DNA of 64,000 nt from Sanyastnella coralliicola (lineage in GTDB: Bacteria; Bacteroidota; Bacteroidia; Flavobacteriales_D; Sanyastnellaceae), in assembly GCF_030845195.1 (NCBI RefSeq), contig NZ_CP132543.1, positions 513,501 through 577,500 on the forward strand, written 5' to 3'. Position numbers and translations under genes: made by a program. The first letter of the stretch is position 1; each line of letters begins with the position of its first letter. Below the pieces are notes generated by a model. It saw only the letters and a list, made by a program, of their open reading frames with translations. It was not told where the DNA came from and searched no databases. Below, piece by piece: positions 1-64,000 of the stretch.

Positions 1-265
1 ATTGCGGAATGCGGATTGTGGTGGAACGTTGAGTGTGGAATGTTGAATGAAGGAGGTACTCGTGGACTGTGGACCGTGGACTGTGGACTGGAGCTTTCGT
101 TGCGCCTTGCGCAACGCTTTAACGCCCCCTTCGAATGTAGAGATTGTCTCGTGGGCAATCTGTTCCTTATGAGTTCGTGGTACGTGGTTCGTAGTTCGTA
201 GCTAAGAATGATTCAATTCAAAATTCATTAATCACGATTCATTATTTATTATTCCTTGGGTTCAG
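1..265 (+). repeat. Composite intergenic repeat, copy A (heptamer arrays plus two hairpins)
   Basis: No gene is supported here. In order: degenerate heptamers (GTGGAAC, GTTGAGT, GTGGAAT) at about 20-48, a GTGGACT/GTGGACC array at 62-90, hairpin 1 (CGTTGCGC / GCGCAACG, loop CTT) at 98-116, a GTAG foot followed by hairpin 2 (AGATTGTCT / GGGCAATCT, loop CGT, two G-U pairs) at 141-161, a TTCGTGG/TTCGTAG array at 172-200, then an AT-rich tail at about 227-262. The tail is nearly identical to the one in copy B at about 5338-5375. The left edge may lie outside the window. The order of parts matches the copies at 5153 and 37172. Confidence 0.85.
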
Positions 266-309
266 CATTCACTTACGCCTTAAGCCCTAAGCCATACGCC
301 CAAGAGTCA

Positions 310-317
310 TATCTTTG
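310..317 (+). promoter_or_regulatory. Bacteroidota -7 promoter box for folK
   Basis: TATCTTTG matches the TAnnTTTG consensus. It ends 6 nt before the ATG at 324, so the transcript would be leaderless or nearly so. No clear -33 TTTG is visible. Confidence 0.6.
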
Positions 318-323
318 CCCGCC

Positions 324-827
324 ATGCACAAAGTCACCCTAGGAATCGGCGGAAATCTCGGACAGCGAGAGTTGTTTCTTTTGTATACAAGGAAGCATCT
401 GGCGAACTACGTGGGTGCGCTATTGGCGGAGAGTTCGATCTATGAAACAGCCGCTTGGGGAATGGGGGATGCTCCTGATTTTTTGAATCAAGTGGTGATC
501 TGTGAAACGGCGATGTCTGCGGACGAAGTGCTGAATGAGATTCGTTCGATTGAACGACTGTTAGGTCGAAAACGATCGGCGAAGGATGGGTATCAGAGTC
601 GGACCTGCGATATTGATATTTTGCTTTTTGATGATGAAGTTATCGATCAAGCAGACCTATTGGTGCCGCATCCTGGGATTCCGAAACGTCGGTTTGTGTT
701 GGAACCTTTGAACGAACTCATCCCTGATTTCATTCACCCAGTTCATGGAAGTTCGATAGCTTCGTTGTTGGAAGCTTGTGATGATAATACGGAAGTAAAG
801 AAATGGCCCTCCCATACAGTTATATAA
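324..827 (+). CDS. folK: 2-amino-4-hydroxy-6-hydroxymethyldihydropteridine pyrophosphokinase (HPPK)
   Basis: This enzyme transfers pyrophosphate from ATP to 6-hydroxymethyl-7,8-dihydropterin in cytosolic folate synthesis. The 167-residue product has the family length. Visible motifs are the N-terminal GGNLGQRE (residues 9-16), the RTCDIDIL signature around residue 93 whose two Asp bind magnesium, and the LVPHPGIPKRRFVLEPL segment that closes over the substrates. An in-frame TTG exists at 315, but it sits inside the TATCTTTG promoter box, so the ATG at 324 is preferred. The 3' end overlaps the downstream deoxynucleoside kinase by 25 bp, suggesting translational coupling and one transcript. Confidence 0.95.
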   Translation: MHKVTLGIGGNLGQRELFLLYTRKHLANYVGALLAESSIYETAAWGMGDAPDFLNQVVICETAMSADEVLNEIRSIERLLGRKRSAKDGYQSRTCDIDILLFDDEVIDQADLLVPHPGIPKRRFVLEPLNELIPDFIHPVHGSSIASLLEACDDNTEVKKWPSHTVI

Positions 828-1441
828 CGATCGAAGGTAACATTGGTGCCGGCAAAACTTCTTTGGCAACACGCTTGGCAGAGAAGCACAATGCGCGTTT
901 GGTCTTGGAGGAGTTTGCCGAAAATCCGTTCCTGGAACACTTCTACAAAAACCCTGATCGATACTCCTTTCCGGTAGAGCTAAGCTTCCTCGCTGAACGA
1001 TTCAGCCAATTGAAAGAGGTACTGGCCAGCAGAAACCTCTTCCAAAGTGAAGTGGTATCTGACTACTTCATCAACAAATGCTACATCTTCGCTCGCGCCA
1101 ACCTGCAACCAGAAGAGTTTGACCTCTTCATGCAGCTCTTCAAAATTGTAGAGAGCAACATCCCGAAACCGGAACTGCTTGTTTATCTCTACCTCCCCAT
1201 CGAACAACTGCAAGCCAACATCAAGAAACGCGGTCGAACCTTCGAGCAAGAGATCACAGACAAGTACCTCAAGAACATCGACAAGAGTTACTTCACCTTC
1301 ATGAAGCAACACCGCAAAATGCGCACGGTCGTCATCGATACCTCAGACGTTGATTTCGTCAACAATGAAGATGACTTCCTTCGCATGGAGGAGTTGATTC
1401 GGGCGCCATACAAAAGAGGTGTTACTCGGGTTAAAGCTTGA
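803..1441 (+). CDS. Deoxynucleoside kinase (dNK family)
   Basis: The 212-residue product is a deoxyribonucleoside kinase that salvages deoxynucleosides to monophosphates with ATP. The P-loop GNIGAGKT is at residues 12-19, followed by the substrate-site segment ELSFLAERFSQ. SDYFINKCYIFA occupies the place of the family DRS-like motif, and the lid NIKKRGRTFEQE is Arg-rich. It overlaps folK by 25 bp. Whether it prefers deoxyadenosine, deoxyguanosine or both cannot be read from the sequence. Three bases after its stop a large inverted heptamer repeat begins (1445-1570), which would sit in its 3' untranslated region. Confidence 0.93.
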   Translation: MALPYSYITIEGNIGAGKTSLATRLAEKHNARLVLEEFAENPFLEHFYKNPDRYSFPVELSFLAERFSQLKEVLASRNLFQSEVVSDYFINKCYIFARANLQPEEFDLFMQLFKIVESNIPKPELLVYLYLPIEQLQANIKKRGRTFEQEITDKYLKNIDKSYFTFMKQHRKMRTVVIDTSDVDFVNNEDDFLRMEELIRAPYKRGVTRVKA

Positions 1442-1444
1442 GAT

Positions 1445-1570
1445 CCGGCGTCCGGCATCCGGCGTCCGTGCTTGTTGCTTGCCGCGATCTGCATTCTGTA
1501 AACTGCATTCACACCCCTTGAGCTAACCTTCTACGTGTGCACTTCACGGATGCCGGATGCCGGACGCCGG
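1445..1570. repeat. Inverted heptamer repeat (26-nt arms, 74-nt spacer)
   Basis: The left arm (1445-1470) and right arm (1545-1570) are inverted copies differing at one position, where the transcript would form a G-U pair. Each arm is itself three 7-bp units (GGCGTCC, GGCATCC, GGCGTCC). The spacer holds a further heptamer-like repeat at about 1489-1510 (CTGCATT, CTGTAAA, CTGCATT). The RNA could form a 26-bp stem just downstream of the kinase stop. No T-run follows, so it is not a standard terminator. Confidence 0.85.
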
Positions 1571-1655
1571 GGTCACCGAGTCCTTCAAAAGAACCGTTGA
1601 ACTACTCCCTTTTTCCACTCACCAAAACCCTTGTTTCTCTTGTGAATCCTCCTTC

Positions 1656-1663
1656 TATCTTTG
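1656..1663 (+). promoter_or_regulatory. -7 promoter box for sppA
   Basis: TATCTTTG fits TAnnTTTG and lies 18 nt before the sppA ATG at 1682. A TTG at 1631-1633 is a possible -33 element, with spacing slightly longer than ideal. Confidence 0.6.
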
Positions 1664-1681
1664 AGCTTGTAAAGATGTGCT

Positions 1682-3574
1682 ATGAGTAAAATGACATTCG
1701 GAAAAACAGTGTTCGCTTCACTATTAGGAAGCGCACTTTCATTCTTAGCAGTAGGACTGCTTTTGATCTTCATCGTAACGGCGATGATTGGAGCTGCAAT
1801 TAGCGGTGCCATGCAGGATATTGAAGGAGGCAAGAGTGTCTCAGTCAAAGATCAATCTGTACTTCACATTGAGTTGAACGACCCCATTGTAGAACGTGGG
1901 AATGACAAAGATTTCAAATTCAACCTGAATACATTCGAGCCTGAGGTAAACTTAGGACTGAACCATATCCTTGAAGACATTGATGCGGCAGCGGGAGATG
2001 ATCGCATTGAAGGGATCTTCCTTGATTTGAGTGGTGTGATGGGGTCTCCATCAACGCTTCAGGATGTCCGCCAAGCGATTGTGAAGTTTAAGGAAAGCGG
2101 GAAGTGGGTAATCTCTTACGGAGAAGGATACACGCAGAGCGCTTACTACATCGCTTCAGCTGCGGATGAGGTGTACCTCTACCCAGAAGGACAAATGGAA
2201 TTCTTCGGTTTGTACACTGAGCTGATGTTCTTCAAGAATATGTTAGATAAGCTCGAGGTAGATGTACAAATCGTTCGTGGTCCGGGTAACAAGTACAAGA
2301 GTGCTGTCGAGACCTTCATGTTAGACGAAATGTCTGAAGCAAACCGCGAACAGATTGAGGCTTTCCTTGGTGATATATGGAATCAGATGGTCATCGAAAT
2401 GGGCGCTTCACGAAACCTGTCTTCTGATCAACTGAACACACTAGCAGATAACCTTGAAATCGGGTTGGCAGAAGAAGCTGTTTCCAATGGATTGATCGAT
2501 GGTTTGAAGTACCGCGATGAAATTCTTGATATGCTGCTTGAACGTTCTGGACGAGCCATAGAGGAAGAAGAAAAAGAAGAAGGAGAGGAAGAGAAGAAGC
2601 GAAAGTGGGATTTCTCTGATGATGGCGAGGTTCGCTTTGTGACGCTTCAAGATTACCACTTCGCTGGTGGTAAGACTGACTTTACGGAGATGGAAGAGTC
2701 TACTGACGATGAAGTAGCAGTGATTTATGCTGTAGGTCAAATTCAAAGTGGGGAAGGAGACGATCAAACGATTGGTTCTGATCGTATCGCACGTGCGCTT
2801 CGTGATGCGCGTTTGGATGACGATGTGAAGGCAGTCGTTCTTCGCGTGAATAGCCCTGGCGGTTCCGCGCTAGCGAGTGACGTAATCTGGAGAGAAACAC
2901 AATTGATCAAAGAAGCAGGCAAGCCATTTGTGGTTTCCATGGGAGACCTAGCGGCTTCAGGTGGTTACTACATTGCCGCAGGAGCAGACAAGATCTACGC
3001 CAACGAAAATACCATCACAGGTTCGATCGGTGTATTCGGCATCATTCCGAACATGGAGAAGATGTTTGAGAACAAGATCGGCATCACCTTCGATCGCGTA
3101 AGCACCAACGGTCACGCAGGAATCCTTTCTGCTACTCGTCCGCTCGCTGAAGATGAAAAAGAGTGGATTGATGAAATGATCGTCGACGTTTACGATGAAT
3201 TCTTGCAGCGTGTTGCCGAAGGAAGAGGCATGACAACAGCAGAGGTTGATTCCATTGCTCAGGGTCGTGTTTGGTCTGGAACAGCAGCTAAGAAGATTGG
3301 TTTGGTTGATGAGTTTGGTGATCTAGAAGACGCTATCGCGGAAGCGGCTACGATGGCAGAGCTAGAGAACTATGAAGTGAAAGATCTTCCACGCATGATA
3401 GATCCATTTGAAGAGCTATTGAAGGAATTCGGTGCGACGGCGCAAATGAATGCCTTCATTGAAGAAACAGGAGTGGATGCTGCGTACATTGATCAAATGA
3501 TGCAAGTGAAGAACATGGCTACTGGTGAAGAGATGATTCAAGCGCACATGCCATACTTCTTCGTGATCAAGTAA
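1682..3574 (+). CDS. sppA: Signal peptide peptidase SppA, 67 kDa type (peptidase S49)
   Basis: This membrane serine protease degrades cleaved signal peptides. The 630 residues form the long, duplicated S49 architecture: one N-terminal membrane helix (about 13-37), an N-terminal domain with the catalytic Lys in NKYKSAVE (Lys206), and a C-terminal domain with NSPGGSALAS and the nucleophile in GDLAASGGYY (Ser426). Lys in the first domain and Ser in the second is the known arrangement for the E. coli enzyme. A Glu/Lys-rich linker (about residues 294-312, bases 2562-2607) separates the halves. The gene holds two copies of the intragenic 13-mer, at 2863 and 3331. The next gene starts 2 nt after its stop. 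Confidence 0.95.
   Translation: MSKMTFGKTVFASLLGSALSFLAVGLLLIFIVTAMIGAAISGAMQDIEGGKSVSVKDQSVLHIELNDPIVERGNDKDFKFNLNTFEPEVNLGLNHILEDIDAAAGDDRIEGIFLDLSGVMGSPSTLQDVRQAIVKFKESGKWVISYGEGYTQSAYYIASAADEVYLYPEGQMEFFGLYTELMFFKNMLDKLEVDVQIVRGPGNKYKSAVETFMLDEMSEANREQIEAFLGDIWNQMVIEMGASRNLSSDQLNTLADNLEIGLAEEAVSNGLIDGLKYRDEILDMLLERSGRAIEEEEKEEGEEEKKRKWDFSDDGEVRFVTLQDYHFAGGKTDFTEMEESTDDEVAVIYAVGQIQSGEGDDQTIGSDRIARALRDARLDDDVKAVVLRVNSPGGSALASDVIWRETQLIKEAGKPFVVSMGDLAASGGYYIAAGADKIYANENTITGSIGVFGIIPNMEKMFENKIGITFDRVSTNGHAGILSATRPLAEDEKEWIDEMIVDVYDEFLQRVAEGRGMTTAEVDSIAQGRVWSGTAAKKIGLVDEFGDLEDAIAEAATMAELENYEVKDLPRMIDPFEELLKEFGATAQMNAFIEETGVDAAYIDQMMQVKNMATGEEMIQAHMPYFFVIK
2863..2875 (-). other. Intragenic 13-mer CGCTAGCGCGGAA (exact)
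   Basis: Exact copy inside sppA, read on the minus strand. In the gene's own frame it encodes Ser-Ala-Leu-Ala. Confidence 0.9.
3331..3343 (+). other. Intragenic 13-mer variant CGCTATCGCGGAA
   Basis: Second copy in sppA, differing only at position 6. It encodes Ala-Ile-Ala-Glu. Confidence 0.8.
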
Positions 3575-3576
3575 TC

Positions 3577-4125
3577 GTGAGAAAGAAATTAATACTGAGC
3601 GACCTCGGTCGCATGACTGAAAACGCGTTTAAGGAAGCTAACAAGCTTCCTTTTCGCATTGTACTCGATAACATCCGCAGCGGAAACAACATTGGTTCGG
3701 TATTCCGCACCGCCGATGCGTTTCGTCTGGATCAAATCGTACTAGGAGGAATCACCGCGAAACCACCCCATCGTGATATCTCGAAAACCGCTATTGGCGC
3801 CGAGAATAGCATGGCATGGGAACACTATGAAGACTTGCCCGCACACCTGCGCTCAATGCAACAGGAGGGCTGGAAAATCGCGGTCATCGAACAGGTGGAA
3901 GGATCAACGATGTTGGAAGACTGGAAGCCTTCTTCAAATGACAAATGGGCCGTGGTCATGGGGAATGAAGTCAAGGGGGTAACACAAGAAATTGTAGACC
4001 TCGCAGACTTGATCATTGAGCTACCTCAATTTGGGACCAAACATTCCTTGAACGTTTCCGTATGCACAGGTATCGTCGTATGGGAATACATGCGTTGCAC
4101 AGGACTTTCGAGTCTAAATGCGTGA
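3577..4125 (+). CDS. RNA 2'-O-methyltransferase, TrmH/SpoU family
   Basis: The 182-residue SPOUT-class enzyme uses S-adenosylmethionine to methylate a ribose 2'-OH in RNA. The three SpoU motifs are present: NIGSVFRTADAF near residue 40, VVMGNEVKGVTQEIVDLAD near 127, and the knotted C-terminal LNVSVCTGIVVWEY. The start is GTG at 3577, directly after the sppA stop, so it should be co-transcribed with sppA. The next gene overlaps its end by 8 bp. Size and motifs suit a tRNA methyltransferase of TrmH type, but the exact RNA target is not determinable. Confidence 0.9.
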   Translation: MRKKLILSDLGRMTENAFKEANKLPFRIVLDNIRSGNNIGSVFRTADAFRLDQIVLGGITAKPPHRDISKTAIGAENSMAWEHYEDLPAHLRSMQQEGWKIAVIEQVEGSTMLEDWKPSSNDKWAVVMGNEVKGVTQEIVDLADLIIELPQFGTKHSLNVSVCTGIVVWEYMRCTGLSSLNA

Positions 4126-5152
4126 TAGCTCGACGAAAGTGTTATTTTTGAGTGCATTGAGACCGATCCGTTACATAGTGTTGCTGGCTTTCGCCTTGGC
4201 GTCAATGTCGTCTTCTGCCCAGTTTTTCGATAAAGACAAATGGGAAGACAACCGCCATCAGCTGTCGATTGGATTTGGTGCTTCGAACTTCCTAGGTGAG
4301 CTAGGAGGGAAGGACGCTATCGGTACCGATGACTTCCAGGACCTAGAGTTGAGTGAAACCCGTTGGGCGGCCACGATCGGCTATAAATACACGCTCTACA
4401 AGCAAATCCACCTTCGCGGAGACTTCAGTTTTCTCCAAGTTCAGGGAGATGATAAGTTGACGGAAGAACCCTTCCGAAACAACCGTAACCTCAACTTCCG
4501 TTCGAACATTTGGGAGTTCGCCTTGATGGCGGAACTAGAGCTTCCTATCAACAAGAAGAAAGGACATATCTACGACATTAAAGGAGCCAAAGGATGGCGC
4601 TACCAAGGAAGTAGCTTCTATGTCTTTGGGGGATTGGGTGTATTCAACTATAACCCAAAAACACTCCTTGATGGGCAGTGGATTGAACTTCGTCCGTTAA
4701 GAACAGAAGGCCAAGGATTACCTGATGGTCCAGATGAGTATGGACGATTCTCCATGAATATTCCGCTTGGTTTGGCTTACACCATGCGCCTCTCACACCA
4801 AATGAGTTTTGGTATCGAGGTCATGTACCGCTACACCTTCACTGACTACATCGATGATGTAAGTACAGACTATTTTGATCCAAACGATATCCAACTATAC
4901 CTCGGTGGCGACGAAGGGGAAGTAGCCTACTACCTCTCCAATCCAGCCCTAGGTCCAGCCCAAGGCGGACTAGGAAGCAACGTCACAGCCCCAGGTCAAC
5001 AACGCGGTGACCCCACAGATGATGATGGGTACATGACCGCAACGTTCAAAGTACACTTCCTTCTGGCAGATCAGTACAAGAACAAATTCAACCCAAAGCG
5101 CCGCAGATATAAGCCGGCACGCCGAGGGCGTTCAAGGAAGATTATCTTTTAG
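4118..5152 (+). CDS. Outer-membrane beta-barrel protein, DUF6089-like
   Basis: The 344-residue protein has a long N-terminal signal peptide ending near SSSAQFF (about residue 36). Alternating beta-strand segments follow (HQLSIGFGASNFLGELGG, IGYKYTLYKQIHLRGDFS, MSFGIEVMYRYTFTDYID), and the C-terminus is basic (RRRYKPARRGRSRK). This pattern resembles the DUF6089 outer-membrane proteins of Bacteroidota. It starts inside the methyltransferase gene (8-bp overlap) and ends the sppA operon. Repeat copy B begins within 3 nt of its stop. Its molecular role is unknown. Confidence 0.75.
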   Translation: MRDSSTKVLFLSALRPIRYIVLLAFALASMSSSAQFFDKDKWEDNRHQLSIGFGASNFLGELGGKDAIGTDDFQDLELSETRWAATIGYKYTLYKQIHLRGDFSFLQVQGDDKLTEEPFRNNRNLNFRSNIWEFALMAELELPINKKKGHIYDIKGAKGWRYQGSSFYVFGGLGVFNYNPKTLLDGQWIELRPLRTEGQGLPDGPDEYGRFSMNIPLGLAYTMRLSHQMSFGIEVMYRYTFTDYIDDVSTDYFDPNDIQLYLGGDEGEVAYYLSNPALGPAQGGLGSNVTAPGQQRGDPTDDDGYMTATFKVHFLLADQYKNKFNPKRRRYKPARRGRSRKIIF

Positions 5153-5449
5153 GAGTGGACCGTGGACCGTGGACTGTGGACTGAGTTTTCGTTGCGCTTT
5201 GCGCGACGCTTCTTTCTCTTGTAACGATGTAGAGATTGCCCGGTGGGTAATCTGGTTGAAGGGAGTTCGTGGTTCGTGGTGCGTAGTTCCTGGTTCGTAG
5301 TTCGTAGTTCGTGGTGCGTAGTGAATGAACATTCACAATTCACTAATCACGATTCCTTATTTATTATTCTTCCGTTCCACAGTCCACAGTCCACAGTCCA
5401 CAGTCCACCGTCCACCGTCTACCGTCCACCGTCTACCGTCTACCGTCTA
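5153..5449 (+). repeat. Composite intergenic repeat, copy B, with inverted heptamer ends
   Basis: This fills the space between two convergent genes. In order: a GTGGACC/GTGGACT array (5155-5183), hairpin 1 (CGTTGCGC / GCGCGACG, one U-G pair) at 5190-5208, a GTAG foot and hairpin 2 (AGATTGCCC / GGGTAATCT, one G-U pair) at 5233-5253, a TTCGTGG/TTCGTAG array of about 8 units (5264-5320), and the AT-rich tail. It closes with an array of about 10 units (CACAGTC, CACCGTC, TACCGTC; 5377-5449) that is the reverse complement of the first array. The last array runs into the stop codon of the M48 gene. Confidence 0.85.
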
Positions 5450-7501
5450 CTGCTCAATGACCAACGTCGCCTGATACTCAATGAGATCGCGGACGTAGTT
5501 ATCGTATTTCATCCTGACGGCACCCATGTAGGCGTGTACTGCCATCCATAGTGCATTGATTGATTCTTCATTGTATTCACCTTGAGAATGGTATCTCCAT
5601 GTGCGGGAAAGAAATGTTTCCAGGTGGGTTAGAAGGTCATTGTGGAGTTGCGATTTAATTCGATCGTCATCAAGCAGGGCTTGGGCCTTCTCTCTCAATT
5701 TATCTGTAGACTCTTTGAGCAATAGAATCTGTCCTCTTGTTTGACTCTCGTCGTGTGGTTGGCCAATGAACTCAAAAAACTTGAAGATGCTACTGATGAC
5801 TTCGCTCTCTTCCTCTTGCAGATTCTCAATGCCGAACCACTGGGCATAGTGATCCTTAAGCTTCTGCTTTTGTTCTTCAGTTTTTGCTGAGCCTAAGAAG
5901 AATTGGTAAGCCTCGATATCAAAAGTCTTGACCTTCTCCATGCGTCCCTCAGCCTTCTTTTCGAGTATACTGATAAGTGTCTTAGCCTCCTTCCTTTTGA
6001 ATCGATTGCCATCATAATCGAAGGTCTTCACCGGAATTTGCTTTTCAGAGATCTGTCGAATTATTTCAAGATCATCGTTGAGTGTTTGCATTTCCTTCAC
6101 AAAAGCAGCGCGTTCATCAGTAAAGATGTTGGATAGAGTCAGGTGTTCTTCTCCTCGCTCCACTGTTTCAAGGTCAAAGATCAGAGGCGCGTGGTTGTCG
6201 TAGTATCCGTTGAATATCTCAGGCAAATCATTCGTTCGGAGCTGCTCTATGAAATACTCCCGGAACTGATTCGGACTAATCGCTGTTCTGGATGCTCCTT
6301 CATAAGCTTTATCGAAGAGCTGCTTCGTCACCTTCTCTTGTAATGAACGGATATCTGCGAACAATGACTGGGCACCGTCGTTGTGCTGTGGCTCAGCATC
6401 CAACCCGGTTGCAGTCATTCGGTCAATACGATCTTTCATACTTGGATGCGAGGCCCATTGATCTTCAATAACGAGTTTGGATGTATTAAATGAATCAAGC
6501 TTTTCTAGGGTAACCACGGGCAAACCTTTACGAAGTTTGAGTTCTTCTTTCTCAGCAATGTGCCGCATTACGAAAAGCTGTTCATCAAATAGATTCGAAC
6601 TGGTCAATTGACGCTGATCTCCATTGTAGAACTCGAGTACATGATTCTGGCTGCTGTCGGCTAATGTCAATCTTAATAATGATTCCTTCAATGGAATGTA
6701 TCCCGTTACACAAGCCGCGATTTCATCGGCATGAAACTCCATTTCACGAGATAGTGCCATGTAATTTTTGTTGACTACTCCATAAACGGTCGAAAGTAGC
6801 CATTGAATCCCCTTGATGACTTGAACAGCCAAGGTCACTATGAAGGCGATGATAGCACTCCATGAAGCCCAACTTTCTACTGCCTTGCTGAACCCGTCGT
6901 TCTCGTAAATCATGTTGTAGACTGCTCTATTCACGTGGTAGATGTAGCTTCCTACCTTCATTGACTTTTGAGAGAAGTGTCCGAATTCGTGAGACAGAAT
7001 GGCTTTCAATTCATCCTCCGTACAACTGGCAACCAATCCTAAGCCAATCGTGAGGTTCTTCCTCGTTGGAATGAACATGCTCCAGAAGTTCGAGCTGAAG
7101 AAAACGTAAGCATTCACTTCATGAGAGATGTAGACATGCTTCGGAAACGACGTATCTACTTGCGCAACGATGTCATCGATCATTGCGAACAGCTTGGGCT
7201 CATCATCTCGTTTAATCTCCATAAGGTGAGAGCGATCAACTTTCTTTCCAGAGAATAAGAACTTGATCAGGAAAATGAGAATCAGAACTCCAAAACTGGC
7301 AACACCTAATCCCAAGATTAGAGAGATGATTCGGGGAGCTGCGGCTACAATGGCGATACCACCAACAGCACAAGCGGCCGTGAGGGCAAGCGCCAATACG
7401 AATACGATGAGATAGATGAGCAAGAAGAAAGCGATTCCGTAAATCGATCGGCGGGCCATTTTCTTGAACTCAGGGGTAATTTGGACGTCCTGTACGTTCA
7501 T
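5447..7501 (-). CDS. M48 family metallopeptidase, membrane-anchored
   Basis: The 684-residue zinc protease has two N-terminal hydrophobic stretches (about 17-45 and 52-82). The zinc motif HEFGH is at 171-175, the downstream ligand Glu lies in MEFHADE (about 255), and another hydrophobic segment is at 213-236. This is the HtpX/STE24-like arrangement, with the active site expected at the membrane. The C-terminal 400 residues are a charged helical region with no domain I recognise. The TAG stop (5447-5449) lies in the last heptamer of repeat copy B, so the 3' end was reshaped by the repeat or the repeat grew up to it. Membrane-protein quality control is a plausible role. Confidence 0.85.
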   Translation of the reverse strand: MNVQDVQITPEFKKMARRSIYGIAFFLLIYLIVFVLALALTAACAVGGIAIVAAAPRIISLILGLGVASFGVLILIFLIKFLFSGKKVDRSHLMEIKRDDEPKLFAMIDDIVAQVDTSFPKHVYISHEVNAYVFFSSNFWSMFIPTRKNLTIGLGLVASCTEDELKAILSHEFGHFSQKSMKVGSYIYHVNRAVYNMIYENDGFSKAVESWASWSAIIAFIVTLAVQVIKGIQWLLSTVYGVVNKNYMALSREMEFHADEIAACVTGYIPLKESLLRLTLADSSQNHVLEFYNGDQRQLTSSNLFDEQLFVMRHIAEKEELKLRKGLPVVTLEKLDSFNTSKLVIEDQWASHPSMKDRIDRMTATGLDAEPQHNDGAQSLFADIRSLQEKVTKQLFDKAYEGASRTAISPNQFREYFIEQLRTNDLPEIFNGYYDNHAPLIFDLETVERGEEHLTLSNIFTDERAAFVKEMQTLNDDLEIIRQISEKQIPVKTFDYDGNRFKRKEAKTLISILEKKAEGRMEKVKTFDIEAYQFFLGSAKTEEQKQKLKDHYAQWFGIENLQEEESEVISSIFKFFEFIGQPHDESQTRGQILLLKESTDKLREKAQALLDDDRIKSQLHNDLLTHLETFLSRTWRYHSQGEYNEESINALWMAVHAYMGAVRMKYDNYVRDLIEYQATLVIEQ

Positions 7502-7553
7502 TTCAGTTAATTAATGCTAGTTCCGAATTTAGCAAACCCAAACAGAAACGCAC

Positions 7554-7580
7554 AAAAAAAGGCCCCGCTAAGCGAGGCCT
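7554..7580 (-). terminator. Intrinsic terminator of the OmpA/TPR lipoprotein gene
   Basis: On the minus strand a hairpin (AGGCC plus CGC, TAA loop) is followed by a run of seven T. It lies 24 nt after the stop of the gene ending at 7604. Confidence 0.85.
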
Positions 7581-7603
7581 CTTCATATCGTTGGTTCTCT
7601 TTC

Positions 7604-9307
7604 TTAGAAAGTGAACTGGTCTTTGTAGTTGCGGAATTCAAGATCCATTTTCGCTTTGTTAGCGAGTGATCCGTCTTTCTCTACTGCTTTCGTTAGGTTG
7701 CTAAGTACGTCAGCTCCTGAGTTGTTGCGAGCAGCGATGATTGCACGTAGGTAATCAGCAATTGCTGAATCGTCTCCTGATGCGTCCATTGTAGACTTTG
7801 CTCCTGAAACATCACCGTTCAATACCTGTGCTAGTGCACGGTTGAATGTGTTGTTGTTACCCATGTTGCTGATTGCTGAATCGTAGTCACCAGTTTGGAT
7901 CATCACGATTCCTTTGTTGTAGTTTACTGCTGAACCTGCAGCAGAAGCTCCGTTGAACATCTCCATTGCTTTCTCGCGGTCTCCTTCAAGACGAGCGATA
8001 CACCCAAGGTTGTTCATTGAAACGGCGTTGCTTTCTAGGTTGTTCGCTTTTTCGAACTGGCTCTTCGCCTCACCCATCTTGTTCTGCATCATCAAGCAGT
8101 ACCCTACGTTGTTCGCAGCACGGTAATCGTTCGGGTGAACACGCTCAGCGTTCTCGTAAACCTCTAGCTTGTCGTTCAAGTTTTCGAACAACGTTGCCGC
8201 AAATAGAAGCTCTTCGATAGTAAGGATGTCTGGGTTAGACTTCGAAAGGTCAATCAACTCAGCATCAGTGTATCCTTCTACGTCGTAGTTAACTACGATC
8301 TGTGAACGACGAAGTGATGGAAGGATGTCTTTTTCGATCTCCTTGTATGTCTTAGAGATGTTCTTGATCTCCTGCTCGCGCTTGTTCTTGTCAGAGTACA
8401 TTGAAAGAACTGAAAGGATCAACTCTTTGTCTTCAATGCTAGACTGCTGCATCAATTCCTTGAATCCCTCCCAGTCTTCACCCTTAGGAACGTTCATGTA
8501 GAATGCATCCGCGTTTTCAGGAGCGATTTTACGACGCTTCATTTCCTTCGCGATGATCTTGTTCGCAGACTCAGCACGTTCTTGTGCAAGGTCTTCGTTC
8601 AATGTGATCTCACCTTCTGGAGATGCGTATGCTTCAACGTTTGTTCCTGTGATCGTGATGCTGTCATGCTCTGCAGCGAACTTCACGAACTCTGCCATGT
8701 CTTTGATGTCTTGGTCACGAAGCTCAGAAGAACGTACGCTTGAAGAGTTGTAAGCGTAGTTTACTGTTGCTTCCTTCGTGTATGAAAGAACACGCTGGAA
8801 GTTGTCTTCAGCGATCAAGAACATATCGTCACTCTGTACCAAATATGGAGTAGTGATTACCCCAGTTCCTACAGGTAGTGGATCGAATGTCGCAGCTTGA
8901 TTTCCTTTAGTACCAGAAATACGTAGCTCCAATGTCGAGTTCTCCATTCCTGGCTCGAAAGGAACGCTCTCAGTGTATGAGAAGCTCTTTCCTGCTTCGT
9001 AAGGAATCACTTCGTAGTTACCAGCAGCGTCTTCACCTTGGTATCCTTGCTTTGGGTAAACTGACTCACCGCCATCGTATACCAATACTGGAGTAGCTTC
9101 TACTACTACTTTCTTGTGGAAGTACTTCTCAGGGAAACGTCCTGTGATGTTCACCTCAACCATGTCACCACGTACGATGAGTGGTTCTGGCTCTGCTTTG
9201 GCATTCAATTCTTCGATGTGCTTTTCCATCTTACCAAGGCCTCCACAGGCTGATAGAAGAAGCGCAAATGCTACGAACGAAAAGACTTGAAAGATCGTCG
9301 TCTTCAT
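7604..9307 (-). CDS. Lipoprotein with OmpA-like and TPR domains
   Basis: The 567-residue protein begins with a lipoprotein signal peptide whose lipobox is LLSACGG, giving Cys21 as the lipidated residue. A beta-rich N-terminal region (about 45-170) precedes an OmpA-like segment (about 200-260; DSITITGTNVEAYASPEGE, then LNEDLAQERAESANKII). The C-terminal third is TPR-like (HPNDYRAANNVGYCLMMQNK, SNAVSMNNLGCIARLEGD). The domain order suits an envelope protein that contacts peptidoglycan and partner proteins. The gene stands alone, with its own promoter (9357-9364) and a strong terminator. The exact function is unknown. Confidence 0.8.
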   Translation of the reverse strand: MKTTIFQVFSFVAFALLLSACGGLGKMEKHIEELNAKAEPEPLIVRGDMVEVNITGRFPEKYFHKKVVVEATPVLVYDGGESVYPKQGYQGEDAAGNYEVIPYEAGKSFSYTESVPFEPGMENSTLELRISGTKGNQAATFDPLPVGTGVITTPYLVQSDDMFLIAEDNFQRVLSYTKEATVNYAYNSSSVRSSELRDQDIKDMAEFVKFAAEHDSITITGTNVEAYASPEGEITLNEDLAQERAESANKIIAKEMKRRKIAPENADAFYMNVPKGEDWEGFKELMQQSSIEDKELILSVLSMYSDKNKREQEIKNISKTYKEIEKDILPSLRRSQIVVNYDVEGYTDAELIDLSKSNPDILTIEELLFAATLFENLNDKLEVYENAERVHPNDYRAANNVGYCLMMQNKMGEAKSQFEKANNLESNAVSMNNLGCIARLEGDREKAMEMFNGASAAGSAVNYNKGIVMIQTGDYDSAISNMGNNNTFNRALAQVLNGDVSGAKSTMDASGDDSAIADYLRAIIAARNNSGADVLSNLTKAVEKDGSLANKAKMDLEFRNYKDQFTF

Positions 9308-9356
9308 TAGGAAGGGGTTTAATTAGGTATTCTTAATTACCGATTCAAAATTGCTG

Positions 9357-9364
9357 CAAAAGTA
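9357..9364 (-). promoter_or_regulatory. -7 promoter box for the OmpA/TPR lipoprotein
   Basis: On the minus strand this reads TACTTTTG, matching TAnnTTTG. It lies 49 nt upstream of the ATG at 9307. The -33 element is not clear. Confidence 0.55.
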
Positions 9365-9453
9365 ACATTACCTGCGGAGTTTGCGAAATAGTTCTCCGTC
9401 AGTTTTTGTTCATAACAGCATATGCTTCAGACGTTCCTATTTAAAGGAGGTCA

Positions 9454-10422
9454 CTATTTTTTTCCTTCGAATACGCCCATCGCACTAAATTTCTTGATGC
9501 GTTGGTCGATTCGCTTGTCTGCCTTGGTTTTCATCAACTTGCCAAGGTGCGCCTGAATCTCCTTTTTGACGATGCCAAACATCGCATCAGGATCAGTGTG
9601 TGCACCACCCAAAGGTTCGTTGATGATTCCGTCAATCAATCCGTTAGACAGCATGTCTTCTGAAGTCAACTTCAATGCACTTGCTGCTTCCTTCTTGTAG
9701 TCCCAGCTTCTCCATAGGATAGATGAACAAGACTCTGGAGAGATGACGCTGTACCAAGTGTTTTCCAACATCAATACGCGGTCACCAATTCCAATTCCCA
9801 AGGCACCTCCAGATGCACCTTCTCCAATGATGATGCAAATGATTGGAACACGAAGGTTGATCATCTCAAACAAGTTGCGTGCAATCGCTTCTCCTTGTCC
9901 GCGCTCTTCCGCTTCTAGTCCTGGGAAAGCCCCTGGAGTATCAATGAAGGTCACAACTGGCTTGTTGAATTTCTCCGCCAACTTCATCAGACGAAGTGCT
10001 TTGCGGTATCCTTCTGGATTCGCCATTCCGAAGTTGCGGAACTGACGCATCTTGGTATTCACACCTTTCTGCTGTCCAATCAGCATAACTGATTGGTCAC
10101 CAATCATTCCGAAACCACCAACCATCGCCTTGTCATCTTTGACAGTACGATCTCCGTGGAGTTCAACGAAATTTCCATCAGTGATGGCTTCAATGTATGA
10201 TAGGGTATAAGGACGTTCAGGATGACGTGAAAGCTGTACACGTTGCCATGGAGTCAGGTTCGTAAAGATCTCCTTGGTCGTCTCTTCGATCAGGCCTTCC
10301 AGCTCCTTCGTGCGGCTGCTGATATCGCCTTTGATCTGGTCTTTTTCACTGAGCTCGCGAGTTTTCTCAAGCTGCTCTTTTAGTTCCTTGATCGGTTCTT
10401 CAAAATCGAGGTAGATCGCCAT
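9454..10422 (-). CDS. accA: Acetyl-CoA carboxylase carboxyltransferase subunit alpha
   Basis: This subunit, with AccD, transfers CO2 from carboxybiotin to acetyl-CoA to form malonyl-CoA, the first step of fatty acid synthesis. The 322 residues match AccA along their length: the N-terminal [79 protein letters not shown], and the oxyanion-region [20 protein letters not shown]. An in-frame TTG lies 6 nt upstream, but the ATG at 10422 gives the usual N-terminus. No terminator is seen after it, and its distance from rdgB (82 bp) leaves it unclear whether it has its own promoter. Confidence 0.97.
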
Positions 10423-10503
10423 ATGCAAATGGTTAGACCGCGCAAGTTACGAAACCCATTCTTTCTCGCGCAATTCGAAGTCTATGAATGAATAGTTAAG
10501 TGC

Positions 10504-11088
10504 TTATTGCCCGCGTTCACGCAGGAATGTGATCAGCTTTTGAACGGCTAATCCGCGATGAGAAATCAGGTTCTTCTCGGCCTGTTCCATCTCAGCAAAG
10601 GTGCGTGTCTCCCCCTCAGGAGTGAATACCGGGTCATACCCAAATCCCTCTGAACCACTTTTCGCTTCCGCGATAGCGCCTCTACAAATACCTTCAAAGA
10701 GATACTCCTCGCCATCAATAATCAAACAAATGGCCGTGCGAAACTGGGCTGATCGATCTTCTTTGCCCTGCAACTCAGTCAAGAGCTTCGCCATGTTGTC
10801 TTCTGCTCTCTTGGCCGGACCAGCATAACGCGCGGTAATGACTCCTGGTGCTCCGTCTAAGGCATCGACTTCAAGGCCGGTGTCGTCAGCGAAAACATTG
10901 ACGTCATATTTCTCTGCGATGAAACGCGCCTTGATCTTCGCATTCCCTTCGAGGGTGGGTGCGTCTTCTGGAATATCTTCTGTGATCCCGAAATCTTTCA
11001 ATGTTCTGATGTGGTAGGCATCGCCTAACATCTGCGCTACTTCGAGACGCTTATTTTCATTGTTCGTGGCAAAAACGATCTCTTTCAT
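10504..11088 (-). CDS. rdgB: XTP/dITP diphosphatase (RdgB/Ham1)
   Basis: The 194-residue house-cleaning enzyme hydrolyses non-canonical purine nucleoside triphosphates (dITP, XTP) to monophosphates. Family motifs are EIVFATNNENKRLEV at the N-terminus, FADDTGLEVDALDGAPG in the middle, and GFGYDPVFTPEG with ISHRGLAVQKL near the end. It overlaps menE by 4 bp (ATGA), so it is translated as the last gene of the menC-menE unit. It carries a 13-mer variant at 10666. Confidence 0.96.
   Translation of the reverse strand: MKEIVFATNNENKRLEVAQMLGDAYHIRTLKDFGITEDIPEDAPTLEGNAKIKARFIAEKYDVNVFADDTGLEVDALDGAPGVITARYAGPAKRAEDNMAKLLTELQGKEDRSAQFRTAICLIIDGEEYLFEGICRGAIAEAKSGSEGFGYDPVFTPEGETRTFAEMEQAEKNLISHRGLAVQKLITFLRERGQ
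10666..10678 (-). other. Intragenic 13-mer variant CGCTATCGCGGAA
   Basis: In rdgB, differing from the exact word only at position 6. It encodes Ala-Ile-Ala-Glu. Confidence 0.8.
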
Positions 11089-12083
11089 TTTCGAATGACC
11101 TTTCCGGTGATGGTTTCTTCAAATTGTGGACTGAACTCCACGTTTTTTGGGACTTCAAATCTATCAAGTACTGCTTTCATTTGCCCAAGGAGATCGTCAA
11201 CATTTCTTGATGAGGCCTCGATCACCAAAGTAACAGCGCTACCTAGAGTCGCATCGGGCCTGCCGATAACATAGAAACGTTCAGTGATCAGCGCGCGCAG
11301 TTTCTCTTCAATCACTTCTGGCTGCAATTTGATGCCACCTGTATTAATGATGTTGTCGGCACGACCGAGCCAGATGAAACGATGTTCATCATGAAGTTTG
11401 ATCACATCTGTGGTTTCAATGGTACCAACGTGTGGTGTGTCTATTATGAGCGTGTTGTTCTCGCTAGCGCGGAATCGGACACCTGGCAAAGCGCGAAAAG
11501 AAGTACTGAATTCTGGGGATAGTTGTCTGGCCGCAATGTGGGTAATGGTCTCCGTCATACCATACGTTTCAAAGGCTCGGACAGGAGTTTTTTGAAGAGC
11601 TTCGATCAGTTGGTCAGAGGCTGGGGCTCCTCCAATGATGAGTGTTTTCATGTTGTGAAAAGCGGGTTCTTCAAGTGAACACTCCACTTGCATAGGGGTC
11701 ATGGCCACGAAGTCAAACGACGTATTTATTCCAGCTAGCGGATTTGAGCTGGGCGCTGTTACGTGCACATTCCATCCAGAATCAAGCGCCCGGTAGAGCA
11801 TCATTCGTCCAGCAATCTTTGATATAGGTAAGCACAACAACACCTCAGCTCCTTCCTCAATTTGAAAGAATGAACGTGTCATTCGAATGCTTTCCTTCAC
11901 TGCTTCGAGTGAATGCGTGATGACTTTTGGTTGTCCGGTAGATCCGGAAGTGCTGATCTCCAGTTTTTTCTGATCGCGCCAATCTTGGAGCGCGGCATTG
12001 ATCTCATTTACAAAGTTGTCGTCACCAGACAAGTCTTCAGTGAGCGGGTTGATACGTTGGTTATGGAAGATCAATTTGACCAT
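11085..12083 (-). CDS. menE: o-Succinylbenzoate-CoA ligase (AMP-binding)
   Basis: MenE activates o-succinylbenzoate with ATP and CoA in menaquinone synthesis. The 332-residue protein is a compact member of the adenylate-forming family. It shows the phosphate-binding STSGSTGQPK (residues 44-53), ETYGMTETITH, the hinge-region FIWLGRADNIINTGGIKLQP, and the C-terminal catalytic Lys in TGKVIRK. It is shorter than the roughly 450-residue enterobacterial protein, which is common in Bacteroidota. It overlaps menC by 1 bp and rdgB by 4 bp. Confidence 0.94.
   Translation of the reverse strand: MVKLIFHNQRINPLTEDLSGDDNFVNEINAALQDWRDQKKLEISTSGSTGQPKVITHSLEAVKESIRMTRSFFQIEEGAEVLLCLPISKIAGRMMLYRALDSGWNVHVTAPSSNPLAGINTSFDFVAMTPMQVECSLEEPAFHNMKTLIIGGAPASDQLIEALQKTPVRAFETYGMTETITHIAARQLSPEFSTSFRALPGVRFRASENNTLIIDTPHVGTIETTDVIKLHDEHRFIWLGRADNIINTGGIKLQPEVIEEKLRALITERFYVIGRPDATLGSAVTLVIEASSRNVDDLLGQMKAVLDRFEVPKNVEFSPQFEETITGKVIRK
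11462..11474 (+). other. Intragenic 13-mer CGCTAGCGCGGAA (exact)
   Basis: In menE, antisense to the gene. The gene frame reads Phe-Arg-Ala-Ser. Confidence 0.9.
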
Positions 12084-13114
12084 CAGAAATCAAATTTCCA
12101 TGATGCGTCGCCATAATGCAAGGCGGCGTTCTTGACTTCCAGTGGTGAATCAATGTTGTTGTGGAAGAGACGTCCCGTCCCTAATCCTTGCGGCAATGGA
12201 TTTCCAGAGACGGCACACCATTGTGCAATGGCATTGAGGCCAACGTTCGATTCCAGTGCAGAAGTTGCCCACCACTTGATCCCACGCGATTCCGCGCTAG
12301 CGACAAAAGAATCAGCCACACCCAAACCGCCAATAAGACTTGGCTTGAGGATCAGGTACTGCGGCTTGATCATGTCAAGCAGCGCATCGATATCATCACA
12401 GTTGATGAGCTCTTCATCCAGTCCGATGGGAATTGGGGTAGCAGCGCACAAATCAGCCATAGCCTCATGCTGCCCCGCTTTGATCGGTTGTTCGATAGAG
12501 TGAATTTCGAACGGGGCGAGGTCATTCAGTTTAGATAGCGCATTTTCTGGCGTATAAGCTCCATTAGCATCCACACGTAATTCGAAATCAGAAGCGGGAT
12601 AGCGTTCTCTGAATTTTCTCAAGAAATCAAGTTCCAATTCATGATCTCTTGCGCCAATCTTCATCTTGAGAATGGAAAAGCCTTCGGCTACCAGACGCTC
12701 AATCTGAGCGAATAACCCCTCGTGATCGTCCATCCAGATCAATCCGTTCATCGGAATGTCTTGTTGACCGTTGGTGAAATCAGAAGGGTAGAGTTTGTAA
12801 GGATCTTCGGCCTTATAGCTTCTCACGCAACACTCCATTCCGAAGCGTAAAGCTGGAAGGTGTTTCAGTGAAGTCGAATCGAACTCCGCTAAAGAAAATC
12901 TCTTATTGTAAGACTGGAGGGTTTGCTCAATCTCCTCTTCACTATCGATGCTAAGCGTAGGAATAGTAGAGCATTCACCTAAGCCTATGCGTCCCTCGTC
13001 ATCTTCAAGGATGAGAAACCATGAAGGCTTTTGCATCAAGGTATTCCGTGAAGTCTTTGCGGGAATTTTAAAATCCAGATCCTGGCGGATCCATCGGAAA
13101 GTGGGTTGACTCAT
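12083..13114 (-). CDS. menC: o-Succinylbenzoate synthase
   Basis: MenC dehydrates SHCHC to o-succinylbenzoate in menaquinone synthesis. The 343-residue protein carries the enolase-superfamily active site: the KMK motif with the acid/base Lys (150-152), the metal ligands Asp182 (RVDANGAY), Glu208 (SIEQP) and Asp233 (GLDEEL), and Lys257 (LKPSLIGG). It overlaps the neighbours on both sides (4 bp and 1 bp), so acyltransferase-like gene, menC, menE and rdgB form one unit. An exact 13-mer is at 12290. Confidence 0.95.
   Translation of the reverse strand: MSQPTFRWIRQDLDFKIPAKTSRNTLMQKPSWFLILEDDEGRIGLGECSTIPTLSIDSEEEIEQTLQSYNKRFSLAEFDSTSLKHLPALRFGMECCVRSYKAEDPYKLYPSDFTNGQQDIPMNGLIWMDDHEGLFAQIERLVAEGFSILKMKIGARDHELELDFLRKFRERYPASDFELRVDANGAYTPENALSKLNDLAPFEIHSIEQPIKAGQHEAMADLCAATPIPIGLDEELINCDDIDALLDMIKPQYLILKPSLIGGLGVADSFVASAESRGIKWWATSALESNVGLNAIAQWCAVSGNPLPQGLGTGRLFHNNIDSPLEVKNAALHYGDASWKFDF
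12290..12302 (-). other. Intragenic 13-mer CGCTAGCGCGGAA (exact)
   Basis: In menC, sense strand. It encodes Ala-Ser-Ala-Glu, and the flanks extend the match to TCGCTAGCGCGGAATC. Confidence 0.9.
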
Positions 13115-14148
13115 TTGCGTCCTGAAAGTGCGTTCAATAGTAATTCAACAGGACCGGCGTCAAAACGTTTAAGCCAAAGTGCTGCGAACAAAATTGAACC
13201 GACCGAGATCAAGATACCGAGGATAATCACGGTCTGGGCACCAAAAGTCTCAAGACCTGAAAGGAGTAGCCCGGCGCAAATACCTCCAATAGCCTGGAAT
13301 ACCAGCACTGAGTACTTCATTCGACCGAATCGACGAAGGGTGATGAACAGAGGATTTTCAAGGAATCGATCAGACACCTGCAGGGCAATGTTGAAGATCA
13401 TAACGCACAACCCAGTACCTCCAATGAGGAAGGAAGGAATGAGTAGGTGTAATGCAGTAATCTTCGTGAATGGGTTGTAATCAGAGATGGCTCCCGTTGA
13501 GAGCATGCGTTCGAATACGAACTCGAAAGCAAAGGCAACCAACACAAGCACAAATCCGAGGACGATTTTAAAGTTTCTTCTGCTCGCTCGGAGGAAGTCG
13601 GTACGACTGTAAATGGTACCCACGATCATAAAGAAAAGCCAAGGCATGACGCCGTAGTATCCGTCGCGCACGTAATGCTTGATGGTACCAACTGGAAGTT
13701 CCTGCCATGGAACCAAGTTCGTTGGGTATTCCGTAAAGAGGTTGAATACTGCGGCGGCAATGGCAATCATTGCCGCTAGGAAATACAAGAAGGTGGTGTG
13801 TAAGGGTAGCAGGACTGCCAAGAGTATCGAACCAATTCCTAATAAAACGAAGAGGTTCGTGGGCCAAATGAGGCTCATGATCAACCCGAGGGCAATGAAG
13901 AAGAAGCCGCGAAGGGCAACGTACTTCTGCACTTGTTTGATTCCTTGGTAGGTAGCGCCAGCAATTCCGGTAGCGAAGCCAATGAGAAAAAGGAACATGG
14001 CAACGGCCCCATCATAGAAGAGGTGAAATTGATCTCTCAAAAAGAAGTCGCGGTTTTGACCGATCTCCAAGTGATAACCATAGTACATGATTAACGGGAG
14101 AACGAACGCGAATGAAAGATCGATACCTGTGATTCGAGCTTGTCGCAT
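13111..14148 (-). CDS. Polytopic membrane protein, acyltransferase-like (DUF1624/HGSNAT-like)
   Basis: The 345-residue integral membrane protein has about ten hydrophobic helices. The N-terminus (RITGIDLSFAFVLPLIMYYG) recalls the RxxxIDxxRG opening of membrane acyltransferases of the heparan-alpha-glucosaminide N-acetyltransferase group, but with LSF in place of LRG, so the assignment is weak. The start is set at ATG 14148 because the upstream in-frame TTG (14169) lies inside the TACCTTTG promoter box. It heads the operon with menC, menE and rdgB (4-bp overlap with menC). No known menaquinone step needs it. Confidence 0.6.
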   Translation of the reverse strand: MRQARITGIDLSFAFVLPLIMYYGYHLEIGQNRDFFLRDQFHLFYDGAVAMFLFLIGFATGIAGATYQGIKQVQKYVALRGFFFIALGLIMSLIWPTNLFVLLGIGSILLAVLLPLHTTFLYFLAAMIAIAAAVFNLFTEYPTNLVPWQELPVGTIKHYVRDGYYGVMPWLFFMIVGTIYSRTDFLRASRRNFKIVLGFVLVLVAFAFEFVFERMLSTGAISDYNPFTKITALHLLIPSFLIGGTGLCVMIFNIALQVSDRFLENPLFITLRRFGRMKYSVLVFQAIGGICAGLLLSGLETFGAQTVIILGILISVGSILFAALWLKRFDAGPVELLLNALSGRK

Positions 14149-14166
14149 GATTTCCTGTGGCCATGG

Positions 14167-14174
14167 CAAAGGTA
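14167..14174 (-). promoter_or_regulatory. -7 promoter box for the acyltransferase-menC-menE-rdgB operon
   Basis: On the minus strand this reads TACCTTTG. It lies 18 nt upstream of the ATG at 14148. Confidence 0.55.
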
Positions 14175-14283
14175 ATCCATTCCCGCAATGGGAAGGCTTC
14201 CTGAGCTCATCAATAATGTCTAGCTAGTCCTAACGCAATACTTCGTTCACATAGATAAGAAGAATCCCTTGTTATCCAAAACG

Positions 14284-15180
14284 TTACAGCATTGCGGCAA
14301 CGAAAAGTAATAAAGAGATTCCAAACGTTGAAAGCGCGATCTTCTTTAATTCGGGATCGAGCTGCTGTGGGTCTTGTGTGCTAAAGACTTTCTTTAGGTG
14401 CACCAGGTGCAGCGGCAAGGCCGCCATACTGATCCACATCCATGGGGTGTGGCTGAAGAAAATCAGGTAGCTCAATAGACTGAGCCATCCTCCTGTAAAC
14501 AACAGGGTATGGTAGATTTTCGCACGTTCAAAGCCCATCATCACCACCAAGGTGCGTTTACCTGAGGCCTCATCATTCACATGATCGCGCAGGTTATTCA
14601 AGTTCAACACAGCGGTAGATAGACAGCCAATGGTCGTTGCAGGTAGGAATACATCCCAAGAAATATCTCCAGCATGCAGGAAGTAGGTGCCTGCAACACC
14701 AATCAATCCAAAGAACAACAAGACGAATAAGTCTCCCATCCCACGGTAACCGTAGGGGTTTTTGCCTGCGGTGTATTTGATCGCCGCCGCGATGGCTCCA
14801 AGTCCGAGAACGATGAAAAGGAGTGGCAGTGCCATTCCTGAACGTCCATTGAATGCAACATAGACTAGAAGAAGTCCAGAAACCAAGGCCAACACCGCAT
14901 TGAGGATGATGGCGTTGCGCATTTCTTTCTTGGTGATCAATCCTGCTTGCACGGCACGTCTCGGACCAACACGCCCTTCGTTATCGGCACCATTCTGACT
15001 ATCTCCATAGTCGTTGGCAAGGTTGGATAGGATCTGCAATAAGATGGTGGTTAACACCGCGAGCCCTAGGATAGGGAAGAAGCCTTTATCTCTATCTGCC
15101 ACGAGTGCGCTACCCACCAAAACTGATGATAATGAGAGCGGTAGCGTACGTAAGCGCATGGCTTCTATCCAGTGTTTCAT
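14284..15180 (-). CDS. menA: 1,4-dihydroxy-2-naphthoate polyprenyltransferase
   Basis: MenA attaches the polyprenyl chain to DHNA at the membrane and releases CO2, giving demethylmenaquinone. The 298 residues span about eight to nine helices. They contain the first Asp-rich prenyl-diphosphate motif in NDYGDSQNGADN (56-67), the adjacent GRVGPRRAV, and the second polar motif NNLRDHVNDEASGKRT. It is separated from the menC operon by 135 bp and is divergent from the small gene at 15222. It probably has its own promoter. Confidence 0.95.
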   Translation of the reverse strand: MKHWIEAMRLRTLPLSLSSVLVGSALVADRDKGFFPILGLAVLTTILLQILSNLANDYGDSQNGADNEGRVGPRRAVQAGLITKKEMRNAIILNAVLALVSGLLLVYVAFNGRSGMALPLLFIVLGLGAIAAAIKYTAGKNPYGYRGMGDLFVLLFFGLIGVAGTYFLHAGDISWDVFLPATTIGCLSTAVLNLNNLRDHVNDEASGKRTLVVMMGFERAKIYHTLLFTGGWLSLLSYLIFFSHTPWMWISMAALPLHLVHLKKVFSTQDPQQLDPELKKIALSTFGISLLLFVAAML

Positions 15181-15221
15181 TTGCTCAAGATATTGAGGTA
15201 TCCCTCAAAATTCCGTAAATT

Positions 15222-15620
15222 ATGTGTCGCACCATGCCCGAAGGAAAACCTACACTAGACTTAGGAACCGCCATTGTGTGGTTCGATCGACCAGACTTAG
15301 TTTGTGTCACAGTGCGTAATGATCAACGCATGACTGTGGCAGAAGCAAACCAAGTGATCGAGTGGACGACTTCTATCTCCAAAGGTAATAAGTACAAGAT
15401 GCTTTACATCCCAGAACCCGGGGCAAATATCAGTCCTGAACTCAGGGATACCCTCGCTGATCCATCACGGGCCGACCGTGTCATCGCAGATGCGATGGTG
15501 GTGGCGAACTTTCCTCACCGCCTTCTGGCAGACTTTTACCTCCGATTCAACAAGCCAGCGGTGCCGACGAAATTGTTCTCGAATGAAGAAGCTGCCAGAA
15601 GGTGGCTGGAAACGGTTTGA
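15222..15620 (+). CDS. Small STAS-like domain protein, function unknown
   Basis: The 132-residue soluble protein has alternating strands and helices (TAIVWFDRPDLVCVTVR, YKMLYIPEPGANISPELR, VIADAMVVANFPHRLLADF, LFSNEEAARRWLETV). This resembles the STAS/SpoIIAA-like proteins common in Bacteroidota. It is the only plus-strand gene inside the men cluster. Its stop abuts the menB stop with no gap, so the two are convergent. ATG 15234 is an alternative start. I cannot assign a role. Confidence 0.6.
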   Translation: MCRTMPEGKPTLDLGTAIVWFDRPDLVCVTVRNDQRMTVAEANQVIEWTTSISKGNKYKMLYIPEPGANISPELRDTLADPSRADRVIADAMVVANFPHRLLADFYLRFNKPAVPTKLFSNEEAARRWLETV

Positions 15621-16442
15621 TCAAGGGAATTTCGGGAACTTCTGGAAGTCTGGATCACGCTTCTCTAGGAAGGCATTCTTCCCTTCGTGTGCCTCTTCCA
15701 TCAAGTAGTACATCAAGGTTGCGTCACCTGCAAACTCCATCAATCCACGTTGTCCGTCAAGCTCAGCGTTCAAACCGCGCTTGATCATACGGATCGCCAA
15801 TGGGCTGCGCTTCATGATGGTCTTACACCAACGTACTACTTCGTCTTCTAGCTCTGCCAATGGAACTACCTTATTCACCATACCCATCTTTTCAGCTTCT
15901 ACAGCAGAGTATTGCTCACATAGGAACCAGATCTCACGAGCCTTTTTCTGTCCTACGTGGCGTGCCAAGTAAGAAGAACCAAAGCCAGCATCGAAGCTAC
16001 CTACTTTTGGTCCTGTCTGACCGAAGATCGCATTGTCAGAGGCAATGGTAAGGTCACATACTACGTGTAGAACGTGTCCACCACCAATGGCATATCCGTT
16101 GACCGCAGCAATCACAGGCTTAGGTAGGGAACGGATCAACTTATGAAGGTCAAGTACATTCAAACGAGGAACTCCGTCTCCGCCAACGTATCCACCAACA
16201 CCTTTTACGTTTTGATCTCCTCCAGAACAGAATGCTTTGTCACCCTCTCCTGTAAGAACAACTACGCCAATGTCTCCGCGCTCGCGCACGATTTCCATCG
16301 CGTCGATCATTTCCATGTTCGTCTCTGGTCGGAATGCGTTGTAAACACGAGGACGATTAATCGTGATTTTGGCAATGCCTTCGAAGAATTCGAATCGAAT
16401 GTCTTCGTATTCCTTAATGGTTGTCCAATTTCTTGTTGCCAT
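15621..16442 (-). CDS. menB: 1,4-dihydroxy-2-naphthoyl-CoA synthase
   Basis: MenB closes the second naphthoquinone ring from o-succinylbenzoyl-CoA. The 273-residue crotonase-fold protein has the family length. It has [19 protein letters not shown], the bicarbonate/oxyanion region [10 protein letters not shown] and [41 protein letters not shown], and the C-terminal [14 protein letters not shown] typical of MenB rather than generic enoyl-CoA hydratases. It overlaps menD by 1 bp and is the distal gene of the menI-menF-menD-menB operon. Confidence 0.97.
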
Positions 16443-18130
16443 TATATCTTGATTCGTTTTTTACTTGTTCTAAATGCTTGTTTCAGCACTTCGTCGCTTG
16501 CGACATCTCTAGTAAAAACTTCCAGGATGGCGCATTGTTCTGAGGCATAGAGGCTTTCTATACCTTGCTTCAGCTCCGTGCGATCTGAGGCTGAAATGTA
16601 TTCGATTCCAAAATGCTTCGCGAGGTGCGATGCATCCTGCGCATGGCGTGTTTCGAAGACCTCTTCCAACGCCGCTGTGCTCGATGGTCCGTCAATGATG
16701 CGGAAGATATTTCCACCTCCATTATTGATGAGAACGATCTTCAGGTTCGAAATGTCTTGTTGATGCCACAATCCATTCACATCGTAGAGGAATGAAATGT
16801 CTCCACTAATGAGCGTTACCACTTTATCGGTGGCTACGGCCATTCCTGCAGCAGTGCTGGTGCACCCGTCAATTCCGCTGGTCCCTCGATTTCCGTAGTA
16901 AAGAATATCTGAACGTTGCTCGAATAGTTGGATGTAGCGAACTACGCTGCTATTCCCCATCTGCAGAATGCTGTCTTGAGGTAGCGCCGGAAGCACATCT
17001 TTGAATACCTGAAGGTCACTCCAACCGGATTCTTCAGCAATCGATTGCTGAATTGCTTCCAGTTTGACGTGGCGATCATACCACTTTGCATGGTAATCAC
17101 TCGTCACCGATTCCGCGCTAGCGAGCACACGGAAAAACTCAGAAGGTCCACAGCTCAATACTTCAGAAAGCTGCTTGAAGGTATCCATGATTCTTCCGTC
17201 TTCATCAATGTGCCAATGTCCTTTAAGCGGTGTTTGGCGCAAGAATGCTTTAATCTTCTTTGAGATAATCTGACTGCCAAAAGTCACGAGCAAATCTGGG
17301 GCGAACCCATCGTGTTCACCGTTTTCAAGCGTCATCAACAGACGGTCAATGCAACTGATGACTTCTCCTTGAGTGCAGTTCGAAGTGGTCTCTGTGAGAA
17401 CCACCACATTTTCACGGTTGGCAATTGCCGCCACAGCTTTTGTCAAGTCGGGATTCGGGAGATGATGTCCCGTGATGATCATGATCTTTTGAAAGCCAGC
17501 CAACTGTTCTTTTAGCTGGATTTTCTGTGACTCAGTCAAGTGTGCCTCAGAAGGCTTGCGTTGAATGACGTTCGGCTGACTATCAGGAAACTCCACGAGT
17601 TCATAGAGTGGCTCGCGCAGCGGAATGTTAATGTGTACAGGGCCACGAACTCGACCTAGAGCCGTGAGCATGGCTTCATTAATCATGCGCTGGTTGTGCC
17701 ATTTGACATCGGCATGATCATCATCTTGTCTCAATTGAATGCTCTTGCGGGCATGCAGATCGAGCAAACCTTGTTGGCGAATCGTTTGTCCGTCACCCTG
17801 ATCTACCCATTCTTCTGGTCGATCAGTCGACATGAACACCAATGGTAGATCTTGGTAATGCGCCTCTGCCATTGCCGGACCATAATTCGCAGCGGCTGTG
17901 CCTGACGTACAGACGATACCTACGGCTTGTTGAAGTTCCTGGGCTAAACCTAAAGCAAAGTAGCCGGCGGCTCTTTCGTCGGGAATAATGTGACAGGAAA
18001 TCTCTGGATGATGATAGAAAGAAAGCGAAACCGGCGCGTGGCGTGATCCTGGAGAAATCACTACATGTTGAATGCCATGGGCACTCACTATTCCGATGAG
18101 GTCTTGAATGACCGGTTTGTCGCTAATCAT
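16442..18130 (-). CDS. menD: SEPHCHC synthase (thiamine diphosphate-dependent)
   Basis: MenD condenses isochorismate with 2-oxoglutarate using thiamine diphosphate. The 562-residue protein shows an N-terminal pyrimidine-binding domain ([40 protein letters not shown]) and a C-terminal ThDP site with the GD...N pattern ([16 protein letters not shown], then [12 protein letters not shown]). A TTG nine bases upstream is possible, but ATG 18130 leaves a clean 12-bp gap after menF. An exact 13-mer lies at 17111. Confidence 0.96.
17111..17123 (-). other. Intragenic 13-mer CGCTAGCGCGGAA (exact)
   Basis: In menD, sense strand. It encodes Ala-Ser-Ala-Glu in a linker-like stretch, with flanks TCGCTAGCGCGGAATC as in menC. 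Confidence 0.9.
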
Positions 18131-18142
18131 TCGGCGCAAGTT

Positions 18143-19120
18143 CTACAATTTTTCAATGGGACTCAAAAGGGCATTTAGCTTATGCCTGGTTTCGTCCCAT
18201 TCCTCGTTGGGCAGCGAGTCAAAGGTAATGCCGCCCCCTGTATATCCTAGTATTCCATTTGAATAGACTTCGAAGCATCGAAGGTTCACATAGAAGTAAC
18301 TATCTCCTTGGTCATCATGCCAACCTAAATACCCTGTATACCATTTGCGATCATGGTCTTCGAGGGCGGTAATGGCTTCGTACGCTGTATCTAAAGGTGT
18401 TCCACACACGGCAGGGGTGGGGTGCAATAAATCGAGGGTACGTGAAATGTCATCTGTTTTAAAGCGAAGCTCACTGCGAATATGCTCGAGATCACCGAAA
18501 CGCACTGTTTCCGGACGACTAATACGCAGCTCTTCTGCACCGCCTTCTTTTAGTCGGGCCTTGATGTAATCAGTCACAATCGATTGCTCCAATGACTCTT
18601 TTTGTCCCCATGGAATCGTATCGTCTTCGTACTTGCGTGTACCAGCCAATGACATCGTCTTGAATCGATCTCCATCTGCCGAGACGAGAATTTCTGGCGT
18701 CGCACCCATCCAACATCCTGCTTCCGGATGATAGAGACAGTATACGAAGGTGTTGGGGTGATTCTTTTTGAGGCTTTGCAGCCAATCAGCGCTCGGCTTC
18801 AGGTCTGCCTTAAAAGTTATCGTTGAAAGCACCACCTTATCCAGGTCACTTTCAATGATCTGTTCAATGGCCTTTTTAATCTTTCGTTGGTGACTCAGTT
18901 CTTGTGTTTCGCTAGCGCGGAACGCCTGAAGGCTTTGAAATGGGATGTGAAAATCAGCAAGGTCAAATGCGACTTTCTTTCCACTGAATTCAATGTGCTT
19001 TTCCGAAGAGTGGAAAGGGGCGAAAACAAAGTTCCCTCCAGTTCCAGTAGGGTCTACTGTGAAGAATGAGTCTTCGTGAGGTGGACTCCAGATTACAAAT
19101 GGCGCTGTTCCTTCGCTCAT
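18143..19120 (-). CDS. menF: Isochorismate synthase (chorismate-binding family)
   Basis: MenF converts chorismate to isochorismate, committing it to menaquinone. The protein has 325 residues, shorter than the roughly 430 of E. coli MenF: the N-terminal part is reduced while the catalytic half is complete. Visible motifs are KVVLSTITF, the substrate-site MGATPEILVSADGDRFKTMSL, AGTRKY, HIRSELRF, LHPTPAVCGTP and YTGYLGWHD. It lies 5 bp after menI and 12 bp before menD. An exact 13-mer is at 18910. Confidence 0.93.
   Translation of the reverse strand: MSEGTAPFVIWSPPHEDSFFTVDPTGTGGNFVFAPFHSSEKHIEFSGKKVAFDLADFHIPFQSLQAFRASETQELSHQRKIKKAIEQIIESDLDKVVLSTITFKADLKPSADWLQSLKKNHPNTFVYCLYHPEAGCWMGATPEILVSADGDRFKTMSLAGTRKYEDDTIPWGQKESLEQSIVTDYIKARLKEGGAEELRISRPETVRFGDLEHIRSELRFKTDDISRTLDLLHPTPAVCGTPLDTAYEAITALEDHDRKWYTGYLGWHDDQGDSYFYVNLRCFEVYSNGILGYTGGGITFDSLPNEEWDETRHKLNALLSPIEKL
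18910..18922 (+). other. Intragenic 13-mer CGCTAGCGCGGAA (exact)
   Basis: In menF, antisense to the gene. The gene frame reads Phe-Arg-Ala-Ser. Confidence 0.9.
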
Positions 19121-19125
19121 ATTCT

Positions 19126-19548
19126 TTAACTCCGCGCAACAATCATGACCGTGAGGCGTGCAGTGGCAATCAACTTGTCGTCTTCATCAACAATATCAAT
19201 GTTCCAGACGTGCATTCTACCTCCTTGATGAACACAGGTAGCTTTACCTGTCACTACTCCATCTTTTTTACCTCGGAGGTGGTTAGCGTTGATTTCAATC
19301 CCAACGGCCGCTTTCTTCTGTTCAGCAACGAGGAAGTGTGATCCTACGCTACCCAGCGTTTCAGCCAACGCTGCGCTTGCTCCACCATGTAACAATCCAT
19401 AAGGCTGGCGTGTTCTATCGTCAACAGGCATCGTGCCTTCAACATACTTCCCTTCCACCTTGGTGATTTCGATTCCGAGGTTGGTACCGAGGCTATTGGC
19501 GCTCATTGCGGCCAGGGTTTCAGGCGTTGGCTTATTTTGATCGTTCAA
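19126..19548 (-). CDS. menI: Hotdog-fold thioesterase, probable DHNA-CoA thioesterase
   Basis: The 140-residue PaaI/YdiI-type hotdog thioesterase carries the signature QPYGLLHGGASAALAETLGS, with the catalytic acid in the ETLGS helix, then IEINANHLRGKKDG. Placement at the head of menF-menD-menB supports hydrolysis of 1,4-dihydroxy-2-naphthoyl-CoA. The start is inferred as TTG 19548: alignment to YdiI-type proteins needs the PTPETLAAM segment, while reading further upstream runs into the promoter box at 19563-19570. ATG 19506 would cut conserved residues. It is divergent from the response regulator. Confidence 0.85.
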   Translation of the reverse strand: MNDQNKPTPETLAAMSANSLGTNLGIEITKVEGKYVEGTMPVDDRTRQPYGLLHGGASAALAETLGSVGSHFLVAEQKKAAVGIEINANHLRGKKDGVVTGKATCVHQGGRMHVWNIDIVDEDDKLIATARLTVMIVARS

Positions 19549-19562
19549 AGCAGTATTTTCGC

Positions 19563-19570
19563 CAAAGGTA
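19563..19570 (-). promoter_or_regulatory. -7 promoter box for the menI-menF-menD-menB operon
   Basis: On the minus strand this reads TACCTTTG. It lies 14 nt before the inferred TTG start at 19548. Confidence 0.55.
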
Positions 19571-19583
19571 CAACGGAACAATC

Positions 19584-20294
19584 ATGCCAGAAGAAGTTTC
19601 ATATAGGATATTGATCACAGAAGACGAACAGCCACTTCGCGAAGGATTGAAGCTCAATCTGGAGCTCGAAGGCTACGAAGTCATCGAAGCCAGCACTGGT
19701 AAAGAAGCATTGGATGTCTTCCGAAATCAAAAGCTTGATCTCGCAATCATGGATGTCATGATCCCAGACATCGATGGATTTAATGTCTGCAAGACAGTTA
19801 GAATCGAAGGAAACAACACGCCTATCCTTTTCTTGACGGCAAAGGGGAGTAGTGCAGATCGAGTAGAAGGACTAAAAATTGGGGGCGACGATTACCTCTC
19901 CAAGCCTTTCAATCTGGAAGAGCTCATGCTTCGCGTTCAAAAGCTGATTGTACGTCGAGAGCCAGGAGCGAGTCCTATTAGCGAAATGGAAGAATACACC
20001 TTTGGCGCAAACAAGGTGAATTTTAAAACCTACGTGATCACAGATAAGAATGGAGCACAACAGAATTTAACTCAGCGTGAGATTAAGTTGCTGAAGTTAT
20101 TGATCTCGAAGAAAGACGAAGTGGTGAGTCGAGAAGAGATTTTAGAAACGGTTTGGGGCTATGATGTTTACCCAAGCACGAGAACCATCGATAACTTCAT
20201 TTCAGCGTTCAGAAAATATTTTGAACCGAATCCGAGGCAACCCATCTATTTTTTCTCCGTCAGAGGAGTAGGATATAAATTCTCGCCTCGATGA
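19584..20294 (+). CDS. OmpR/PhoB-family response regulator
   Basis: The 236-residue two-component regulator has a receiver domain (about 6-120) with the acidic pocket TEDE, phospho-acceptor Asp57 (IMDVMIPDIDG), Thr85 (LFLTAKG) and Lys107 (LSKPF). A C-terminal winged-helix DNA-binding domain follows (about 140-235; TQREIKLLKLLISKKDEVVS, TRTIDNFISAFRKYFE, FSVRGVGYKF). ATG 19584 gives the normal N-terminus. No histidine kinase is adjacent, so partner and signal are unknown. It is back-to-back with the menI operon, with only 35 bp between starts. Confidence 0.93.
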   Translation: MPEEVSYRILITEDEQPLREGLKLNLELEGYEVIEASTGKEALDVFRNQKLDLAIMDVMIPDIDGFNVCKTVRIEGNNTPILFLTAKGSSADRVEGLKIGGDDYLSKPFNLEELMLRVQKLIVRREPGASPISEMEEYTFGANKVNFKTYVITDKNGAQQNLTQREIKLLKLLISKKDEVVSREEILETVWGYDVYPSTRTIDNFISAFRKYFEPNPRQPIYFFSVRGVGYKFSPR

Positions 20295-20405
20295 GAAAAA
20301 AAGTTTTCCGATAGAGGCAACCACGAAAAAGATCATACGTCTTTTTTATAGTTGCGCAGTTTCCAGGACTGCGTTGGTTTCAAAATTTTCCTTGCAGGTT
20401 TACAG

Positions 20406-20432
20406 AAAGGGGTTCAATACGGACCCTTTTTT
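20406..20432. terminator. Hairpin terminator between convergent genes
   Basis: AAAGGG and CCCTTT pair around a 12-nt loop, with T6 on the plus strand. It lies between the regulator and rsmG, which converge here. The stem is short, so confidence is moderate. Confidence 0.5.
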
Positions 20433-20449
20433 GCTGCCCTAAAGTCAGC

Positions 20450-21079
20450 TTATTTCATACGAACGTAGATCACCTTTTTCGTTTCGAAGAACTCGTTCGA
20501 GAAGTAGTTAGATAGCTGATATTCATCAACTTCCATCTTTGATTCTTTGATCTCTTCACGAAGATCTCCCCCCTTTAAATAGAGGATTCCATTGGGAAAT
20601 GGGTTCAGGTGTCGGTCTAAGAATTTGCCTTTGGTCCATGGAAGGAATCCGGCCAATCGGGTCACGGCGCGTGACACGATAAAATCATATTTCCCTTGGT
20701 GATTTTCTGCTCTTTGCTGTTCCGCGCTAGCGTTTTTTAGACCTAATTGATCAATAATATCATTCACCACCTTAATTTTTTTTCCAATCGAATCGATCAT
20801 ATGGAAATGAACTTCGGGGTAAAGAATAGCGAGCGGAATGCCAGGAAATCCACCTCCGGTTCCAATGTCAAGTACTTTGGAGCCGTCAGCAAAGGGCATC
20901 ACCATGGCAATGCCGAGGGAATGTAAAACGTGATTGATGTAGAGTTGATCAATGTCTTTTCGCGAGACACAGTTGATCTTGTTGTTCCAATCTGTAAAGA
21001 GCGGACCAAATTGGGCGAATTGCTCCTTTTGTTTGGAAGTGAGGTCGGGAAAGTGCGCTTCAATAAGCGTATGATCCAT
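20450..21079 (-). CDS. rsmG: 16S rRNA (guanine-N7)-methyltransferase G
   Basis: RsmG (GidB) methylates N7 of G527 in 16S rRNA. The 209-residue Rossmann-fold enzyme shows FTDWNNKINCVSRKD, the SAM-binding DIGTGGGFPGIPLAI, IDSIGKKIKVVNDI, and the catalytic-face FIVSRAVTRLAGFLPW. It starts 2 bp after the sigma-factor stop, placing it third in a glycosyltransferase, sigma factor, rsmG unit. An exact 13-mer is at 20720. Confidence 0.96.
   Translation of the reverse strand: MDHTLIEAHFPDLTSKQKEQFAQFGPLFTDWNNKINCVSRKDIDQLYINHVLHSLGIAMVMPFADGSKVLDIGTGGGFPGIPLAILYPEVHFHMIDSIGKKIKVVNDIIDQLGLKNASAEQQRAENHQGKYDFIVSRAVTRLAGFLPWTKGKFLDRHLNPFPNGILYLKGGDLREEIKESKMEVDEYQLSNYFSNEFFETKKVIYVRMK
20720..20732 (-). 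other. Intragenic 13-mer CGCTAGCGCGGAA (exact)
   Basis: In rsmG, sense strand. It encodes Ala-Ser-Ala-Glu between the SAM site and the catalytic face. Confidence 0.9.
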
Positions 21080-21081
21080 GA

Positions 21082-21690
21082 TCAGATAGTATCCTTCGTG
21101 TTCTTCATGATTTGGTAAAGGAAGTCACGCGCTCGGAAAAGCTGCGCTTTCACAGTACCTAATGGAAGATCGAGTTCTTGAGCGATCTCGTCGTACGAGT
21201 ATTCTTTGAAGTAACGAAGCTCAATCAGCTGACGATAACGTGGCTTCAAGCGTGTAACGACTTCGCGCATACGCTCGACACGTTCTTTCTTCTGAAGTGC
21301 TTCAATTGGATCAGGCTTGTTATCAGAGATCGCGATTTCCATCTCATCACCATCTTCATTTCTAAATCCGCTATCAAGAGAAAGGGCCTTGATGCGCTTC
21401 TTACGAATGAAGTCAATGGCATTGTTTGATGCGATCTTGAACAACCAAGTTGAAAAGGCGAACTGAGGCGTGTACTGCTTCAGGCGTTTGAACGCTTTTC
21501 CGAAGGCTTCGATCGTCAAATCGTCAGCATCTTCTTTGTTGTTCACCATTTTGAGCAACATGAAATAGATCGACTCACGGTATCGCTCCATGAGTTCCGC
21601 ATAGGCACGCTCATCTTTGTCGTTCAATGCACGTTGAACGAGTTCATAATCGCGTTTTGCCTTGTCAGATAAGTGTTTACTTACTTCCAT
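21082..21690 (-). CDS. RNA polymerase sigma factor, ECF-type sigma-70
   Basis: The 202-residue sigma factor has only regions 2 and 4. Region 2 includes YAELMERYRESIYFMLLKMV, EDADDLTIEAFGKAFKRL and FSTWLFKIASNNAIDFIRKK. Region 4 holds the helix-turn-helix YDEIAQELDLPLGTVKAQLFRAR. The start at ATG 21690 leaves a 10-bp overlap with the upstream glycosyltransferase; starts at 21723 or 21744 would overlap by up to 64 bp. Closely similar short sigma factors are widespread in Bacteroidota. No anti-sigma gene is adjacent, and the regulon cannot be read here. Confidence 0.92.
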   Translation of the reverse strand: MEVSKHLSDKAKRDYELVQRALNDKDERAYAELMERYRESIYFMLLKMVNNKEDADDLTIEAFGKAFKRLKQYTPQFAFSTWLFKIASNNAIDFIRKKRIKALSLDSGFRNEDGDEMEIAISDNKPDPIEALQKKERVERMREVVTRLKPRYRQLIELRYFKEYSYDEIAQELDLPLGTVKAQLFRARDFLYQIMKNTKDTI

Positions 21691-22826
21691 GTTCTCGGTT
21701 TGGATAGCAGGTTCCAGAGCCATAGTGCCGGGTTTATGATCCATAGGGCTCCTTCAAGTACTGGCATTAAAATGGTCAGGTCTTTCTGCTTTGTCTTCAC
21801 AAAAGACCCTCTAAAAGTAGCCAAATGCACGATATACCTTAGGGTAAGGAGGGAGCCCACTATTAATAATTCACTGTGTAAAACCGCTAGAAGCACTGCT
21901 GTCACCCACATAAGCATGAATGAAAGAGGCCAAAGACCAAGGATGATCTTGATTCCGAACTTGTATTCGGTAGCGGTGGTAAAATGCCTTCTTTTCTGAT
22001 GGAACCATGATTGCCAAGTGCTTTTAGGTTCCGAGAGAACGAAGGTGTCTGGATCAAGTGTCACATGCGTATTCTTCTTCTTAGCAACTTCACTAATGAA
22101 TAGATCGTCGTCACCAGAGGCCAAATGCATGTGGTTTTTGAAACCAGAGTTATCAAAGAAGGTCGCCGTTCGATAGGCCATGTTTCTTCCCACCCCCATA
22201 TAAGGTGCGCCCACGAGCGCATAGGAGAGGTATTGGATAGCGATTTGAACGGTGTCAAAGCGAATTACTTTATTCAAGAACCCGCTATGAGTAGCATAGG
22301 GGGAAAAGCCAAGAACTACCTCCACATCTTGATTAGTGAAAGGCAGCGCCATCTTCTGTGCCCACGACTTACTGTCGGGAATACAGTCGGCATCGGTCAA
22401 AAGAACGATATCGTTTTTGGCGGCTTTTATACCCATTGTCAACGCAAATTTTTTCCCTCGCATTCGTTGAATGTCTTCATTCAACGCCACTACGTGAAGC
22501 TTTGGATAACGAACCTGATATGCATTCAGTGTTGTTAAAGTATCATCCCAACTGCTGTCATCAACGATGATGAGTTCGAAGTCTGGATGATCTTGCTCCA
22601 TGAGCAGTGGAACGAGGTCACGAAGGTTTTTCTCCTCGTTCTTTGCGCAAATTACAATGGAGATAGGGGGGATGCGTGTAGGTGTGAGCCTATCGCGCCA
22701 TAGGGATAGTCTGATAAAGATGGTCAGATCATAGAGCAGTTGTATCAGCACCATCGCTAAAAACGTGATGCCTAAGGCTTGTTGAAAGCCACTTTGCTCA
22801 TTCCACCAGTGTAGGATCTCTTCCAT
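21681..22826 (-). CDS. Membrane glycosyltransferase, GT2 family
   Basis: The 381-residue protein has an N-terminal helix (about 15-38), a GT-A catalytic domain and two to three C-terminal helices. Catalytic-domain motifs are SIVICAKNEEKNLRDLV, the nucleotide-sugar-binding VDDSSWDDTL, the metal-binding LLTDADCIPDS, an acceptor-region SGDDDLFISEVAKK, and QKRRHF in place of QxxRW. This is the processive or polyprenyl-type GT2 layout, with the active site facing the cytoplasm. It is first in the unit with the sigma factor and rsmG. The sugar donor and acceptor are unknown. Confidence 0.88.
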   Translation of the reverse strand: MEEILHWWNEQSGFQQALGITFLAMVLIQLLYDLTIFIRLSLWRDRLTPTRIPPISIVICAKNEEKNLRDLVPLLMEQDHPDFELIIVDDSSWDDTLTTLNAYQVRYPKLHVVALNEDIQRMRGKKFALTMGIKAAKNDIVLLTDADCIPDSKSWAQKMALPFTNQDVEVVLGFSPYATHSGFLNKVIRFDTVQIAIQYLSYALVGAPYMGVGRNMAYRTATFFDNSGFKNHMHLASGDDDLFISEVAKKKNTHVTLDPDTFVLSEPKSTWQSWFHQKRRHFTTATEYKFGIKIILGLWPLSFMLMWVTAVLLAVLHSELLIVGSLLTLRYIVHLATFRGSFVKTKQKDLTILMPVLEGALWIINPALWLWNLLSKPRTWK

Positions 22827-22870
22827 CAGTTGAGTCGAAAATTACTCGATGCAAACCCAAGGGAAAAGAG

Positions 22871-22895
22871 AAAAGGCGGTCCAAGACCGCCTTTT
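22871..22895 (-). terminator. Strong intrinsic terminator after the T9SS protease
   Basis: An 11-bp perfect stem (AAAAGGCGGTC / GACCGCCTTTT) with a 3-nt loop lies 24 nt past the protease stop. The A and T ends make it usable in both directions. Confidence 0.9.
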
Positions 22896-22918
22896 ATGAA
22901 CATCGTATATGTTGAGGA

Positions 22919-25177
22919 TTAGTGTCTGATCAACAACTGTCCTGACATTTTCGCATTGTCACCTTCTGCACGAACGAAGTACCATCCTGCAGGAAGATCA
23001 GCTGTGTTCAGCTGTACTTGATTATCATTCACTACCCCTTGGCTGTGAACGATCTGTCCAACTGCATTCAATACTTCCAAACGATCCGCTCCAAGTGGAA
23101 GCTCTATGATCGCGTTCTGGTTGGCAGGGTTCGGGTAGATCTTTAGCTCAGACGCTTCAAGTGAACCAACACTCAGGTCTTGAGTACAGAAGTCTACATT
23201 GTCTTCATCGGCGAATTCACCTCCAGTTGCGAAGGTTTGTCCAAGGTGGTTGTATAGTTCGTATGAACCTTCACCCCATCCACAGCAGATTCCGTCACCG
23301 AATGCGTCGAAGATGGTGAAAGTGTAACAACCTTCTTGGATACAAAGGCTGATAGTCTCTACAGTTCCATCAGCACCATCAGCATAAGGGCCGCCATTAT
23401 AAACAACTTGGTTATTGTCGTTTCGCAATTCCCAGGTTGTCTCTGAACCATAGTCGTCAAGTGTTAGTTCAAGAACGTAATCAAGGGTTGGACCCGTATT
23501 CGCTGTGAATTCGAATGTTGTTGAATTGTTGTTATTGTTTTCGTCGTTCTCAGCATTCGGACCTTCGAGTACAACCGTGATTTCGTTGTTCCCGTCTTGA
23601 AGGTTTGCCGCTGGAAGTGCAACCGTTGTGCTAGCGAATTGCTCTAGTGTTCCAGTCCAAGGAATCGTCTGGATGAGCGTTCCGTTCACGTAGTACTCAA
23701 TAGTGATTGAGTTTACTGTTGTTGTTCCCATGTTTGAAATGACAACACTTGGGAAAGCGGTGTTTCCACAAACAACAGCATCAACACCAGTGATCGCACC
23801 TGCTACAACATCGTATGCCAAGGCCTCGAATCCTTCTGGGTATCCATCAAGAACAGTTGCTCCCGTGTTAAGTGGGTCCAACCAGTCACGTAGACGTGAG
23901 CTTGGTGAGTTTCCATCCCAGCTAACGCCGAAACGTCCGTACCAGTCAGCACCTCCGTTGTTCACGCTTCCGTTACACGCAGCGAAACCTCCGTAGAGCT
24001 GTCCGATAATGCGGTGGTTCTGATCGAATAGAGGTGATCCAGAAGATCCACCTTCAGTAACTCCATCTTCCCATTCATCGATGTACCATACAGCAGCTCC
24101 TGCTTGGTTTGCATGGTATGGGCTGTCTTCGTCGAAGCAAATCTTCTTCACGTCACCTGATGGGTGGTGAATACCTGTAGTGTTCTGGACTGTTTGCTGG
24201 TCTGAATTGTCCCATCCTGCGTACTGCACGTTGAAGTCAGCCGGGGGAGTTTCGTTCAATTCAAGAAGAGCCATGTCACTTCCAGCGCTGCTCGCTAGAA
24301 GAGATGATCCACTCACGCTTTGGTTGGTTGGTCCGTTAGAACCGTTACAACCTGCTGTTTCGTGGTTGAAGTAGAATACCCAGTTGTTGTTTCCACCTAG
24401 ACAGTGGTTCGCTGTAAGGAAGTATGGTGTGCCATCCTGAGCAGTGTTGTTCACCAACGCTCCACTACAAACAGCAAATCCGCCACTTACGATGAGGGCT
24501 ACTGAGCGGCTTTCTGTTTGCCACATGTCTCCTTCTGGACAATTTACGTTGATGTTACATGCACCAGAGTTTCCGAAAGGTCCACGGTTTGTTTCTGCAC
24601 CGTAGCCTACCATTGAGCGGTAACCATGTACAATGGTTCCTACTTCAAGAATACTTTTACCTGCAACGTCAGCTGGTTCGTAAAGCTCGATCACAGCGAA
24701 ATCGCCATCAATCAAACCTACACCGAAGCCACCGTGCGGTTGGTTGCTTTCATTTGTATATGATCCTTTGAACGCAGAACGGTCTTCATTCCAGATGAAG
24801 AGTTTTGCTCCGTCGGCCAATTTGAAACGGTTGAAGATAAAGCTGATGCTTGTTGCTTCAGGACAATCAATAGCCAGCTGCCATAGTGAAGCTCCGTTTT
24901 CAAGTTCCGTTGTGCTACCTACATCGTTGCGATCAAGTGATACTTCCCATTCTTCACCGAAGCGGTATGGTGCTTCTTTGTATTGGTCAGTCACTTCATC
25001 TTGGCTGCGCAGGAGTTCCAGGTCTAGCGCTTCCGTGCTGTAAGTATCGATCGCTACGCGATCATAAGATTTTTCGTGCCAGTTGAATGGCGTTCCACCG
25101 TGTTCGATCTGAGCCGTTGCTCCAAAGGTCAAACAGGTCATTAAAAATGTCAGGACAAAGGTTGGTTTCTTGAACAT
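22919..25177 (-). CDS. Secreted trypsin-like serine protease with T9SS sorting domain
   Basis: The 752-residue secreted protein has a signal peptide (MFKKPTFVLTFL...ATAQ, about 1-22), a propeptide-like region, and a chymotrypsin/lysyl-endopeptidase-type catalytic domain. The catalytic residues are His258 (FLTANHCLG), Asp301 (SDMALLEL) and Ser379 (GGSSGSPLF). A CARDB-like domain (VVISNMGTTTVNSITIEYYV) and a beta domain follow. The C-terminal type A sorting signal (LKIYPNPANQNAII, then GWYFVRAEG) directs export by the type IX system. The start at ATG 25177 gives the proper signal peptide. It begins 1 bp after the lipoprotein gene, so the two are co-transcribed. Confidence 0.92.
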   Translation of the reverse strand: MFKKPTFVLTFLMTCLTFGATAQIEHGGTPFNWHEKSYDRVAIDTYSTEALDLELLRSQDEVTDQYKEAPYRFGEEWEVSLDRNDVGSTTELENGASLWQLAIDCPEATSISFIFNRFKLADGAKLFIWNEDRSAFKGSYTNESNQPHGGFGVGLIDGDFAVIELYEPADVAGKSILEVGTIVHGYRSMVGYGAETNRGPFGNSGACNINVNCPEGDMWQTESRSVALIVSGGFAVCSGALVNNTAQDGTPYFLTANHCLGGNNNWVFYFNHETAGCNGSNGPTNQSVSGSSLLASSAGSDMALLELNETPPADFNVQYAGWDNSDQQTVQNTTGIHHPSGDVKKICFDEDSPYHANQAGAAVWYIDEWEDGVTEGGSSGSPLFDQNHRIIGQLYGGFAACNGSVNNGGADWYGRFGVSWDGNSPSSRLRDWLDPLNTGATVLDGYPEGFEALAYDVVAGAITGVDAVVCGNTAFPSVVISNMGTTTVNSITIEYYVNGTLIQTIPWTGTLEQFASTTVALPAANLQDGNNEITVVLEGPNAENDENNNNNSTTFEFTANTGPTLDYVLELTLDDYGSETTWELRNDNNQVVYNGGPYADGADGTVETISLCIQEGCYTFTIFDAFGDGICCGWGEGSYELYNHLGQTFATGGEFADEDNVDFCTQDLSVGSLEASELKIYPNPANQNAIIELPLGADRLEVLNAVGQIVHSQGVVNDNQVQLNTADLPAGWYFVRAEGDNAKMSGQLLIRH

Positions 25178-25178
25178 A

Positions 25179-25637
25179 TCAATATGTGTATACGATCTTT
25201 GAGTCATAATTACGCAGGCGCAGGATAATGGTTCCTTCTTTCCCTGCTTTGATCTTTGAAAGGTCAAAAGCCAGAGTATCAGTCAGTAACCCCCTACAAG
25301 TATCTCCATTACTATTGTGACTTAGCGTCAAATTCATCTGTGGTGGCATGCTTTTCATCATGGCACCATTGGTAAACATGGTGAACTCATGATCTTCACA
25401 TCCTCCAGAATAACTTACAACCAGCTGAAGGATATCCCCACTGGTACTCGCTTCTTTCACTGAGTACCCAGCACCCGTAGTAAAGTCTACGCCTTGCTTA
25501 ATAACAAGGGGCCGTACATCAAGTTTATTCACTTCTTGAGTTGTTGCAGATTCTGTTTCAGCCACCGCAGTGGCTTCTTTCTTTGTTCCGCAGTTCAATA
25601 GAACTACAGAGAGTGTCAATAGTAGAATCGACTTCAT
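25179..25637 (-). CDS. Small lipoprotein, function unknown, paired with the T9SS protease
   Basis: The 152-residue lipoprotein has a lipobox (VVLLNCGTK, Cys about 16), an acidic, low-complexity linker (about 20-42) and a beta-rich domain with two Cys (YSGGCEDHEFTMF, SNGDTCRGLL) that could form a disulfide. I do not recognise the family. It is the first gene of a two-gene unit with the secreted protease, 1 bp apart. The -7 box at 25643-25650 ends 5 nt before its ATG. Confidence 0.75.
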   Translation of the reverse strand: MKSILLLTLSVVLLNCGTKKEATAVAETESATTQEVNKLDVRPLVIKQGVDFTTGAGYSVKEASTSGDILQLVVSYSGGCEDHEFTMFTNGAMMKSMPPQMNLTLSHNSNGDTCRGLLTDTLAFDLSKIKAGKEGTIILRLRNYDSKIVYTY

Positions 25638-25642
25638 AGATT

Positions 25643-25650
25643 CAAATTTA
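25643..25650 (-). promoter_or_regulatory. -7 promoter box for the lipoprotein-protease operon
   Basis: On the minus strand this reads TAAATTTG, followed after 5 nt by the ATG at 25637, so a leaderless transcript is likely. CTTG at 25669-25672 is a possible -33 element. Confidence 0.55.
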
Positions 25651-25745
25651 ATACAGACCATTGGTATACAAGCCGATACCTTGGTTGTGATTATTCCACA
25701 CCTTGGAGTGCAAACAAGGTGCCGAAGATACATTTTGGAGTGATA

Positions 25746-27776
25746 TTAGGCTTCCTTTTTTGTGGCTAGAAGCTCTTTCAGAGAGAACATTTCATCGCGT
25801 AATCGGGCAGCTTCCATGAAGTCTAGCTCTTTCGCAGCCTTCTCCATGCGCTTCTTCGTTTGTTCCACGAGTTTCTCAAGCTTGTCAGCACTCAAATATT
25901 GGATTACCGGATCGGCGGCCATGTTTGGTCCTTGCAATTCAGCCTCGCCAGAATAGATCTTACCTCGATCATCCACCAAATCAGTCTGTTCGAATAGATT
26001 TTTCCTTGTCTTCTTAATCTGCTGAGGAGTGATGCCGTGTTTTTCATTGTACTCCACCTGGCGTTCCCGACGACGAGAAGTTTCATCAATCGTCTGCTGC
26101 ATACTGTCCGTGATCTTATCAGCGTACATGATCACACGCCCATTGACATTACGCGCTGCACGCCCTGCAGTCTGAGTCAGCGATCGGTTACTACGTAAGA
26201 ACCCTTCCTTATCCGCGTCCATAATAGCCACAAGGGAAACTTCTGGAAGGTCAAGTCCTTCTCGAAGAAGGTTCACACCTACCAATACGTCGATGACCCC
26301 TTCACGCAACTCGCGAATAATCTCGATGCGATCTAAAGTCTTTACCTCGGAGTGCATGTACCGACACTTGATGCTCAGACGGTCAAGGTATTTTGACAAC
26401 TCTTCTGCCATTCGCTTCGTCAAGGTGGTGACCAAGACACGTTCTCCGTTTTCGATCGTCTGTTGAATCTCACCAATCAAGTCATCCACTTGGTTTTCAC
26501 ACGGACGAACATCAATCGGTGGATCAAGGAGTCCTGTCGGGCGAACGAGCTGTTCCACTACAACGCCTTCAGATCGTTCGAGTTCGAAATCAGCAGGCGT
26601 CGCGCTGACGTAGATGGCCTGATTCAGTAGTCCATCGAATTCATCAAACTTCAACGGGCGGTTATCCATGGCGGCTGGAATGCGGAAACCGTAGTCTACA
26701 AGGTTAATCTTTCGGGCGCGGTCACCTCCGTACATCGCTCCAATTTGTGGAACGGTCACGTGGCTTTCATCAATCACCATCAAGAAATCTTCAGGGAAAT
26801 AGTCTAACAAACAGAACGGACGTTCACCTGGCTGTCTGCGATCGAAGTAGCGAGAGTAGTTCTCGATACCACTGCAGTAGCCGAGCTCTTTCATCATCTC
26901 GATGTCGTATACCGTGCGCTCTTCAAGACGTTTTGCTTCGAGGTATTTGCCTTGCTCTTTGAAAAAATCTACCTGCTTCACCATGTCTTGCTGGATCTCC
27001 CAAATCGCATCGTTCATCGTGTCACGTCCGGTAACGAAGAGGTTGGCAGGGTAGATATTGACTTCATCTAGATCGTAAAGCTTCTGTCCGCTTTCTGGGT
27101 CAATGGTCTCTAGACTCTCGATTTCATCACCCCAGAACGAAATACGCAGCGCATGATCGGCATATGCTAAGAATACATCCACCGTATCACCTTGTACACG
27201 GAAGTTCCCTCGGTTAAACTCTGCTCTTGTGCGTGAGTAAAGGCTTTCTACCAGACGGTGAAGTAGTTTGTTTCGGCCGATATTCTCACCAACCTTCACA
27301 GGAATGACGCTCTTGTGGAATTCCACCGGGTTTCCAATACCGTAGATACAAGAAACTGAAGCAACCACAATGACATCGCGTCTTCCTGAGAGCAACGAAC
27401 TCGTAGTACTCAATCGAAGCTTCTCAATTTCTTCGTTGATACTGAGGTCTTTTTCGATGTAAGTACCAGTTACTGGGATAAAAGCTTCAGGTTGGTAGTA
27501 ATCGTAATAACTCACGAAATACTCAACCAGGTTGTTCGGGAAGAACTCCTTGAACTCGCTGTACAGCTGCGCCGCTAGCGTTTTGTTATGCGACAAAATG
27601 AGGGTAGGACGCTGTGTTTCTTTAATTACGTTAGCTACCGTGAAGGTCTTTCCGGAACCTGTAACCCCAAGAAGGGTCTGGAACGGAACACCTTCGTTGA
27701 TGCCTTGAGAAAGTTCTTTGATCGCTGTAGGTTGATCTCCAGTAGGTTGGAAATCCGAGACGAGGTCGAAGTTCAT
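25746..27776 (-). CDS. uvrB: Excinuclease ABC subunit B
   Basis: UvrB verifies DNA damage and loads UvrC in nucleotide excision repair. The 676-residue protein is full length. It has Walker A in LLGVTGSGKTFT, the beta-hairpin region YYDYYQPEAFIP, Walker B in MVIDESHVTVPQIGAMY, helicase motifs V-VI in LLREGLDLPEVSLVAIMDADKEG and QTAGRAARN, and the C-terminal UVR domain (KLEKLVEQTKKRMEKAAKEL). It stands alone between the lipoprotein gene and a beta-barrel gene. Confidence 0.98.
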   Translation of the reverse strand: MNFDLVSDFQPTGDQPTAIKELSQGINEGVPFQTLLGVTGSGKTFTVANVIKETQRPTLILSHNKTLAAQLYSEFKEFFPNNLVEYFVSYYDYYQPEAFIPVTGTYIEKDLSINEEIEKLRLSTTSSLLSGRRDVIVVASVSCIYGIGNPVEFHKSVIPVKVGENIGRNKLLHRLVESLYSRTRAEFNRGNFRVQGDTVDVFLAYADHALRISFWGDEIESLETIDPESGQKLYDLDEVNIYPANLFVTGRDTMNDAIWEIQQDMVKQVDFFKEQGKYLEAKRLEERTVYDIEMMKELGYCSGIENYSRYFDRRQPGERPFCLLDYFPEDFLMVIDESHVTVPQIGAMYGGDRARKINLVDYGFRIPAAMDNRPLKFDEFDGLLNQAIYVSATPADFELERSEGVVVEQLVRPTGLLDPPIDVRPCENQVDDLIGEIQQTIENGERVLVTTLTKRMAEELSKYLDRLSIKCRYMHSEVKTLDRIEIIRELREGVIDVLVGVNLLREGLDLPEVSLVAIMDADKEGFLRSNRSLTQTAGRAARNVNGRVIMYADKITDSMQQTIDETSRRRERQVEYNEKHGITPQQIKKTRKNLFEQTDLVDDRGKIYSGEAELQGPNMAADPVIQYLSADKLEKLVEQTKKRMEKAAKELDFMEAARLRDEMFSLKELLATKKEA

Positions 27777-27805
27777 AGGGTGAAAATACGTCTTTCAACT
27801 GTGGT

Positions 27806-28510
27806 TTAGAAGAGGATTCCAAGGCGTAACGCCGAATGAATTCCAATCGAAGTGTAGTCGGCCTTAAAGGTATAAGGAGATTCGCTTCCAACTACGTTGA
27901 TGTGGTTACCAACCCAAGGGATGGATCCCAGGTTTTCTTCCCAGAACCCAATGTTTGGTTCTGGGCCGGTGGTGGCAGTCCCACTGACTTGACCAAAGGC
28001 CAATCCGAAGCCAACCAATGTGAGGTCGATAGACCAAGCATCATTCACCACCCATTGAACTCCATATTGCAAACCGAGTACACTTTGGGTCCATTTGCCC
28101 TCTGCGGTATAGGAGGTTCCATCGTACTGATGTGTCACGCTGGCATCCCAAACATGGTGTTGGAAGTAACCTGCGATGTAGGGCTTAGTGGGTTGTGTTC
28201 TACCTTTCCGTGTATAGAATCGATAGGCGAGTTGTCCGCCTATCACTTGCGCCTCACTTCCTGAGAGCTCCCAGCCTGTTTCAAGGTTGTTGAATGCCAT
28301 GTTCGGTCCCGATATCCTCGGTCTGTAGGTGGCTGTGAGTTGCCACGAGAATTGTTTGTCGCGCACTTTCTCAAAACTGAACGATGCGGTACCGAAGGCT
28401 GCTGAGGCCAAATTGACCTTGGCCACACGGATTTGCGCAGTCAAAGAGAGTGTGAACAACAGAAATGATATGAGAGCAAGATTTCGTTTCACGGGAGGGG
28501 TAAGAAACAA
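27806..28510 (-). CDS. Outer-membrane beta-barrel protein, DUF3575-like
   Basis: The 234-residue protein has a signal peptide (about 1-26, ending LSLTAQ) and a barrel of alternating aromatic/polar strands (FSWQLTATYRPRIS, QLAYRFYTRKGRT, PYIAGYFQHHVWDASV, LGLQYGVQWVV, SIDLTLVGFGLAFGQ). It ends in the typical terminal strand SALRLGILF. The layout resembles DUF3575 proteins. It lies between uvrB and the ribosomal operon terminator. The role is unknown. Confidence 0.7.
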   Translation of the reverse strand: MFLTPPVKRNLALISFLLFTLSLTAQIRVAKVNLASAAFGTASFSFEKVRDKQFSWQLTATYRPRISGPNMAFNNLETGWELSGSEAQVIGGQLAYRFYTRKGRTQPTKPYIAGYFQHHVWDASVTHQYDGTSYTAEGKWTQSVLGLQYGVQWVVNDAWSIDLTLVGFGLAFGQVSGTATTGPEPNIGFWEENLGSIPWVGNHINVVGSESPYTFKADYTSIGIHSALRLGILF

Positions 28511-28537
28511 AAAAGGACCGGAGTAACCGGTCCTTTT
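28511..28537 (-). terminator. Intrinsic terminator of the rpsF-rpsR-rplI operon
   Basis: An 11-bp stem (AAAAGGACCGG / CCGGTCCTTTT, loop AGTAA) lies 23 nt after the rplI stop. On the minus strand it ends in a T-run. Confidence 0.9.
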
Positions 28538-28559
28538 AATGTTTTATTCAGAGGGAGAA

Positions 28560-29006
28560 TTACTCTCCTACTACTTCGAATGTAACGTCTTGAGTAACGT
28601 TTTTGTGAAGCTTCACTTTCGCTGTGTACTCACCAAGTTCCTTGATGTTATCCTCAGCGATAGAGATGCTACGACGGTCGATTTCGAAACCGGCTTTGTT
28701 CAATGCTTCTGCAATCTGGATAGAGTTTACAGAACCGAAGATCTTACCGTTCTCTCCAGCCTTCGCACCAATGCTAAGCTTAAGAGCACCCATCTTATCA
28801 GCAATCCCCTGTGCTTCCGCAAGGATTTTCTCTTCTTTGTGAGCGCGCTGACGCTGGTTTTCTTCTAGGATCTTCTTCGCAGACTTCGTTGCAACTTCTG
28901 CCAATCCTTGTGGGATTAGGTAGTTACGAGCATAACCCGGACGTACAGTAACGATTTCATCTTTACTGCCGAGCTTTTCAATCTCTTGTTTTAGAATTAC
29001 TTCCAT
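28560..29006 (-). CDS. rplI: 50S ribosomal protein L9
   Basis: The 148-residue L9 protein of the large subunit, at the base of the L1 stalk, shows the N-terminal MEVILKQEIEKLGSKDEIVTVRPGYARNYLIP split by a long helix (about 40-75) from the C-terminal domain (KIFGSVNSIQIAEAL, DRRSISIAEDNIKELGEYTAKVKLH). It is the last gene of the conserved rpsF-rpsR-rplI operon, 14 bp after rpsR. Confidence 0.98.
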   Translation of the reverse strand: MEVILKQEIEKLGSKDEIVTVRPGYARNYLIPQGLAEVATKSAKKILEENQRQRAHKEEKILAEAQGIADKMGALKLSIGAKAGENGKIFGSVNSIQIAEALNKAGFEIDRRSISIAEDNIKELGEYTAKVKLHKNVTQDVTFEVVGE

Positions 29007-29020
29007 TGTCTCGGGTTTTA

Positions 29021-29287
29021 TTATTTCAACATGTCAGCAACGTACGGCATCAATGCCAAGTGACGTGCCTTCTTGATTGCCTGAGCCACTTTACGCTGGT
29101 ACTTCATCGAAGTTCCAGTCAAACGACGAGGAAGAATCTTCCCTTGTTCGTTGCAAAGCATCAATAGGTAATCTGGATCTTTGTAATCAATGTACTTGAT
29201 TCCTGCCTTCTTGAATCGGCAGTATTTCTCGCGCTGAGTCTCAATTTGAATTGGATTCAGGTAACGGATATCTCCTTTCTGTGCCAT
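29021..29287 (-). CDS. rpsR: 30S ribosomal protein S18
   Basis: The 88-residue S18 protein is recognised by YCRFKKAGIKYIDYKDPDYL and the RNA-binding RLTGTSMKYQRKVAQAIKKA followed by RHLALMPYV. It binds next to S6 in the 30S platform. It lies between rpsF (11-bp gap) and rplI. Confidence 0.98.
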   Translation of the reverse strand: MAQKGDIRYLNPIQIETQREKYCRFKKAGIKYIDYKDPDYLLMLCNEQGKILPRRLTGTSMKYQRKVAQAIKKARHLALMPYVADMLK

Positions 29288-29298
29288 GGTCTTCGGAA

Positions 29299-29655
29299 TT
29301 AAGCTTCTTTAGCTTCAGTTTTCTGATTCTTCTTCTTGTTGCGGCGGCTTTCAGCGTACTCGATATGGTACTTGTCCATACGTGTAGTCAAAAAGCGGAT
29401 GATGCGCTCGTCGCGACGGAATTCCGTCTCGTAAGGACGAATGCCTTCACCTGGCAATTCGAATTCAAGAAGATGGTAAAATCCAGTAGTCTTCTTCTGG
29501 ATTGGGTAAGCCAGTTTCCGAAGTCCCCAGTTCTCTTCATGAACAACTTTTCCTCCGTTGTCCTTGATGAGTCCTTTGAACTTGGTCACTGTTTCCGCTG
29601 CCTGCTCCTCAGACAGCACGGGAGTCATTATGAAAACAGTTTCGTAACGGTTCAT
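29299..29655 (-). CDS. rpsF: 30S ribosomal protein S6
   Basis: The 118-residue S6 protein shows [15 protein letters not shown] at the N-terminus, then [32 protein letters not shown] and [13 protein letters not shown]. The Lys/Glu-rich C-terminal tail ([15 protein letters not shown]) is common in Bacteroidota. It is first in the ribosomal operon and is preceded by a good promoter at 29681-29712. Confidence 0.98.
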
Positions 29656-29680
29656 TGTGTATAAACTTAAAATTGGGGTG

Positions 29681-29712
29681 CAAAAGTACGCCTTTTCTTA
29701 AGAATCTGCAAT
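29681..29712 (-). promoter_or_regulatory. Promoter of rpsF-rpsR-rplI
   Basis: On the minus strand the -7 box TACTTTTG (29688 to 29681) is preceded, 20 nt upstream, by ATTG at the -33 position. The leader to rpsF is about 20 nt and has no obvious Shine-Dalgarno sequence. Confidence 0.65.
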
Positions 29713-29716
29713 ACTC

Positions 29717-30643
29717 TTACTGTGGTTCCGTCCAAATAGTCAATCCATTGAGGCTATAAGAGTATACCGGATACCCAAAAGCATTGAACGCTGTGGGTGT
29801 GCAACTACCGTTTTCTATGCAGGCAAAGAGGTCAATAAGCGTTTCAAATTTATTGAATTCAACCCGAGGAGAACTGTGTGCTCCGAAATAGGTGTATTCG
29901 CTACCCAACTCTTGAATAATACGCTGTGTAGATGCTTCATAAGCAGGAAGGTCATTTCCCGGGAGGAAGGCATAAAGTGTTCCGTTGTACATGAAGTCGC
30001 CAGCAAAGAAGTACTTTCTATCACTGTCAACAATAGCAACCGATTCTGGAGTATGGCCTGGGATATTCCACAGAGAAATCGTTCGATCGCCTAAATCAAT
30101 GGCTTGTCCATCACCCCACCACTCATTCACGATTACTTCAGACGGACTAGAAGCCAACACTTCCTGGAAGGTAAATTCAAAATTCCCTTCGGCATCCGCT
30201 CGCTCTTGCAAGTATTCAAGATCAATGAACGCATGTTGATCGAACTCCTGAGTGTTTCCTACGTGGTCAAAATGAAAATGAGAAAAGACCACAGTAACCG
30301 GAACGTTGGTTAATGAATCTACGAGGTCGTACAGTGAGGCCTCTCCCGGACCTGTGTCAAACAACACTGCACGTTCATTTCCGGCGATGAGGTAATTGAC
30401 GTTGTATTGAGAGCCCTGAGGTTCGGCTATTATATAGGTAGCACAATCCACCTTCTCCACCACGAACCAATCGTCGAAGTAGAAAGAACCATCCCATGGT
30501 CCAGGATCATCTTCGATATCAGGACAAAAAACTTCAACCGGAACGGGAGTAGAATCGGTTTCACAAACCACGGGTTCTTCGTCTTTGTCGCAACTGACGA
30601 AGACGATAAAAAGCAAAAGTGCAAGCTTATGTAGTTGACGCAT
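29717..30643 (-). CDS. Lipoprotein of the metallo-beta-lactamase fold
   Basis: The 308-residue hydrolase-like protein is anchored by a lipobox (LLFIVFVSCDKDE, Cys about 17). Zinc-binding motifs of the fold are VVFSHFHFDHVGN (HxHxDH), NIPGHTPESVAIVD, the metal-bridging Asp in FFAGDFMYNG, and FGAHSSP near the end. The ATG at 30643 gives the proper lipoprotein signal. The substrate is unknown; the set of motifs suits a glyoxalase II-like or broad MBL hydrolase exposed in the envelope. It is divergent from dnaX. Confidence 0.85.
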   Translation of the reverse strand: MRQLHKLALLLFIVFVSCDKDEEPVVCETDSTPVPVEVFCPDIEDDPGPWDGSFYFDDWFVVEKVDCATYIIAEPQGSQYNVNYLIAGNERAVLFDTGPGEASLYDLVDSLTNVPVTVVFSHFHFDHVGNTQEFDQHAFIDLEYLQERADAEGNFEFTFQEVLASSPSEVIVNEWWGDGQAIDLGDRTISLWNIPGHTPESVAIVDSDRKYFFAGDFMYNGTLYAFLPGNDLPAYEASTQRIIQELGSEYTYFGAHSSPRVEFNKFETLIDLFACIENGSCTPTAFNAFGYPVYSYSLNGLTIWTEPQ

Positions 30644-30766
30644 AGTTCGGTAAGCTAATATTTTCGAGAGAATTTGGGGATAAAGAGAGCTTTCGGAAAG
30701 GGGATTATTTGTGAATAACTCGGCTTTCTCAACCCAAAGAGCTTCACGATATTTGCATACTACCCC

Positions 30767-31903
30767 ATGGAACAACAATCATTCCTCGTATCTGCTAGAA
30801 AGTACCGTCCTCAACGCTGGGAAACCGTCGTTGGTCAAGATGCGGTGACTTCTACGCTCAAGAAAGCGGTGACTACTGGCGAGATTGGCCAGTCGTATCT
30901 CTTCTGTGGGCCACGAGGAGTAGGGAAGACCACATGCGCTCGCATTTTTGCTCGTGCCATCAACACAGGAGTGATCGAAGAAGCGGATGCTGCTACTTCA
31001 CTTGACGTGATGGATGGTGGAGACCAGGCTGATGAATGGGCATTCAACATCTTCGAGCTTGATGGGGCTTCCAACAACAAAGTAGAAGACATTCGCGGTC
31101 TCATTGACCAAGTGCGAATTCCACCTCAGAATGGTAAGTACAAGGTGTACATCATCGATGAGGTTCACATGTTGTCGCAAGGGGCATTCAATGCTTTCCT
31201 GAAAACCTTGGAAGAGCCGCCACCACACGCGGTATTCATTCTAGCAACCACAGAGAAGCACAAAGTAATCCCAACCATTCTCTCACGCTGTCAGATTTTT
31301 GATTTCAATCGCATCACCGTGACCGGAATGGTAGATCACCTTCAGAAGATCGTTTCTGACAAAGGAGTTACTGCTGAACCTGAAGCTTTGCACGTCATTG
31401 CGCAGAAGGCGGATGGGGCCATGCGTGATGCACTCTCGATTTTTGATCAAGTGGTAGCATTTACCAGCGGTAATCTGACTTATGATGCTGTGACCAAGAA
31501 CTTGAATGTACTCGGTCATGACCTCTACTTCCGTTTGACGGACCAGATCATCAAAGAAGATATCCCTGCGGTACTGAAAGAGATCAATGAGGTTGTCAAA
31601 AAAGGATATGACCTCCACCACTTTATTAGTGGATTAGCTGGGCATTTCCGAAACCTAGTGATGGCGAAGCAGCCAGGAGTCATTGATCTCTTGGAGGTTT
31701 CTGATACCATCAAAGGCCAATATTCAGAAGTTGCACAGAACGCTGAAATGCCATTCCTTCAGAATGCATTGAACGAACTGCATGAAGCAGACATGAAGTA
31801 CAAGCAAGCACACAACCCGCGTTTGCACACCGAGCTCTGCCTGATGAAGTTGTGTTCGATCCATCAGCGCATCCGTGAAAAAAAAAAGGCCGCTTTAGCC
31901 TAA
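30767..31903 (+). CDS. dnaX: DNA polymerase III subunit gamma/tau, zero-frame (gamma-like) product
   Basis: DnaX is the clamp-loader ATPase of the replisome. Residues 1-373 contain Walker A (FCGPRGVGKTTCARIF), Walker B (VYIIDEVHML), the SRC sensor motif (ILSRCQIFDF) and the clamp-loader collar domain. The frame then reads GAA AAA AAA AAG GCC over an A10 tract (31878-31887) and stops at TAA 31901-31903, giving 378 residues, the size of a gamma subunit. The missing tau part continues in the -1 frame from 31888 to 32532. Either frameshifting makes both forms or the A10 run hides an indel. ATG 30767 is a clear start. Confidence 0.93.
   Translation: MEQQSFLVSARKYRPQRWETVVGQDAVTSTLKKAVTTGEIGQSYLFCGPRGVGKTTCARIFARAINTGVIEEADAATSLDVMDGGDQADEWAFNIFELDGASNNKVEDIRGLIDQVRIPPQNGKYKVYIIDEVHMLSQGAFNAFLKTLEEPPPHAVFILATTEKHKVIPTILSRCQIFDFNRITVTGMVDHLQKIVSDKGVTAEPEALHVIAQKADGAMRDALSIFDQVVAFTSGNLTYDAVTKNLNVLGHDLYFRLTDQIIKEDIPAVLKEINEVVKKGYDLHHFISGLAGHFRNLVMAKQPGVIDLLEVSDTIKGQYSEVAQNAEMPFLQNALNELHEADMKYKQAHNPRLHTELCLMKLCSIHQRIREKKKAALA
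31878..31888 (+). promoter_or_regulatory. dnaX: Slippery site in dnaX (A10-G, in-frame A AAA AAG)
   Basis: Ten A residues then G. In the zero frame this contains A AAA AAG, the same heptamer and phase as the E. coli dnaX frameshift site. The zero frame stops at 31901 and the +1 frame at 31896; only the -1 frame stays open. A short stem (AGGC / GCCT, 31887-31901) follows directly. A run this long could also cause RNA polymerase slippage, as known for Thermus dnaX. Confidence 0.75.
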
Positions 31904-32532
31904 TTCCAATCGTTGGTGCCAAAGTAAAATCGACGGCACCACCGAAAGCTACCGCTGCTGAAACGGCGAGTAATCAAAGTATTTTCCAAACGAAACCCGA
32001 ACCAATTGACGCCCCAACAGGCCTCATGAACCGTTCGAACGTACGTATTTCTGAACAGGAGACCTACCGCCTCAATGAGAGCTTGATGAAAAAGCGTCTT
32101 GAAGCGGCCAAAGGAAAAGAAGAGAGTCTTCGTCCGACCGACATCGATGAAGATCTTCCTACAGAACCTGTCACTGAAGAGGAAATGGTAGATGCATGGA
32201 AACTCTTCTCCGAAGCAGTGAATACGAGCGGACGACGAAGTCTGTTTGCTACCCTCTCTAGCGAGGAACCGCGACTCGAAGGTCTCATGATCAAATTCAA
32301 GATTGCCAATGTGGTTCAGGAGAAAGATATGGAACTGGTACGAGGTGAGCTCATGGAGTTCTTGAGAACACGCCTACAGAATTTCTCACTCGATCTCACC
32401 GTAGAGCTCAATGCTCAGATTTCAGCCAAAATGAAGTTCTTGACCGAACGCGACAAGTATGATCAGATGGTTGAGAAGAACCCTGTGCTTGAAGAGTTGA
32501 GAAAACGACTCGATCTCGACCTCCGTCAATAG
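31888..32532 (+). CDS. dnaX: DNA polymerase III tau C-terminal region, -1 frame continuation of dnaX
   Basis: This open frame has no start of its own near its beginning. Read from GGC 31888 after a -1 shift it adds 214 residues, for about 588 in all, the usual Bacteroidota DnaX length. It opens with a Pro/Ala/Thr-rich linker (AKVKSTAPPKATAAE, then QTKPEPIDAPTGL), as between gamma and the tau-specific domain. A helical charged C-terminal domain follows (EEEMVDAWKLFSEAV, DLTVELNAQISAKMKFLTER) that in tau contacts the polymerase core. The ATG at 32026 could seed a shorter independent protein, but the conserved linker upstream argues for the fused product. Confidence 0.85.
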   Translation, partial: GRFSLIPIVGAKVKSTAPPKATAAETASNQSIFQTKPEPIDAPTGLMNRSNVRISEQETYRLNESLMKKRLEAAKGKEESLRPTDIDEDLPTEPVTEEEMVDAWKLFSEAVNTSGRRSLFATLSSEEPRLEGLMIKFKIANVVQEKDMELVRGELMEFLRTRLQNFSLDLTVELNAQISAKMKFLTERDKYDQMVEKNPVLEELRKRLDLDLRQ

Positions 32533-32616
32533 GGATTTCCCTTTCTTGGCGAACCAATTTCAGCTTTGTGTGTTCCTATCCCGTGAATGCACGTAAAAAC
32601 GCGTTCCGAAACGGCA

Positions 32617-35046
32617 ATGAAACACTTTACGAGAAACGGCTTCCGAGCTGTAGGGCTAATTCTATTAATGTTGTGCTTTGCGTCTACCGCATTGGCACAA
32701 TCAGGGGTGATCAAAGGAAAGGTCACCAACCTGCGAAATAACGAGTCCATTCCCTTCGCAACGGTTATCGTTCAAGGATCTCAAAATGGGGTATCCACAG
32801 ATATTGATGGGAAGTACGAAATCACCGGATTAGAGCCCGGGCTCTACAACATCGATGTTTCATTCATTGGTTTTGAAAAGAAGACGGTTTTTGAAATCGA
32901 AGTGACCAATGCGCGTGCCGCGTTGATAGACGTCCAGCTGGAAGAAACCTCAGTTGAAATAGAAGCAGCAGAGGTCGTTACTTCAAGCTTCAGTAATCGC
33001 GAAGAAGCACCCGTATCCGTTCGTAAGATTGGAGTGAATGAGGTCAAGCGAAACCCAGGAGGGAACAGAGATATCTCCAGAGCTATCCGTGCATTGCCTG
33101 GGGTAGCCAGCACGCCTTCTTTCCGTAACGATATTATCATCCGTGGAGGAGCTCCGAATGAGAACCGTTTTTACATCGACGGGATCGAGATTCCGAACAT
33201 CAATCACTTCGCGACGCAAGGAGCAAGTGGAGGACCTGTAGGATTGATTAATGTGGATTTCATTGATGATGTGGAATTCTATTCCGGTGCTTTTCCCGCA
33301 GCTCGTGGAAATGCCCTTTCATCGGTCTTAGAATTTGGATTCAAAGAAGGACGCACAGACAAATTCGCTGCGAATGCGGTGGTTGGTTCGTCAGATTTAG
33401 GAATCACCTTTGAAGGTCCGACAGGGGAGAAGAGTAGCATTATCATGAGTGCTCGTCGTAGCTACCTTCAATTCCTTTTTCAAGCGCTTGGCCTTCCTTT
33501 CCTACCTACGTATAATGACTTCCAAGTAAAATGGAGTAGTCAAATCGACAGCAAGAACAGAATCACGGTTCTGGGCTTGGGAGCCATTGATCAGTTCCAA
33601 TTAAATACCGAACTAGGGTCAGATACGACGAATGAAGACTTCTTGGAGAACAAGTATATCCTGGACTTCCTTCCAGTGAATACGCAGTGGAATTATACCA
33701 CTGGAGTGAAGTGGGAACACTTCGGTGAGAATGGATTGACGACGGTGGTTGGAAGTCGAAATATGCTGAACAACCGTGCATTCAAACACGTCGATAACAA
33801 CGAAGACCTCCCTCTTATTTCAGATTACCTGAGCCAGGAAATCGAGAACAAATTCCGCGTTGAGCGAAAGCTATACCTAGATAAAGGATGGAAGGTCAAC
33901 ATGGGAGTCAACTACGAGTATGCGAAGTACAACAATGATACAGAGCAAGATATTTACTCTTTCGAACAAGATACACTGGTTCGCGTCGACTTCTTTTCTG
34001 AGTTCGACATGCATAAATACGGTGCCTTTGCTCAGGTGAGTAAAACATCGACCGATCAACGATTGGTGCTTTCGTTGGGGGTGAGAACAGATGCGAATGA
34101 GTACAGCGCAGAGATGTCGAATCCGTTGGATCAATTGAGCCCACGGTTTTCTGCGAGCTACTTCCTAACTCCTCAATTGAGTGCCAACTTCAATACCGGA
34201 ATCTACTACCAGCTTCCGGCCTACACTGTCTTAGGATTTAGAGAGAATGGCGTCCTTGTGAATCGCGAGAATGGTGTAACCTATATTCGAAACAAGCAGG
34301 TGGTGGCAGGATTGCGTTATGATGTAGATTCTCGAAATACCACAATTTCGGTCGAAGGTTTCTACAAAGATTACGACAACTACCCACAAAGTGTCGACCG
34401 TCAGCTTTCACTGGCAAACCTAGGTGCAGACTTCGGTGTCATCGGAAATGAGGCCGTGGAAAGCGCTTCCGACGGACGTGCCTATGGTATTGAGTTCTTG
34501 TTGCAACAGAAATTGTACAAAGGCTTCTACGGTATCATCTCTTATACCTACGTGCGCAGTGAGTTCACGAACGGTGAAGGCGATTTTATTCCTTCCAGCT
34601 GGGACAGCCGTAACCTGATCAGTTTGACTGGAGGGAAGAAGTTCAAGAAGAACTGGGAACTCGGTGCGCGTTTCATCTATTCAGGTGGAACGCCATTTAC
34701 ACCTGTTGATGTAGAGCAAAGTGTTCAAATTCCAGTTTGGAATGCGACGCGTTTTGGTCTTCCTGACTACTCACAGTTGAATGCACTCCGTATTGACGAC
34801 TTCAGTCAATTGGACGTACGTATCGATAAAAAGTGGTTCTACGAGAAATGGAGTCTAAATGTATTCTTCGACGTTCAGAATGTCCTTGGATTCGTTACCC
34901 CTCAACCACCTACAGTGGATGTAGAACGCGACGAAAACGGGAACCCAATTGAAGATCCAAACAACCCAGGATCGTACATTCCGCGCATTCTGGATACCTC
35001 TTCGGGTACCGCGCTTCCAACCATCGGTTTGATTATCGAGTTGTGA
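32617..35046 (+). CDS. TonB-dependent outer-membrane receptor
   Basis: The 809-residue receptor has a signal peptide (MKHFTRNGFRAVGLILLMLC..ALAQ), then a carboxypeptidase-regulatory beta domain typical of Bacteroidota (GVIKGKVTNLRNNESIPFAT, GVSTDIDGKYEITGLEPG). A plug domain follows (about 120-230; IRALPGVASTPSFRND, IIRGGAPNENRFYIDGIEIP), then a large barrel ending SGTALPTIGLIIEL. An in-frame ATG at 32587 is a possible alternative start. There is no SusD partner, so glycan uptake is unlikely; the substrate is unknown. Confidence 0.92.
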   Translation: MKHFTRNGFRAVGLILLMLCFASTALAQSGVIKGKVTNLRNNESIPFATVIVQGSQNGVSTDIDGKYEITGLEPGLYNIDVSFIGFEKKTVFEIEVTNARAALIDVQLEETSVEIEAAEVVTSSFSNREEAPVSVRKIGVNEVKRNPGGNRDISRAIRALPGVASTPSFRNDIIIRGGAPNENRFYIDGIEIPNINHFATQGASGGPVGLINVDFIDDVEFYSGAFPAARGNALSSVLEFGFKEGRTDKFAANAVVGSSDLGITFEGPTGEKSSIIMSARRSYLQFLFQALGLPFLPTYNDFQVKWSSQIDSKNRITVLGLGAIDQFQLNTELGSDTTNEDFLENKYILDFLPVNTQWNYTTGVKWEHFGENGLTTVVGSRNMLNNRAFKHVDNNEDLPLISDYLSQEIENKFRVERKLYLDKGWKVNMGVNYEYAKYNNDTEQDIYSFEQDTLVRVDFFSEFDMHKYGAFAQVSKTSTDQRLVLSLGVRTDANEYSAEMSNPLDQLSPRFSASYFLTPQLSANFNTGIYYQLPAYTVLGFRENGVLVNRENGVTYIRNKQVVAGLRYDVDSRNTTISVEGFYKDYDNYPQSVDRQLSLANLGADFGVIGNEAVESASDGRAYGIEFLLQQKLYKGFYGIISYTYVRSEFTNGEGDFIPSSWDSRNLISLTGGKKFKKNWELGARFIYSGGTPFTPVDVEQSVQIPVWNATRFGLPDYSQLNALRIDDFSQLDVRIDKKWFYEKWSLNVFFDVQNVLGFVTPQPPTVDVERDENGNPIEDPNNPGSYIPRILDTSSGTALPTIGLIIEL

Positions 35047-35073
35047 TTCCAGCGATTTCCTGACCTTTGTGCT

Positions 35074-35433
35074 ATGCGCATCGACAAGTACATGTGGGCC
35101 GTTCGTATTTTCAAAACCCGCACAACCGCTACCACTGGTTGTAAGGAGGGTAGGGTCACAGTGAACGATGAAGTGGTCAAGCCAGCCCGTGATGTGAAGG
35201 TGGGTGAAGTCATCATCATTCGTAAAGGTGCTGTATACTTTCATTGGAAGGTGATTGATCTTCCAAAAAGCAGGGTAGGCCCCAAGCTTGTTGAGCTCTA
35301 TGCTGAAGATGTGACTCCTGAAGAGGAAATCTTCAAACTAAACATGATCAAAGAAGGACATAATCAACGTCCAAAAGGAATCGGTCGTCCGACCAAACGC
35401 CAGCGTCGCGATTGGGATAAATATTTCAAGTAA
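35074..35433 (+). CDS. S4-domain RNA-binding protein (Hsp15-like)
   Basis: The 119-residue protein begins with an S4 domain (MRIDKYMWAVRIFKTRTTATTG, then GRVTVNDEVVKPARDVKVG) and ends in a basic tail (RPKGIGRPTKRQRRDWDKYFK). This is the layout of Hsp15/YrfH, which rescues stalled 50S subunits in E. coli; the same role is inference. A CTTTG motif lies just 5 nt upstream of the ATG, suggesting a short or leaderless transcript. GNAT follows after 3 bp. Confidence 0.88.
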   Translation: MRIDKYMWAVRIFKTRTTATTGCKEGRVTVNDEVVKPARDVKVGEVIIIRKGAVYFHWKVIDLPKSRVGPKLVELYAEDVTPEEEIFKLNMIKEGHNQRPKGIGRPTKRQRRDWDKYFK

Positions 35434-35436
35434 ACC

Positions 35437-35889
35437 ATGGAAGTCGTTGTTCTTACCCCGGAAGAAACTCGGCCGCTAAGGCACAAGGTGCTTTGGCCTC
35501 ACATTGAGAAAACAGAAGATTGTGTCATTGATATCGATCATCGAGAAGACGCCATCCACCTGGGTGCCATTCATAATGATCAGATCGTTGGTATCTGTTC
35601 GCTGTTTGAGATGACCACACCGAAGCTTGATGATGAGAAGCAGTATCGCTTGCGAGCGATGGCAACTGACCCTGATGTCAGAGGAACAGGGGCGGGAAGA
35701 GCTATTGTAGAAAAAGCGCTGGAGATCATCGCATCCAAAGGCTATGATGTGCTTTGGTGTGATGCCCGCAAAGTAGCCTTGGGCTTCTATGGTCGTATGG
35801 GCTTCGATCGAATTGATGAGTGGTATGAAGTGCGCAATATTGGTCCGCATCAATTGATGTTCTACCGTTTCAACGCTAACGCGGAATAG
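35437..35889 (+). CDS. GNAT-family N-acetyltransferase
   Basis: The 150-residue acetyltransferase shows the acetyl-CoA-binding motif A (YRLRAMATDPDVRGTGAGRAIVEKALE, with RGTGAGRA as the pyrophosphate loop) and motif B (DVLWCDARKVALGFYGRMGF). The N-terminal segment EETRPLRHKVLWPH resembles small soluble GNATs found in many Bacteroidota. The substrate is unknown. It is co-transcribed with the S4 gene (3-bp gap). A 13-mer variant overlaps its stop codon. Confidence 0.88.
   Translation: MEVVVLTPEETRPLRHKVLWPHIEKTEDCVIDIDHREDAIHLGAIHNDQIVGICSLFEMTTPKLDDEKQYRLRAMATDPDVRGTGAGRAIVEKALEIIASKGYDVLWCDARKVALGFYGRMGFDRIDEWYEVRNIGPHQLMFYRFNANAE
35874..35886 (+). other. Intragenic 13-mer variant CGCTAACGCGGAA
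   Basis: The last four sense codons of the GNAT gene (Ala-Asn-Ala-Glu), ending directly before the TAG stop. It differs from the exact word only at position 6. Confidence 0.8.
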
Positions 35890-35942
35890 TTTGGGATTTA
35901 ACCCAACGATGGACGTAATTTGTACTCGCAATTTTTTGAACC

Positions 35943-37166
35943 ATGCCAGGAGTATCACAGAAAGGAATGGCGATGCCAGCTTCACCAATCAGAAAGTTGG
36001 TCCCATACGCCGAAGCAGCTAAGAAAGCAGGAACGAAAGTATTTCACCTGAATATCGGGCAACCTGATATCGAAACACCGCAAGTGGTGAGAGATGCTGT
36101 ACGTGCCTATGACGAAACGGTGCTTGCTTACTCATTGAGTGAAGGAAACCTTTCATATCGAGAAGGCCTTTCTGCTTACTACCAGAAGCATGATATTCCT
36201 GTAAACGTAGAAGACATCCTCATCACAACAGGGGGAAGTGAAGCACTCAGCTTCGTTTTCAATGCGTGTATGGATGCTGGTGATGAAGTGATTATTCCGG
36301 AACCCTTCTACGCAAACTACAACGGATTCGCGCAAGCAGCAGGTGTCACTGTTCAATCGGTAACAGCTAAAATCGAAGATGGATTCGCACTTCCTGCAAT
36401 TGAAGAGTTCGAGCCTCTTATTAATGGTAAGACTCGTGCTATCCTCATTTGCAACCCAGCAAACCCTACGGGTTACCTCTACTCTCGTGAAGAACTAGAG
36501 AAATTGCGCGCCCTGGCTCTCGAGCATGATCTATTCCTCATTGCTGATGAGGTGTACCGCGAATTCTGCTACCATGGTGAAAAGCCAACGTCAGTAATGA
36601 ACCTAGACGGGCTAGATCAGCACGTGATCTTGATTGATTCGGTATCCAAGCGTTACAGTATGTGTGGTGCACGTATTGGAGCCATGATCACAAAGAACGA
36701 AGAGGTTCGAAATACAGCATTGAAATTCGCTCAAGCGCGATTGAGTCCACCATCCCTTGCTCAGCTGGCAGGTGAGGCGGCACTTCAAACTCCTCAGTCA
36801 TACTTTGATGAGGTGATCGAAGAATACGTAGAGCGCCGCAATGTGTTGGTAGACGGACTAAACGCCATTCCAGGTGTACGTTGTCCCAAACCAAAAGGAG
36901 CATTCTACTGCATGGCAGAACTTCCAGTAGACGACGCCGAGAAATTCTGTCAATGGCTTCTTGAGTCATTCAGCCATAACGGCAACACAGTGATGATGGC
37001 TCCTGCGGCAGGTTTTTACAAGAATGCCGAAACAGGACGCAAGCAAGTACGGGTAGCCTACGTATTGAATGTAGAAGAACTCAAACAAGCTGTTGACTGT
37101 CTTCGTGCTGCGCTTGATGCCTACCCAGGGAAGGTAGAGCAGACAAATGTCGCTCACGCGGAATAG
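35943..37166 (+). CDS. Class I/II aminotransferase (aspartate aminotransferase-like)
   Basis: The 407-residue PLP enzyme is of fold type I. Motifs are NIGQPDIETPQVV near the N-terminus, ILICNPANPTGYLYS, the cofactor Asp/Tyr region LIADEVYREFCYHG, the Schiff-base Lys in LIDSVSKRYSMCGARIGAMI, and the carboxylate-binding Arg in KQVRVAYVLN. The subgroup matches aspartate or broad-specificity aminotransferases; the exact amino acid cannot be fixed. Repeat copy C begins about 6 nt after its stop. Confidence 0.9.
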   Translation: MPGVSQKGMAMPASPIRKLVPYAEAAKKAGTKVFHLNIGQPDIETPQVVRDAVRAYDETVLAYSLSEGNLSYREGLSAYYQKHDIPVNVEDILITTGGSEALSFVFNACMDAGDEVIIPEPFYANYNGFAQAAGVTVQSVTAKIEDGFALPAIEEFEPLINGKTRAILICNPANPTGYLYSREELEKLRALALEHDLFLIADEVYREFCYHGEKPTSVMNLDGLDQHVILIDSVSKRYSMCGARIGAMITKNEEVRNTALKFAQARLSPPSLAQLAGEAALQTPQSYFDEVIEEYVERRNVLVDGLNAIPGVRCPKPKGAFYCMAELPVDDAEKFCQWLLESFSHNGNTVMMAPAAGFYKNAETGRKQVRVAYVLNVEELKQAVDCLRAALDAYPGKVEQTNVAHAE

Positions 37167-37171
37167 GTTGG

Positions 37172-37330
37172 TAATTCGTGGACCGTGGACTGTGGACTGT
37201 GGACTGACTCTCCGTTGCGCAAGGCGCAATGCTTTATAATCGACGTGTATATAGAGATTGCCCCGTGGGCAATCTGGGACTGTCAGTTTGTAGTCCGTAG
37301 TTCGTAGTTCGTGGTGCGTTGTACAAGTTA
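37172..37330 (+). repeat. Composite intergenic repeat, copy C
   Basis: Same order as copies A and B: a GTGGACC/GTGGACT array (37178-37208), hairpin 1 (CGTTGCGC / GCGCAATG, loop AAG, one G-U pair) at 37213-37231, hairpin 2 (AGATTGCCC / GGGCAATCT, perfect 9 bp, loop CGT) at 37255-37275, then TTCGTAG-type heptamers to about 37320. The AT-rich tail of A and B is replaced by unrelated sequence up to the promoter at 37429. It lies directly downstream of the aminotransferase gene. Confidence 0.85.
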
Positions 37331-37428
37331 TAGTTTATGGATTATCGGTTATCGATTAGACTCTCGTTACTCGACTAAGTTTACGGTTTCGTTAGAATTC
37401 CGTGAAGCCCCAACATGTATCGAATAGC

Positions 37429-37436
37429 TACATTTG
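37429..37436 (+). promoter_or_regulatory. -7 promoter box for the glycosyltransferase cluster
   Basis: TACATTTG ends 7 nt before the ATG at 37444, so the transcript is expected to be leaderless or nearly so. No good -33 box is seen. Confidence 0.55.
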
Positions 37437-37443
37437 CCCGTCT

Positions 37444-38136
37444 ATGATAATCGACGTAATCATACCAGCTTGGAATGAAGAGAAGAGCATTGGGCATGTG
37501 GTAAGCGATATTGATCGCGAGCTCGTGCGCACTGTGGTGGTGGTGAACAACAATTCCAAGGATGATACTGCTGCTGTAGCGGCTTCCGCGGGAGCGAAAG
37601 TGGTGACAGAATTGAAGCAGGGTTATGGCTCGGCATGCCTCAAGGGAATTGAGGTGGTGAATGGCCACGAGCCCTTGGCTGATATCATCGTGTTCATGGA
37701 TGCAGATTACAGCGATTATGCCAGTGAGATGCCTGATCTGATCAAACCTATTCTGGATGGATCGGCTGATATGGTCATTGGCTCACGAGCGCTTGGTGAA
37801 AAAGAAAAAGGGGCCATGACACCCCAACAAGTCTTCGGAAACTGGCTCGCTACCTGGATGATCAAAAAGATCTACAAACATCAGTACTCCGACCTTGGTC
37901 CGTACCGTGCGATTAAACTGAGCAGTCTGAATGACCTTGGTATGCGCGACCCTGATTATGGCTGGACTGTCGAAATGCAAGTAAAAGCTCTACATAAGAA
38001 ATTGAACGTCGATGAAGTGGCGGTGAACTATCGAAAGCGCATTGGCGTGTCGAAAGTCTCTGGCACTCTGAAAGGTACTATCTTAGCGGGCTATAAGATC
38101 ATAACCACCATACTGAAATACGCGAAGTGGACCTAA
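37444..38136 (+). CDS. Glycosyltransferase family 2, polyprenyl-phosphate type (DPM1-like)
   Basis: The 230-residue soluble GT-A enzyme lacks C-terminal membrane helices. Motifs are DVIIPAWNEEKSIGHVV, VVVNNNSKDDTA, the metal-binding FMDADYSDYASEMP, SRALGEKEKGAMTPQQVFGN and the acceptor-side YGWTVEMQVKALHK. This matches dolichol- or polyprenyl-phosphate mannosyl/glucosyltransferases. ATG 37444 gives the normal N-terminus. It overlaps the next gene by 10 bp and is first of three genes likely building a surface or lipid glycan. Confidence 0.88.
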   Translation: MIIDVIIPAWNEEKSIGHVVSDIDRELVRTVVVVNNNSKDDTAAVAASAGAKVVTELKQGYGSACLKGIEVVNGHEPLADIIVFMDADYSDYASEMPDLIKPILDGSADMVIGSRALGEKEKGAMTPQQVFGNWLATWMIKKIYKHQYSDLGPYRAIKLSSLNDLGMRDPDYGWTVEMQVKALHKKLNVDEVAVNYRKRIGVSKVSGTLKGTILAGYKIITTILKYAKWT

Positions 38137-39596
38137 CTATACTGATCATATACGGGTTGTTTCTAACCTTCATTCTGTTGTACAGCTGCATGCAGTTGAA
38201 TCTGACCATTGCTTACCGTGCTCGTCATCGAAAGCAAGAAGAGTGGCAGAAAGAAGACCCAGACCATTTTGAATGGCCGCGAGTGACGGTTCAGCTCCCA
38301 GTGTACAACGAACTGTATGTCGTGGAGCGTTTGATCGATGCGGTTGCTAAACTCGATTACCCGCTAGACAAGCTTGATATTCAAGTATTGGATGATGGTA
38401 ACGATGAATCTGTAGAGGTAGCAGCGAAAAAAGTAGCGTACTGGAAGTCGCAAGGACTAGACATCGAACACATTCGTCGTGAAGACCGTGTTGGTTTCAA
38501 GGCTGGAGCGTTGGAATACGGTTTGGGTATCGCGAAAGGAGAATTCACCGCTATTTTCGACGCAGATTTCATCCCTGATCCGCAATTCCTTCGCAAGACG
38601 ATGCCTTATTTCAAGTCGGGCAATAAAGTAGGGGTTGTTCAAACCCGTTGGGAACACCTCAACGAAGATTACTCCATCTTGACGAGGCTACAAGCCTTTG
38701 GATTGGATGCGCACTTTACCATCGAGCAACTCGGTCGAAACGCACGCGGTCACTTTATCAATTTCAATGGTACCGCTGGTGTGTGGCGCAATGAATGCAT
38801 TAAAGATGCTGGTGGTTGGCAACACGATACCATTACTGAAGATCTTGACCTGAGTTACCGTGCTCAATTGAAGGGGTGGAACTTCGTCTACCTGGAAGAA
38901 GTGGGGTCTCCTGCGGAGCTTCCTGCGGAAATGAATGCATTGAAGAATCAACAGTTCAGATGGACTAAAGGCGCTGCTGAATGTGCCGTGAAGAACCTAC
39001 CCTCGGTAATCAAGAAACGTGGTATTGGTCTGAGCACGAAGGTGCACGCGATCTTCCACCTGATGAACAGTTTCATTTTCATTTGTGTCTTAGGTTCAGC
39101 GCTCTTGAGTCTGCCTATTCTACTGGTGAAAATTGGGACTTCTGATTACGATCTTATGTTCAACTTGGCGAGCGTATTCTTATTCAGCTTCATTGTATTG
39201 GCTTACTACTACTGGACTTCCAGAAAGTACAGAGGAGATAGCTTCCTAACTTTCCTTCGTGATTTCCCGTTGTTCTTAGCGGTGAGTATGGGAATGTCCT
39301 TGCACAATAGTATCGCTGTGATTGAAGGGTACATTGGAAGAAAAACACCGTTCGTTAGAACACCCAAATTTGCCATCAGTGGAGAAGGAGATGGATCTTG
39401 GTCTGATAAAAAGTACCGCGCACTCAAAGCGAATCCACTGACCATTATCGAGGCGTTTTTGGCAATCTACTTCTTTGGTGGTGTCGTGCTAGGAATCTAT
39501 CATCAAGAGTTTGGAATGCTCCCATTCCACATCATGCTCTTCATCGGTTTCACCTACGTAGCCTGGTTCTCGTTCAAGCATACTCGCGTTGCTTAA
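38127..39596 (+). CDS. Processive-type membrane glycosyltransferase, GT2
   Basis: The 489-residue protein has an N-terminal helix and a cytoplasmic GT-A domain with PRVTVQLPVYNELYVVERLI, VLDDGNDES, AIFDADFIPDPQFL, a TED-type motif (DTITEDLDLSYR) and QQFRWTKG (QxxRW). Four to five membrane helices follow (about 310-400 and 430-485). This is the cellulose/glucomannan synthase-like layout. The start is GTG 38127, overlapping the previous gene. The polymer or lipid made is not known. Confidence 0.9.
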   Translation: MDLTILIIYGLFLTFILLYSCMQLNLTIAYRARHRKQEEWQKEDPDHFEWPRVTVQLPVYNELYVVERLIDAVAKLDYPLDKLDIQVLDDGNDESVEVAAKKVAYWKSQGLDIEHIRREDRVGFKAGALEYGLGIAKGEFTAIFDADFIPDPQFLRKTMPYFKSGNKVGVVQTRWEHLNEDYSILTRLQAFGLDAHFTIEQLGRNARGHFINFNGTAGVWRNECIKDAGGWQHDTITEDLDLSYRAQLKGWNFVYLEEVGSPAELPAEMNALKNQQFRWTKGAAECAVKNLPSVIKKRGIGLSTKVHAIFHLMNSFIFICVLGSALLSLPILLVKIGTSDYDLMFNLASVFLFSFIVLAYYYWTSRKYRGDSFLTFLRDFPLFLAVSMGMSLHNSIAVIEGYIGRKTPFVRTPKFAISGEGDGSWSDKKYRALKANPLTIIEAFLAIYFFGGVVLGIYHQEFGMLPFHIMLFIGFTYVAWFSFKHTRVA

Positions 39597-40971
39597 CCGC
39601 CTAAACCCGGTTGTCTCGCGCATCGCGTTCATTCTTAGCCAATATGTGGCCTACCTATTCATGGGCTATGGCCTAGATCGATCAAATTTCTTCGAAGTAT
39701 TCGTAGGCTTTGGTTTCCTCTTCGGAGGGATGATCATATTTATGCGACGCAAGCATGAAATGGGCTGGAAAGAAATCTTCTGGATTGCTCTTCTATTCCG
39801 TTCAGCTTTCATTTTCAGTGAACCTCGATTATCTGATGATTACTACCGCTTCACTTGGGATGGACTATTGACTGTACAAGGAGAGAATCCTTACTTAATT
39901 CTACCACAAGATTTCATCTCTGATGAGCGTGCCGCTGAATGGCAATTGGATGAGCTGTACGACGGACTAAATTCTAAGCAGTACTACACCGTTTACCCAC
40001 CGGTGAACCAAATGATTTTCGCGGCGAGTGTTTGGTTAGGCCAAGGCTCGTTAGCAGGTACGATCTTCTTCCTGCACTTATTCATTCTGTTAGGCGAAGC
40101 GTTACTTCTGTTCTTGATTGCACGATTACTGAGCTATTTTGAATTGCCCTATTGGTGGTCCATCGGCTACGCATTAAACCCTTTGGTTATCATTGAGCTT
40201 TCTGGTAACGTCCACTTTGAAGGTATGGTAATGACTTTCTTAGCCTTGAGCGTTTGGTTGGCTTGTTGTTTTCGCTATCGCGGAACGGCGATGCCTTTCT
40301 TAGGTGGAATTCCTTTTGCCTTAGCCGTATCTGTAAAGTTGACCCCGTTGATGTTGGTGCCCTTGGTTTTCGTGATCTTGAAACGCAGGGCATACGGCTT
40401 TGGTGCGATGGCGCTATTCACGCTTGTATTGACCTTTTTGCCGTTTTATTCTTCAGAATTAATTGCCCATTGGCAAACGAGTATCGAGCTCTACTTCAAG
40501 TCGTTTGAATTCAATGCGTCAATCTATTACCTAGTCCGAACCATAGGAGAGGCCATCCTCGGATATAACCCTATTCAGTCCGTTGGACCTTGGATGTCAC
40601 TGATCACCTTAAGTTTGATCCTGTTCGTTGCCTTTTCCAGATGGAATAACAAAGGCACGCCGAAAGAACAAGTTGTTCGCTACGGAACTGCATTAACCTT
40701 GACCTATCTGGTCTACTACTTGATGACGACAACTGTGCATCCGTGGTACATCACGATGATTGCCGCTGCGGCGGTATTCTCAAATCGAAAGGCCATCTGG
40801 TTCTGGAGTTTTCTAGCCGTCTTCAGTTACGCCCATTATGATGGGGGTGGATTCCAAGAAAACTACTTCTGGATCATTGCGGAGTACGTGATTCTGGCTG
40901 CGGCGCTTCTAGCCCCACTGCCGATCAAAGAAGCATTCAGTAAAAAGGTGCTTAACGGATGGCGCGAATGA
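39589..40971 (+). CDS. Polytopic membrane mannosyltransferase-like protein (GT87/ArnT-like)
   Basis: The 460-residue protein has about eleven to twelve hydrophobic helices. In the first periplasmic loop it carries SEPRLSDDYYRFTWDGLLT followed by GENPYLI, the acidic loop typical of GT-C enzymes that use polyprenyl-phosphate sugars. YPPVNQMIFA and a conserved VHPWYITMI also fit the family. The start is TTG 39589, chosen because it couples to the preceding stop by an 8-bp overlap. It probably uses the lipid-linked sugar made by the DPM1-like enzyme at 37444. Its end overlaps the convergent QEGLA-type gene by 20 bp. Confidence 0.8.
   Translation: MLNRLNPVVSRIAFILSQYVAYLFMGYGLDRSNFFEVFVGFGFLFGGMIIFMRRKHEMGWKEIFWIALLFRSAFIFSEPRLSDDYYRFTWDGLLTVQGENPYLILPQDFISDERAAEWQLDELYDGLNSKQYYTVYPPVNQMIFAASVWLGQGSLAGTIFFLHLFILLGEALLLFLIARLLSYFELPYWWSIGYALNPLVIIELSGNVHFEGMVMTFLALSVWLACCFRYRGTAMPFLGGIPFALAVSVKLTPLMLVPLVFVILKRRAYGFGAMALFTLVLTFLPFYSSELIAHWQTSIELYFKSFEFNASIYYLVRTIGEAILGYNPIQSVGPWMSLITLSLILFVAFSRWNNKGTPKEQVVRYGTALTLTYLVYYLMTTTVHPWYITMIAAAAVFSNRKAIWFWSFLAVFSYAHYDGGGFQENYFWIIAEYVILAAALLAPLPIKEAFSKKVLNGWRE
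40273..40285 (+). other. Intragenic 13-mer variant CGCTATCGCGGAA
   Basis: In the GT-C gene, differing only at position 6. It reads in the CGC frame (Arg-Tyr-Arg-Gly), a frame not used by the other copies. Confidence 0.8.
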
Positions 40972-42955
40972 TGTAATCGTAGATTGGGTTGTTCTCCTCC
41001 GTTCGTGGCTCCATGATAGCGCGTGAGAGGTATTTTGGTTGCTTCAAAATTCCTCGCTCAATCATTTCTAGGATGGTTCCGTAGTGCTCCAAAGAAGTTT
41101 TACCAATGAGTAATGGGCGAAGATCATTTCCGTCACTCCAGAATCGATACATTTCGCTAAGTCCGCGTAAGTAGAGGTGGTCTTTCGTGAATCCACCTCC
41201 TCGATAAATACGAGTGACGAGGTAGAACGCTTCATCCACATCCATCTCTAGGTCGTTGACCATGGTGCGGTAGGTCTTCTTGAAATCAGCTCCTTTCACC
41301 ATCATATCGGTGGCGATCACGCGTTGACCCAATTCCTTTAGGCGACGTAAGGTGATGTTCCCACTCAAGTACTCAGACAGAACAGCCAGTCCTTCTTGCG
41401 TCATCGTGTTCACTGGGAAGCCCAGGTTGAACACCTTCAACGGCTGGAGATTGCTATTCATGGTAGTCACCATATGCACTCCAATCTCGTGATGCACCAA
41501 GAACCGCAGTTCCTTCGGGCGGAAAGTCGCGCCCTTCTTGATCATGACTTTCTTCTGGTGGTTTATCACCATCGCATCAGCCACCATGTTGCGAGAGACT
41601 TCAATCTTTCCTTTGAAGCCGTATTCTTCGAAACTCTCTTTGAATAACTCAACAGCTTCTGGTACACCCAATCTCGGTTCCGCGGTAGCGACTTCAACCT
41701 CTGGAAGATGCTGAAGGAACCACGCATTCTTCAGGTCCTTTTCAGAAGGCTCACCGAAATAGCGCATGGAGTTATACAAGAACTTACTGCTGCCAATAGA
41801 CGATAGCATATCGATCTTGTCGCTGAAGGCATTGATCACATCTTGGTAAAGACGTTGGATATGCACATCTGTGATCTTCTCAATCTCCAATCGGTGAATC
41901 TTCCGTTTCAAGTGGAAAGGATCGAATCCAATCGGCTTGTATTCGAATTGTGGGTTGATCGTGCAACGCGACTCGAAGAATCGTTTCTTCTCTTGAGCTA
42001 CGTTGATTGGATTCACCATAGATAACAACTCGAAATTCTTCAACAGGTCATGTAGTGCTGAATCTACCTCCAAGATTGATTCCTGAAGATCATTCGAGAG
42101 GAGGCGACCTTGCTTCTTATGTTCCCATGTGGTGAACTCCCGTGCAAAGTCGTGCGCGTGGTTTAGAATGGCACGCTTGAGCTGCCCCTTGATTGAATTG
42201 ATGACTGCAGGGAAGGGCTCAGCCGTTTCTTCGTTGCAGTAAATCTTCGAGACCTCGGTCGCGAGAACTAAGGTGTTGTCGAAGCTCTTGGTAATGAAGG
42301 CAAGGTTGTACCCTCGTCCGAAGAAAGTATCATTAATAGCAGCGCTCTGAGGGATGCCGTTAGGCAACTCAATGTCTGCCAGTTGATCACGCCACTTTTC
42401 TACGCAAATGCCAAAACGATCATTATCAATACGCTCAGAACCAATATTCCAAACAGGCACTTCACGATCCCAACGACGCCAATTGTAAGAGTGCATGTCA
42501 TAAACCACACAAGCGCCAAAAAGCTCTTCTAGCTTGGCGATCAGCGCGTATGTCACACGATAGTACGCGTCATGCTTCTTGCGCGAACGTTCACGCTCAG
42601 CCTTGGTCAACGCTCTTTTCCAGACCTTCTTACCCCAAGCCTCGTCATATACACAAGTCTCAGGTTCACGGTTGAGATCATATTCAAAACGACTATCCAA
42701 ACCAATGAGTTTGATCGGCATGGAAGAAATGAAGGCACCGGTATAAGGGTCTTCTTCATACCAGCGTTCAAATTCCGAAAGGCGCGTTTTGATCTTCAGC
42801 TCATCGCGAAAGCGATGACCGTCGTGAATGGCCGTACATACATACGGCACGTATTCGTTAATCGAGATTCTAAAACCAGCATCACTGCTCTCCGCCTCGA
42901 AGGTGAGTCCCTCCTGGATGCGGCGAATGATCTCTTCACAACTTAGTTTACGCAT
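40952..42955 (-). CDS. QEGLA-motif/DUF1704 protein with N-formylglutamate amidohydrolase-like N-terminus
   Basis: The 667-residue protein appears to be a two-domain fusion. Residues about 10-260 resemble N-formylglutamate amidohydrolase (VPYVCTAIHDGHRF, ACVVYDMHSYNWRR, FGICVEKWRDQL). The C-terminal 370 residues are the DUF1704 region, with a metalloprotease-like VHHEIGVHM motif and TQEGLAVLSEYLSG, the source of the QEGLA name. It overlaps the upstream ATP-grasp gene by 8 bp, so they are co-translated. The family is conserved in Bacteroidota, but I know of no established function. A small-peptide or amino-acid conjugate pathway is inferred. Confidence 0.8.
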   Translation of the reverse strand: MRKLSCEEIIRRIQEGLTFEAESSDAGFRISINEYVPYVCTAIHDGHRFRDELKIKTRLSEFERWYEEDPYTGAFISSMPIKLIGLDSRFEYDLNREPETCVYDEAWGKKVWKRALTKAERERSRKKHDAYYRVTYALIAKLEELFGACVVYDMHSYNWRRWDREVPVWNIGSERIDNDRFGICVEKWRDQLADIELPNGIPQSAAINDTFFGRGYNLAFITKSFDNTLVLATEVSKIYCNEETAEPFPAVINSIKGQLKRAILNHAHDFAREFTTWEHKKQGRLLSNDLQESILEVDSALHDLLKNFELLSMVNPINVAQEKKRFFESRCTINPQFEYKPIGFDPFHLKRKIHRLEIEKITDVHIQRLYQDVINAFSDKIDMLSSIGSSKFLYNSMRYFGEPSEKDLKNAWFLQHLPEVEVATAEPRLGVPEAVELFKESFEEYGFKGKIEVSRNMVADAMVINHQKKVMIKKGATFRPKELRFLVHHEIGVHMVTTMNSNLQPLKVFNLGFPVNTMTQEGLAVLSEYLSGNITLRRLKELGQRVIATDMMVKGADFKKTYRTMVNDLEMDVDEAFYLVTRIYRGGGFTKDHLYLRGLSEMYRFWSDGNDLRPLLIGKTSLEHYGTILEMIERGILKQPKYLSRAIMEPRTEENNPIYDYIIRAIR
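41678..41690 (-). other. Intragenic 13-mer variant CGCTACCGCGGAA
   Basis: In the QEGLA-type gene, sense strand, differing only at position 6. It encodes Ala-Thr-Ala-Glu. Confidence 0.8.
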
Positions 42956-43979
42956 TCTCTACAGCTTTCCTCAGCTCGCTTCTTCTACTTCTTAGAGATT
43001 CACGTGATCGGATTACGTCGTCACAGTAATCGATGATCTTACGTTGAAGTTTGACTTTGTTCAACTTATTGATGTAGTTGATTCCACCTGGGCTCAAAAC
43101 ATTCACCTCGATCAGCTTTCCGCCGATTAGGTCTAGTCCGGCAAAGTACAATCCGTCTTGAACCAATTTAGGCCCGACCCATTTACAGAGCTTCTTCTCA
43201 GCTGCGGTTAAGGTGTGTTTCTGAATGGAACCACCAGCAGCTACATTGGAACGGGCATCTCCTTCAGCAGGTACTCTTCGCATAGCACCAATCGGTTCGC
43301 CATGAAGCATAAGTACACGAATATCTCCCAACTCAGCACCCTCAACGTAATCCTGGAGGATCACGTAATTGCTTTCACCGTCTTTGCGACTAATATAGAA
43401 GTCGAGCAATGAGTTCATGTTGGAGCTAGCTCCTTTTTCAAGAACGATAACTCCAGAACCACCATAACCATTCAACGGTTTCATGATCATCTTTTCAGAA
43501 TCACTTTCCTTGATGACACGCTTTAGATACTCCTTATTCTTAGAAACGTGGGTTGCCGGAATGACTTCATTCTTCGGGTCGTAGAAAGCCGCCGTGTAAA
43601 GCTTGTTGTTTGCTTCACGTAGTCCTTCAACATCATTGATGATGAAGACGTCATCTTTGACAGAATCCAAGAAGTTCAAGACGATGTTGTCAAGTGGCGG
43701 ATTCGCCCGCATGAAAATCACATCAAATCCTGCAAGCGGCAGCATCTCTTCCTTGAACTGAGCGTTCTTGTAGAATGAGTTGACAGACTTCGACACCTTG
43801 TCTTGGTTCTTCAGAACCTTCGCAAAGGTCATCGCCATGCAATCACGGATGGTCAAATTAGCCGCTGTAGTTAGAGCAACTTTGTAACCTCTTGAGGCTA
43901 CTTCATGAATGAGCTGTAGGGAAGAATCAGCATTAGGATCGATATCCTCCCATGGGTACATGATGAAAAGATAGTTCAT
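42948..43979 (-). CDS. ATP-grasp ligase, glutathione synthetase-like
   Basis: The 343-residue protein has the prokaryotic glutathione synthetase layout. The N-terminal domain (MNYLFIMYPWEDIDPNADSS) is followed by MRANPPLDNIVLNFLDSV, the ATP-grasp lid KPLNGYGGSGVIVLEKG, and the metal-binding FAGLDLIGGKLIEVNVLSPGGINYI. It should join an acyl phosphate to an amine, as in peptide-bond formation. No gamma-glutamylcysteine ligase is adjacent; its partner is the QEGLA-type gene (8-bp overlap), so it may make something other than glutathione. It has a near-consensus promoter at 44001-44030. Confidence 0.85.
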   Translation of the reverse strand: MNYLFIMYPWEDIDPNADSSLQLIHEVASRGYKVALTTAANLTIRDCMAMTFAKVLKNQDKVSKSVNSFYKNAQFKEEMLPLAGFDVIFMRANPPLDNIVLNFLDSVKDDVFIINDVEGLREANNKLYTAAFYDPKNEVIPATHVSKNKEYLKRVIKESDSEKMIMKPLNGYGGSGVIVLEKGASSNMNSLLDFYISRKDGESNYVILQDYVEGAELGDIRVLMLHGEPIGAMRRVPAEGDARSNVAAGGSIQKHTLTAAEKKLCKWVGPKLVQDGLYFAGLDLIGGKLIEVNVLSPGGINYINKLNKVKLQRKIIDYCDDVIRSRESLRSRRSELRKAVENA

Positions 43980-44000
43980 GCGCTAAAGGTTAAAGCCAAT

Positions 44001-44030
44001 CAAAAATAGACCAAAACACGATGCGACAAA
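44001..44030 (-). promoter_or_regulatory. Promoter of the ATP-grasp/QEGLA operon
   Basis: On the minus strand, TTTG (44030-44027), 18 nt, then TATTTTTG (44008-44001), close to the full Bacteroidota consensus. The leader to the ATG at 43979 is about 15 nt. Confidence 0.75.
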
Positions 44031-44129
44031 GCAAAAGGCGTGATTTTCAGCCTTTCCATATTAAGTCCGCATTAAATAGTTCATCTAGCGCTCCCTTAGT
44101 ATCTTACGACTCCAAAATCTTGAACCAAC

Positions 44130-47100
44130 ATGCTAAAGAGAGCGATCCTAGGACTGCTTGCGGTGCTCGCAAGCACTGCGATGATGGCCGATCCCGGTGA
44201 TACACTGGTGGTACAGACCTACACATTCGAAGATCAAAACAACCCGGACACAGATTATGATAGTCCGGGTAGACGCACCTTCACATTCCCTGAAGATGAC
44301 GGCACAACGTACCAAAAAATCTTGATGTACTACACCCTGAAATGTTTCGAAGACGGAACAGCGGGAGGTCTCGGATTCCCTTGTGGAGAGTGGGATTACC
44401 TAACCTACAATTACCTCTACGATTACACAGGAGTGTTAGACTCGAATTTCTTGACGCACCCTTTCATGTTGATCGATAATCAAGATTTCGTAACGCAAGA
44501 TCTTGTGGTTGATCCACTGTACAACTTCATCCAGTACGATTACGAAATTGCGAATGACGTGACTGTAGAGAACGAAGTGATGGTTACGTTCGCTGAAGAT
44601 GGAACGGTGAATCCAGCACCAGTTCGTACGGATATGCACCGTAGCCGTTTTCAATTCTTATACACAGCACAAGAGTTGTTAGACATGGGTCTGACCGCTG
44701 GTGAGATTGGCTACATCGAACTTGAAATTGGTGACGCTTGGGATATGGCAGACCTTCTTCGTTTGAAAGTTGGCGCTACCGCGGAAGAAGATTTGACCTC
44801 TTGGTATGATGGAGACATGACTGAAGTTCGCGTCGGTGAATTTATGCCTGGCGGCGAAGGATGGTACCCTTTCCAGTTCACTGAGGCCATCATGTGGGAC
44901 GGAATGAGCTCATTGGTATTTGAATTAAGTGCGCACGTTGAAGAAGCTTTTTCTCCAACACAGTTCAAAGGGGTAAATTCTACAATCAACTCTGTTTCGG
45001 CAGCAAGCAATGATCGTTACATCTCGTTCAATAACGTGGATGAGGTGAAAGTTCCAGGCGAAGCATTTGCAGCGGTACAAGATGAAATCACCATTGCCTT
45101 TTGGGTGAATGGAAATGAAGATATTCAGCCGAGCAACAGCACAGTATTTGAAGGAGTAAATAGCAGTAACCAGCGCGTTGTGAACAGCCACCTTCCATGG
45201 GGTAATGCTCGTGTGTACTGGGATGCTGGTCAGTCTGGAGGCTACGATCGTATAGACAAAGCAGCGAACACTGCCGACTTTGAAGGACGCTGGAACCACT
45301 GGGCATTCACCAAGAATGCAGTAACAGGTGAGATGTTTGCCTACTTGAACGGAGAACTTTGGCACTCAGGAACGGATCGCTTCCGCACTATGGAAGACAT
45401 CGTGAAGTTCAGTATCGGATCTGCTGCAGGTTGGTCGAATTTCTACAATGGAAAGATGGACGAATTTGCCATCTGGGAGGTAGCCCTCGATGAGGAGACA
45501 ATCGCCGCTTGGATGAACCGTTCGATTACTATGGATCACCCGAACTACGATGACCTTGTGGTTTACTACGACTTCAACGAAGTGAATGGAGAGCCCGTGC
45601 TTGATCATAGTGGAAACGGATTCGACGCAGCTCCACACGGGGCCCCAGATCGCCAGTACCATAATGGAGATGATCTATTCTTGAACCCTGAATTGGTGGC
45701 CTTCCGTCCTTCAATTCAAATTCAACAAGGAGATTACACGATTAACACAACTACAGATAGCTACACGGAACAAGTAATGGTAGCTCCAGTGTCGGTGTCA
45801 TCGTGGGACGTAGAGAACTACGATGTATATGTAACTGACATTGATTACTACTGGCTTCCACAAGACACTTATGTATACGACGAGGATGGGAATATATTGG
45901 AAACGATTCCATTCGAAGGAGATGCGGTTCCATTTGTAAACCAAACGCTAGAATACTACGGTGCTCCATATGAAGTAGTTGATCGCTATGAAATCGGACG
46001 ATTCATCACTCCTTACGGAATCAACCTTGACCTAGAAGAAGGGTGGACTTGGATCTTCGATGTTACTGATTACGAGCCACTGCTTCATGGAGAGGTAGAG
46101 CTTGAAGCAGGAAACTGGCAAGAGCTCTTGGATATGAAGTTCATGTTCATCGAAGGAACTCCTCCACGTGACGTGAAGCGCGTAGAAGCATTCTGGAAAG
46201 GAACCTACAACTTGAACTCATTTGATGAGAACGTAACGGCCTACCAGATTGATGTAGAAGAAGGGGAGGAGACTTTCCGTTTGAAAACTCGTGCTTCTGG
46301 GCATGGCTTCGGACAAGGAAACAACTGTGGCGAGTTCTGTTACAACACGCACTCAGTAAAAGTGAATGGTGAAACGCAATGGAGTTGGGAGATTATGCAG
46401 GAATGTGCGGATAACCCACTTTACCCACAGGGAGGTACATGGATTTACGACCGCGCTGGTTGGTGTCCGGGAGCTCCTGTGAAAACTCAAGACTTTGAAT
46501 TGACCCCACTCGTAGACAACATGGAATCGTTCACTGTTGATTACGATATCGAATATGATCCAGATGGGAACTACCGATTCGAAGGACAGGTAATCGCCTA
46601 CGGAGAGCCGAACTTCACCACGGATGTGGAAATCGAAGAAATCATGGCACCGAGCGATATGCGCATCTTGAGTCGTATGAACCCAATTTGTGATGACCCA
46701 GTAATCCGCATCAAGAACAATGGTTCTGCACCGTTGACTAGCTGTGAGATTACCTACGGTATCGGTGAAAACATGAATACGTATACATGGACAGGTGAAC
46801 TCGGGTTCCTAGAGTCTGAAGACGTAACAGTGAGCTACGATGACCCAGGATTCTGGAATGGAGATGAAGAAGAGGTGTTGGTTTTCGAGGCTACGGTGAC
46901 TTCGGCGAATGGATTTACCGATGAGAACCAATTCAATAATCACGCGACTTCAACGTTCAATCGTCCACCTGTATATACGTATGGGGAGGAGGATGATAAC
47001 CGCATCATTATCTGGACAAAAACGAACAACACACCTTGGGAGACGGAGGTCCGCATTGAAACAATGAATGGAACAACAGTTTACTTGCGTGATGATTTCG

Positions 47101-47588
47101 ATGAAGCCAATACGAACTACCGCGATACCATTGCACTGAACGCAGGGTGTTACAAGTTCATCCTTTCCGATTCTGATGATGATGGGTTGAGCTTTTTCGC
47201 GAACAATGATGGAAACGGAACATGTCGTCTGAAGAAAGTAGCAGGTTCAACGTTCATTCAGTTCGAAACTGATTTCGGAAAAGAGATCGTTCACTACTTC
47301 AACTTCCAAACGGATCTTGTATCTGTTGACGAAGAGTTCAAGCCAGAGCCAACGGTAGTGGTATTCCCTAACCCAGGTACAGATCGTTGTAACGTTAAAA
47401 TCTCTGGAATGGAGCAAGACATTAGTTACCGCATGTTCGATGTGAACGGTAAGCTTGTGGCTTCAGGAAACCGAAAACTAGCCGGAGGAGGTTTGCTTTC
47501 TATAGATACGTATGATCTCCCTGCCGGAATGTACTCAGTCATCATCGACGACGGTGAACAATACGTCACCAGAAGATGGTTGAAGTAA
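44130..47588 (+). CDS. Secreted PNGase F-like protein with LamG insert and T9SS sorting domain
   Basis: The 1152-residue exported protein has a signal peptide (about 1-20), then a jelly-roll region with the PNGase F-family motif FPCGEWDYLTYNYLYDYTG. A LamG/concanavalin-like domain is inserted at about 290-480 (DEITIAFWVNGNEDIQPS, NHWAFTKNAVTGEMFAYLNG, MDEFAIWEVALDEETI). The catalytic-type domain (RYEIGRFITPYGINLDL, NNCGEFCYNTHSVKVNG, GGTWIYDRAGWCPGAPV) and a CARDB-like domain follow. The type A sorting signal (VVVFPNPGTDRCNVKI) is at the end. It probably removes N-glycans or degrades glycoproteins outside the cell. A 13-mer variant is at 44774. Confidence 0.88.
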   Translation: MLKRAILGLLAVLASTAMMADPGDTLVVQTYTFEDQNNPDTDYDSPGRRTFTFPEDDGTTYQKILMYYTLKCFEDGTAGGLGFPCGEWDYLTYNYLYDYTGVLDSNFLTHPFMLIDNQDFVTQDLVVDPLYNFIQYDYEIANDVTVENEVMVTFAEDGTVNPAPVRTDMHRSRFQFLYTAQELLDMGLTAGEIGYIELEIGDAWDMADLLRLKVGATAEEDLTSWYDGDMTEVRVGEFMPGGEGWYPFQFTEAIMWDGMSSLVFELSAHVEEAFSPTQFKGVNSTINSVSAASNDRYISFNNVDEVKVPGEAFAAVQDEITIAFWVNGNEDIQPSNSTVFEGVNSSNQRVVNSHLPWGNARVYWDAGQSGGYDRIDKAANTADFEGRWNHWAFTKNAVTGEMFAYLNGELWHSGTDRFRTMEDIVKFSIGSAAGWSNFYNGKMDEFAIWEVALDEETIAAWMNRSITMDHPNYDDLVVYYDFNEVNGEPVLDHSGNGFDAAPHGAPDRQYHNGDDLFLNPELVAFRPSIQIQQGDYTINTTTDSYTEQVMVAPVSVSSWDVENYDVYVTDIDYYWLPQDTYVYDEDGNILETIPFEGDAVPFVNQTLEYYGAPYEVVDRYEIGRFITPYGINLDLEEGWTWIFDVTDYEPLLHGEVELEAGNWQELLDMKFMFIEGTPPRDVKRVEAFWKGTYNLNSFDENVTAYQIDVEEGEETFRLKTRASGHGFGQGNNCGEFCYNTHSVKVNGETQWSWEIMQECADNPLYPQGGTWIYDRAGWCPGAPVKTQDFELTPLVDNMESFTVDYDIEYDPDGNYRFEGQVIAYGEPNFTTDVEIEEIMAPSDMRILSRMNPICDDPVIRIKNNGSAPLTSCEITYGIGENMNTYTWTGELGFLESEDVTVSYDDPGFWNGDEEEVLVFEATVTSANGFTDENQFNNHATSTFNRPPVYTYGEEDDNRIIIWTKTNNTPWETEVRIETMNGTTVYLRDDFDEANTNYRDTIALNAGCYKFILSDSDDDGLSFFANNDGNGTCRLKKVAGSTFIQFETDFGKEIVHYFNFQTDLVSVDEEFKPEPTVVVFPNPGTDRCNVKISGMEQDISYRMFDVNGKLVASGNRKLAGGGLLSIDTYDLPAGMYSVIIDDGEQYVTRRWLK
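44774..44786 (+). other. Intragenic 13-mer variant CGCTACCGCGGAA
   Basis: In the PNGase F-like gene, differing only at position 6. It encodes Ala-Thr-Ala-Glu. Confidence 0.8.
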
Positions 47589-47610
47589 CATGAAATAGAA
47601 TCAAGAGAAA

Positions 47611-47638
47611 GAAATGGGCGCCAACTGGCGCCCTTTTT
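47611..47638 (+). terminator. Intrinsic terminator after the PNGase F-like gene
   Basis: GGGCGCC and GGCGCCC pair around a 4-nt loop, followed by T5. It begins 28 nt after the stop. Confidence 0.9.
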
Positions 47639-47645
47639 ACGTTTA

Positions 47646-47697
47646 TGGGGGGGAGAGGGGGTAATTCGTAAGATTTTTCTGAAAGGGGGTGTTTTTG
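47646..47697 (+). other. G-rich tract with four G-runs upstream of glnN
   Basis: Runs of 7, 5, 5 and 5 G lie on the plus strand between the terminator and the glnN promoter, so the tract should be outside both transcripts. A G-quadruplex is possible, with one long loop of about 25 nt. Confidence 0.4.
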
Positions 47698-47752
47698 AGG
47701 GGGTGTTCAAAAGAATTTACAAAAAATTCATGCTGACCCCCTGTCGTTTATC

Positions 47753-47760
47753 TATCTTTG
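47753..47760 (+). promoter_or_regulatory. -7 promoter box for glnN
   Basis: TATCTTTG matches TAnnTTTG, 27 nt before the ATG at 47788. A clear -33 TTTG is not seen; the position is occupied by an A/T-rich stretch. Confidence 0.65.
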
Positions 47761-47787
47761 CACCAGAATTTTAAAAATCTCGGACTA

Positions 47788-49974
47788 ATGCCAACTTTTC
47801 GCAGTAAAGCCCTGGAAGATGTATTCCATCGCAAACCACTAGTAGTGGAGCCAGCAGGTAAGATTTCAGAATTTTACGGAGAGAATGTATTCAACCAACA
47901 CACGATGCGTGAGTACCTCACAGACGAGGCTTACGAGAAGGTGATGGACGCAACGATCAACGGTACGCGTATTGAACGTGGAATCGCGGATCAAGTAGCG
48001 ACGTCTATGAAAGACTGGGCTACTTCACGCGGAGCAACGCACTACACTCACTGGTTCCAACCTTTGACTGGAGCAACAGCAGAGAAGCATGATTCATTCA
48101 TGCAGCCTACTGGAGACGGACGTGCGATTGAGAAATTTGATGGTTCTCTATTAGTCCAGCAAGAGCCGGATGCTTCTTCATTCCCGAACGGAGGTATTCG
48201 TAATACATTCGAAGCTCGTGGTTACACGATCTGGGATCCTTCATCTCCAGCTTTCGTGATTGGTAATACACTATGTATCCCAACGATCTTCATTTCATAC
48301 ACGGGACATGCACTTGATAACAAGGTGCCGTTGTTGCGTGCGATTGCAGCAGCTGACAAGGCAGCAACAGATGTATGCCAGTACTTTGACCGTGATGTCA
48401 AGAAAGTAACAATCACACTTGGTTGGGAGCAGGAGTACTTCCTCATCGACCGTGCATTGTTCAATGCTCGTCCTGATATTGCGTTGACAGGTCGTGCGCT
48501 ATTCGGACACGCACCTGCAAAAGGTCAGCAGTTGGATGATCACTACTTCGGGTCTATTCCTGATCGCGCCATGGCGTTCATGAAAGACTTCGAAACTGAA
48601 GCACACCGTCTTGGAATTCCTGTGGCAACACGTCACAACGAGGTTGCTCCAAATCAGTTCGAATGTGCGCCGATCTTCGAAGAAGCAAACTTGGCAAATG
48701 ACCACAACCAGCTATTGATGGACCTTCTCGATAAAGTAGCTCGTAAGCACGACTTCCGTGTACTTCTTCACGAGAAGCCATTTGAAGGGTTGAATGGTTC
48801 TGGTAAGCACAACAACTGGTCACTAAGCACAAACACAGGAGTGAATCTTCTGAAGCCAGGGAAGAATCCAAAAAGCAACATGCGCTTTTTGACCTTCTTC
48901 GTGAACACGATTGCTGCGATTCACAAGAATGCAGACATTCTTCGTGCTGCGATCGCAGGTGCTGGTAACGATCACCGTTTGGGTGCGAACGAAGCACCTC
49001 CAGCAATCATCTCAGCGTTCATCGGTTCTCAGTTGACAGAGGCACTTGACGCACTTGAGAAGAACATCAAGGCTGGAAAGATGACACCAGACGATAAGAC
49101 AGCGTTGAAGTTGGAAATCGGACGAATTCCTGAAGTTCTACTTGACAACACTGATCGTAACCGTACTTCACCTTTCGCTTTCACTGGAAACAAGTTTGAG
49201 TTCCGCGCAGTAGGTTCTTCAGCTAACTGTTCAAATGCGATGATCGCATTGAACACAATCGTTGCAGATCAGCTGATTGAATTCAAGAAGAACGTTGATG
49301 CACGCATCAACAAAGGAGAGAAGAAAGACGAAGCAATCCTAAAGGAATTGCAGAAGTTGATCAAGGCGTCAAAGAACATCCGCTTCGAAGGAAATGGGTA
49401 CAGTGACGAATGGGTGAAAGAAGCGAAGAAGCGGGGTCTTTCTAACCTTGTGAATACGCCACAGGCGTTGAGCGTATTGAAGCGCAAAGAAACACGTGAC
49501 ATCTACTCAGCGATGGGAGTTTTGGCTCCTGAAGAGCTAGAAGCACGTGTAGAAGTAGAATTCGAAAACTACATCCTAAAGCGTCAGATCGAAGCGCGTG
49601 TTGGAGCTGATCTTGCACAGAATCACATCATCCCGACAGCAATTGCATACCAGACACGTTTGGTAGAAAATGTGAAGGGCTTGAAAGACATCATGACCGC
49701 TGCTGAATTCAAAAAAGCGAGCAGCACACAAGTGAAGTTGATCAAAGAGATCTCTGAGCACCTGTCAGCAGTGAAAGACGACGTAGATGCACTACGTGCA
49801 GAGCGCAAGAAAGCTGATAAGATGACTGACGTTGAGAAGATTGCTAACCTATACGCTGATAAGGTGATGCCGTTGTTGAACAGCGTGCGTGAGCACTCTG
49901 ACCGATTAGAAATGTTGATCGATGATGAGATGTGGCCATTGCCAAAGCTGCGTGAGCTACTTTTCACTCGCTAA
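47788..49974 (+). CDS. glnN: Glutamine synthetase type III
   Basis: GSIII makes glutamine from glutamate, ammonia and ATP, and is the usual glutamine synthetase of Bacteroidota. The 728 residues match the type III length, far above the 470 of GSI. Motifs are LGWEQEYFLID, FGSIPDRAMAFMKDFE, HEKPFEGLNGSGKHNNWSLS, AGNDHRLGANEAPPAI and DRNRTSPFAFTGNKFEFRAVGS, the last two lining the ATP and glutamate sites. The ATG at 47788 is chosen; the upstream TTG at 47758 overlaps the promoter box. No PII or ammonium-transport gene is adjacent. Confidence 0.97.
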   Translation: MPTFRSKALEDVFHRKPLVVEPAGKISEFYGENVFNQHTMREYLTDEAYEKVMDATINGTRIERGIADQVATSMKDWATSRGATHYTHWFQPLTGATAEKHDSFMQPTGDGRAIEKFDGSLLVQQEPDASSFPNGGIRNTFEARGYTIWDPSSPAFVIGNTLCIPTIFISYTGHALDNKVPLLRAIAAADKAATDVCQYFDRDVKKVTITLGWEQEYFLIDRALFNARPDIALTGRALFGHAPAKGQQLDDHYFGSIPDRAMAFMKDFETEAHRLGIPVATRHNEVAPNQFECAPIFEEANLANDHNQLLMDLLDKVARKHDFRVLLHEKPFEGLNGSGKHNNWSLSTNTGVNLLKPGKNPKSNMRFLTFFVNTIAAIHKNADILRAAIAGAGNDHRLGANEAPPAIISAFIGSQLTEALDALEKNIKAGKMTPDDKTALKLEIGRIPEVLLDNTDRNRTSPFAFTGNKFEFRAVGSSANCSNAMIALNTIVADQLIEFKKNVDARINKGEKKDEAILKELQKLIKASKNIRFEGNGYSDEWVKEAKKRGLSNLVNTPQALSVLKRKETRDIYSAMGVLAPEELEARVEVEFENYILKRQIEARVGADLAQNHIIPTAIAYQTRLVENVKGLKDIMTAAEFKKASSTQVKLIKEISEHLSAVKDDVDALRAERKKADKMTDVEKIANLYADKVMPLLNSVREHSDRLEMLIDDEMWPLPKLRELLFTR

Positions 49975-49991
49975 TTAAGAAATCAATAGTT

Positions 49992-50025
49992 GAAATGGTC
50001 CTGCTTGTCAGGACCATTTCTTTTT
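49992..50025 (+). terminator. Intrinsic terminator after glnN
   Basis: A perfect 12-bp stem (GAAATGGTCCTG / CAGGACCATTTC) with loop CTTGT is followed by T5. The rest of the gap to 50243 (about 218 nt) shows no gene or clear promoter; TTATTTGC near 50188 is the only promoter-like word. Confidence 0.92.
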
Positions 50026-50243
50026 GCACTAATATTGAGGATTCCTACGTTATTTGTGGGAAACGGATAATGCCAGATAGTGAGCTGTAGCGCTTGCAGG
50101 AACAGGGATTCCAACCTCTTTTGACGGTTTCTTAGAGTGAGATGACTGTTGAAAACCGTTGAATCTCGCGTCTGCTGTGGCTTTCGCTTATTTGCAATTC
50201 CGTGTATTATTTAGTTATTTTCGCTTCCTGTAATCGGAAAAAG

Positions 50244-52250
50244 ATGCAAAAAACCAACACCAAACACGCTGTGCAACGTTACTCCCTACTTTTATTGTTC
50301 GCATTGTTCTGCTCTGTAGCCTTCGGTCAGAAGAACTACACTGAGGATGCAGACCTTGCTTTCGAAAACAAAGCCTACCACGAAGCGGCGGCTGACTACC
50401 TCCGCGTTTATGGAAAGCTCAGTGGAGTCGCTGAGAAAGGAGAGGTGAACTACAAGATCGGTGAATGTTACCGTCTGATGCTGGACCATAAAGGAGCAGA
50501 AGACTACTACAAGAAAGCGATCGGGTTCCGTTTCGATGAAACAGATCCAATAGTACACTACAACTACGGTGAAGTGCTTCGCGCTCAAAATAAATTTGAC
50601 GACGCAATCCAGAAGTACAATGACTACATGGAGAAAGGTGGCGACAAGACAAAAGCTCGCGCTGCAATCGAAATGTGTGAAAAGGCTGCACTTGAAATGG
50701 ATGAGCCTTCAAGCCGTTACGTAGTAGATCAAATGCCAATCCTAAACTCTGAGCAGTTTGATTACGGCCCAGCATGGAGTGGTAAGCGTTACGATGAGAT
50801 CATCTTCGGATCTGCTCGTCCTTCATCGGCAGGTTCTTCTGATGACCCGATCACTGGTGAGTCTTACATGGACCTCTTCATCTCTGAACGTGATAAGAAA
50901 GGAAAGTGGTCAACACCAGTTCCGGTAAACAATACAATCAACACGCAGCACAATGAAGGTGCAGCATGTTTTGATAAGAAATTCTCTACGATGTACTTCA
51001 CTCGTTGTATCGACGAGAAGGATGCACGTTTCGCTTGTGATATCTACTACGCACGTCGTCAAGGAAAAGACTTTGGTCCAGCAGAGCCAATGAATCTCAT
51101 CGATCGCGAGTTGAACGATTCATCTCAAGTTGGGCAGCCAGCGCTTTCTCCAGATGATATGTACATGGTGTTCGTTTCTGATATGCCAGGTGGTTTCGGT
51201 GGACGTGACCTATGGTATGTAGAGTACGATAAGAAAGCCAAAACTTGGGGTAAGCCTAAGAACATGGGTGACAAAGTGAATACGAAAGGAGATGAAATGT
51301 TCCCATCATTCAAATTAGATGGAACACTTTATTTCGCTTCTGATATGCATGGTAGCATGGGAGGACTTGATATCTTCAAGGCAACACGCGCTGGAGAAGA
51401 CATGACGATTGCTGAAGTTGAAGGAATGCCTGCACCAATCAACAGTTCTTCTGATGATTTCGGAATCATCTGGGAAAAAGACCTAGACCAAGGGATGTTC
51501 ACTTCTAGCCGTCCAAACGGAAAAGGTAAAGACGATATCTACGAGTTCAAGATGCCTCCGCTGGAGTTTGCGTACATCGCGAATGTATACAACTACGATA
51601 CGGGTGTACCATTGGCGAACTCAAAAGTGACGGTGCAAGGAACCGACGGTCAGAGCTACAACTTGACTACAGATGGAAACGGTGGAATCTCTCTTGATAA
51701 CGGAGAAATCATTGCTTCAACAAACTACGCTGTAGATGTTGCACTTGATGGCTACATTGGTACTTCTGACCAATTCTCAACAGAAGGTCTTGCTGAGTCT
51801 ACGACATTTGCTCGTGAGTACTTCCTAAAAGAAATCGTCATCGGTATCGAGTACGATCTTCCATTGGTACAGTACCCATTCAACGAAGCAACGCTTCTTG
51901 TGAACGAAGAAGTGAACTCTGCCGATTCTTTGAACTTCCTTTACGATCTACTAGTAACGAACGGAAACTTCGTAATCCAGCTTGAAGCACACACAGATAC
52001 ACGTGGTAAGGTTGGATACAACCAGGAGCTTAGCCAGCGTCGTGCACAAACTTGTGTAGACTACCTAGTATCGAAAGGAATTGCTAAAGACCGCATGGTC
52101 GCAGTAGGTAAGGGTAAGAGCGAGCCTAAGATTTCTGATAAAGAAATCAATGCAATGGCAACTGAAGAAGAGAAAGAGGCAGCTCACCAGGTGAACCGTC
52201 GTACGATCTTTAAGATCCTCCGATACGATTACGTACCGAAGGAAGAATAA
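50244..52250 (+). CDS. PorE-like envelope protein (TPR, WD40-like propeller, CRD, OmpA domains)
   Basis: The 668-residue protein has a signal peptide (LLLLFALFCSVAFGQ), TPR-like repeats (about 30-140; ALAFENKAYHEAAADYLRVY-type segments, FDDAIQKYNDYMEKGG) and a WD40-like propeller (GPAWSGKRYDEIIFGSAR, QPALSPDDMYMVFVSDMPGG, MFPSFKLDGTLYFASD). A short carboxypeptidase-regulatory domain and an OmpA peptidoglycan-binding domain follow (VIQLEAHTDTRGKVGYNQEL, SQRRAQTCVDYLVSKGI). This is the order seen in the T9SS component PorE. Unlike PorE, the signal lacks a clear lipobox. Two T9SS cargo genes are in the window, so export support is plausible. Confidence 0.85.
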   Translation: MQKTNTKHAVQRYSLLLLFALFCSVAFGQKNYTEDADLAFENKAYHEAAADYLRVYGKLSGVAEKGEVNYKIGECYRLMLDHKGAEDYYKKAIGFRFDETDPIVHYNYGEVLRAQNKFDDAIQKYNDYMEKGGDKTKARAAIEMCEKAALEMDEPSSRYVVDQMPILNSEQFDYGPAWSGKRYDEIIFGSARPSSAGSSDDPITGESYMDLFISERDKKGKWSTPVPVNNTINTQHNEGAACFDKKFSTMYFTRCIDEKDARFACDIYYARRQGKDFGPAEPMNLIDRELNDSSQVGQPALSPDDMYMVFVSDMPGGFGGRDLWYVEYDKKAKTWGKPKNMGDKVNTKGDEMFPSFKLDGTLYFASDMHGSMGGLDIFKATRAGEDMTIAEVEGMPAPINSSSDDFGIIWEKDLDQGMFTSSRPNGKGKDDIYEFKMPPLEFAYIANVYNYDTGVPLANSKVTVQGTDGQSYNLTTDGNGGISLDNGEIIASTNYAVDVALDGYIGTSDQFSTEGLAESTTFAREYFLKEIVIGIEYDLPLVQYPFNEATLLVNEEVNSADSLNFLYDLLVTNGNFVIQLEAHTDTRGKVGYNQELSQRRAQTCVDYLVSKGIAKDRMVAVGKGKSEPKISDKEINAMATEEEKEAAHQVNRRTIFKILRYDYVPKEE

Positions 52251-52277
52251 CGACAGTTCCATAAAACGAATTAACTT

Positions 52278-52312
52278 GCGGGGCGATTTGAAAATCGTCC
52301 CGCTTTTTTATT
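52278..52312 (+). terminator. Intrinsic terminator after the PorE-like gene
   Basis: A 12-bp stem with one G-U pair (GCGGGGCGATTT / AAATCGTCCCGC) is followed by T6. The purM ATG lies only 5 nt beyond, so read-through or an upstream promoter must serve purM. Confidence 0.88.
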
Positions 52313-52316
52313 TCCC

Positions 52317-53492
52317 ATGAGTGATTCTCGCTACCAACAACGCGGAGTTTCCGCATCCAAAGAAGACGTCCACGCAGCTATTAAGAACGTGGATAAAGGT
52401 CTATTCCCTCACGCCTTCTGTAAGATCGTACCTGATACGTTAACAGGCTCTGATGAGCACTGTATTGTCATGCACGCTGATGGAGCGGGTACGAAGTCTT
52501 CACTGGCTTACATCTACTGGAAAGAAACAGGTGATGCTTCCGTGTGGAAAGGAATTGCACAAGACGCTCTCGTGATGAACCTCGATGACCTCCTTTGTGT
52601 AGGAGCCACAGATAACATCTTGCTTTCATCTACCATCGGACGAAACAAAAACCTCATTTCGGGTGAGGTTATCTCTGCGATCATCAATGGTACAGAAGAG
52701 TTGCTTGATGAGCTAAGGTCTCAAGGCATTGGTATCAAGTCAACGGGTGGTGAAACTGCCGACGTAGGCGACCTCGTTAGAACAATTATCGTTGATTCTA
52801 CGGTCGTGTGTCGTATGCGTCGTGATGAGGTCATTGACAATGCGAACATTGCTCCAGGACAAGTCATCGTTGGGCTTTCTTCTTTCGGGCAAGCGAACTA
52901 CGAGACTGAATACAATGGTGGAATGGGAAGTAATGGACTTACTTCTGCTCGTCACGATGTCTTCCATAAGGTATTGGCAGATCGTTACCCAGAAACCTAT
53001 GATCCAGATGTGCCAAAGGATTTGGTATACACTGGTAGCAAACAACCTACGGAAGCAGTTGAAGGTGTCCCAGTTGATGCTGGTAAGTTGGTTCTTTCTC
53101 CAACGCGTACTTATGCGCCTGTGATTAAGGCGATACTTTCGAAGCACCGCGATGCAGTCAAAGGAATGGTGCATTGCTCAGGAGGAGCTCAGACGAAAGT
53201 GCTTCATTTCGTGAATGACGTTCATGTCATCAAAGACCAGCTATTCGATTGCCCACCATTGTTCAAGTTGATTCAAGAGCAATCGGGTACAGATTGGAAA
53301 GAGATGTACAAAGTCTTCAATATGGGGCACCGTATGGAGATTTATACTGATGCCGCTAGCGCGGAAGCGATGATCGAAATCGCCAACTCATTTGGAGTTG
53401 AGGCGCAAATCGTCGGACGCGTAGAAGAGGGTTCAGGCAAGCACCTGACCATTTCTTCGGAGTTCGGAACCTTCGAATACAAAGAAGCTTAA
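52317..53492 (+). CDS. purM: Phosphoribosylformylglycinamidine cyclo-ligase (AIR synthetase)
   Basis: PurM closes the imidazole ring to give AIR in de novo purine synthesis. The 391-residue protein has MHADGAGTKSSLAYIYW, DALVMNLDDLLCVGA, STGGETADVGDLVRTIIVD and MVHCSGGAQTKVLHF, the PurM-type fold with the nucleotide site between its two halves. It is longer than the roughly 345-residue E. coli enzyme, as is usual for Bacteroidota. It is first in a tight purM-prfA-pyrF unit, with a 3-bp gap to prfA. An exact 13-mer is at 53354. Confidence 0.93.
   Translation: MSDSRYQQRGVSASKEDVHAAIKNVDKGLFPHAFCKIVPDTLTGSDEHCIVMHADGAGTKSSLAYIYWKETGDASVWKGIAQDALVMNLDDLLCVGATDNILLSSTIGRNKNLISGEVISAIINGTEELLDELRSQGIGIKSTGGETADVGDLVRTIIVDSTVVCRMRRDEVIDNANIAPGQVIVGLSSFGQANYETEYNGGMGSNGLTSARHDVFHKVLADRYPETYDPDVPKDLVYTGSKQPTEAVEGVPVDAGKLVLSPTRTYAPVIKAILSKHRDAVKGMVHCSGGAQTKVLHFVNDVHVIKDQLFDCPPLFKLIQEQSGTDWKEMYKVFNMGHRMEIYTDAASAEAMIEIANSFGVEAQIVGRVEEGSGKHLTISSEFGTFEYKEA
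53354..53366 (+). other. Intragenic 13-mer CGCTAGCGCGGAA (exact)
   Basis: In purM, sense strand. It encodes Ala-Ser-Ala-Glu. Confidence 0.9.
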
Positions 53493-53495
53493 CAC

Positions 53496-54575
53496 ATGAA
53501 CCAGTTGATCGATAAACTCGTAGCGATCGAGGATCGTTACCGTGAGGTCAGCATGCTCATTGTTGACCCAGAAGTGATCGCCGATAACAAGCGATACGCT
53601 ACGCTCATGAAGGAGTACAAAGACTTGGGGAAAATCGTTGATCTCTCAAAACGATACCGCAACGTCGTAGATAATATTGCTTCGAGCCGTGAAATGCTCG
53701 AAACGGAGACAGATCCTGAAATGAAGGAGATGGCTCAAGAAGAATTGCTGTCGCTCCAAGAGGAAGAATCTTCTCTTCAGGAAGAGGTGAAGGTTGCCTT
53801 GATCCCTAAAGATCCTGAAGACAGTAAAAACGTAATCGTTGAGATTCGTGCTGGAACTGGTGGTGACGAAGCCAGTATCTTCGCTGGTGACCTCTTTAGA
53901 ATGTACACCAAGTACCTTGAAACAAAAGGGTGGACTATGGAAGTAGCCAACTTGAACGAGGGAACAGTAGGTGGATTCAAGGAAATCGTCTTCAGCGTTT
54001 CTGGTGAAGATGTATACGCAACAATGAAGTACGAGTCTGGTGTACATCGTGTTCAGCGTGTCCCTGCAACAGAATCCCAAGGGCGAGTGCACACTAGTGC
54101 TGCCACAGTCGCTGTACTTCCAGAAGCAGATGAAGTAGATGTCGAGTTGAATATGTCAGACGTGAAGAAAGACACTTACCGTGCAAGCGGGGCAGGAGGT
54201 CAGCACGTTAACAAGACGGAGTCTGCTGTGCGTTTGACGCACCTTCCAACTGGTGTGGTTGTAGAATGTCAAGACGGACGATCACAGCACAAGAACTACG
54301 AAAAAGCCTTGCAGGTACTTCGTTCGCGTTTGTACGAGCAAGAACTTGCGAAGAAACAAGCCGAACGTGCAGCTGAACGCAAGAGCTTGGTTTCAACAGG
54401 AGACCGCTCTGCGAAGATTCGCACTTACAATTACCCACAAGGACGAGTAACTGATCACCGAATCAACCTCACGCTATACAATTTGCAGAACATCATCGAT
54501 GGTGATATCAACGAAATCATCGAAGCATTGAAGGTGGCTGAGAACGCCGAAAAAATGAAAGAAGGACAGGCATGA
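53496..54575 (+). CDS. prfA: Peptide chain release factor 1
   Basis: RF1 ends translation at UAA and UAG. The 359-residue protein is full length: helical domain 1 (residues 1-110), [23 protein letters not shown], the stop-codon-reading region [22 protein letters not shown] with the PxT-type motif, and the catalytic GGQ in [15 protein letters not shown], whose Gln is normally methylated. It starts 3 bp after purM and overlaps pyrF by 4 bp. Confidence 0.98.
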
Positions 54576-55372
54576 CAAGACAAGAATTGATCGCGCAGAT
54601 TCAACAGAAAGGAAGCTACCTATGTGTTGGATTGGACACTGACCTAAATAAGATCCCGGCTCACCTACCTAAAACAGCTGAAGGGATGCTTACTTTCAAT
54701 AAAGCAGTAATTGATGCTACTGCTGACCTATGTGTTGCATACAAGCCTAACCTAGCGTTCTATGAACAATATGGAACAGAAGGGTGGGAAGTCTTAAAAG
54801 CAACAGTAGACTATATCCCAGATCATTGCTTCGTGATCGCTGATGCAAAACGTGGCGACATCGGAAACACTGCTGCAGCTTATGCAAGAGCACTTTTTGA
54901 TGATCTTGGTGCCGACGCAATTACAGTGGCACCATACATGGGGCGGGACGCTGTCACACCATTTCTAGAGCACGAAGGCAAGTGGACAATCGTCCTTGGG
55001 TTGACTTCGAATCCTGGGGCTGCAGACTTCCAATACCACGGAGAGCCTAAGCTCTACGAACGTGTCATTAGAGCATGTGCAGAATGGGGTAGCCCAGAGC
55101 AACTGATGTATGTGATTGGTGCTACACGTCCAGAAGACATGAAAGAAGTACGCGACATGGTTCCTGATCACTTCTTCTTAGTACCTGGTGTAGGCGCACA
55201 AGGAGGGAGTTTGACTGATGTGAGCAATGCTGCATTAACAGCAGATGCCGGTCTATTGGTGAACTCTTCACGTGGTATTATCTACGCTGGACAAGGCGAG
55301 GACTTTGCCACAGATGTTCGCAGAGCTGCGAGCACACTTGCTGAGCAGATGGCTCAATTCCTAAAGGCATAA
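54572..55372 (+). CDS. pyrF: Orotidine 5'-phosphate decarboxylase, type 2
   Basis: PyrF makes UMP from OMP, the last step of de novo pyrimidine synthesis. The 266-residue protein is of the longer type 2 family. It shows [24 protein letters not shown], the catalytic Asp/Lys cluster [18 protein letters not shown], and the phosphate-binding [16 protein letters not shown] and NSSRGIIYA. The start overlaps the prfA stop by 4 bp (ATGA). A terminator-like hairpin follows directly. Confidence 0.97.
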
Positions 55373-55395
55373 AAAAAAGGAGCCGAAGCTCCTTT
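55370..55395 (-). terminator. Intrinsic terminator with UUCG tetraloop
   Basis: On the minus strand GGAGC and GCTCC close around TTCG, a C(UUCG)G tetraloop, followed by T8. It ends the lipoprotein gene at 55426 and may also stop pyrF transcription from the other side. Confidence 0.88.
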
Positions 55396-55425
55396 CAATA
55401 TCTTATGTAGATTGACTCCGCGAAA

Positions 55426-55959
55426 TTAGTCGATCTCTGCAGTTACCGTCAAATCAGAAACTACCTGGAACACGAAGTGTACAGGTACATCTGTCACGAG
55501 TCCGTCAGCCGAAACGCGAATCTGATCGTCATTCAATAGTGCCGCCAAAATCACATCTTTCTGATCTTGTGTCATTGGGAAGTCAGTGTGATCTGGGTTT
55601 TCGCTTAGGTCGTATAGGTTCGATTCTTCAAGTACGTATTCGTAAAGATTCTCTCCGCTGAGTGATTGAAGACGAACTGTTCCACTTACCATTGCTTCTT
55701 GTGGTCCAGCGTATTCCCAAACTTTCCATTTGATGTTGCGGATACCGTAGTTCACGATTGATTCCTTTACATCAGCAATGTCTTCGTTTGATAGTGCGTT
55801 GAGCACCTCTTCAGCGTTGAATTGAGTAGTTCCGCTGTTCTCATCGATATCGATGGTGAAATTCTGGATGAACTGCGCACCCAAGGTCGTTTGTTTCAGT
55901 TTGTCACATCCGGCAAAAATGAATGCAACAGACACGAGGAGTAGAAAATAGCTTTTCAT
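55426..55959 (-). CDS. Lipoprotein, function unknown
   Basis: The 177-residue protein has a lipobox (SVAFIFAGCDKL, Cys18), then an acidic beta-rich domain (FTIDIDENSGTTQFNAEEVL, AMVSGTVRLQS, VPVHFVFQVVSDLTVTAEI). No family is recognised. It is a single gene with its own terminator and divergent from the DUF2851 gene. An envelope role is all that can be inferred. Confidence 0.75.
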   Translation of the reverse strand: MKSYFLLLVSVAFIFAGCDKLKQTTLGAQFIQNFTIDIDENSGTTQFNAEEVLNALSNEDIADVKESIVNYGIRNIKWKVWEYAGPQEAMVSGTVRLQSLSGENLYEYVLEESNLYDLSENPDHTDFPMTQDQKDVILAALLNDDQIRVSADGLVTDVPVHFVFQVVSDLTVTAEID

Positions 55960-56047
55960 TGTATAGTTGATTTAACGCACACAAGATAATCATTCGCGTC
56001 CATAAAACGCTTGTCGAACCAGTCTTAGCTCTTCCCATCTTCGTCAT

Positions 56048-57340
56048 ATGAACGAAGACTACCTACAGTATTTGTGGCGTTTCCAGCAGCTTGGAAACAC
56101 CCAATTAACCACGACATCAGGCAAAGATGTGAGTGTTTTGTTCCAGGGCCACTGGAATCGAAATGCCGGTCCTGATTTCCTTGAGGCGAAACTGCGAATT
56201 GGAAAGGAACTCTGGATTGGGAGTGTTGAAATCCATCTCAGATCTTCTGATTGGCGAAGGCACCATCACGTGCATGACCCCGCCTACCAAAACGTGATTC
56301 TGCATGTGGTGTATGAAGATGATGAACCGCTGGTCAATGCGGCAGGACAGGAAGTGCCGACCTTGATTGTTGAACGTCATTTAGACAGCGATCATTACGA
56401 CTACTACCGCCATTTTATTGAACACCATTCCGCGCTAGCGTGTGAAAAGAACTTGGGAGAAGTAGATGAATTCAAACGTAATAATTGGCTTCACCGCATG
56501 GCCATTGAACGACTGGAACGACGGACAGAACGTGTGAAGGCATTGCTCGAACGTTACCATCAAGACTGGAACGCGGTATGGTGGCATATGCTCTGCCGGT
56601 CATTCGGATTCGGCTTAAATCAAATCGCCTACGAACAATTGGCCATGACCTTGAATTGGAAGTGGCTCGCTAAGATGGTTGGGAATCCACAGAAGATTGG
56701 AGACGTGTTGCTTTGCCATTCTTCATGGATCGAATTGGATAAGCGACTGGAGCCAAATCAAAAGCCACGTGAAAACTACCAACACTTCCAACGATTACAT
56801 GAAGTGACTCCCATAGCTCCTTCGAATTGGCGTCGAGGTAAAATGAAACCCGCAAATCACCCCAGGGTGCGGCTCGGACAGCTGACTGCACTCATTGAAA
56901 ATGGCTGGTTACAATGGAGAAAAGCCAGCATGTGCGAGGACCTAGATGAACTAATGCAAGTACTTGATGTTAGTATTGCAGTTGATCACCTCACGCTTCA
57001 GTTAGAAGCACGTGAAACAGCTCGAATAGGAAGGGCAGCGCGAGAGCGTATTATTACCAATGCGGTCATCCCGGTTGTATTCTATTTCGGACGACTCCAC
57101 GGAGATCAAAAGCTGATCGATCGTATGCTCGATTGGCAAGACCGACTAAAACCAGAAGACAATCGGATAATCCGAATGTGGACGCAGACCGGCTGGAAAC
57201 CGCGAAGCATGCTCGAAACGCAAGGACAACTCCATTTATTCGAGCAATATTGCAGCGGAAAAAAATGCTTATCTTGCCTCATAGGGATTACACTGTTGAA
57301 TGACCACAAAAATGATCCAACGAATACTCGACATCTTTGA
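56048..57340 (+). CDS. DUF2851 family protein
   Basis: The 430-residue cytosolic protein matches the Bacteroidota DUF2851 family. It has the N-terminal NEDYLQYLWRFQQLG, GHWNRNAGPDFLEAKLRIG, WIGSVEIHLRSSDWRRHHHV and NVILHVVYEDDEPLV. Conserved Trp, Asp and His residues in this part suggest an enzyme-like core; the rest is helical. Its function is unknown. It overlaps the PspC gene by 41 bp. An exact 13-mer is at 56428. Confidence 0.9.
   Translation: MNEDYLQYLWRFQQLGNTQLTTTSGKDVSVLFQGHWNRNAGPDFLEAKLRIGKELWIGSVEIHLRSSDWRRHHHVHDPAYQNVILHVVYEDDEPLVNAAGQEVPTLIVERHLDSDHYDYYRHFIEHHSALACEKNLGEVDEFKRNNWLHRMAIERLERRTERVKALLERYHQDWNAVWWHMLCRSFGFGLNQIAYEQLAMTLNWKWLAKMVGNPQKIGDVLLCHSSWIELDKRLEPNQKPRENYQHFQRLHEVTPIAPSNWRRGKMKPANHPRVRLGQLTALIENGWLQWRKASMCEDLDELMQVLDVSIAVDHLTLQLEARETARIGRAARERIITNAVIPVVFYFGRLHGDQKLIDRMLDWQDRLKPEDNRIIRMWTQTGWKPRSMLETQGQLHLFEQYCSGKKCLSCLIGITLLNDHKNDPTNTRHL
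56428..56440 (-). other. Intragenic 13-mer CGCTAGCGCGGAA (exact)
   Basis: In the DUF2851 gene, antisense. The gene frame reads Ser-Ala-Leu-Ala. Confidence 0.9.
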
Positions 57341-57539
57341 AATCAACGCCTACGGGGTGTGCGCTTGGTGGGGTAATAAACTCGGGATCAAGGCGCATCG
57401 TGTACGATTGTCGTTCATCTATCTTTCATTCATCACTCTTGGCTCACCGATCATTATCTACTTGATCATGGCCTTTATCCTTGAAAACAAGCATTATTTC
57501 AAACCTTCACGTAAGAGAAGAACTATCTGGGAACTGTAA
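57300..57539 (+). CDS. Small PspC-domain membrane protein
   Basis: The 79-residue protein carries a PspC-like domain: a short N-terminal segment, LGIKAHRVRLSFIYLSFITL and one to two membrane helices (LSFIYLSFITLGSPIIIYLIMAFI), ending in a basic tail (KPSRKRRT). PspC proteins sense or relay envelope stress in some bacteria; the same role here is inference. It starts inside the DUF2851 gene and ends 7 bp before the potassium channel. Confidence 0.8.
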   Translation: MTTKMIQRILDIFEINAYGVCAWWGNKLGIKAHRVRLSFIYLSFITLGSPIIIYLIMAFILENKHYFKPSRKRRTIWEL

Positions 57540-57546
57540 TTCTTAA

Positions 57547-58572
57547 GTGAGGAATGAGATAAAAATATTCTCGCGAATCTTCTTCGCGCTGAGTCTCCTA
57601 TTTGGAATCGTACTTCTGGGAAGCATCGGATATATGGTCCTTGAAGATTACACCTTCATTGAGGCCTTTTACATGACGATGATCACCATCTCAACGGTGG
57701 GTTATCGTGAAGTCCACCCTCTTTCGAACGCCGGGATGATTTTCACCGCTGTGTTGATCCTTACCAGCATCGGTACCTTTACCTATGCGATTTCCGCAAT
57801 TACAACGTATTTTGTTGCCGGAGAATACCGAAACCGATTCAAAGCCGCCAAAGTGAAAAAAGAGATCGAGAAATATGAAAACCACGTCATCGTTTGTGGC
57901 TTTGGTCGTGTGGGGCAAATGGCTGCAAGTCAGTTAGAGTCACATGACCAGCAGGTGGTGGTGATTGAAATGGATGAAGGAAAGATCGATCTGATCAATG
58001 AAACCAAGCCTTATTGGTGTATCCACGGTAATGCTACGCAAGATGAACTCTTGCAACGCGCTGGAATTGACAAGGCGCAAGCGTTGATTACCACCCTTCC
58101 AGATGATGCGGCCAATCTGTACGTAGTACTCACGGCGAAAGAACTCAACAATCGTTTGACTTTGATCAGTCGTGCTTCTAAATCGGAATCGGTAAAGAAG
58201 TTGCGCATCGCTGGTGCGGATAACGTAATCATGCCTGATAGCGTCGGTGGGGCACACATGGCTTCACTTGTCGTGACACCAGATGTGATTGACTTCATCG
58301 ACCATATTCGCATCCAAGGAGAGGGGGAAATCAACCTGGAAGAGGTGGCCTTCACTGATCTTCCACCTGATTTTCAATACCAGACCTTGGGTGAGCTGGA
58401 TGTTCGTAATCGCATCGGAGTCAATATCATCGGATTCAAAACTACCGATGGTCAATACATCATTAACCCAGGATCAGAAACCCGCATTGTTCCGAACTCA
58501 AAACTTTTCGTCCTCGGAAACCCGAAGCAGATCAAACTACTGAATCGTATCTTCGGCATCCAAGCGACTTAA
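57547..58572 (+). CDS. Two-helix potassium channel with RCK (TrkA) domains
   Basis: The 341-residue protein has two membrane helices (about 8-30 and 62-90) flanking the pore loop MTMITISTVGYREVHPL. It then has a Rossmann RCK/TrkA-N domain (VIVCGFGRVGQMAASQLES, the nucleotide-binding GxGxxG) and a TrkA-C-like domain (FTDLPPDFQYQTLGELDVRN, ETRIVPNSKLFVLG). The filter reads TVGYRE rather than TVGYGD, a form I recall in other bacterial channels of this type. The start is GTG 57547, 7 bp after the PspC gene. Confidence 0.88.
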   Translation: MRNEIKIFSRIFFALSLLFGIVLLGSIGYMVLEDYTFIEAFYMTMITISTVGYREVHPLSNAGMIFTAVLILTSIGTFTYAISAITTYFVAGEYRNRFKAAKVKKEIEKYENHVIVCGFGRVGQMAASQLESHDQQVVVIEMDEGKIDLINETKPYWCIHGNATQDELLQRAGIDKAQALITTLPDDAANLYVVLTAKELNNRLTLISRASKSESVKKLRIAGADNVIMPDSVGGAHMASLVVTPDVIDFIDHIRIQGEGEINLEEVAFTDLPPDFQYQTLGELDVRNRIGVNIIGFKTTDGQYIINPGSETRIVPNSKLFVLGNPKQIKLLNRIFGIQAT

Positions 58573-58590
58573 ATGAACCTCGTGTTTGGT

Positions 58591-58598
58591 TATATTTG
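58591..58598 (+). promoter_or_regulatory. -7 promoter box for the AGCS symporter
   Basis: TATATTTG matches TAnnTTTG, 21 nt before the ATG at 58620. No -33 box at the proper spacing is clear. Confidence 0.5.
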
Positions 58599-58619
58599 GC
58601 CGACACCAATCCTTAATCC

Positions 58620-60227
58620 ATGATCAAATCAATACTGAGACTAAGCCTCATTCTGTCATTTTTTGCTTTTTCCGTACCGCAAATGGCATGGGCTCAAGAC
58701 GAAGATGTTCCAACTATTAGCGAGGCACAAGAAACTACGGTGGCCGCTGATGAAATGGAGCCTCAGGAACGCACATTTAATGATGCGATCAATGATTTCA
58801 TGGAGCCAATTACGGGTGCCGTGGGAATGGTGATCTTCTTCACTGTTCCACTTTTTGGTCAAGACATTCCTTTCGTATTGATTTGGCTGATAGCTGGAGC
58901 ACTGATCTTCACCGTCTTCTTTAAGTTTATCAACCTAAGGGGATTCAGGCACGCTCTCGATGTTGTGCGAGGTAAGTACGACGATCCAAACCACGCTGGT
59001 GAGGTATCGCACTTCCAGGCACTGACGGCAGCACTTTCAGGAACAGTAGGGGTAGGTAATATCGCAGGGGTAGCCGTGGCTATTTCGCTCGGTGGACCTG
59101 GAGCTACTTTCTGGATGATTGTGGCTGGTCTACTAGGTATGTCATCAAAGTTTGTGGAGTGTACCCTCGGTGTGAAGTACCGCAATAAGAACGAAGATGG
59201 ATCTGTTTCGGGTGGACCTATGTACTACCTGAGCAAAGGATTAGCTGCACAGAATAAAGAAGGGTTTGGTAAAGTTTTGGCCATCATTTTTGCGATCGCT
59301 TGTATTGGAGGTTCACTTGGAGGTGGTTGTATGGTTCAAATTAACCAGGCCACGGGTCAGCTGATTACAGTGACAGGTGGTGAGTCAAGCTTCCTTTCTG
59401 GACAAGGTTGGATCTTTGGAGCGGCGATGGCTGTTGTAGTGGCAATCATCATCATTGGTGGTATCAAGAGTATCGCAAAAGTGACTGACAAAGTGGTTCC
59501 TTTCATGGTAGGTATCTACATCGCTGGAGCATTGGTTGTACTAGGTTACCACGTGGCTGATATCCCTGGAGCCTTTGGTGATATTATCGCTGGAGCATTC
59601 ACGAAGAATGCAGCCTTCGGTGGATTCATCGGGGTATTGATTCTCGGATTCAAACGTGCGGCGTTCTCGAACGAGGCAGGTATTGGTTCTGCTTCTATCG
59701 CGCACTCTGCTGCGAAAACGGATGAGCCAATTTCGGAAGGTATTGTTGCGCTACTTGAGCCATTCATCGATACAGTAGTGATCTGTACGATGACAGCATT
59801 GGTGATTATTATTACAGGATCTGCTCCGACGGAAGCAACAGACATCACAAGTGATGCTGCTATTGGTTTGACTTCTTCAGCTTTCGCTACAGTAATGAGC
59901 TGGTTCCCACTTGTACTTTCAGTAGCCGTAATTCTCTTTGCACTTTCAACGATGATCTCATGGTCTTACTACGGTTTGAAAGCATGGGGTTACTTATTCG
60001 GTGAGAGCAAAAACGCTGCGAACATTTACAAAGTGATCTTCTGTCTTTTCGTAATCATCGGATCTGCGATTAGTGCACAACAGGTATTCGACTTCGGTGA
60101 TGCGATGATCTTCGCGATGTGTTTCCCGAACGTCCTTGGTTTGTACTTCTTGGCTCCAGAGATCCGCAACGACTTGAAGAACTACTTCGCTCGTATCAAA
60201 TCAGGAGAGATTAAGCGCTACAAGTAA
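58620..60227 (+). CDS. Sodium:alanine/glycine symporter, AGCS family
   Basis: The 535-residue transporter starts with a cleavable-type signal ([15 protein letters not shown]) and a short acidic stretch before eleven to twelve membrane helices. AGCS signatures are visible: [52 protein letters not shown] and [22 protein letters not shown]. It should import small neutral amino acids with sodium. It has its own promoter, and the helix-hairpin-helix gene follows after 4 bp. Confidence 0.95.
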
Positions 60228-60231
60228 TGAC

Positions 60232-61149
60232 ATGAAACTTTTCGATTCTTTCTGGCGCTCTCTCGAATTAAACAAGAGGGAGCGGTCAGGAATGATCGTC
60301 TTGGCTTTCATTTTGCTAGCCATTATCGCTGCACAATCTATTCGTAGGCAGTGGGTGTATGAAGAAGAATCAGATCCACGGCTCGCCATGGTCTTGATTC
60401 CTGAGCCTCCCGAAGATCTGACTATTCTCAAAGAGGAGAGCTATTTCCCTTTTAATCCGAATGAACTAGCTGACAGTGGTTGGCTCGCTCTCGGCTTGTC
60501 TGAACACGAGCTTCAAGGGCTTCGGAACTACATGCGTTCCGGTGCTAGATTTCAGACCAGAGAAGACCTTGACCGGGTTTATTCCATCCCAGACCCATGG
60601 CTTGAGCGCCATGCAGATGACCTTCGTTTTTATCCTCCAGAAGTTCCTACTGTTGATGTTGATGTTTCTGATCTCGCTAGCGCGGAAACGAGTATGACCA
60701 CTGAGCAAAAGCCATTACTTGAATTGAATACGGCGGATAGTATTGACCTGCAAGAGCTCGCTGGAGTGGGTGCTTATTCCGCTCGTAAGGTGCTGCGTTT
60801 TAGAGATGCTTTAGGTGGTTTCGCTAGCGCGGAACAGCTAGCTGAAGTTTGGGGGCTTCATCCTGAAGTTCGTACAAAACTCATCGCTCAAGTCACCATC
60901 GATTCCACGCTAGTGAAAAGAATAGCCATTGACACAGCGGGAAAAAGAACCATCGCTGCCCACCCTTACATTTCATGGAAAGCAGCCAAGGCATTGGTTA
61001 ATTATCGACAGCATCATGGCCCATTCAATCAGCTTGAAGACATTCGTGGATGTTTGTTGGTGAGTGATAGCTTGTATCGAAAGATCGAACCCTATCTTTA
61101 CCTCCATGATCGAAGAACGCATCCATCAAACGGTGAGAACCGTCCCTGA
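60232..61149 (+). CDS. Helix-hairpin-helix protein, ComEA-related
   Basis: The 305-residue protein has one N-terminal membrane helix (GMIVLAFILLAIIAAQ) and three ComEA-type helix-hairpin-helix repeats: LGLSEHELQGLRNYMRSGARF (about 83-130), ELNTADSIDLQELAGVGAYSA (about 163-215), and AHPYISWKAAKALVNYRQHHG (about 243-295). Such domains bind DNA backbone; ComEA is the DNA receptor in natural transformation. A role in DNA uptake is inferred, as many Bacteroidota have such proteins of unproven role. It carries two exact copies of the 13-mer, the densest site in the window. It overlaps apt by 44 bp. Confidence 0.85.
   Translation: MKLFDSFWRSLELNKRERSGMIVLAFILLAIIAAQSIRRQWVYEEESDPRLAMVLIPEPPEDLTILKEESYFPFNPNELADSGWLALGLSEHELQGLRNYMRSGARFQTREDLDRVYSIPDPWLERHADDLRFYPPEVPTVDVDVSDLASAETSMTTEQKPLLELNTADSIDLQELAGVGAYSARKVLRFRDALGGFASAEQLAEVWGLHPEVRTKLIAQVTIDSTLVKRIAIDTAGKRTIAAHPYISWKAAKALVNYRQHHGPFNQLEDIRGCLLVSDSLYRKIEPYLYLHDRRTHPSNGENRP
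60675..60687 (+). other. Intragenic 13-mer CGCTAGCGCGGAA (exact)
   Basis: First copy in the ComEA-related gene. It encodes Ala-Ser-Ala-Glu just before the second helix-hairpin-helix repeat. Confidence 0.9.
60822..60834 (+). other. Intragenic 13-mer CGCTAGCGCGGAA (exact)
   Basis: Second copy in the ComEA-related gene, 147 bp from the first and in the same orientation and frame. It lies inside the second helix-hairpin-helix repeat. Confidence 0.9.
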
Positions 61150-61630
61150 TTTCCCCAAGCCTGGAATTCAGTTTAAAGATATCAGCACGCTGTGCCTCGA
61201 TCCGAAGTTGGCGGGTGATATTGTAGATGAATTGGCAGCACGATCACCTGAGGGTGTCAGCGCGGTAGTAGGTATCGAAAGTAGAGGGTTCCTTTTTGGT
61301 GTGCCATTGGCGATTAAGTTAGGTGTACCTTTTGTGTTGTTACGCAAGGCAGGTAAGCTACCGGCAGAAACCATCGCCTACAGTTATGATCTTGAATATG
61401 GCCAAGCGACGATAGAAATGCACAAAGATGCGATTCAAGCAGGCGACAAGGTCTTGGTTCATGATGATCTTCTGGCGACGGGGGGTACGGCACTCGCTGC
61501 CGCGGAATTGGTGAAACAACAAGGTGGGGAAGTGGCAGGATTCTCGTTTTTGATGTCGATTGATGTCTTGGATGGGGAAGAGGCAATCCGCAAGCAGTGC
61601 CAGAATATTGCTATTTTAGCGCGCTCTTAA
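61106..61630 (+). CDS. apt: Adenine phosphoribosyltransferase
   Basis: Apt salvages adenine with PRPP to give AMP. The 174-residue protein has the family length and motifs: VPDFPKPGIQFKDIS near the N-terminus, VVGIESRGFLFGVPLAIKLG, FVLLRKAGKLP, YDLEYGQATIEMH, and the PRPP-binding loop VLVHDDLLATGGTALAAAELV. ATG 61106 gives the proper N-terminus and overlaps the preceding gene by 44 bp. Confidence 0.97.
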   Translation: MIEERIHQTVRTVPDFPKPGIQFKDISTLCLDPKLAGDIVDELAARSPEGVSAVVGIESRGFLFGVPLAIKLGVPFVLLRKAGKLPAETIAYSYDLEYGQATIEMHKDAIQAGDKVLVHDDLLATGGTALAAAELVKQQGGEVAGFSFLMSIDVLDGEEAIRKQCQNIAILARS

Positions 61631-61680
61631 AACACAGAGACTAGAAACGAATTTATTCCTTTCGTAACAGCAGAGAAGCA

Positions 61681-62823
61681 ATGAACTTTGAGCAGAACGA
61701 AAATTTGAAGATGATCGAGCAGATGGCTCGTGACTTCGCAGAACGTGAAATTCGTCCACACTTTATGGAGTGGGATGAAACACAGCATTTCCCAAAAGAA
61801 CTCTTTCACAAGCTTGGTGAACTCGGTATGATGGGGGTTTTGGTACCCGAACAATACGGGGGCGCCGGACTAGGATACTTCGAATACATGATCGTAATCC
61901 AGGAGATTGCGAAGGTGTGTGGTTCGATTGGTCTATCCGTTGCAGCACACAACTCACTGTGCACCAACCACATTTTGTCATTCGGAACAGAAGAACAAAA
62001 GCAGAAGTACCTACCTAAACTTGCTTCAGGTGAATGGATCGGAGCTTGGGGCTTAACAGAAGCAAACACAGGTTCAGACGCGATGCGCATGAAGTGTGTA
62101 GCTAAGAAGGAAGGAAACGAATGGGTGTTGAACGGAACAAAGAACTGGATTACTCACGGAATTAGTGGTGATGTGGCTGTAGTTCTTGCCCGTACCGGAG
62201 ACCTTCTTGATTCAAACGGCATCACCGCATTCGTTGTAGAACGCGGAACGCCAGGATTCAAAGGAGGGAAGAAGGAAAACAAATTAGGAATGCGCGCCAG
62301 TGAAACGGCGGAGCTTATCTTCGAAGATTGCCGCATTCCAGAAGAAAATGTACTCGGAGAGATCGGAGCTGGTTTCAAGCAAGCGATGAAGATTCTTGAT
62401 GGCGGACGTATCAGTATTGGAGCGTTGGCATTGGGAATTGCGAAGGGAGCGATGGAAGCAAGTGTTCGCTACTCAAAAGAGCGTGAGCAGTTCGGACAAC
62501 CAATTGCAAACTTCCAGGCAATTGCCTTTAAGTTGGCAGATATGGCTACAGAAATTGAAGCATCTGAGATGTTGCTTTCTGAGGCAGCCGATTTGAAGAA
62601 CCGTGGAGAGAACGTCACCAAGGTATCAGCCATGGCAAAGTACTACGCGAGTGAAGTTTCAGTGAAAGTAGCGACGGAAGGTGTGCAAATCTTCGGTGGT
62701 TATGGATACACGAAAGACTTCCCTGTAGAGAAGTTCTACCGTGATAGTAAGCTATGTACTATCGGGGAAGGAACCTCAGAGATCCAGAAATTGGTGATTT
62801 CGAGGGAAATATTAAAAGATTGA
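61681..62823 (+). CDS. Acyl-CoA dehydrogenase
   Basis: The 380-residue FAD enzyme oxidises an acyl-CoA to the enoyl-CoA. Family motifs are [21 protein letters not shown], the FAD-contacting [62 protein letters not shown], and the C-terminal [20 protein letters not shown] followed by [10 protein letters not shown] with the likely catalytic Glu. It resembles short/branched-chain members; the exact chain length is open. It lies 50 bp after apt and ends 57 bp before rpsU. Confidence 0.94.
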
Positions 62824-62854
62824 TTTGGAGTACGTAGATAATTGCGTATCTTTG
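62824..62854 (+). promoter_or_regulatory. Promoter of rpsU (full -33/-7 consensus)
   Basis: TTTG (62824-62827), 19 nt, then TATCTTTG (62847-62854), an ideal Bacteroidota promoter with standard spacing. The leader to the ATG at 62881 is about 20 nt. This is the best promoter match in the window. Confidence 0.88.
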
Positions 62855-62880
62855 CGCTCCATTTTAGACGAAGGAATATT

Positions 62881-63072
62881 ATGTTGATCATACCAGTAAA
62901 AGAAGGAGAGAACATCGAACGTGCTCTCAAGAAGTTCAAGAAGAAATTCGATCGTACGGGAACAATGCGTGAGCTTCGTTACCGTCAAGAGTATGTGAAG
63001 CCATCTATCGAACGTCGTGAGGCGAAGAAGAAAGCTGTTTACAAAAACACGCTTCGTCAGCGCGAAGAATAA
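62881..63072 (+). CDS. rpsU: 30S ribosomal protein S21
   Basis: The 63-residue S21 protein shows MLIIPVKEGENIERALKKFK, then KKFDRTGTMRELRYRQEYVK and a basic C-terminus. It is the Bacteroidota form, and in this phylum the 30S platform region near S21 is tied to sequestering the anti-Shine-Dalgarno sequence, which fits the scarcity of Shine-Dalgarno sites here. The ATG at 62881 is chosen over an upstream in-frame start at 62842 that overlaps the promoter. A terminator follows, then the recombinase. Confidence 0.97.
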   Translation: MLIIPVKEGENIERALKKFKKKFDRTGTMRELRYRQEYVKPSIERREAKKKAVYKNTLRQREE

Positions 63073-63097
63073 GAGCGAACAACCTTTTCACTATATT

Positions 63098-63128
63098 AAG
63101 CGGAGTCTTTACGGCCTCCGCTTTTTTT
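63098..63128 (+). terminator. Intrinsic terminator after rpsU
   Basis: AAGCGGAG (63098-63105) pairs with CTCCGCTT (63115-63122), followed by T7. It ends one base before the recombinase ATG, so the recombinase depends on read-through. Confidence 0.88.
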
Positions 63129-64000
63129 ATGTCTAGAATTGATCTATTCCTTCAGTACCTCCGCTCGGAGAAACGTTCTTCGGAACACACAGTAAAGAGT
63201 TACGCCACCGATCTGGGGCAGTTTCAAGACTATTTAGCGTCTCAATACGAGATGGATGACCTGACGTCGTCAACGAGCATGATGATTCGTTCTTGGCTTG
63301 CGGATATGAAGTCGCGAGGGATCAGTGCGAAGTCTATGCATCGGAAACGATCAAGTCTTTCTACCTATTTCAAGTTTGCCCGAAAGCAAGGCTGGGTTGA
63401 TCACGATCCTGTGAAGAAAACCGTGGCTCCGAAAATGGAGAAACGACTGCCAGTATTTGCGAGTGAAGATCAGATGGGCAAGTTGCTCGATGAGGTCATG
63501 AAGGGAGGCGAAGACTTTTCGTCGAAAAGAGACCGTTTGATGGTAACCATCTTCTATGAAACGGGTATACGCTTATCAGAGCTGATCGGTATTACGATGC
63601 AAGCGATTGATTTTCAACGCGGCATGTTAAAGGTGCTTGGAAAGCGAAACAAAGAGCGGCTAATTCCGTTATCTAAAGAGACATTGGATCTAACGAAAGA
63701 TTACATCGAATCAAGGCAAGCGATCACCGGATCTGGAGACGCTTATTTACTCTGTACAGACCGGGGCGCCAAACTCTATCCAAATTTTGTTTATCGCAAG
63801 GTGAATGCTTATCTTGGAGAGGTAAGCAGCCTGGATAAGAGAAGTCCGCACGTCTTACGTCACACATTCGCGACGCATATGCTAAACAATGGAGCACAAC
63901 TGAATACAGTAAAAGAGTTGTTAGGGCATGCGAATCTTTCAGCGACCCAGGTGTATACTCATAACACGATCGAAAAGCTCAAGAATATTCATGAGCAGAA
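63129..64000 (+). CDS. Tyrosine recombinase XerC/XerD family (3' end beyond the window)
   Basis: The 290 visible residues are a Xer-type tyrosine recombinase, truncated only by the window edge. An N-terminal SAM-like DNA-binding domain (about 1-90; YLRSEKRSSEHTVKSYATDL) is followed by the catalytic domain. Arg is in YETGIRLSEL, Lys in LGKRNKERLIPL, then HVLRHTFATH (HxxR), GHANLSATQVYTH with the second His, and the Tyr nucleophile likely in VYTH. Xer proteins resolve chromosome dimers at dif, and the rpsU-xer order is common in Bacteroidota. No dif site is visible here. ATG 63129 directly follows the rpsU terminator. Confidence 0.92.
   Translation, partial: MSRIDLFLQYLRSEKRSSEHTVKSYATDLGQFQDYLASQYEMDDLTSSTSMMIRSWLADMKSRGISAKSMHRKRSSLSTYFKFARKQGWVDHDPVKKTVAPKMEKRLPVFASEDQMGKLLDEVMKGGEDFSSKRDRLMVTIFYETGIRLSELIGITMQAIDFQRGMLKVLGKRNKERLIPLSKETLDLTKDYIESRQAITGSGDAYLLCTDRGAKLYPNFVYRKVNAYLGEVSSLDKRSPHVLRHTFATHMLNNGAQLNTVKELLGHANLSATQVYTHNTIEKLKNIHEQ

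Follow-up and report, generated by a model that had tools for sequence, protein, structure and literature searches.

The window analysed here, 64,000 nt of Sanyastnella coralliicola (NZ_CP132543.1, 513,501-577,500; its genome is referred to as G000), carries a short word that recurs in gene after gene on both strands. This raises the question of what is conserved at these sites: a peptide, a linear DNA word or something else.

A word repeated in the window and along the chromosome

An earlier note on this DNA had reported 16 copies of the word, 9 on the plus and 7 on the minus strand. All of them were recovered in place, far above chance, as dinucleotide shuffles of the window gave a mean of 0.01 copies and a maximum of 1. 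On the plus strand the canonical word lies at 3331..3343 (CGCTATCGCGGAA, sense in gene 1691-3574), 11462..11474 (antisense in gene 11085-12083), 18910..18922 (antisense in gene 18143-19120), 35874..35886 (CGCTAACGCGGAA, at the end of gene 35488-35889 as called), 40273..40285 (CGCTATCGCGGAA, sense frame 0, RYRG, in gene 39589-40971), 44774..44786 (CGCTACCGCGGAA, sense in gene 44130-47588), 53354..53366 (sense in gene 52317-53492) and, twice in sense within gene 60232-61149, at 60675..60687 and 60822..60834. The minus-strand copies are located at 2863..2875 (CGCTAGCGCGGAA, antisense in gene 1691-3574), 10666..10678 (CGCTATCGCGGAA, sense in gene 10504-11088), 12290..12302 (sense in gene 12083-13036 as called), 17111..17123 (sense in gene 16442-18130 as called), 20720..20732 (sense in gene 20450-21079), 41678..41690 (CGCTACCGCGGAA, sense in gene 40952-42955) and 56428..56440 (antisense in gene 56048-57340). 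The copies at 10666, 18910 and 60822 each have one substitution in the sister species (G001); all others are intact there.

The word is not confined to this region. A count of the whole genome gave 770 copies in G000 and none for the reversed-pattern control, and the strand neutrality claimed from the window was borne out (401 plus, 369 minus). For the coding sequence of a 1.264 Mb sample (31% of G000), a codon-frequency model predicted 0.23 copies where 235 were found. Chance or composition is thus ruled out by the window shuffles, the reversed control and the codon model. Locations were analysed in this sample, with genes called by a simple in-house script rather than a published gene caller and with sites close to the ends of stretches excluded. 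It holds 249 canonical sites. Counted as the unit described below, sites are scattered all along the sampled chromosome at approximately one per 4 kb. Confinement to genes, true of the window (16/16), does not hold for the genome: 14 of the 249 sites are intergenic, where about 29 are expected from a non-coding share of 11.5%, and one straddles a gene edge. Copies in the window are read as AxAE, FRASE, SALA or RYRG, and five frames are used over both orientations. A peptide-level repeat was therefore rejected, in agreement with the earlier view that the constraint acts on DNA. Sense and antisense genic copies of G000 occur in a ratio of 158:77, near the expectation of the codon model (163.8:71.2). 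Leading and lagging replication strands carry 127 and 123 copies (summed by hand), which rules out a replication-polar motif of the Chi or KOPS type, and close pairs of sites were not in excess (22 vs 18.4 and 9 vs 8.4 expected).

The conserved unit is a tagged mini-hairpin

In G000 and its sister G001 the word has the form of a CGC-TANC-GCG mini-hairpin with a fixed GAA tag, which reads 5'-TTC-[CGC GNTA GCG] on the opposite strand. The conserved unit is this tagged mini-hairpin, 5'-tag-[stem-loop]-3', of which the G000 word is one form, and not a linear word. Already in the window, the observation that all variation falls on one base proved incomplete. Two paired stem variants, at 32256..32268 (plus, CTCTAGCGAGGAA) and 60903..60915 (minus, CACTAGCGTGGAA), have the 2-9 pair changed on both sides, and loop variants with the tag-strand loops GTGA, GGGA and GGCA lie at 37151..37163 (plus, CGCTCACGCGGAA), 37584..37596 (minus, CGCTCCCGCGGAA) and 61495..61507 (plus, CGCTGCCGCGGAA), respectively. 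A hairpin-like sequence at 44846..44858 (plus, GCCTGGCGGCGAA), in which stem and loop are both changed, may have arisen by chance. The gap noted between 20733 and 35873 exists for the canonical word, but the stem variant at 32256 falls within it.

In G000, pair 1-10 is C-G in 250 cases, G-C in 28 and A-C in 5, and pair 2-9 is G-C in 250, A-T in 19, C-G in 5 and T-A in 5 (all others at most 2 at either pair). Among 125 non-canonical stems, 77 and 85 pair, compared with shuffle means of 36.6 and 35.2, values that none of 2000 shuffles reached. Duplicate contexts and contexts with N were excluded from this shuffle test and from those on other genomes below. The tag-strand loop is GNNA in 276 of 289 cases, 250 of them GNTA; GNNA loops are unusually stable in DNA. 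With -2.7 kcal/mol (nearest-neighbour DNA energies), the 3-bp hairpin of G000 is weakly stable and no better than shuffles. Wobble types hint that the TTC strand is functional in G000; the hint is weak, and a wider count, which excluded contexts with N and sites close to stretch ends, is not decisive. A triloop class, CGCC-NNN-GGCG, was not counted in the unit because GAT (30) and GAC (18) follow it as well as GAA (26).

Related genomes carry other forms. Apart from 667 copies in G001, the G000 word occurs at most 3 times per genome among 399 genomes of the order Flavobacteriales. The congener G002 has 476 copies of a form of its own, ATCC followed by a 5-bp hairpin with the loop TTYT and a nearly free stem, which is absent from G000 and G001 (0 copies each); at the position aligned with 53354..53366, the G002 homologue contains this form. 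A third form of similar layout, CATTT-GCC-loop-GGC with a loop three or four bases long, was found in another genus; there are 198 copies in G008, 11 in G027 of the same genus and 0-1 in other relatives. Three forms have thus been shown so far, in 5 genomes of 2 genera, and in two of the three the stem is 3 bp long. Samples of 52-80 kb from G003, G007, G010 and G013 contained no hairpin form; an apparent word in G003 was a repeated protein stretch and those in G007 and G013 were clustered repeats, and they were set aside as not comparable.

In G002 the outer pair is Watson-Crick in 92 of 92 sites and the next pair in 90 of 92, compared with shuffle means of 28.5 and 33.9 (the 92/92 is de-duplicated and includes two more stretches; an earlier 91/91 used overlapping stretches). 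When all five pairs were left free and duplicate contexts removed, 93 of 133 sites were fully paired, using 31 different stems, whereas the 11 other permutations of the tag gave 3 of 514. Watson-Crick compensatory pairs are present in G000, G001 and G002. The free-stem test is weak for G008, where 12 and 10 of 309 sites were fully paired (about 5.4 expected each) and the excess consists of the single stem GCC; since the stem does not vary there, pairing in G008 is inferred. Folding energy of single sites separates the G002 form from shuffles, but not the G000 and G008 hairpins. Compensatory changes keep the hairpin, which is not predicted by a DUS/USS uptake word, HIP1 or a methylase site, and the free stems in G002 argue against a restriction-modification site.

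Of 32 sites alignable between G000 and G001, 28 are intact, and in the aligned sample core positions change about seven times more slowly than the flanks (1.0% vs 7.6%). At the sites, 0.37 of the residues are identical to those of the homologue, and beside them 0.55-0.59 (hits of at least 40% identity). Mobile insertion is not supported, as the aligned homologue shows gaps close to few of the sites (5 of 44 and 7 of 34); the 34 are G002 sites and include 4 repeats from overlapping stretches, without which 6 of 30 are near gaps, and the G002 homologues are best hits, not reciprocal ones, some of them distant. Regarding a phage origin, a viral-contig scan with a 17-position form matched 55 stretches, once each, with no multi-copy contig.

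Hairpins that covary while loop and flank stay fixed are typically seen in RNA elements, and the sites might act in mRNA, as hairpins for processing, stability or protein binding. Of the 66 genic copies in G002, 56 have the tag strand in antisense (56:10, codon model 47.6:18.3, counts including overlapping stretches), so that most mRNAs would carry one strand of the hairpin, and the excess leaves room for a strand-specific role. We nevertheless regard an RNA element as highly improbable. One third of the genic copies in G000 have the opposite orientation, near the codon-usage expectation, the window has 0 Rfam matches at gathering cut-offs and the dominant loop GNTA differs from the stable RNA loop type, GNRA.

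A possible self-recognition mark

Pairing appears to be needed, the stem is not fixed and either gene strand is used. From this we infer that the signal is read folded as a single strand, most likely of DNA. A role in self-recognition during DNA exchange is less certain; a structure-coded self-recognition mark, read as folded ssDNA, is the best explanation of the data, with a probability of roughly 0.4. The single strand would arise in DNA import, transfer or recombination. Fragments bearing the hairpin would be imported, protected or recombined more often, so that hairpin alleles would spread through the population by molecular drive of the kind proposed for DUS/USS, even at the cost of an altered protein sequence. 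New versions would come from a changed specificity of the reader. The first candidates for this reader are a competence ssDNA-binding protein and a RAYT-like HUH protein. ComEC was found in 9 of 9 genomes, whether or not a form of the hairpin had been detected in them, and so does not discriminate.

Tentatively, the folded shape of tag and mini-hairpin may represent a new kind of genomic self-mark or mating-barrier signal in Bacteroidota, with versions differing between relatives. A literature search found no uptake word described for Bacteroidota. Genome-wide self-marks known so far (DUS, USS, Chi) consist of linear words. If the proposal is true, the mark would be defined by pairing, and the cell would check the identity of DNA once it is single-stranded. 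It would then become possible to test how Bacteroidota distinguish their own from foreign DNA, and the combination of a tag with compensated stems provides a computational handle for finding further such systems.

Comparison with known systems

The earlier note had likened the word to DNA uptake sequences. This likeness stands as far as distribution is concerned: hundreds of copies are spread genome-wide and without strand preference, mostly in genes and with no sign of insertion, one orientation is more frequent in the reading frame and versions differ between related species. For DUS, too, many copies are described, mostly genic, on both strands and in dialects (PMC3630211; PMC2346458). The likeness does not extend to a linear double-stranded word, for DUS are linear whereas the present sites conserve pairing and, in one form, leave the stem nearly free. 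The analogy fits the ecology of the genome, but the signal seems to be folded when it is read, and is probably ssDNA. An ordinary DUS/USS, read by a pilin as linear dsDNA with the hairpin incidental, is very unlikely. Matches to the ComP_DUS pilin domain occur in G000, G001 and G008, three of the five word-bearing genomes, and in G000 and G008 the pilin gene lies next to a GspE/PilB ATPase and, by our reading, a secretin-like gene. However, the ComP_DUS score barely exceeds the cut-off (28.9 vs 27.3), and neither G002 nor G027 has a match. PilB/GspE-type ATPases were matched in four of the five word-bearing genomes and not in G002, which lacks both matches despite the 476 copies of its own form, so that a pilus-based reader is probably not common to all. 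Stems that are nearly free yet compensated, as in G002, could not result from the reading of a linear duplex.

The copies might alternatively be short relatives of REP elements, whose RAYT (TnpA-REP), an HUH Y1 protein, recognizes a tag plus hairpin in ssDNA and nicks or moves it. The two share their anatomy, with a short tag on the 5' side of a small hairpin; in REP_Mb the stem measures 5 bp and the loop 4 nt, GTAG is located two bases away and cleavage takes place on ssDNA (PMC8266576). Because TnpA-REP reads tagged ssDNA hairpins and RAYT-like Y1 genes are present in the word-bearing genomes (three matches each in G000 and G001, six in G002, one of them with a stop, two in G008, one of only 36 residues, and one in G027), a process related to REPs has to be taken seriously as a rival, albeit an unlikely one. 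Three of the RAYT-like proteins match NCBIfam NF047646 with scores of 45-61 bits, under the model's cut-off of 80. The Pfam Y1 transposase model looked uninformative, with one match in 5 of 7 genomes; a protein search gave more copies. Among three readable RAYT-like genes in G000 and G001, L029 has a paired word variant 325 bp away, which is unremarkable at a density of one per 4 kb, and the REPs on either side of this gene are ordinary GTAG ones. No copy lies near L205 (3.3 kb around it) or L038 (3 kb before, 0.3 kb after). G003 has two RAYT-like matches, yet its 52-kb sample yielded no form; G010 has no RAYT-like match. The tags TTC, ATCC and CATTT are not the GTAG (or CGTC) of REP, and two of the three forms have the shorter, 3-bp stem. 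Moreover, REPs are mainly intergenic, spread by insertion and often form inverted dimers, whereas the copies described here are mostly intragenic (14/249 intergenic), show no sign of insertion and are not in dimers.

Chi of E. coli has a density close to one per 4 kb and is read as ssDNA. A Chi-type signal, protecting or processing single strands in break repair, would share this density, the distribution all along the sampled chromosome and action on a single strand. We consider it quite unlikely, as the sites here lack strand polarity (127:123) and conserve pairing, unlike Chi, which is not a hairpin. Finally, HIP1 of cyanobacteria is likewise a very frequent short word. It is a fixed palindromic octamer (GCGATCGC), whereas the word described here is a tagged stem-loop with the loop TANC and a stem that changes in pairs.

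Copy number and location of the word

An earlier note had reported 16 copies of the word in the window and proposed a whole-genome count against a Markov model. These copies are genuine and lie well beyond chance expectation. The complete genome of S. coralliicola (G000, a single contig of 4.10 Mb) contains 770 copies (401 on the plus and 369 on the minus strand); the reversed pattern, searched genome-wide as a control, was absent. For CGCTAGCGCGGAA, 63 copies were observed in a 464 kb sample compared with 0.23 expected from an order-5 Markov model. A sample of 1.264 Mb, comprising the window and 60 stretches of 20 kb, contained 250 canonical copies; in coding sequences 235 copies were observed, while a codon-frequency model predicted 0.23. 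Copies per 20 kb are distributed close to Poisson (mean 4.95, variance 5.51; 60 stretches). The corresponding form of the congener G002 is distributed more evenly than Poisson (mean 5.36, variance 2.32; 25 stretches).

The word had been described as occurring only inside genes. Fourteen of 249 sampled G000 sites are intergenic and one straddles a gene edge, so that the claim, made for the window, does not extend to the genome, but intergenic sites are rarer than the approximately 29 expected at a coding fraction of 0.885. The use of several reading frames was confirmed: genic sites use five, namely sense frames 2 (AxAE), 1 and 0 with 138, 17 and 2 of the 249 sites and two antisense frames with 39 and 38. 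The ratio of sense to antisense sites in G000 (158:77) matches the prediction from codon usage (163.8:71.2) and the overall orientation bias therefore requires no RNA-level cause. Single frames deviate from the codon model (antisense frame 2, 39 vs 5.4 expected; antisense frame 0, 38 vs 65.8). For the G002 form the ratio was 10:56 compared with 18.3:47.6 expected, with overlaps included in the counts. A check of strand relative to origin and terminus, also suggested earlier, showed G000 sites to be neutral to the replication strand (127 leading, 123 lagging; hand-summed, with the origin near 3.6 Mb and the terminus near 1.6 Mb placed by GC skew). By gene fifths, genic G000 copies numbered 45, 43, 46, 49 and 52, without the enrichment toward both gene ends seen in G002 (20, 11, 10, 4 and 21; n = 66, overlaps included).

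Base pairing in the word and its other forms

There is strong evidence that the word of G000 and its sister species G001 is a hairpin unit. Near-variants of the G000 word differ from random single mismatches in that double changes concentrate at stem pairs 1-10 and 2-9. Two-mismatch variants were Watson-Crick at pair 1-10 in 9/12 and at pair 2-9 in 10/10 cases in the first G000 sample, and in 10/13 and 8/9 cases in G001. In the larger G000 sample, pair 1-10 was C-G (250), G-C (28) or A-C (5) and pair 2-9 was G-C (250), A-T (19), C-G (5) or T-A (5), all others occurring at most twice. Pairs 3-8 and 4-7 are nearly invariant and hence provide little information on pairing. Fully paired non-canonical stems of the form NNN-TANC-NNN-GAA were found 79 times in the G000 sample compared with 15.5 expected. 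When the canonical stem was left out, pairing at these two positions (1-10 and 2-9) was observed in 77/125 and 85/125 G000 cases (shuffle means 36.6 and 35.2, reached by 0 of 2000 shuffles) and in 30/60 and 36/60 G001 cases (shuffle means 16.8 and 18.1). Read on the opposite strand as TTC-[CGC GNTA GCG], the unit shows a preference for C five bases 5′ of the stem and for A at several places 3′ of it. Among 289 TTC-CGC-NNNN-GCG sites, 276 had GNNA loops (GNTA 250, GNRA 22, GNCA 4). GNNA loops with a C-G closing pair are unusually stable in DNA mini-hairpins.

G002, a member of the same genus, contains one copy of the G000 word but has its own unit, in which the tag ATCC precedes a 5-bp hairpin whose loop is TTTT or TTCT. 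When the core CGC was required, the outer pair was Watson-Crick in 92/92 and the next pair in 90/92 distinct contexts; with all five pairs free, 93/133 were fully paired, with 31 different stems, compared with 3/514 for the 11 other permutations of ATCC. Conversely, ATCC precedes 92 of 116 such hairpins found without requiring the tag. ATCCNNCGCTTNTGCG occurs 476 times in G002, not in G000 or G001, and 0–1 times in other relatives (60 searched). A third form, CATTTGCCGNAGGC, was counted 198 times in the 4.6 Mb of G008, which represents a different genus of the same family; its congener G027 has 11 copies and the others have 0–1. In an 80 kb sample of G008, the loops GAA, GGA, GAAT, GGCA and TTTA all sit on the single stem GCC. 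As the free-stem test was weak here (12/309 and 10/309 fully paired vs approximately 5.4 expected each), it is shape and varying loop length, rather than covariation, that suggest pairing of the G008 form.

No comparable word was seen in 52–80 kb samples of four further relatives (G003, G007, G010, G013). Among 80 prfA-relative loci from other records only that of G001 carried the word, and among 399 genomes of the order only G000 and G001 had more than three copies.

These genomes also contain other repeats. Intergenic arrays of 7-base units (GTGGACC/GTGGACT, GTTCGTG) lie at 5160-5450 of the window, and G001 has dozens of matches to them, scattered; G002 samples contain different short tandem-like units. 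On contig C2 of G002 (stretches L078, L079, L052), intergenic repeats contain AATCGCGTCCCTAC adjoining inverted GGACGCGAT, several as tandem copies of about 83–130 bp. A second G002 hairpin, CAG-CGCATACTTGCG-CTG, was intergenic in 13/13 sampled copies (C2: L049, L052, L059, L079 and others). Long genes with repeated units in L054 (G002; period 1041 bp) and L206 (G003) probably encode repetitive surface proteins. CTTGTAACTA of G002 (L054, L065, L074) was read in a single frame in 13/13 copies and thus, in contrast to the hairpin words, resembles a repeated protein motif; GCATGTAACTACG of G000/G001 is similar to CTTGTAACTA.

Evolution of the sites and candidate machinery

In G000–G002 protein alignments, gaps in the homologue lay near only 5/44 G000 sites and 7/34 G002 sites (4 of the 34 counted twice owing to overlapping stretches), and sites therefore appear to have been gained by substitution. 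Residue identity to the homologue was 66/180 (0.37) at G000 sites compared with 0.55 beside them, and 67/179 (0.37) compared with 0.59 for G002, indicating that sites occupy weakly conserved residues or altered them. Between G000 and G001, 28/32 alignable sites were intact, with substitutions at 4/384 core positions (1.0%) and 7.6% in the flanks. G001 is 93% identical to the window over aligned bases and retains 13/16 window sites.

ComEC was present in 9/9 genomes tested and hence does not discriminate between them. The naturally competent Riemerella (Flavobacteriaceae) needs ComEC, DprA, ComF, RecA and proteins unlike known machinery (PMC8459023). At approximately 2.20 Mb of G000 (L289), a pilin matching ComP_DUS (28.9 bits, cut-off 27.3), a GspE/PilB ATPase and a secretin-like gene lie in a row. 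The same arrangement occurs in G008, and G027 has the ATPase and the secretin-like gene, the secretin-like assignment being our own ORF reading. G002 had no match to either the ComP_DUS pilin or the GspE/PilB ATPase family. The canonical word is absent from the 20 kb G000 stretch starting at 2200001, at this cluster.

TnpA-REP (RAYT) proteins recognise a single-stranded DNA tag plus hairpin (PMC8266576), and RAYT-like genes are present in the word-bearing genomes. A paired word variant lies 325 bp from one of the three genes readable in G000/G001; the other two have no copy within the available surrounding stretch. The former (L029:1800-2900, contig C1 of G001) is flanked by GTAG REPs, GTAGGGATGGAT(GAA)ATCCATCC, whose hairpin occurs six times in the G001 sample. 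These REPs are an element separate from the hairpin word.

Proposed reading and known systems

A signal that depends on pairing but on no particular stem would have to be recognised in single-stranded, folded form. Copies lie in both gene orientations, which favours DNA over mRNA as this strand, while the orientation excess in G002 counts against DNA. Biased DNA exchange might account for site gain by substitution, genome-wide spread, upkeep and turnover between species.

Neither a dispersed word encoded as a hairpin nor an uptake word of Bacteroidota was described in the literature searched, which lacked most subscription papers. Known systems each have part of the features of the hairpin word: DUS has dialects (PMC3630211), uptake words show intragenic orientation bias (PMC2346458), and tagged palindromes are mostly intergenic, intragenic ones being described as insertions (PMC3733652). 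For DUS/USS, the uptake words of Neisseriaceae and Pasteurellaceae, biased DNA exchange is thought to yield gain, spread, upkeep and turnover. The same pattern is seen for the hairpin sites and, by this analogy, we hypothesize that they may serve in DNA exchange.
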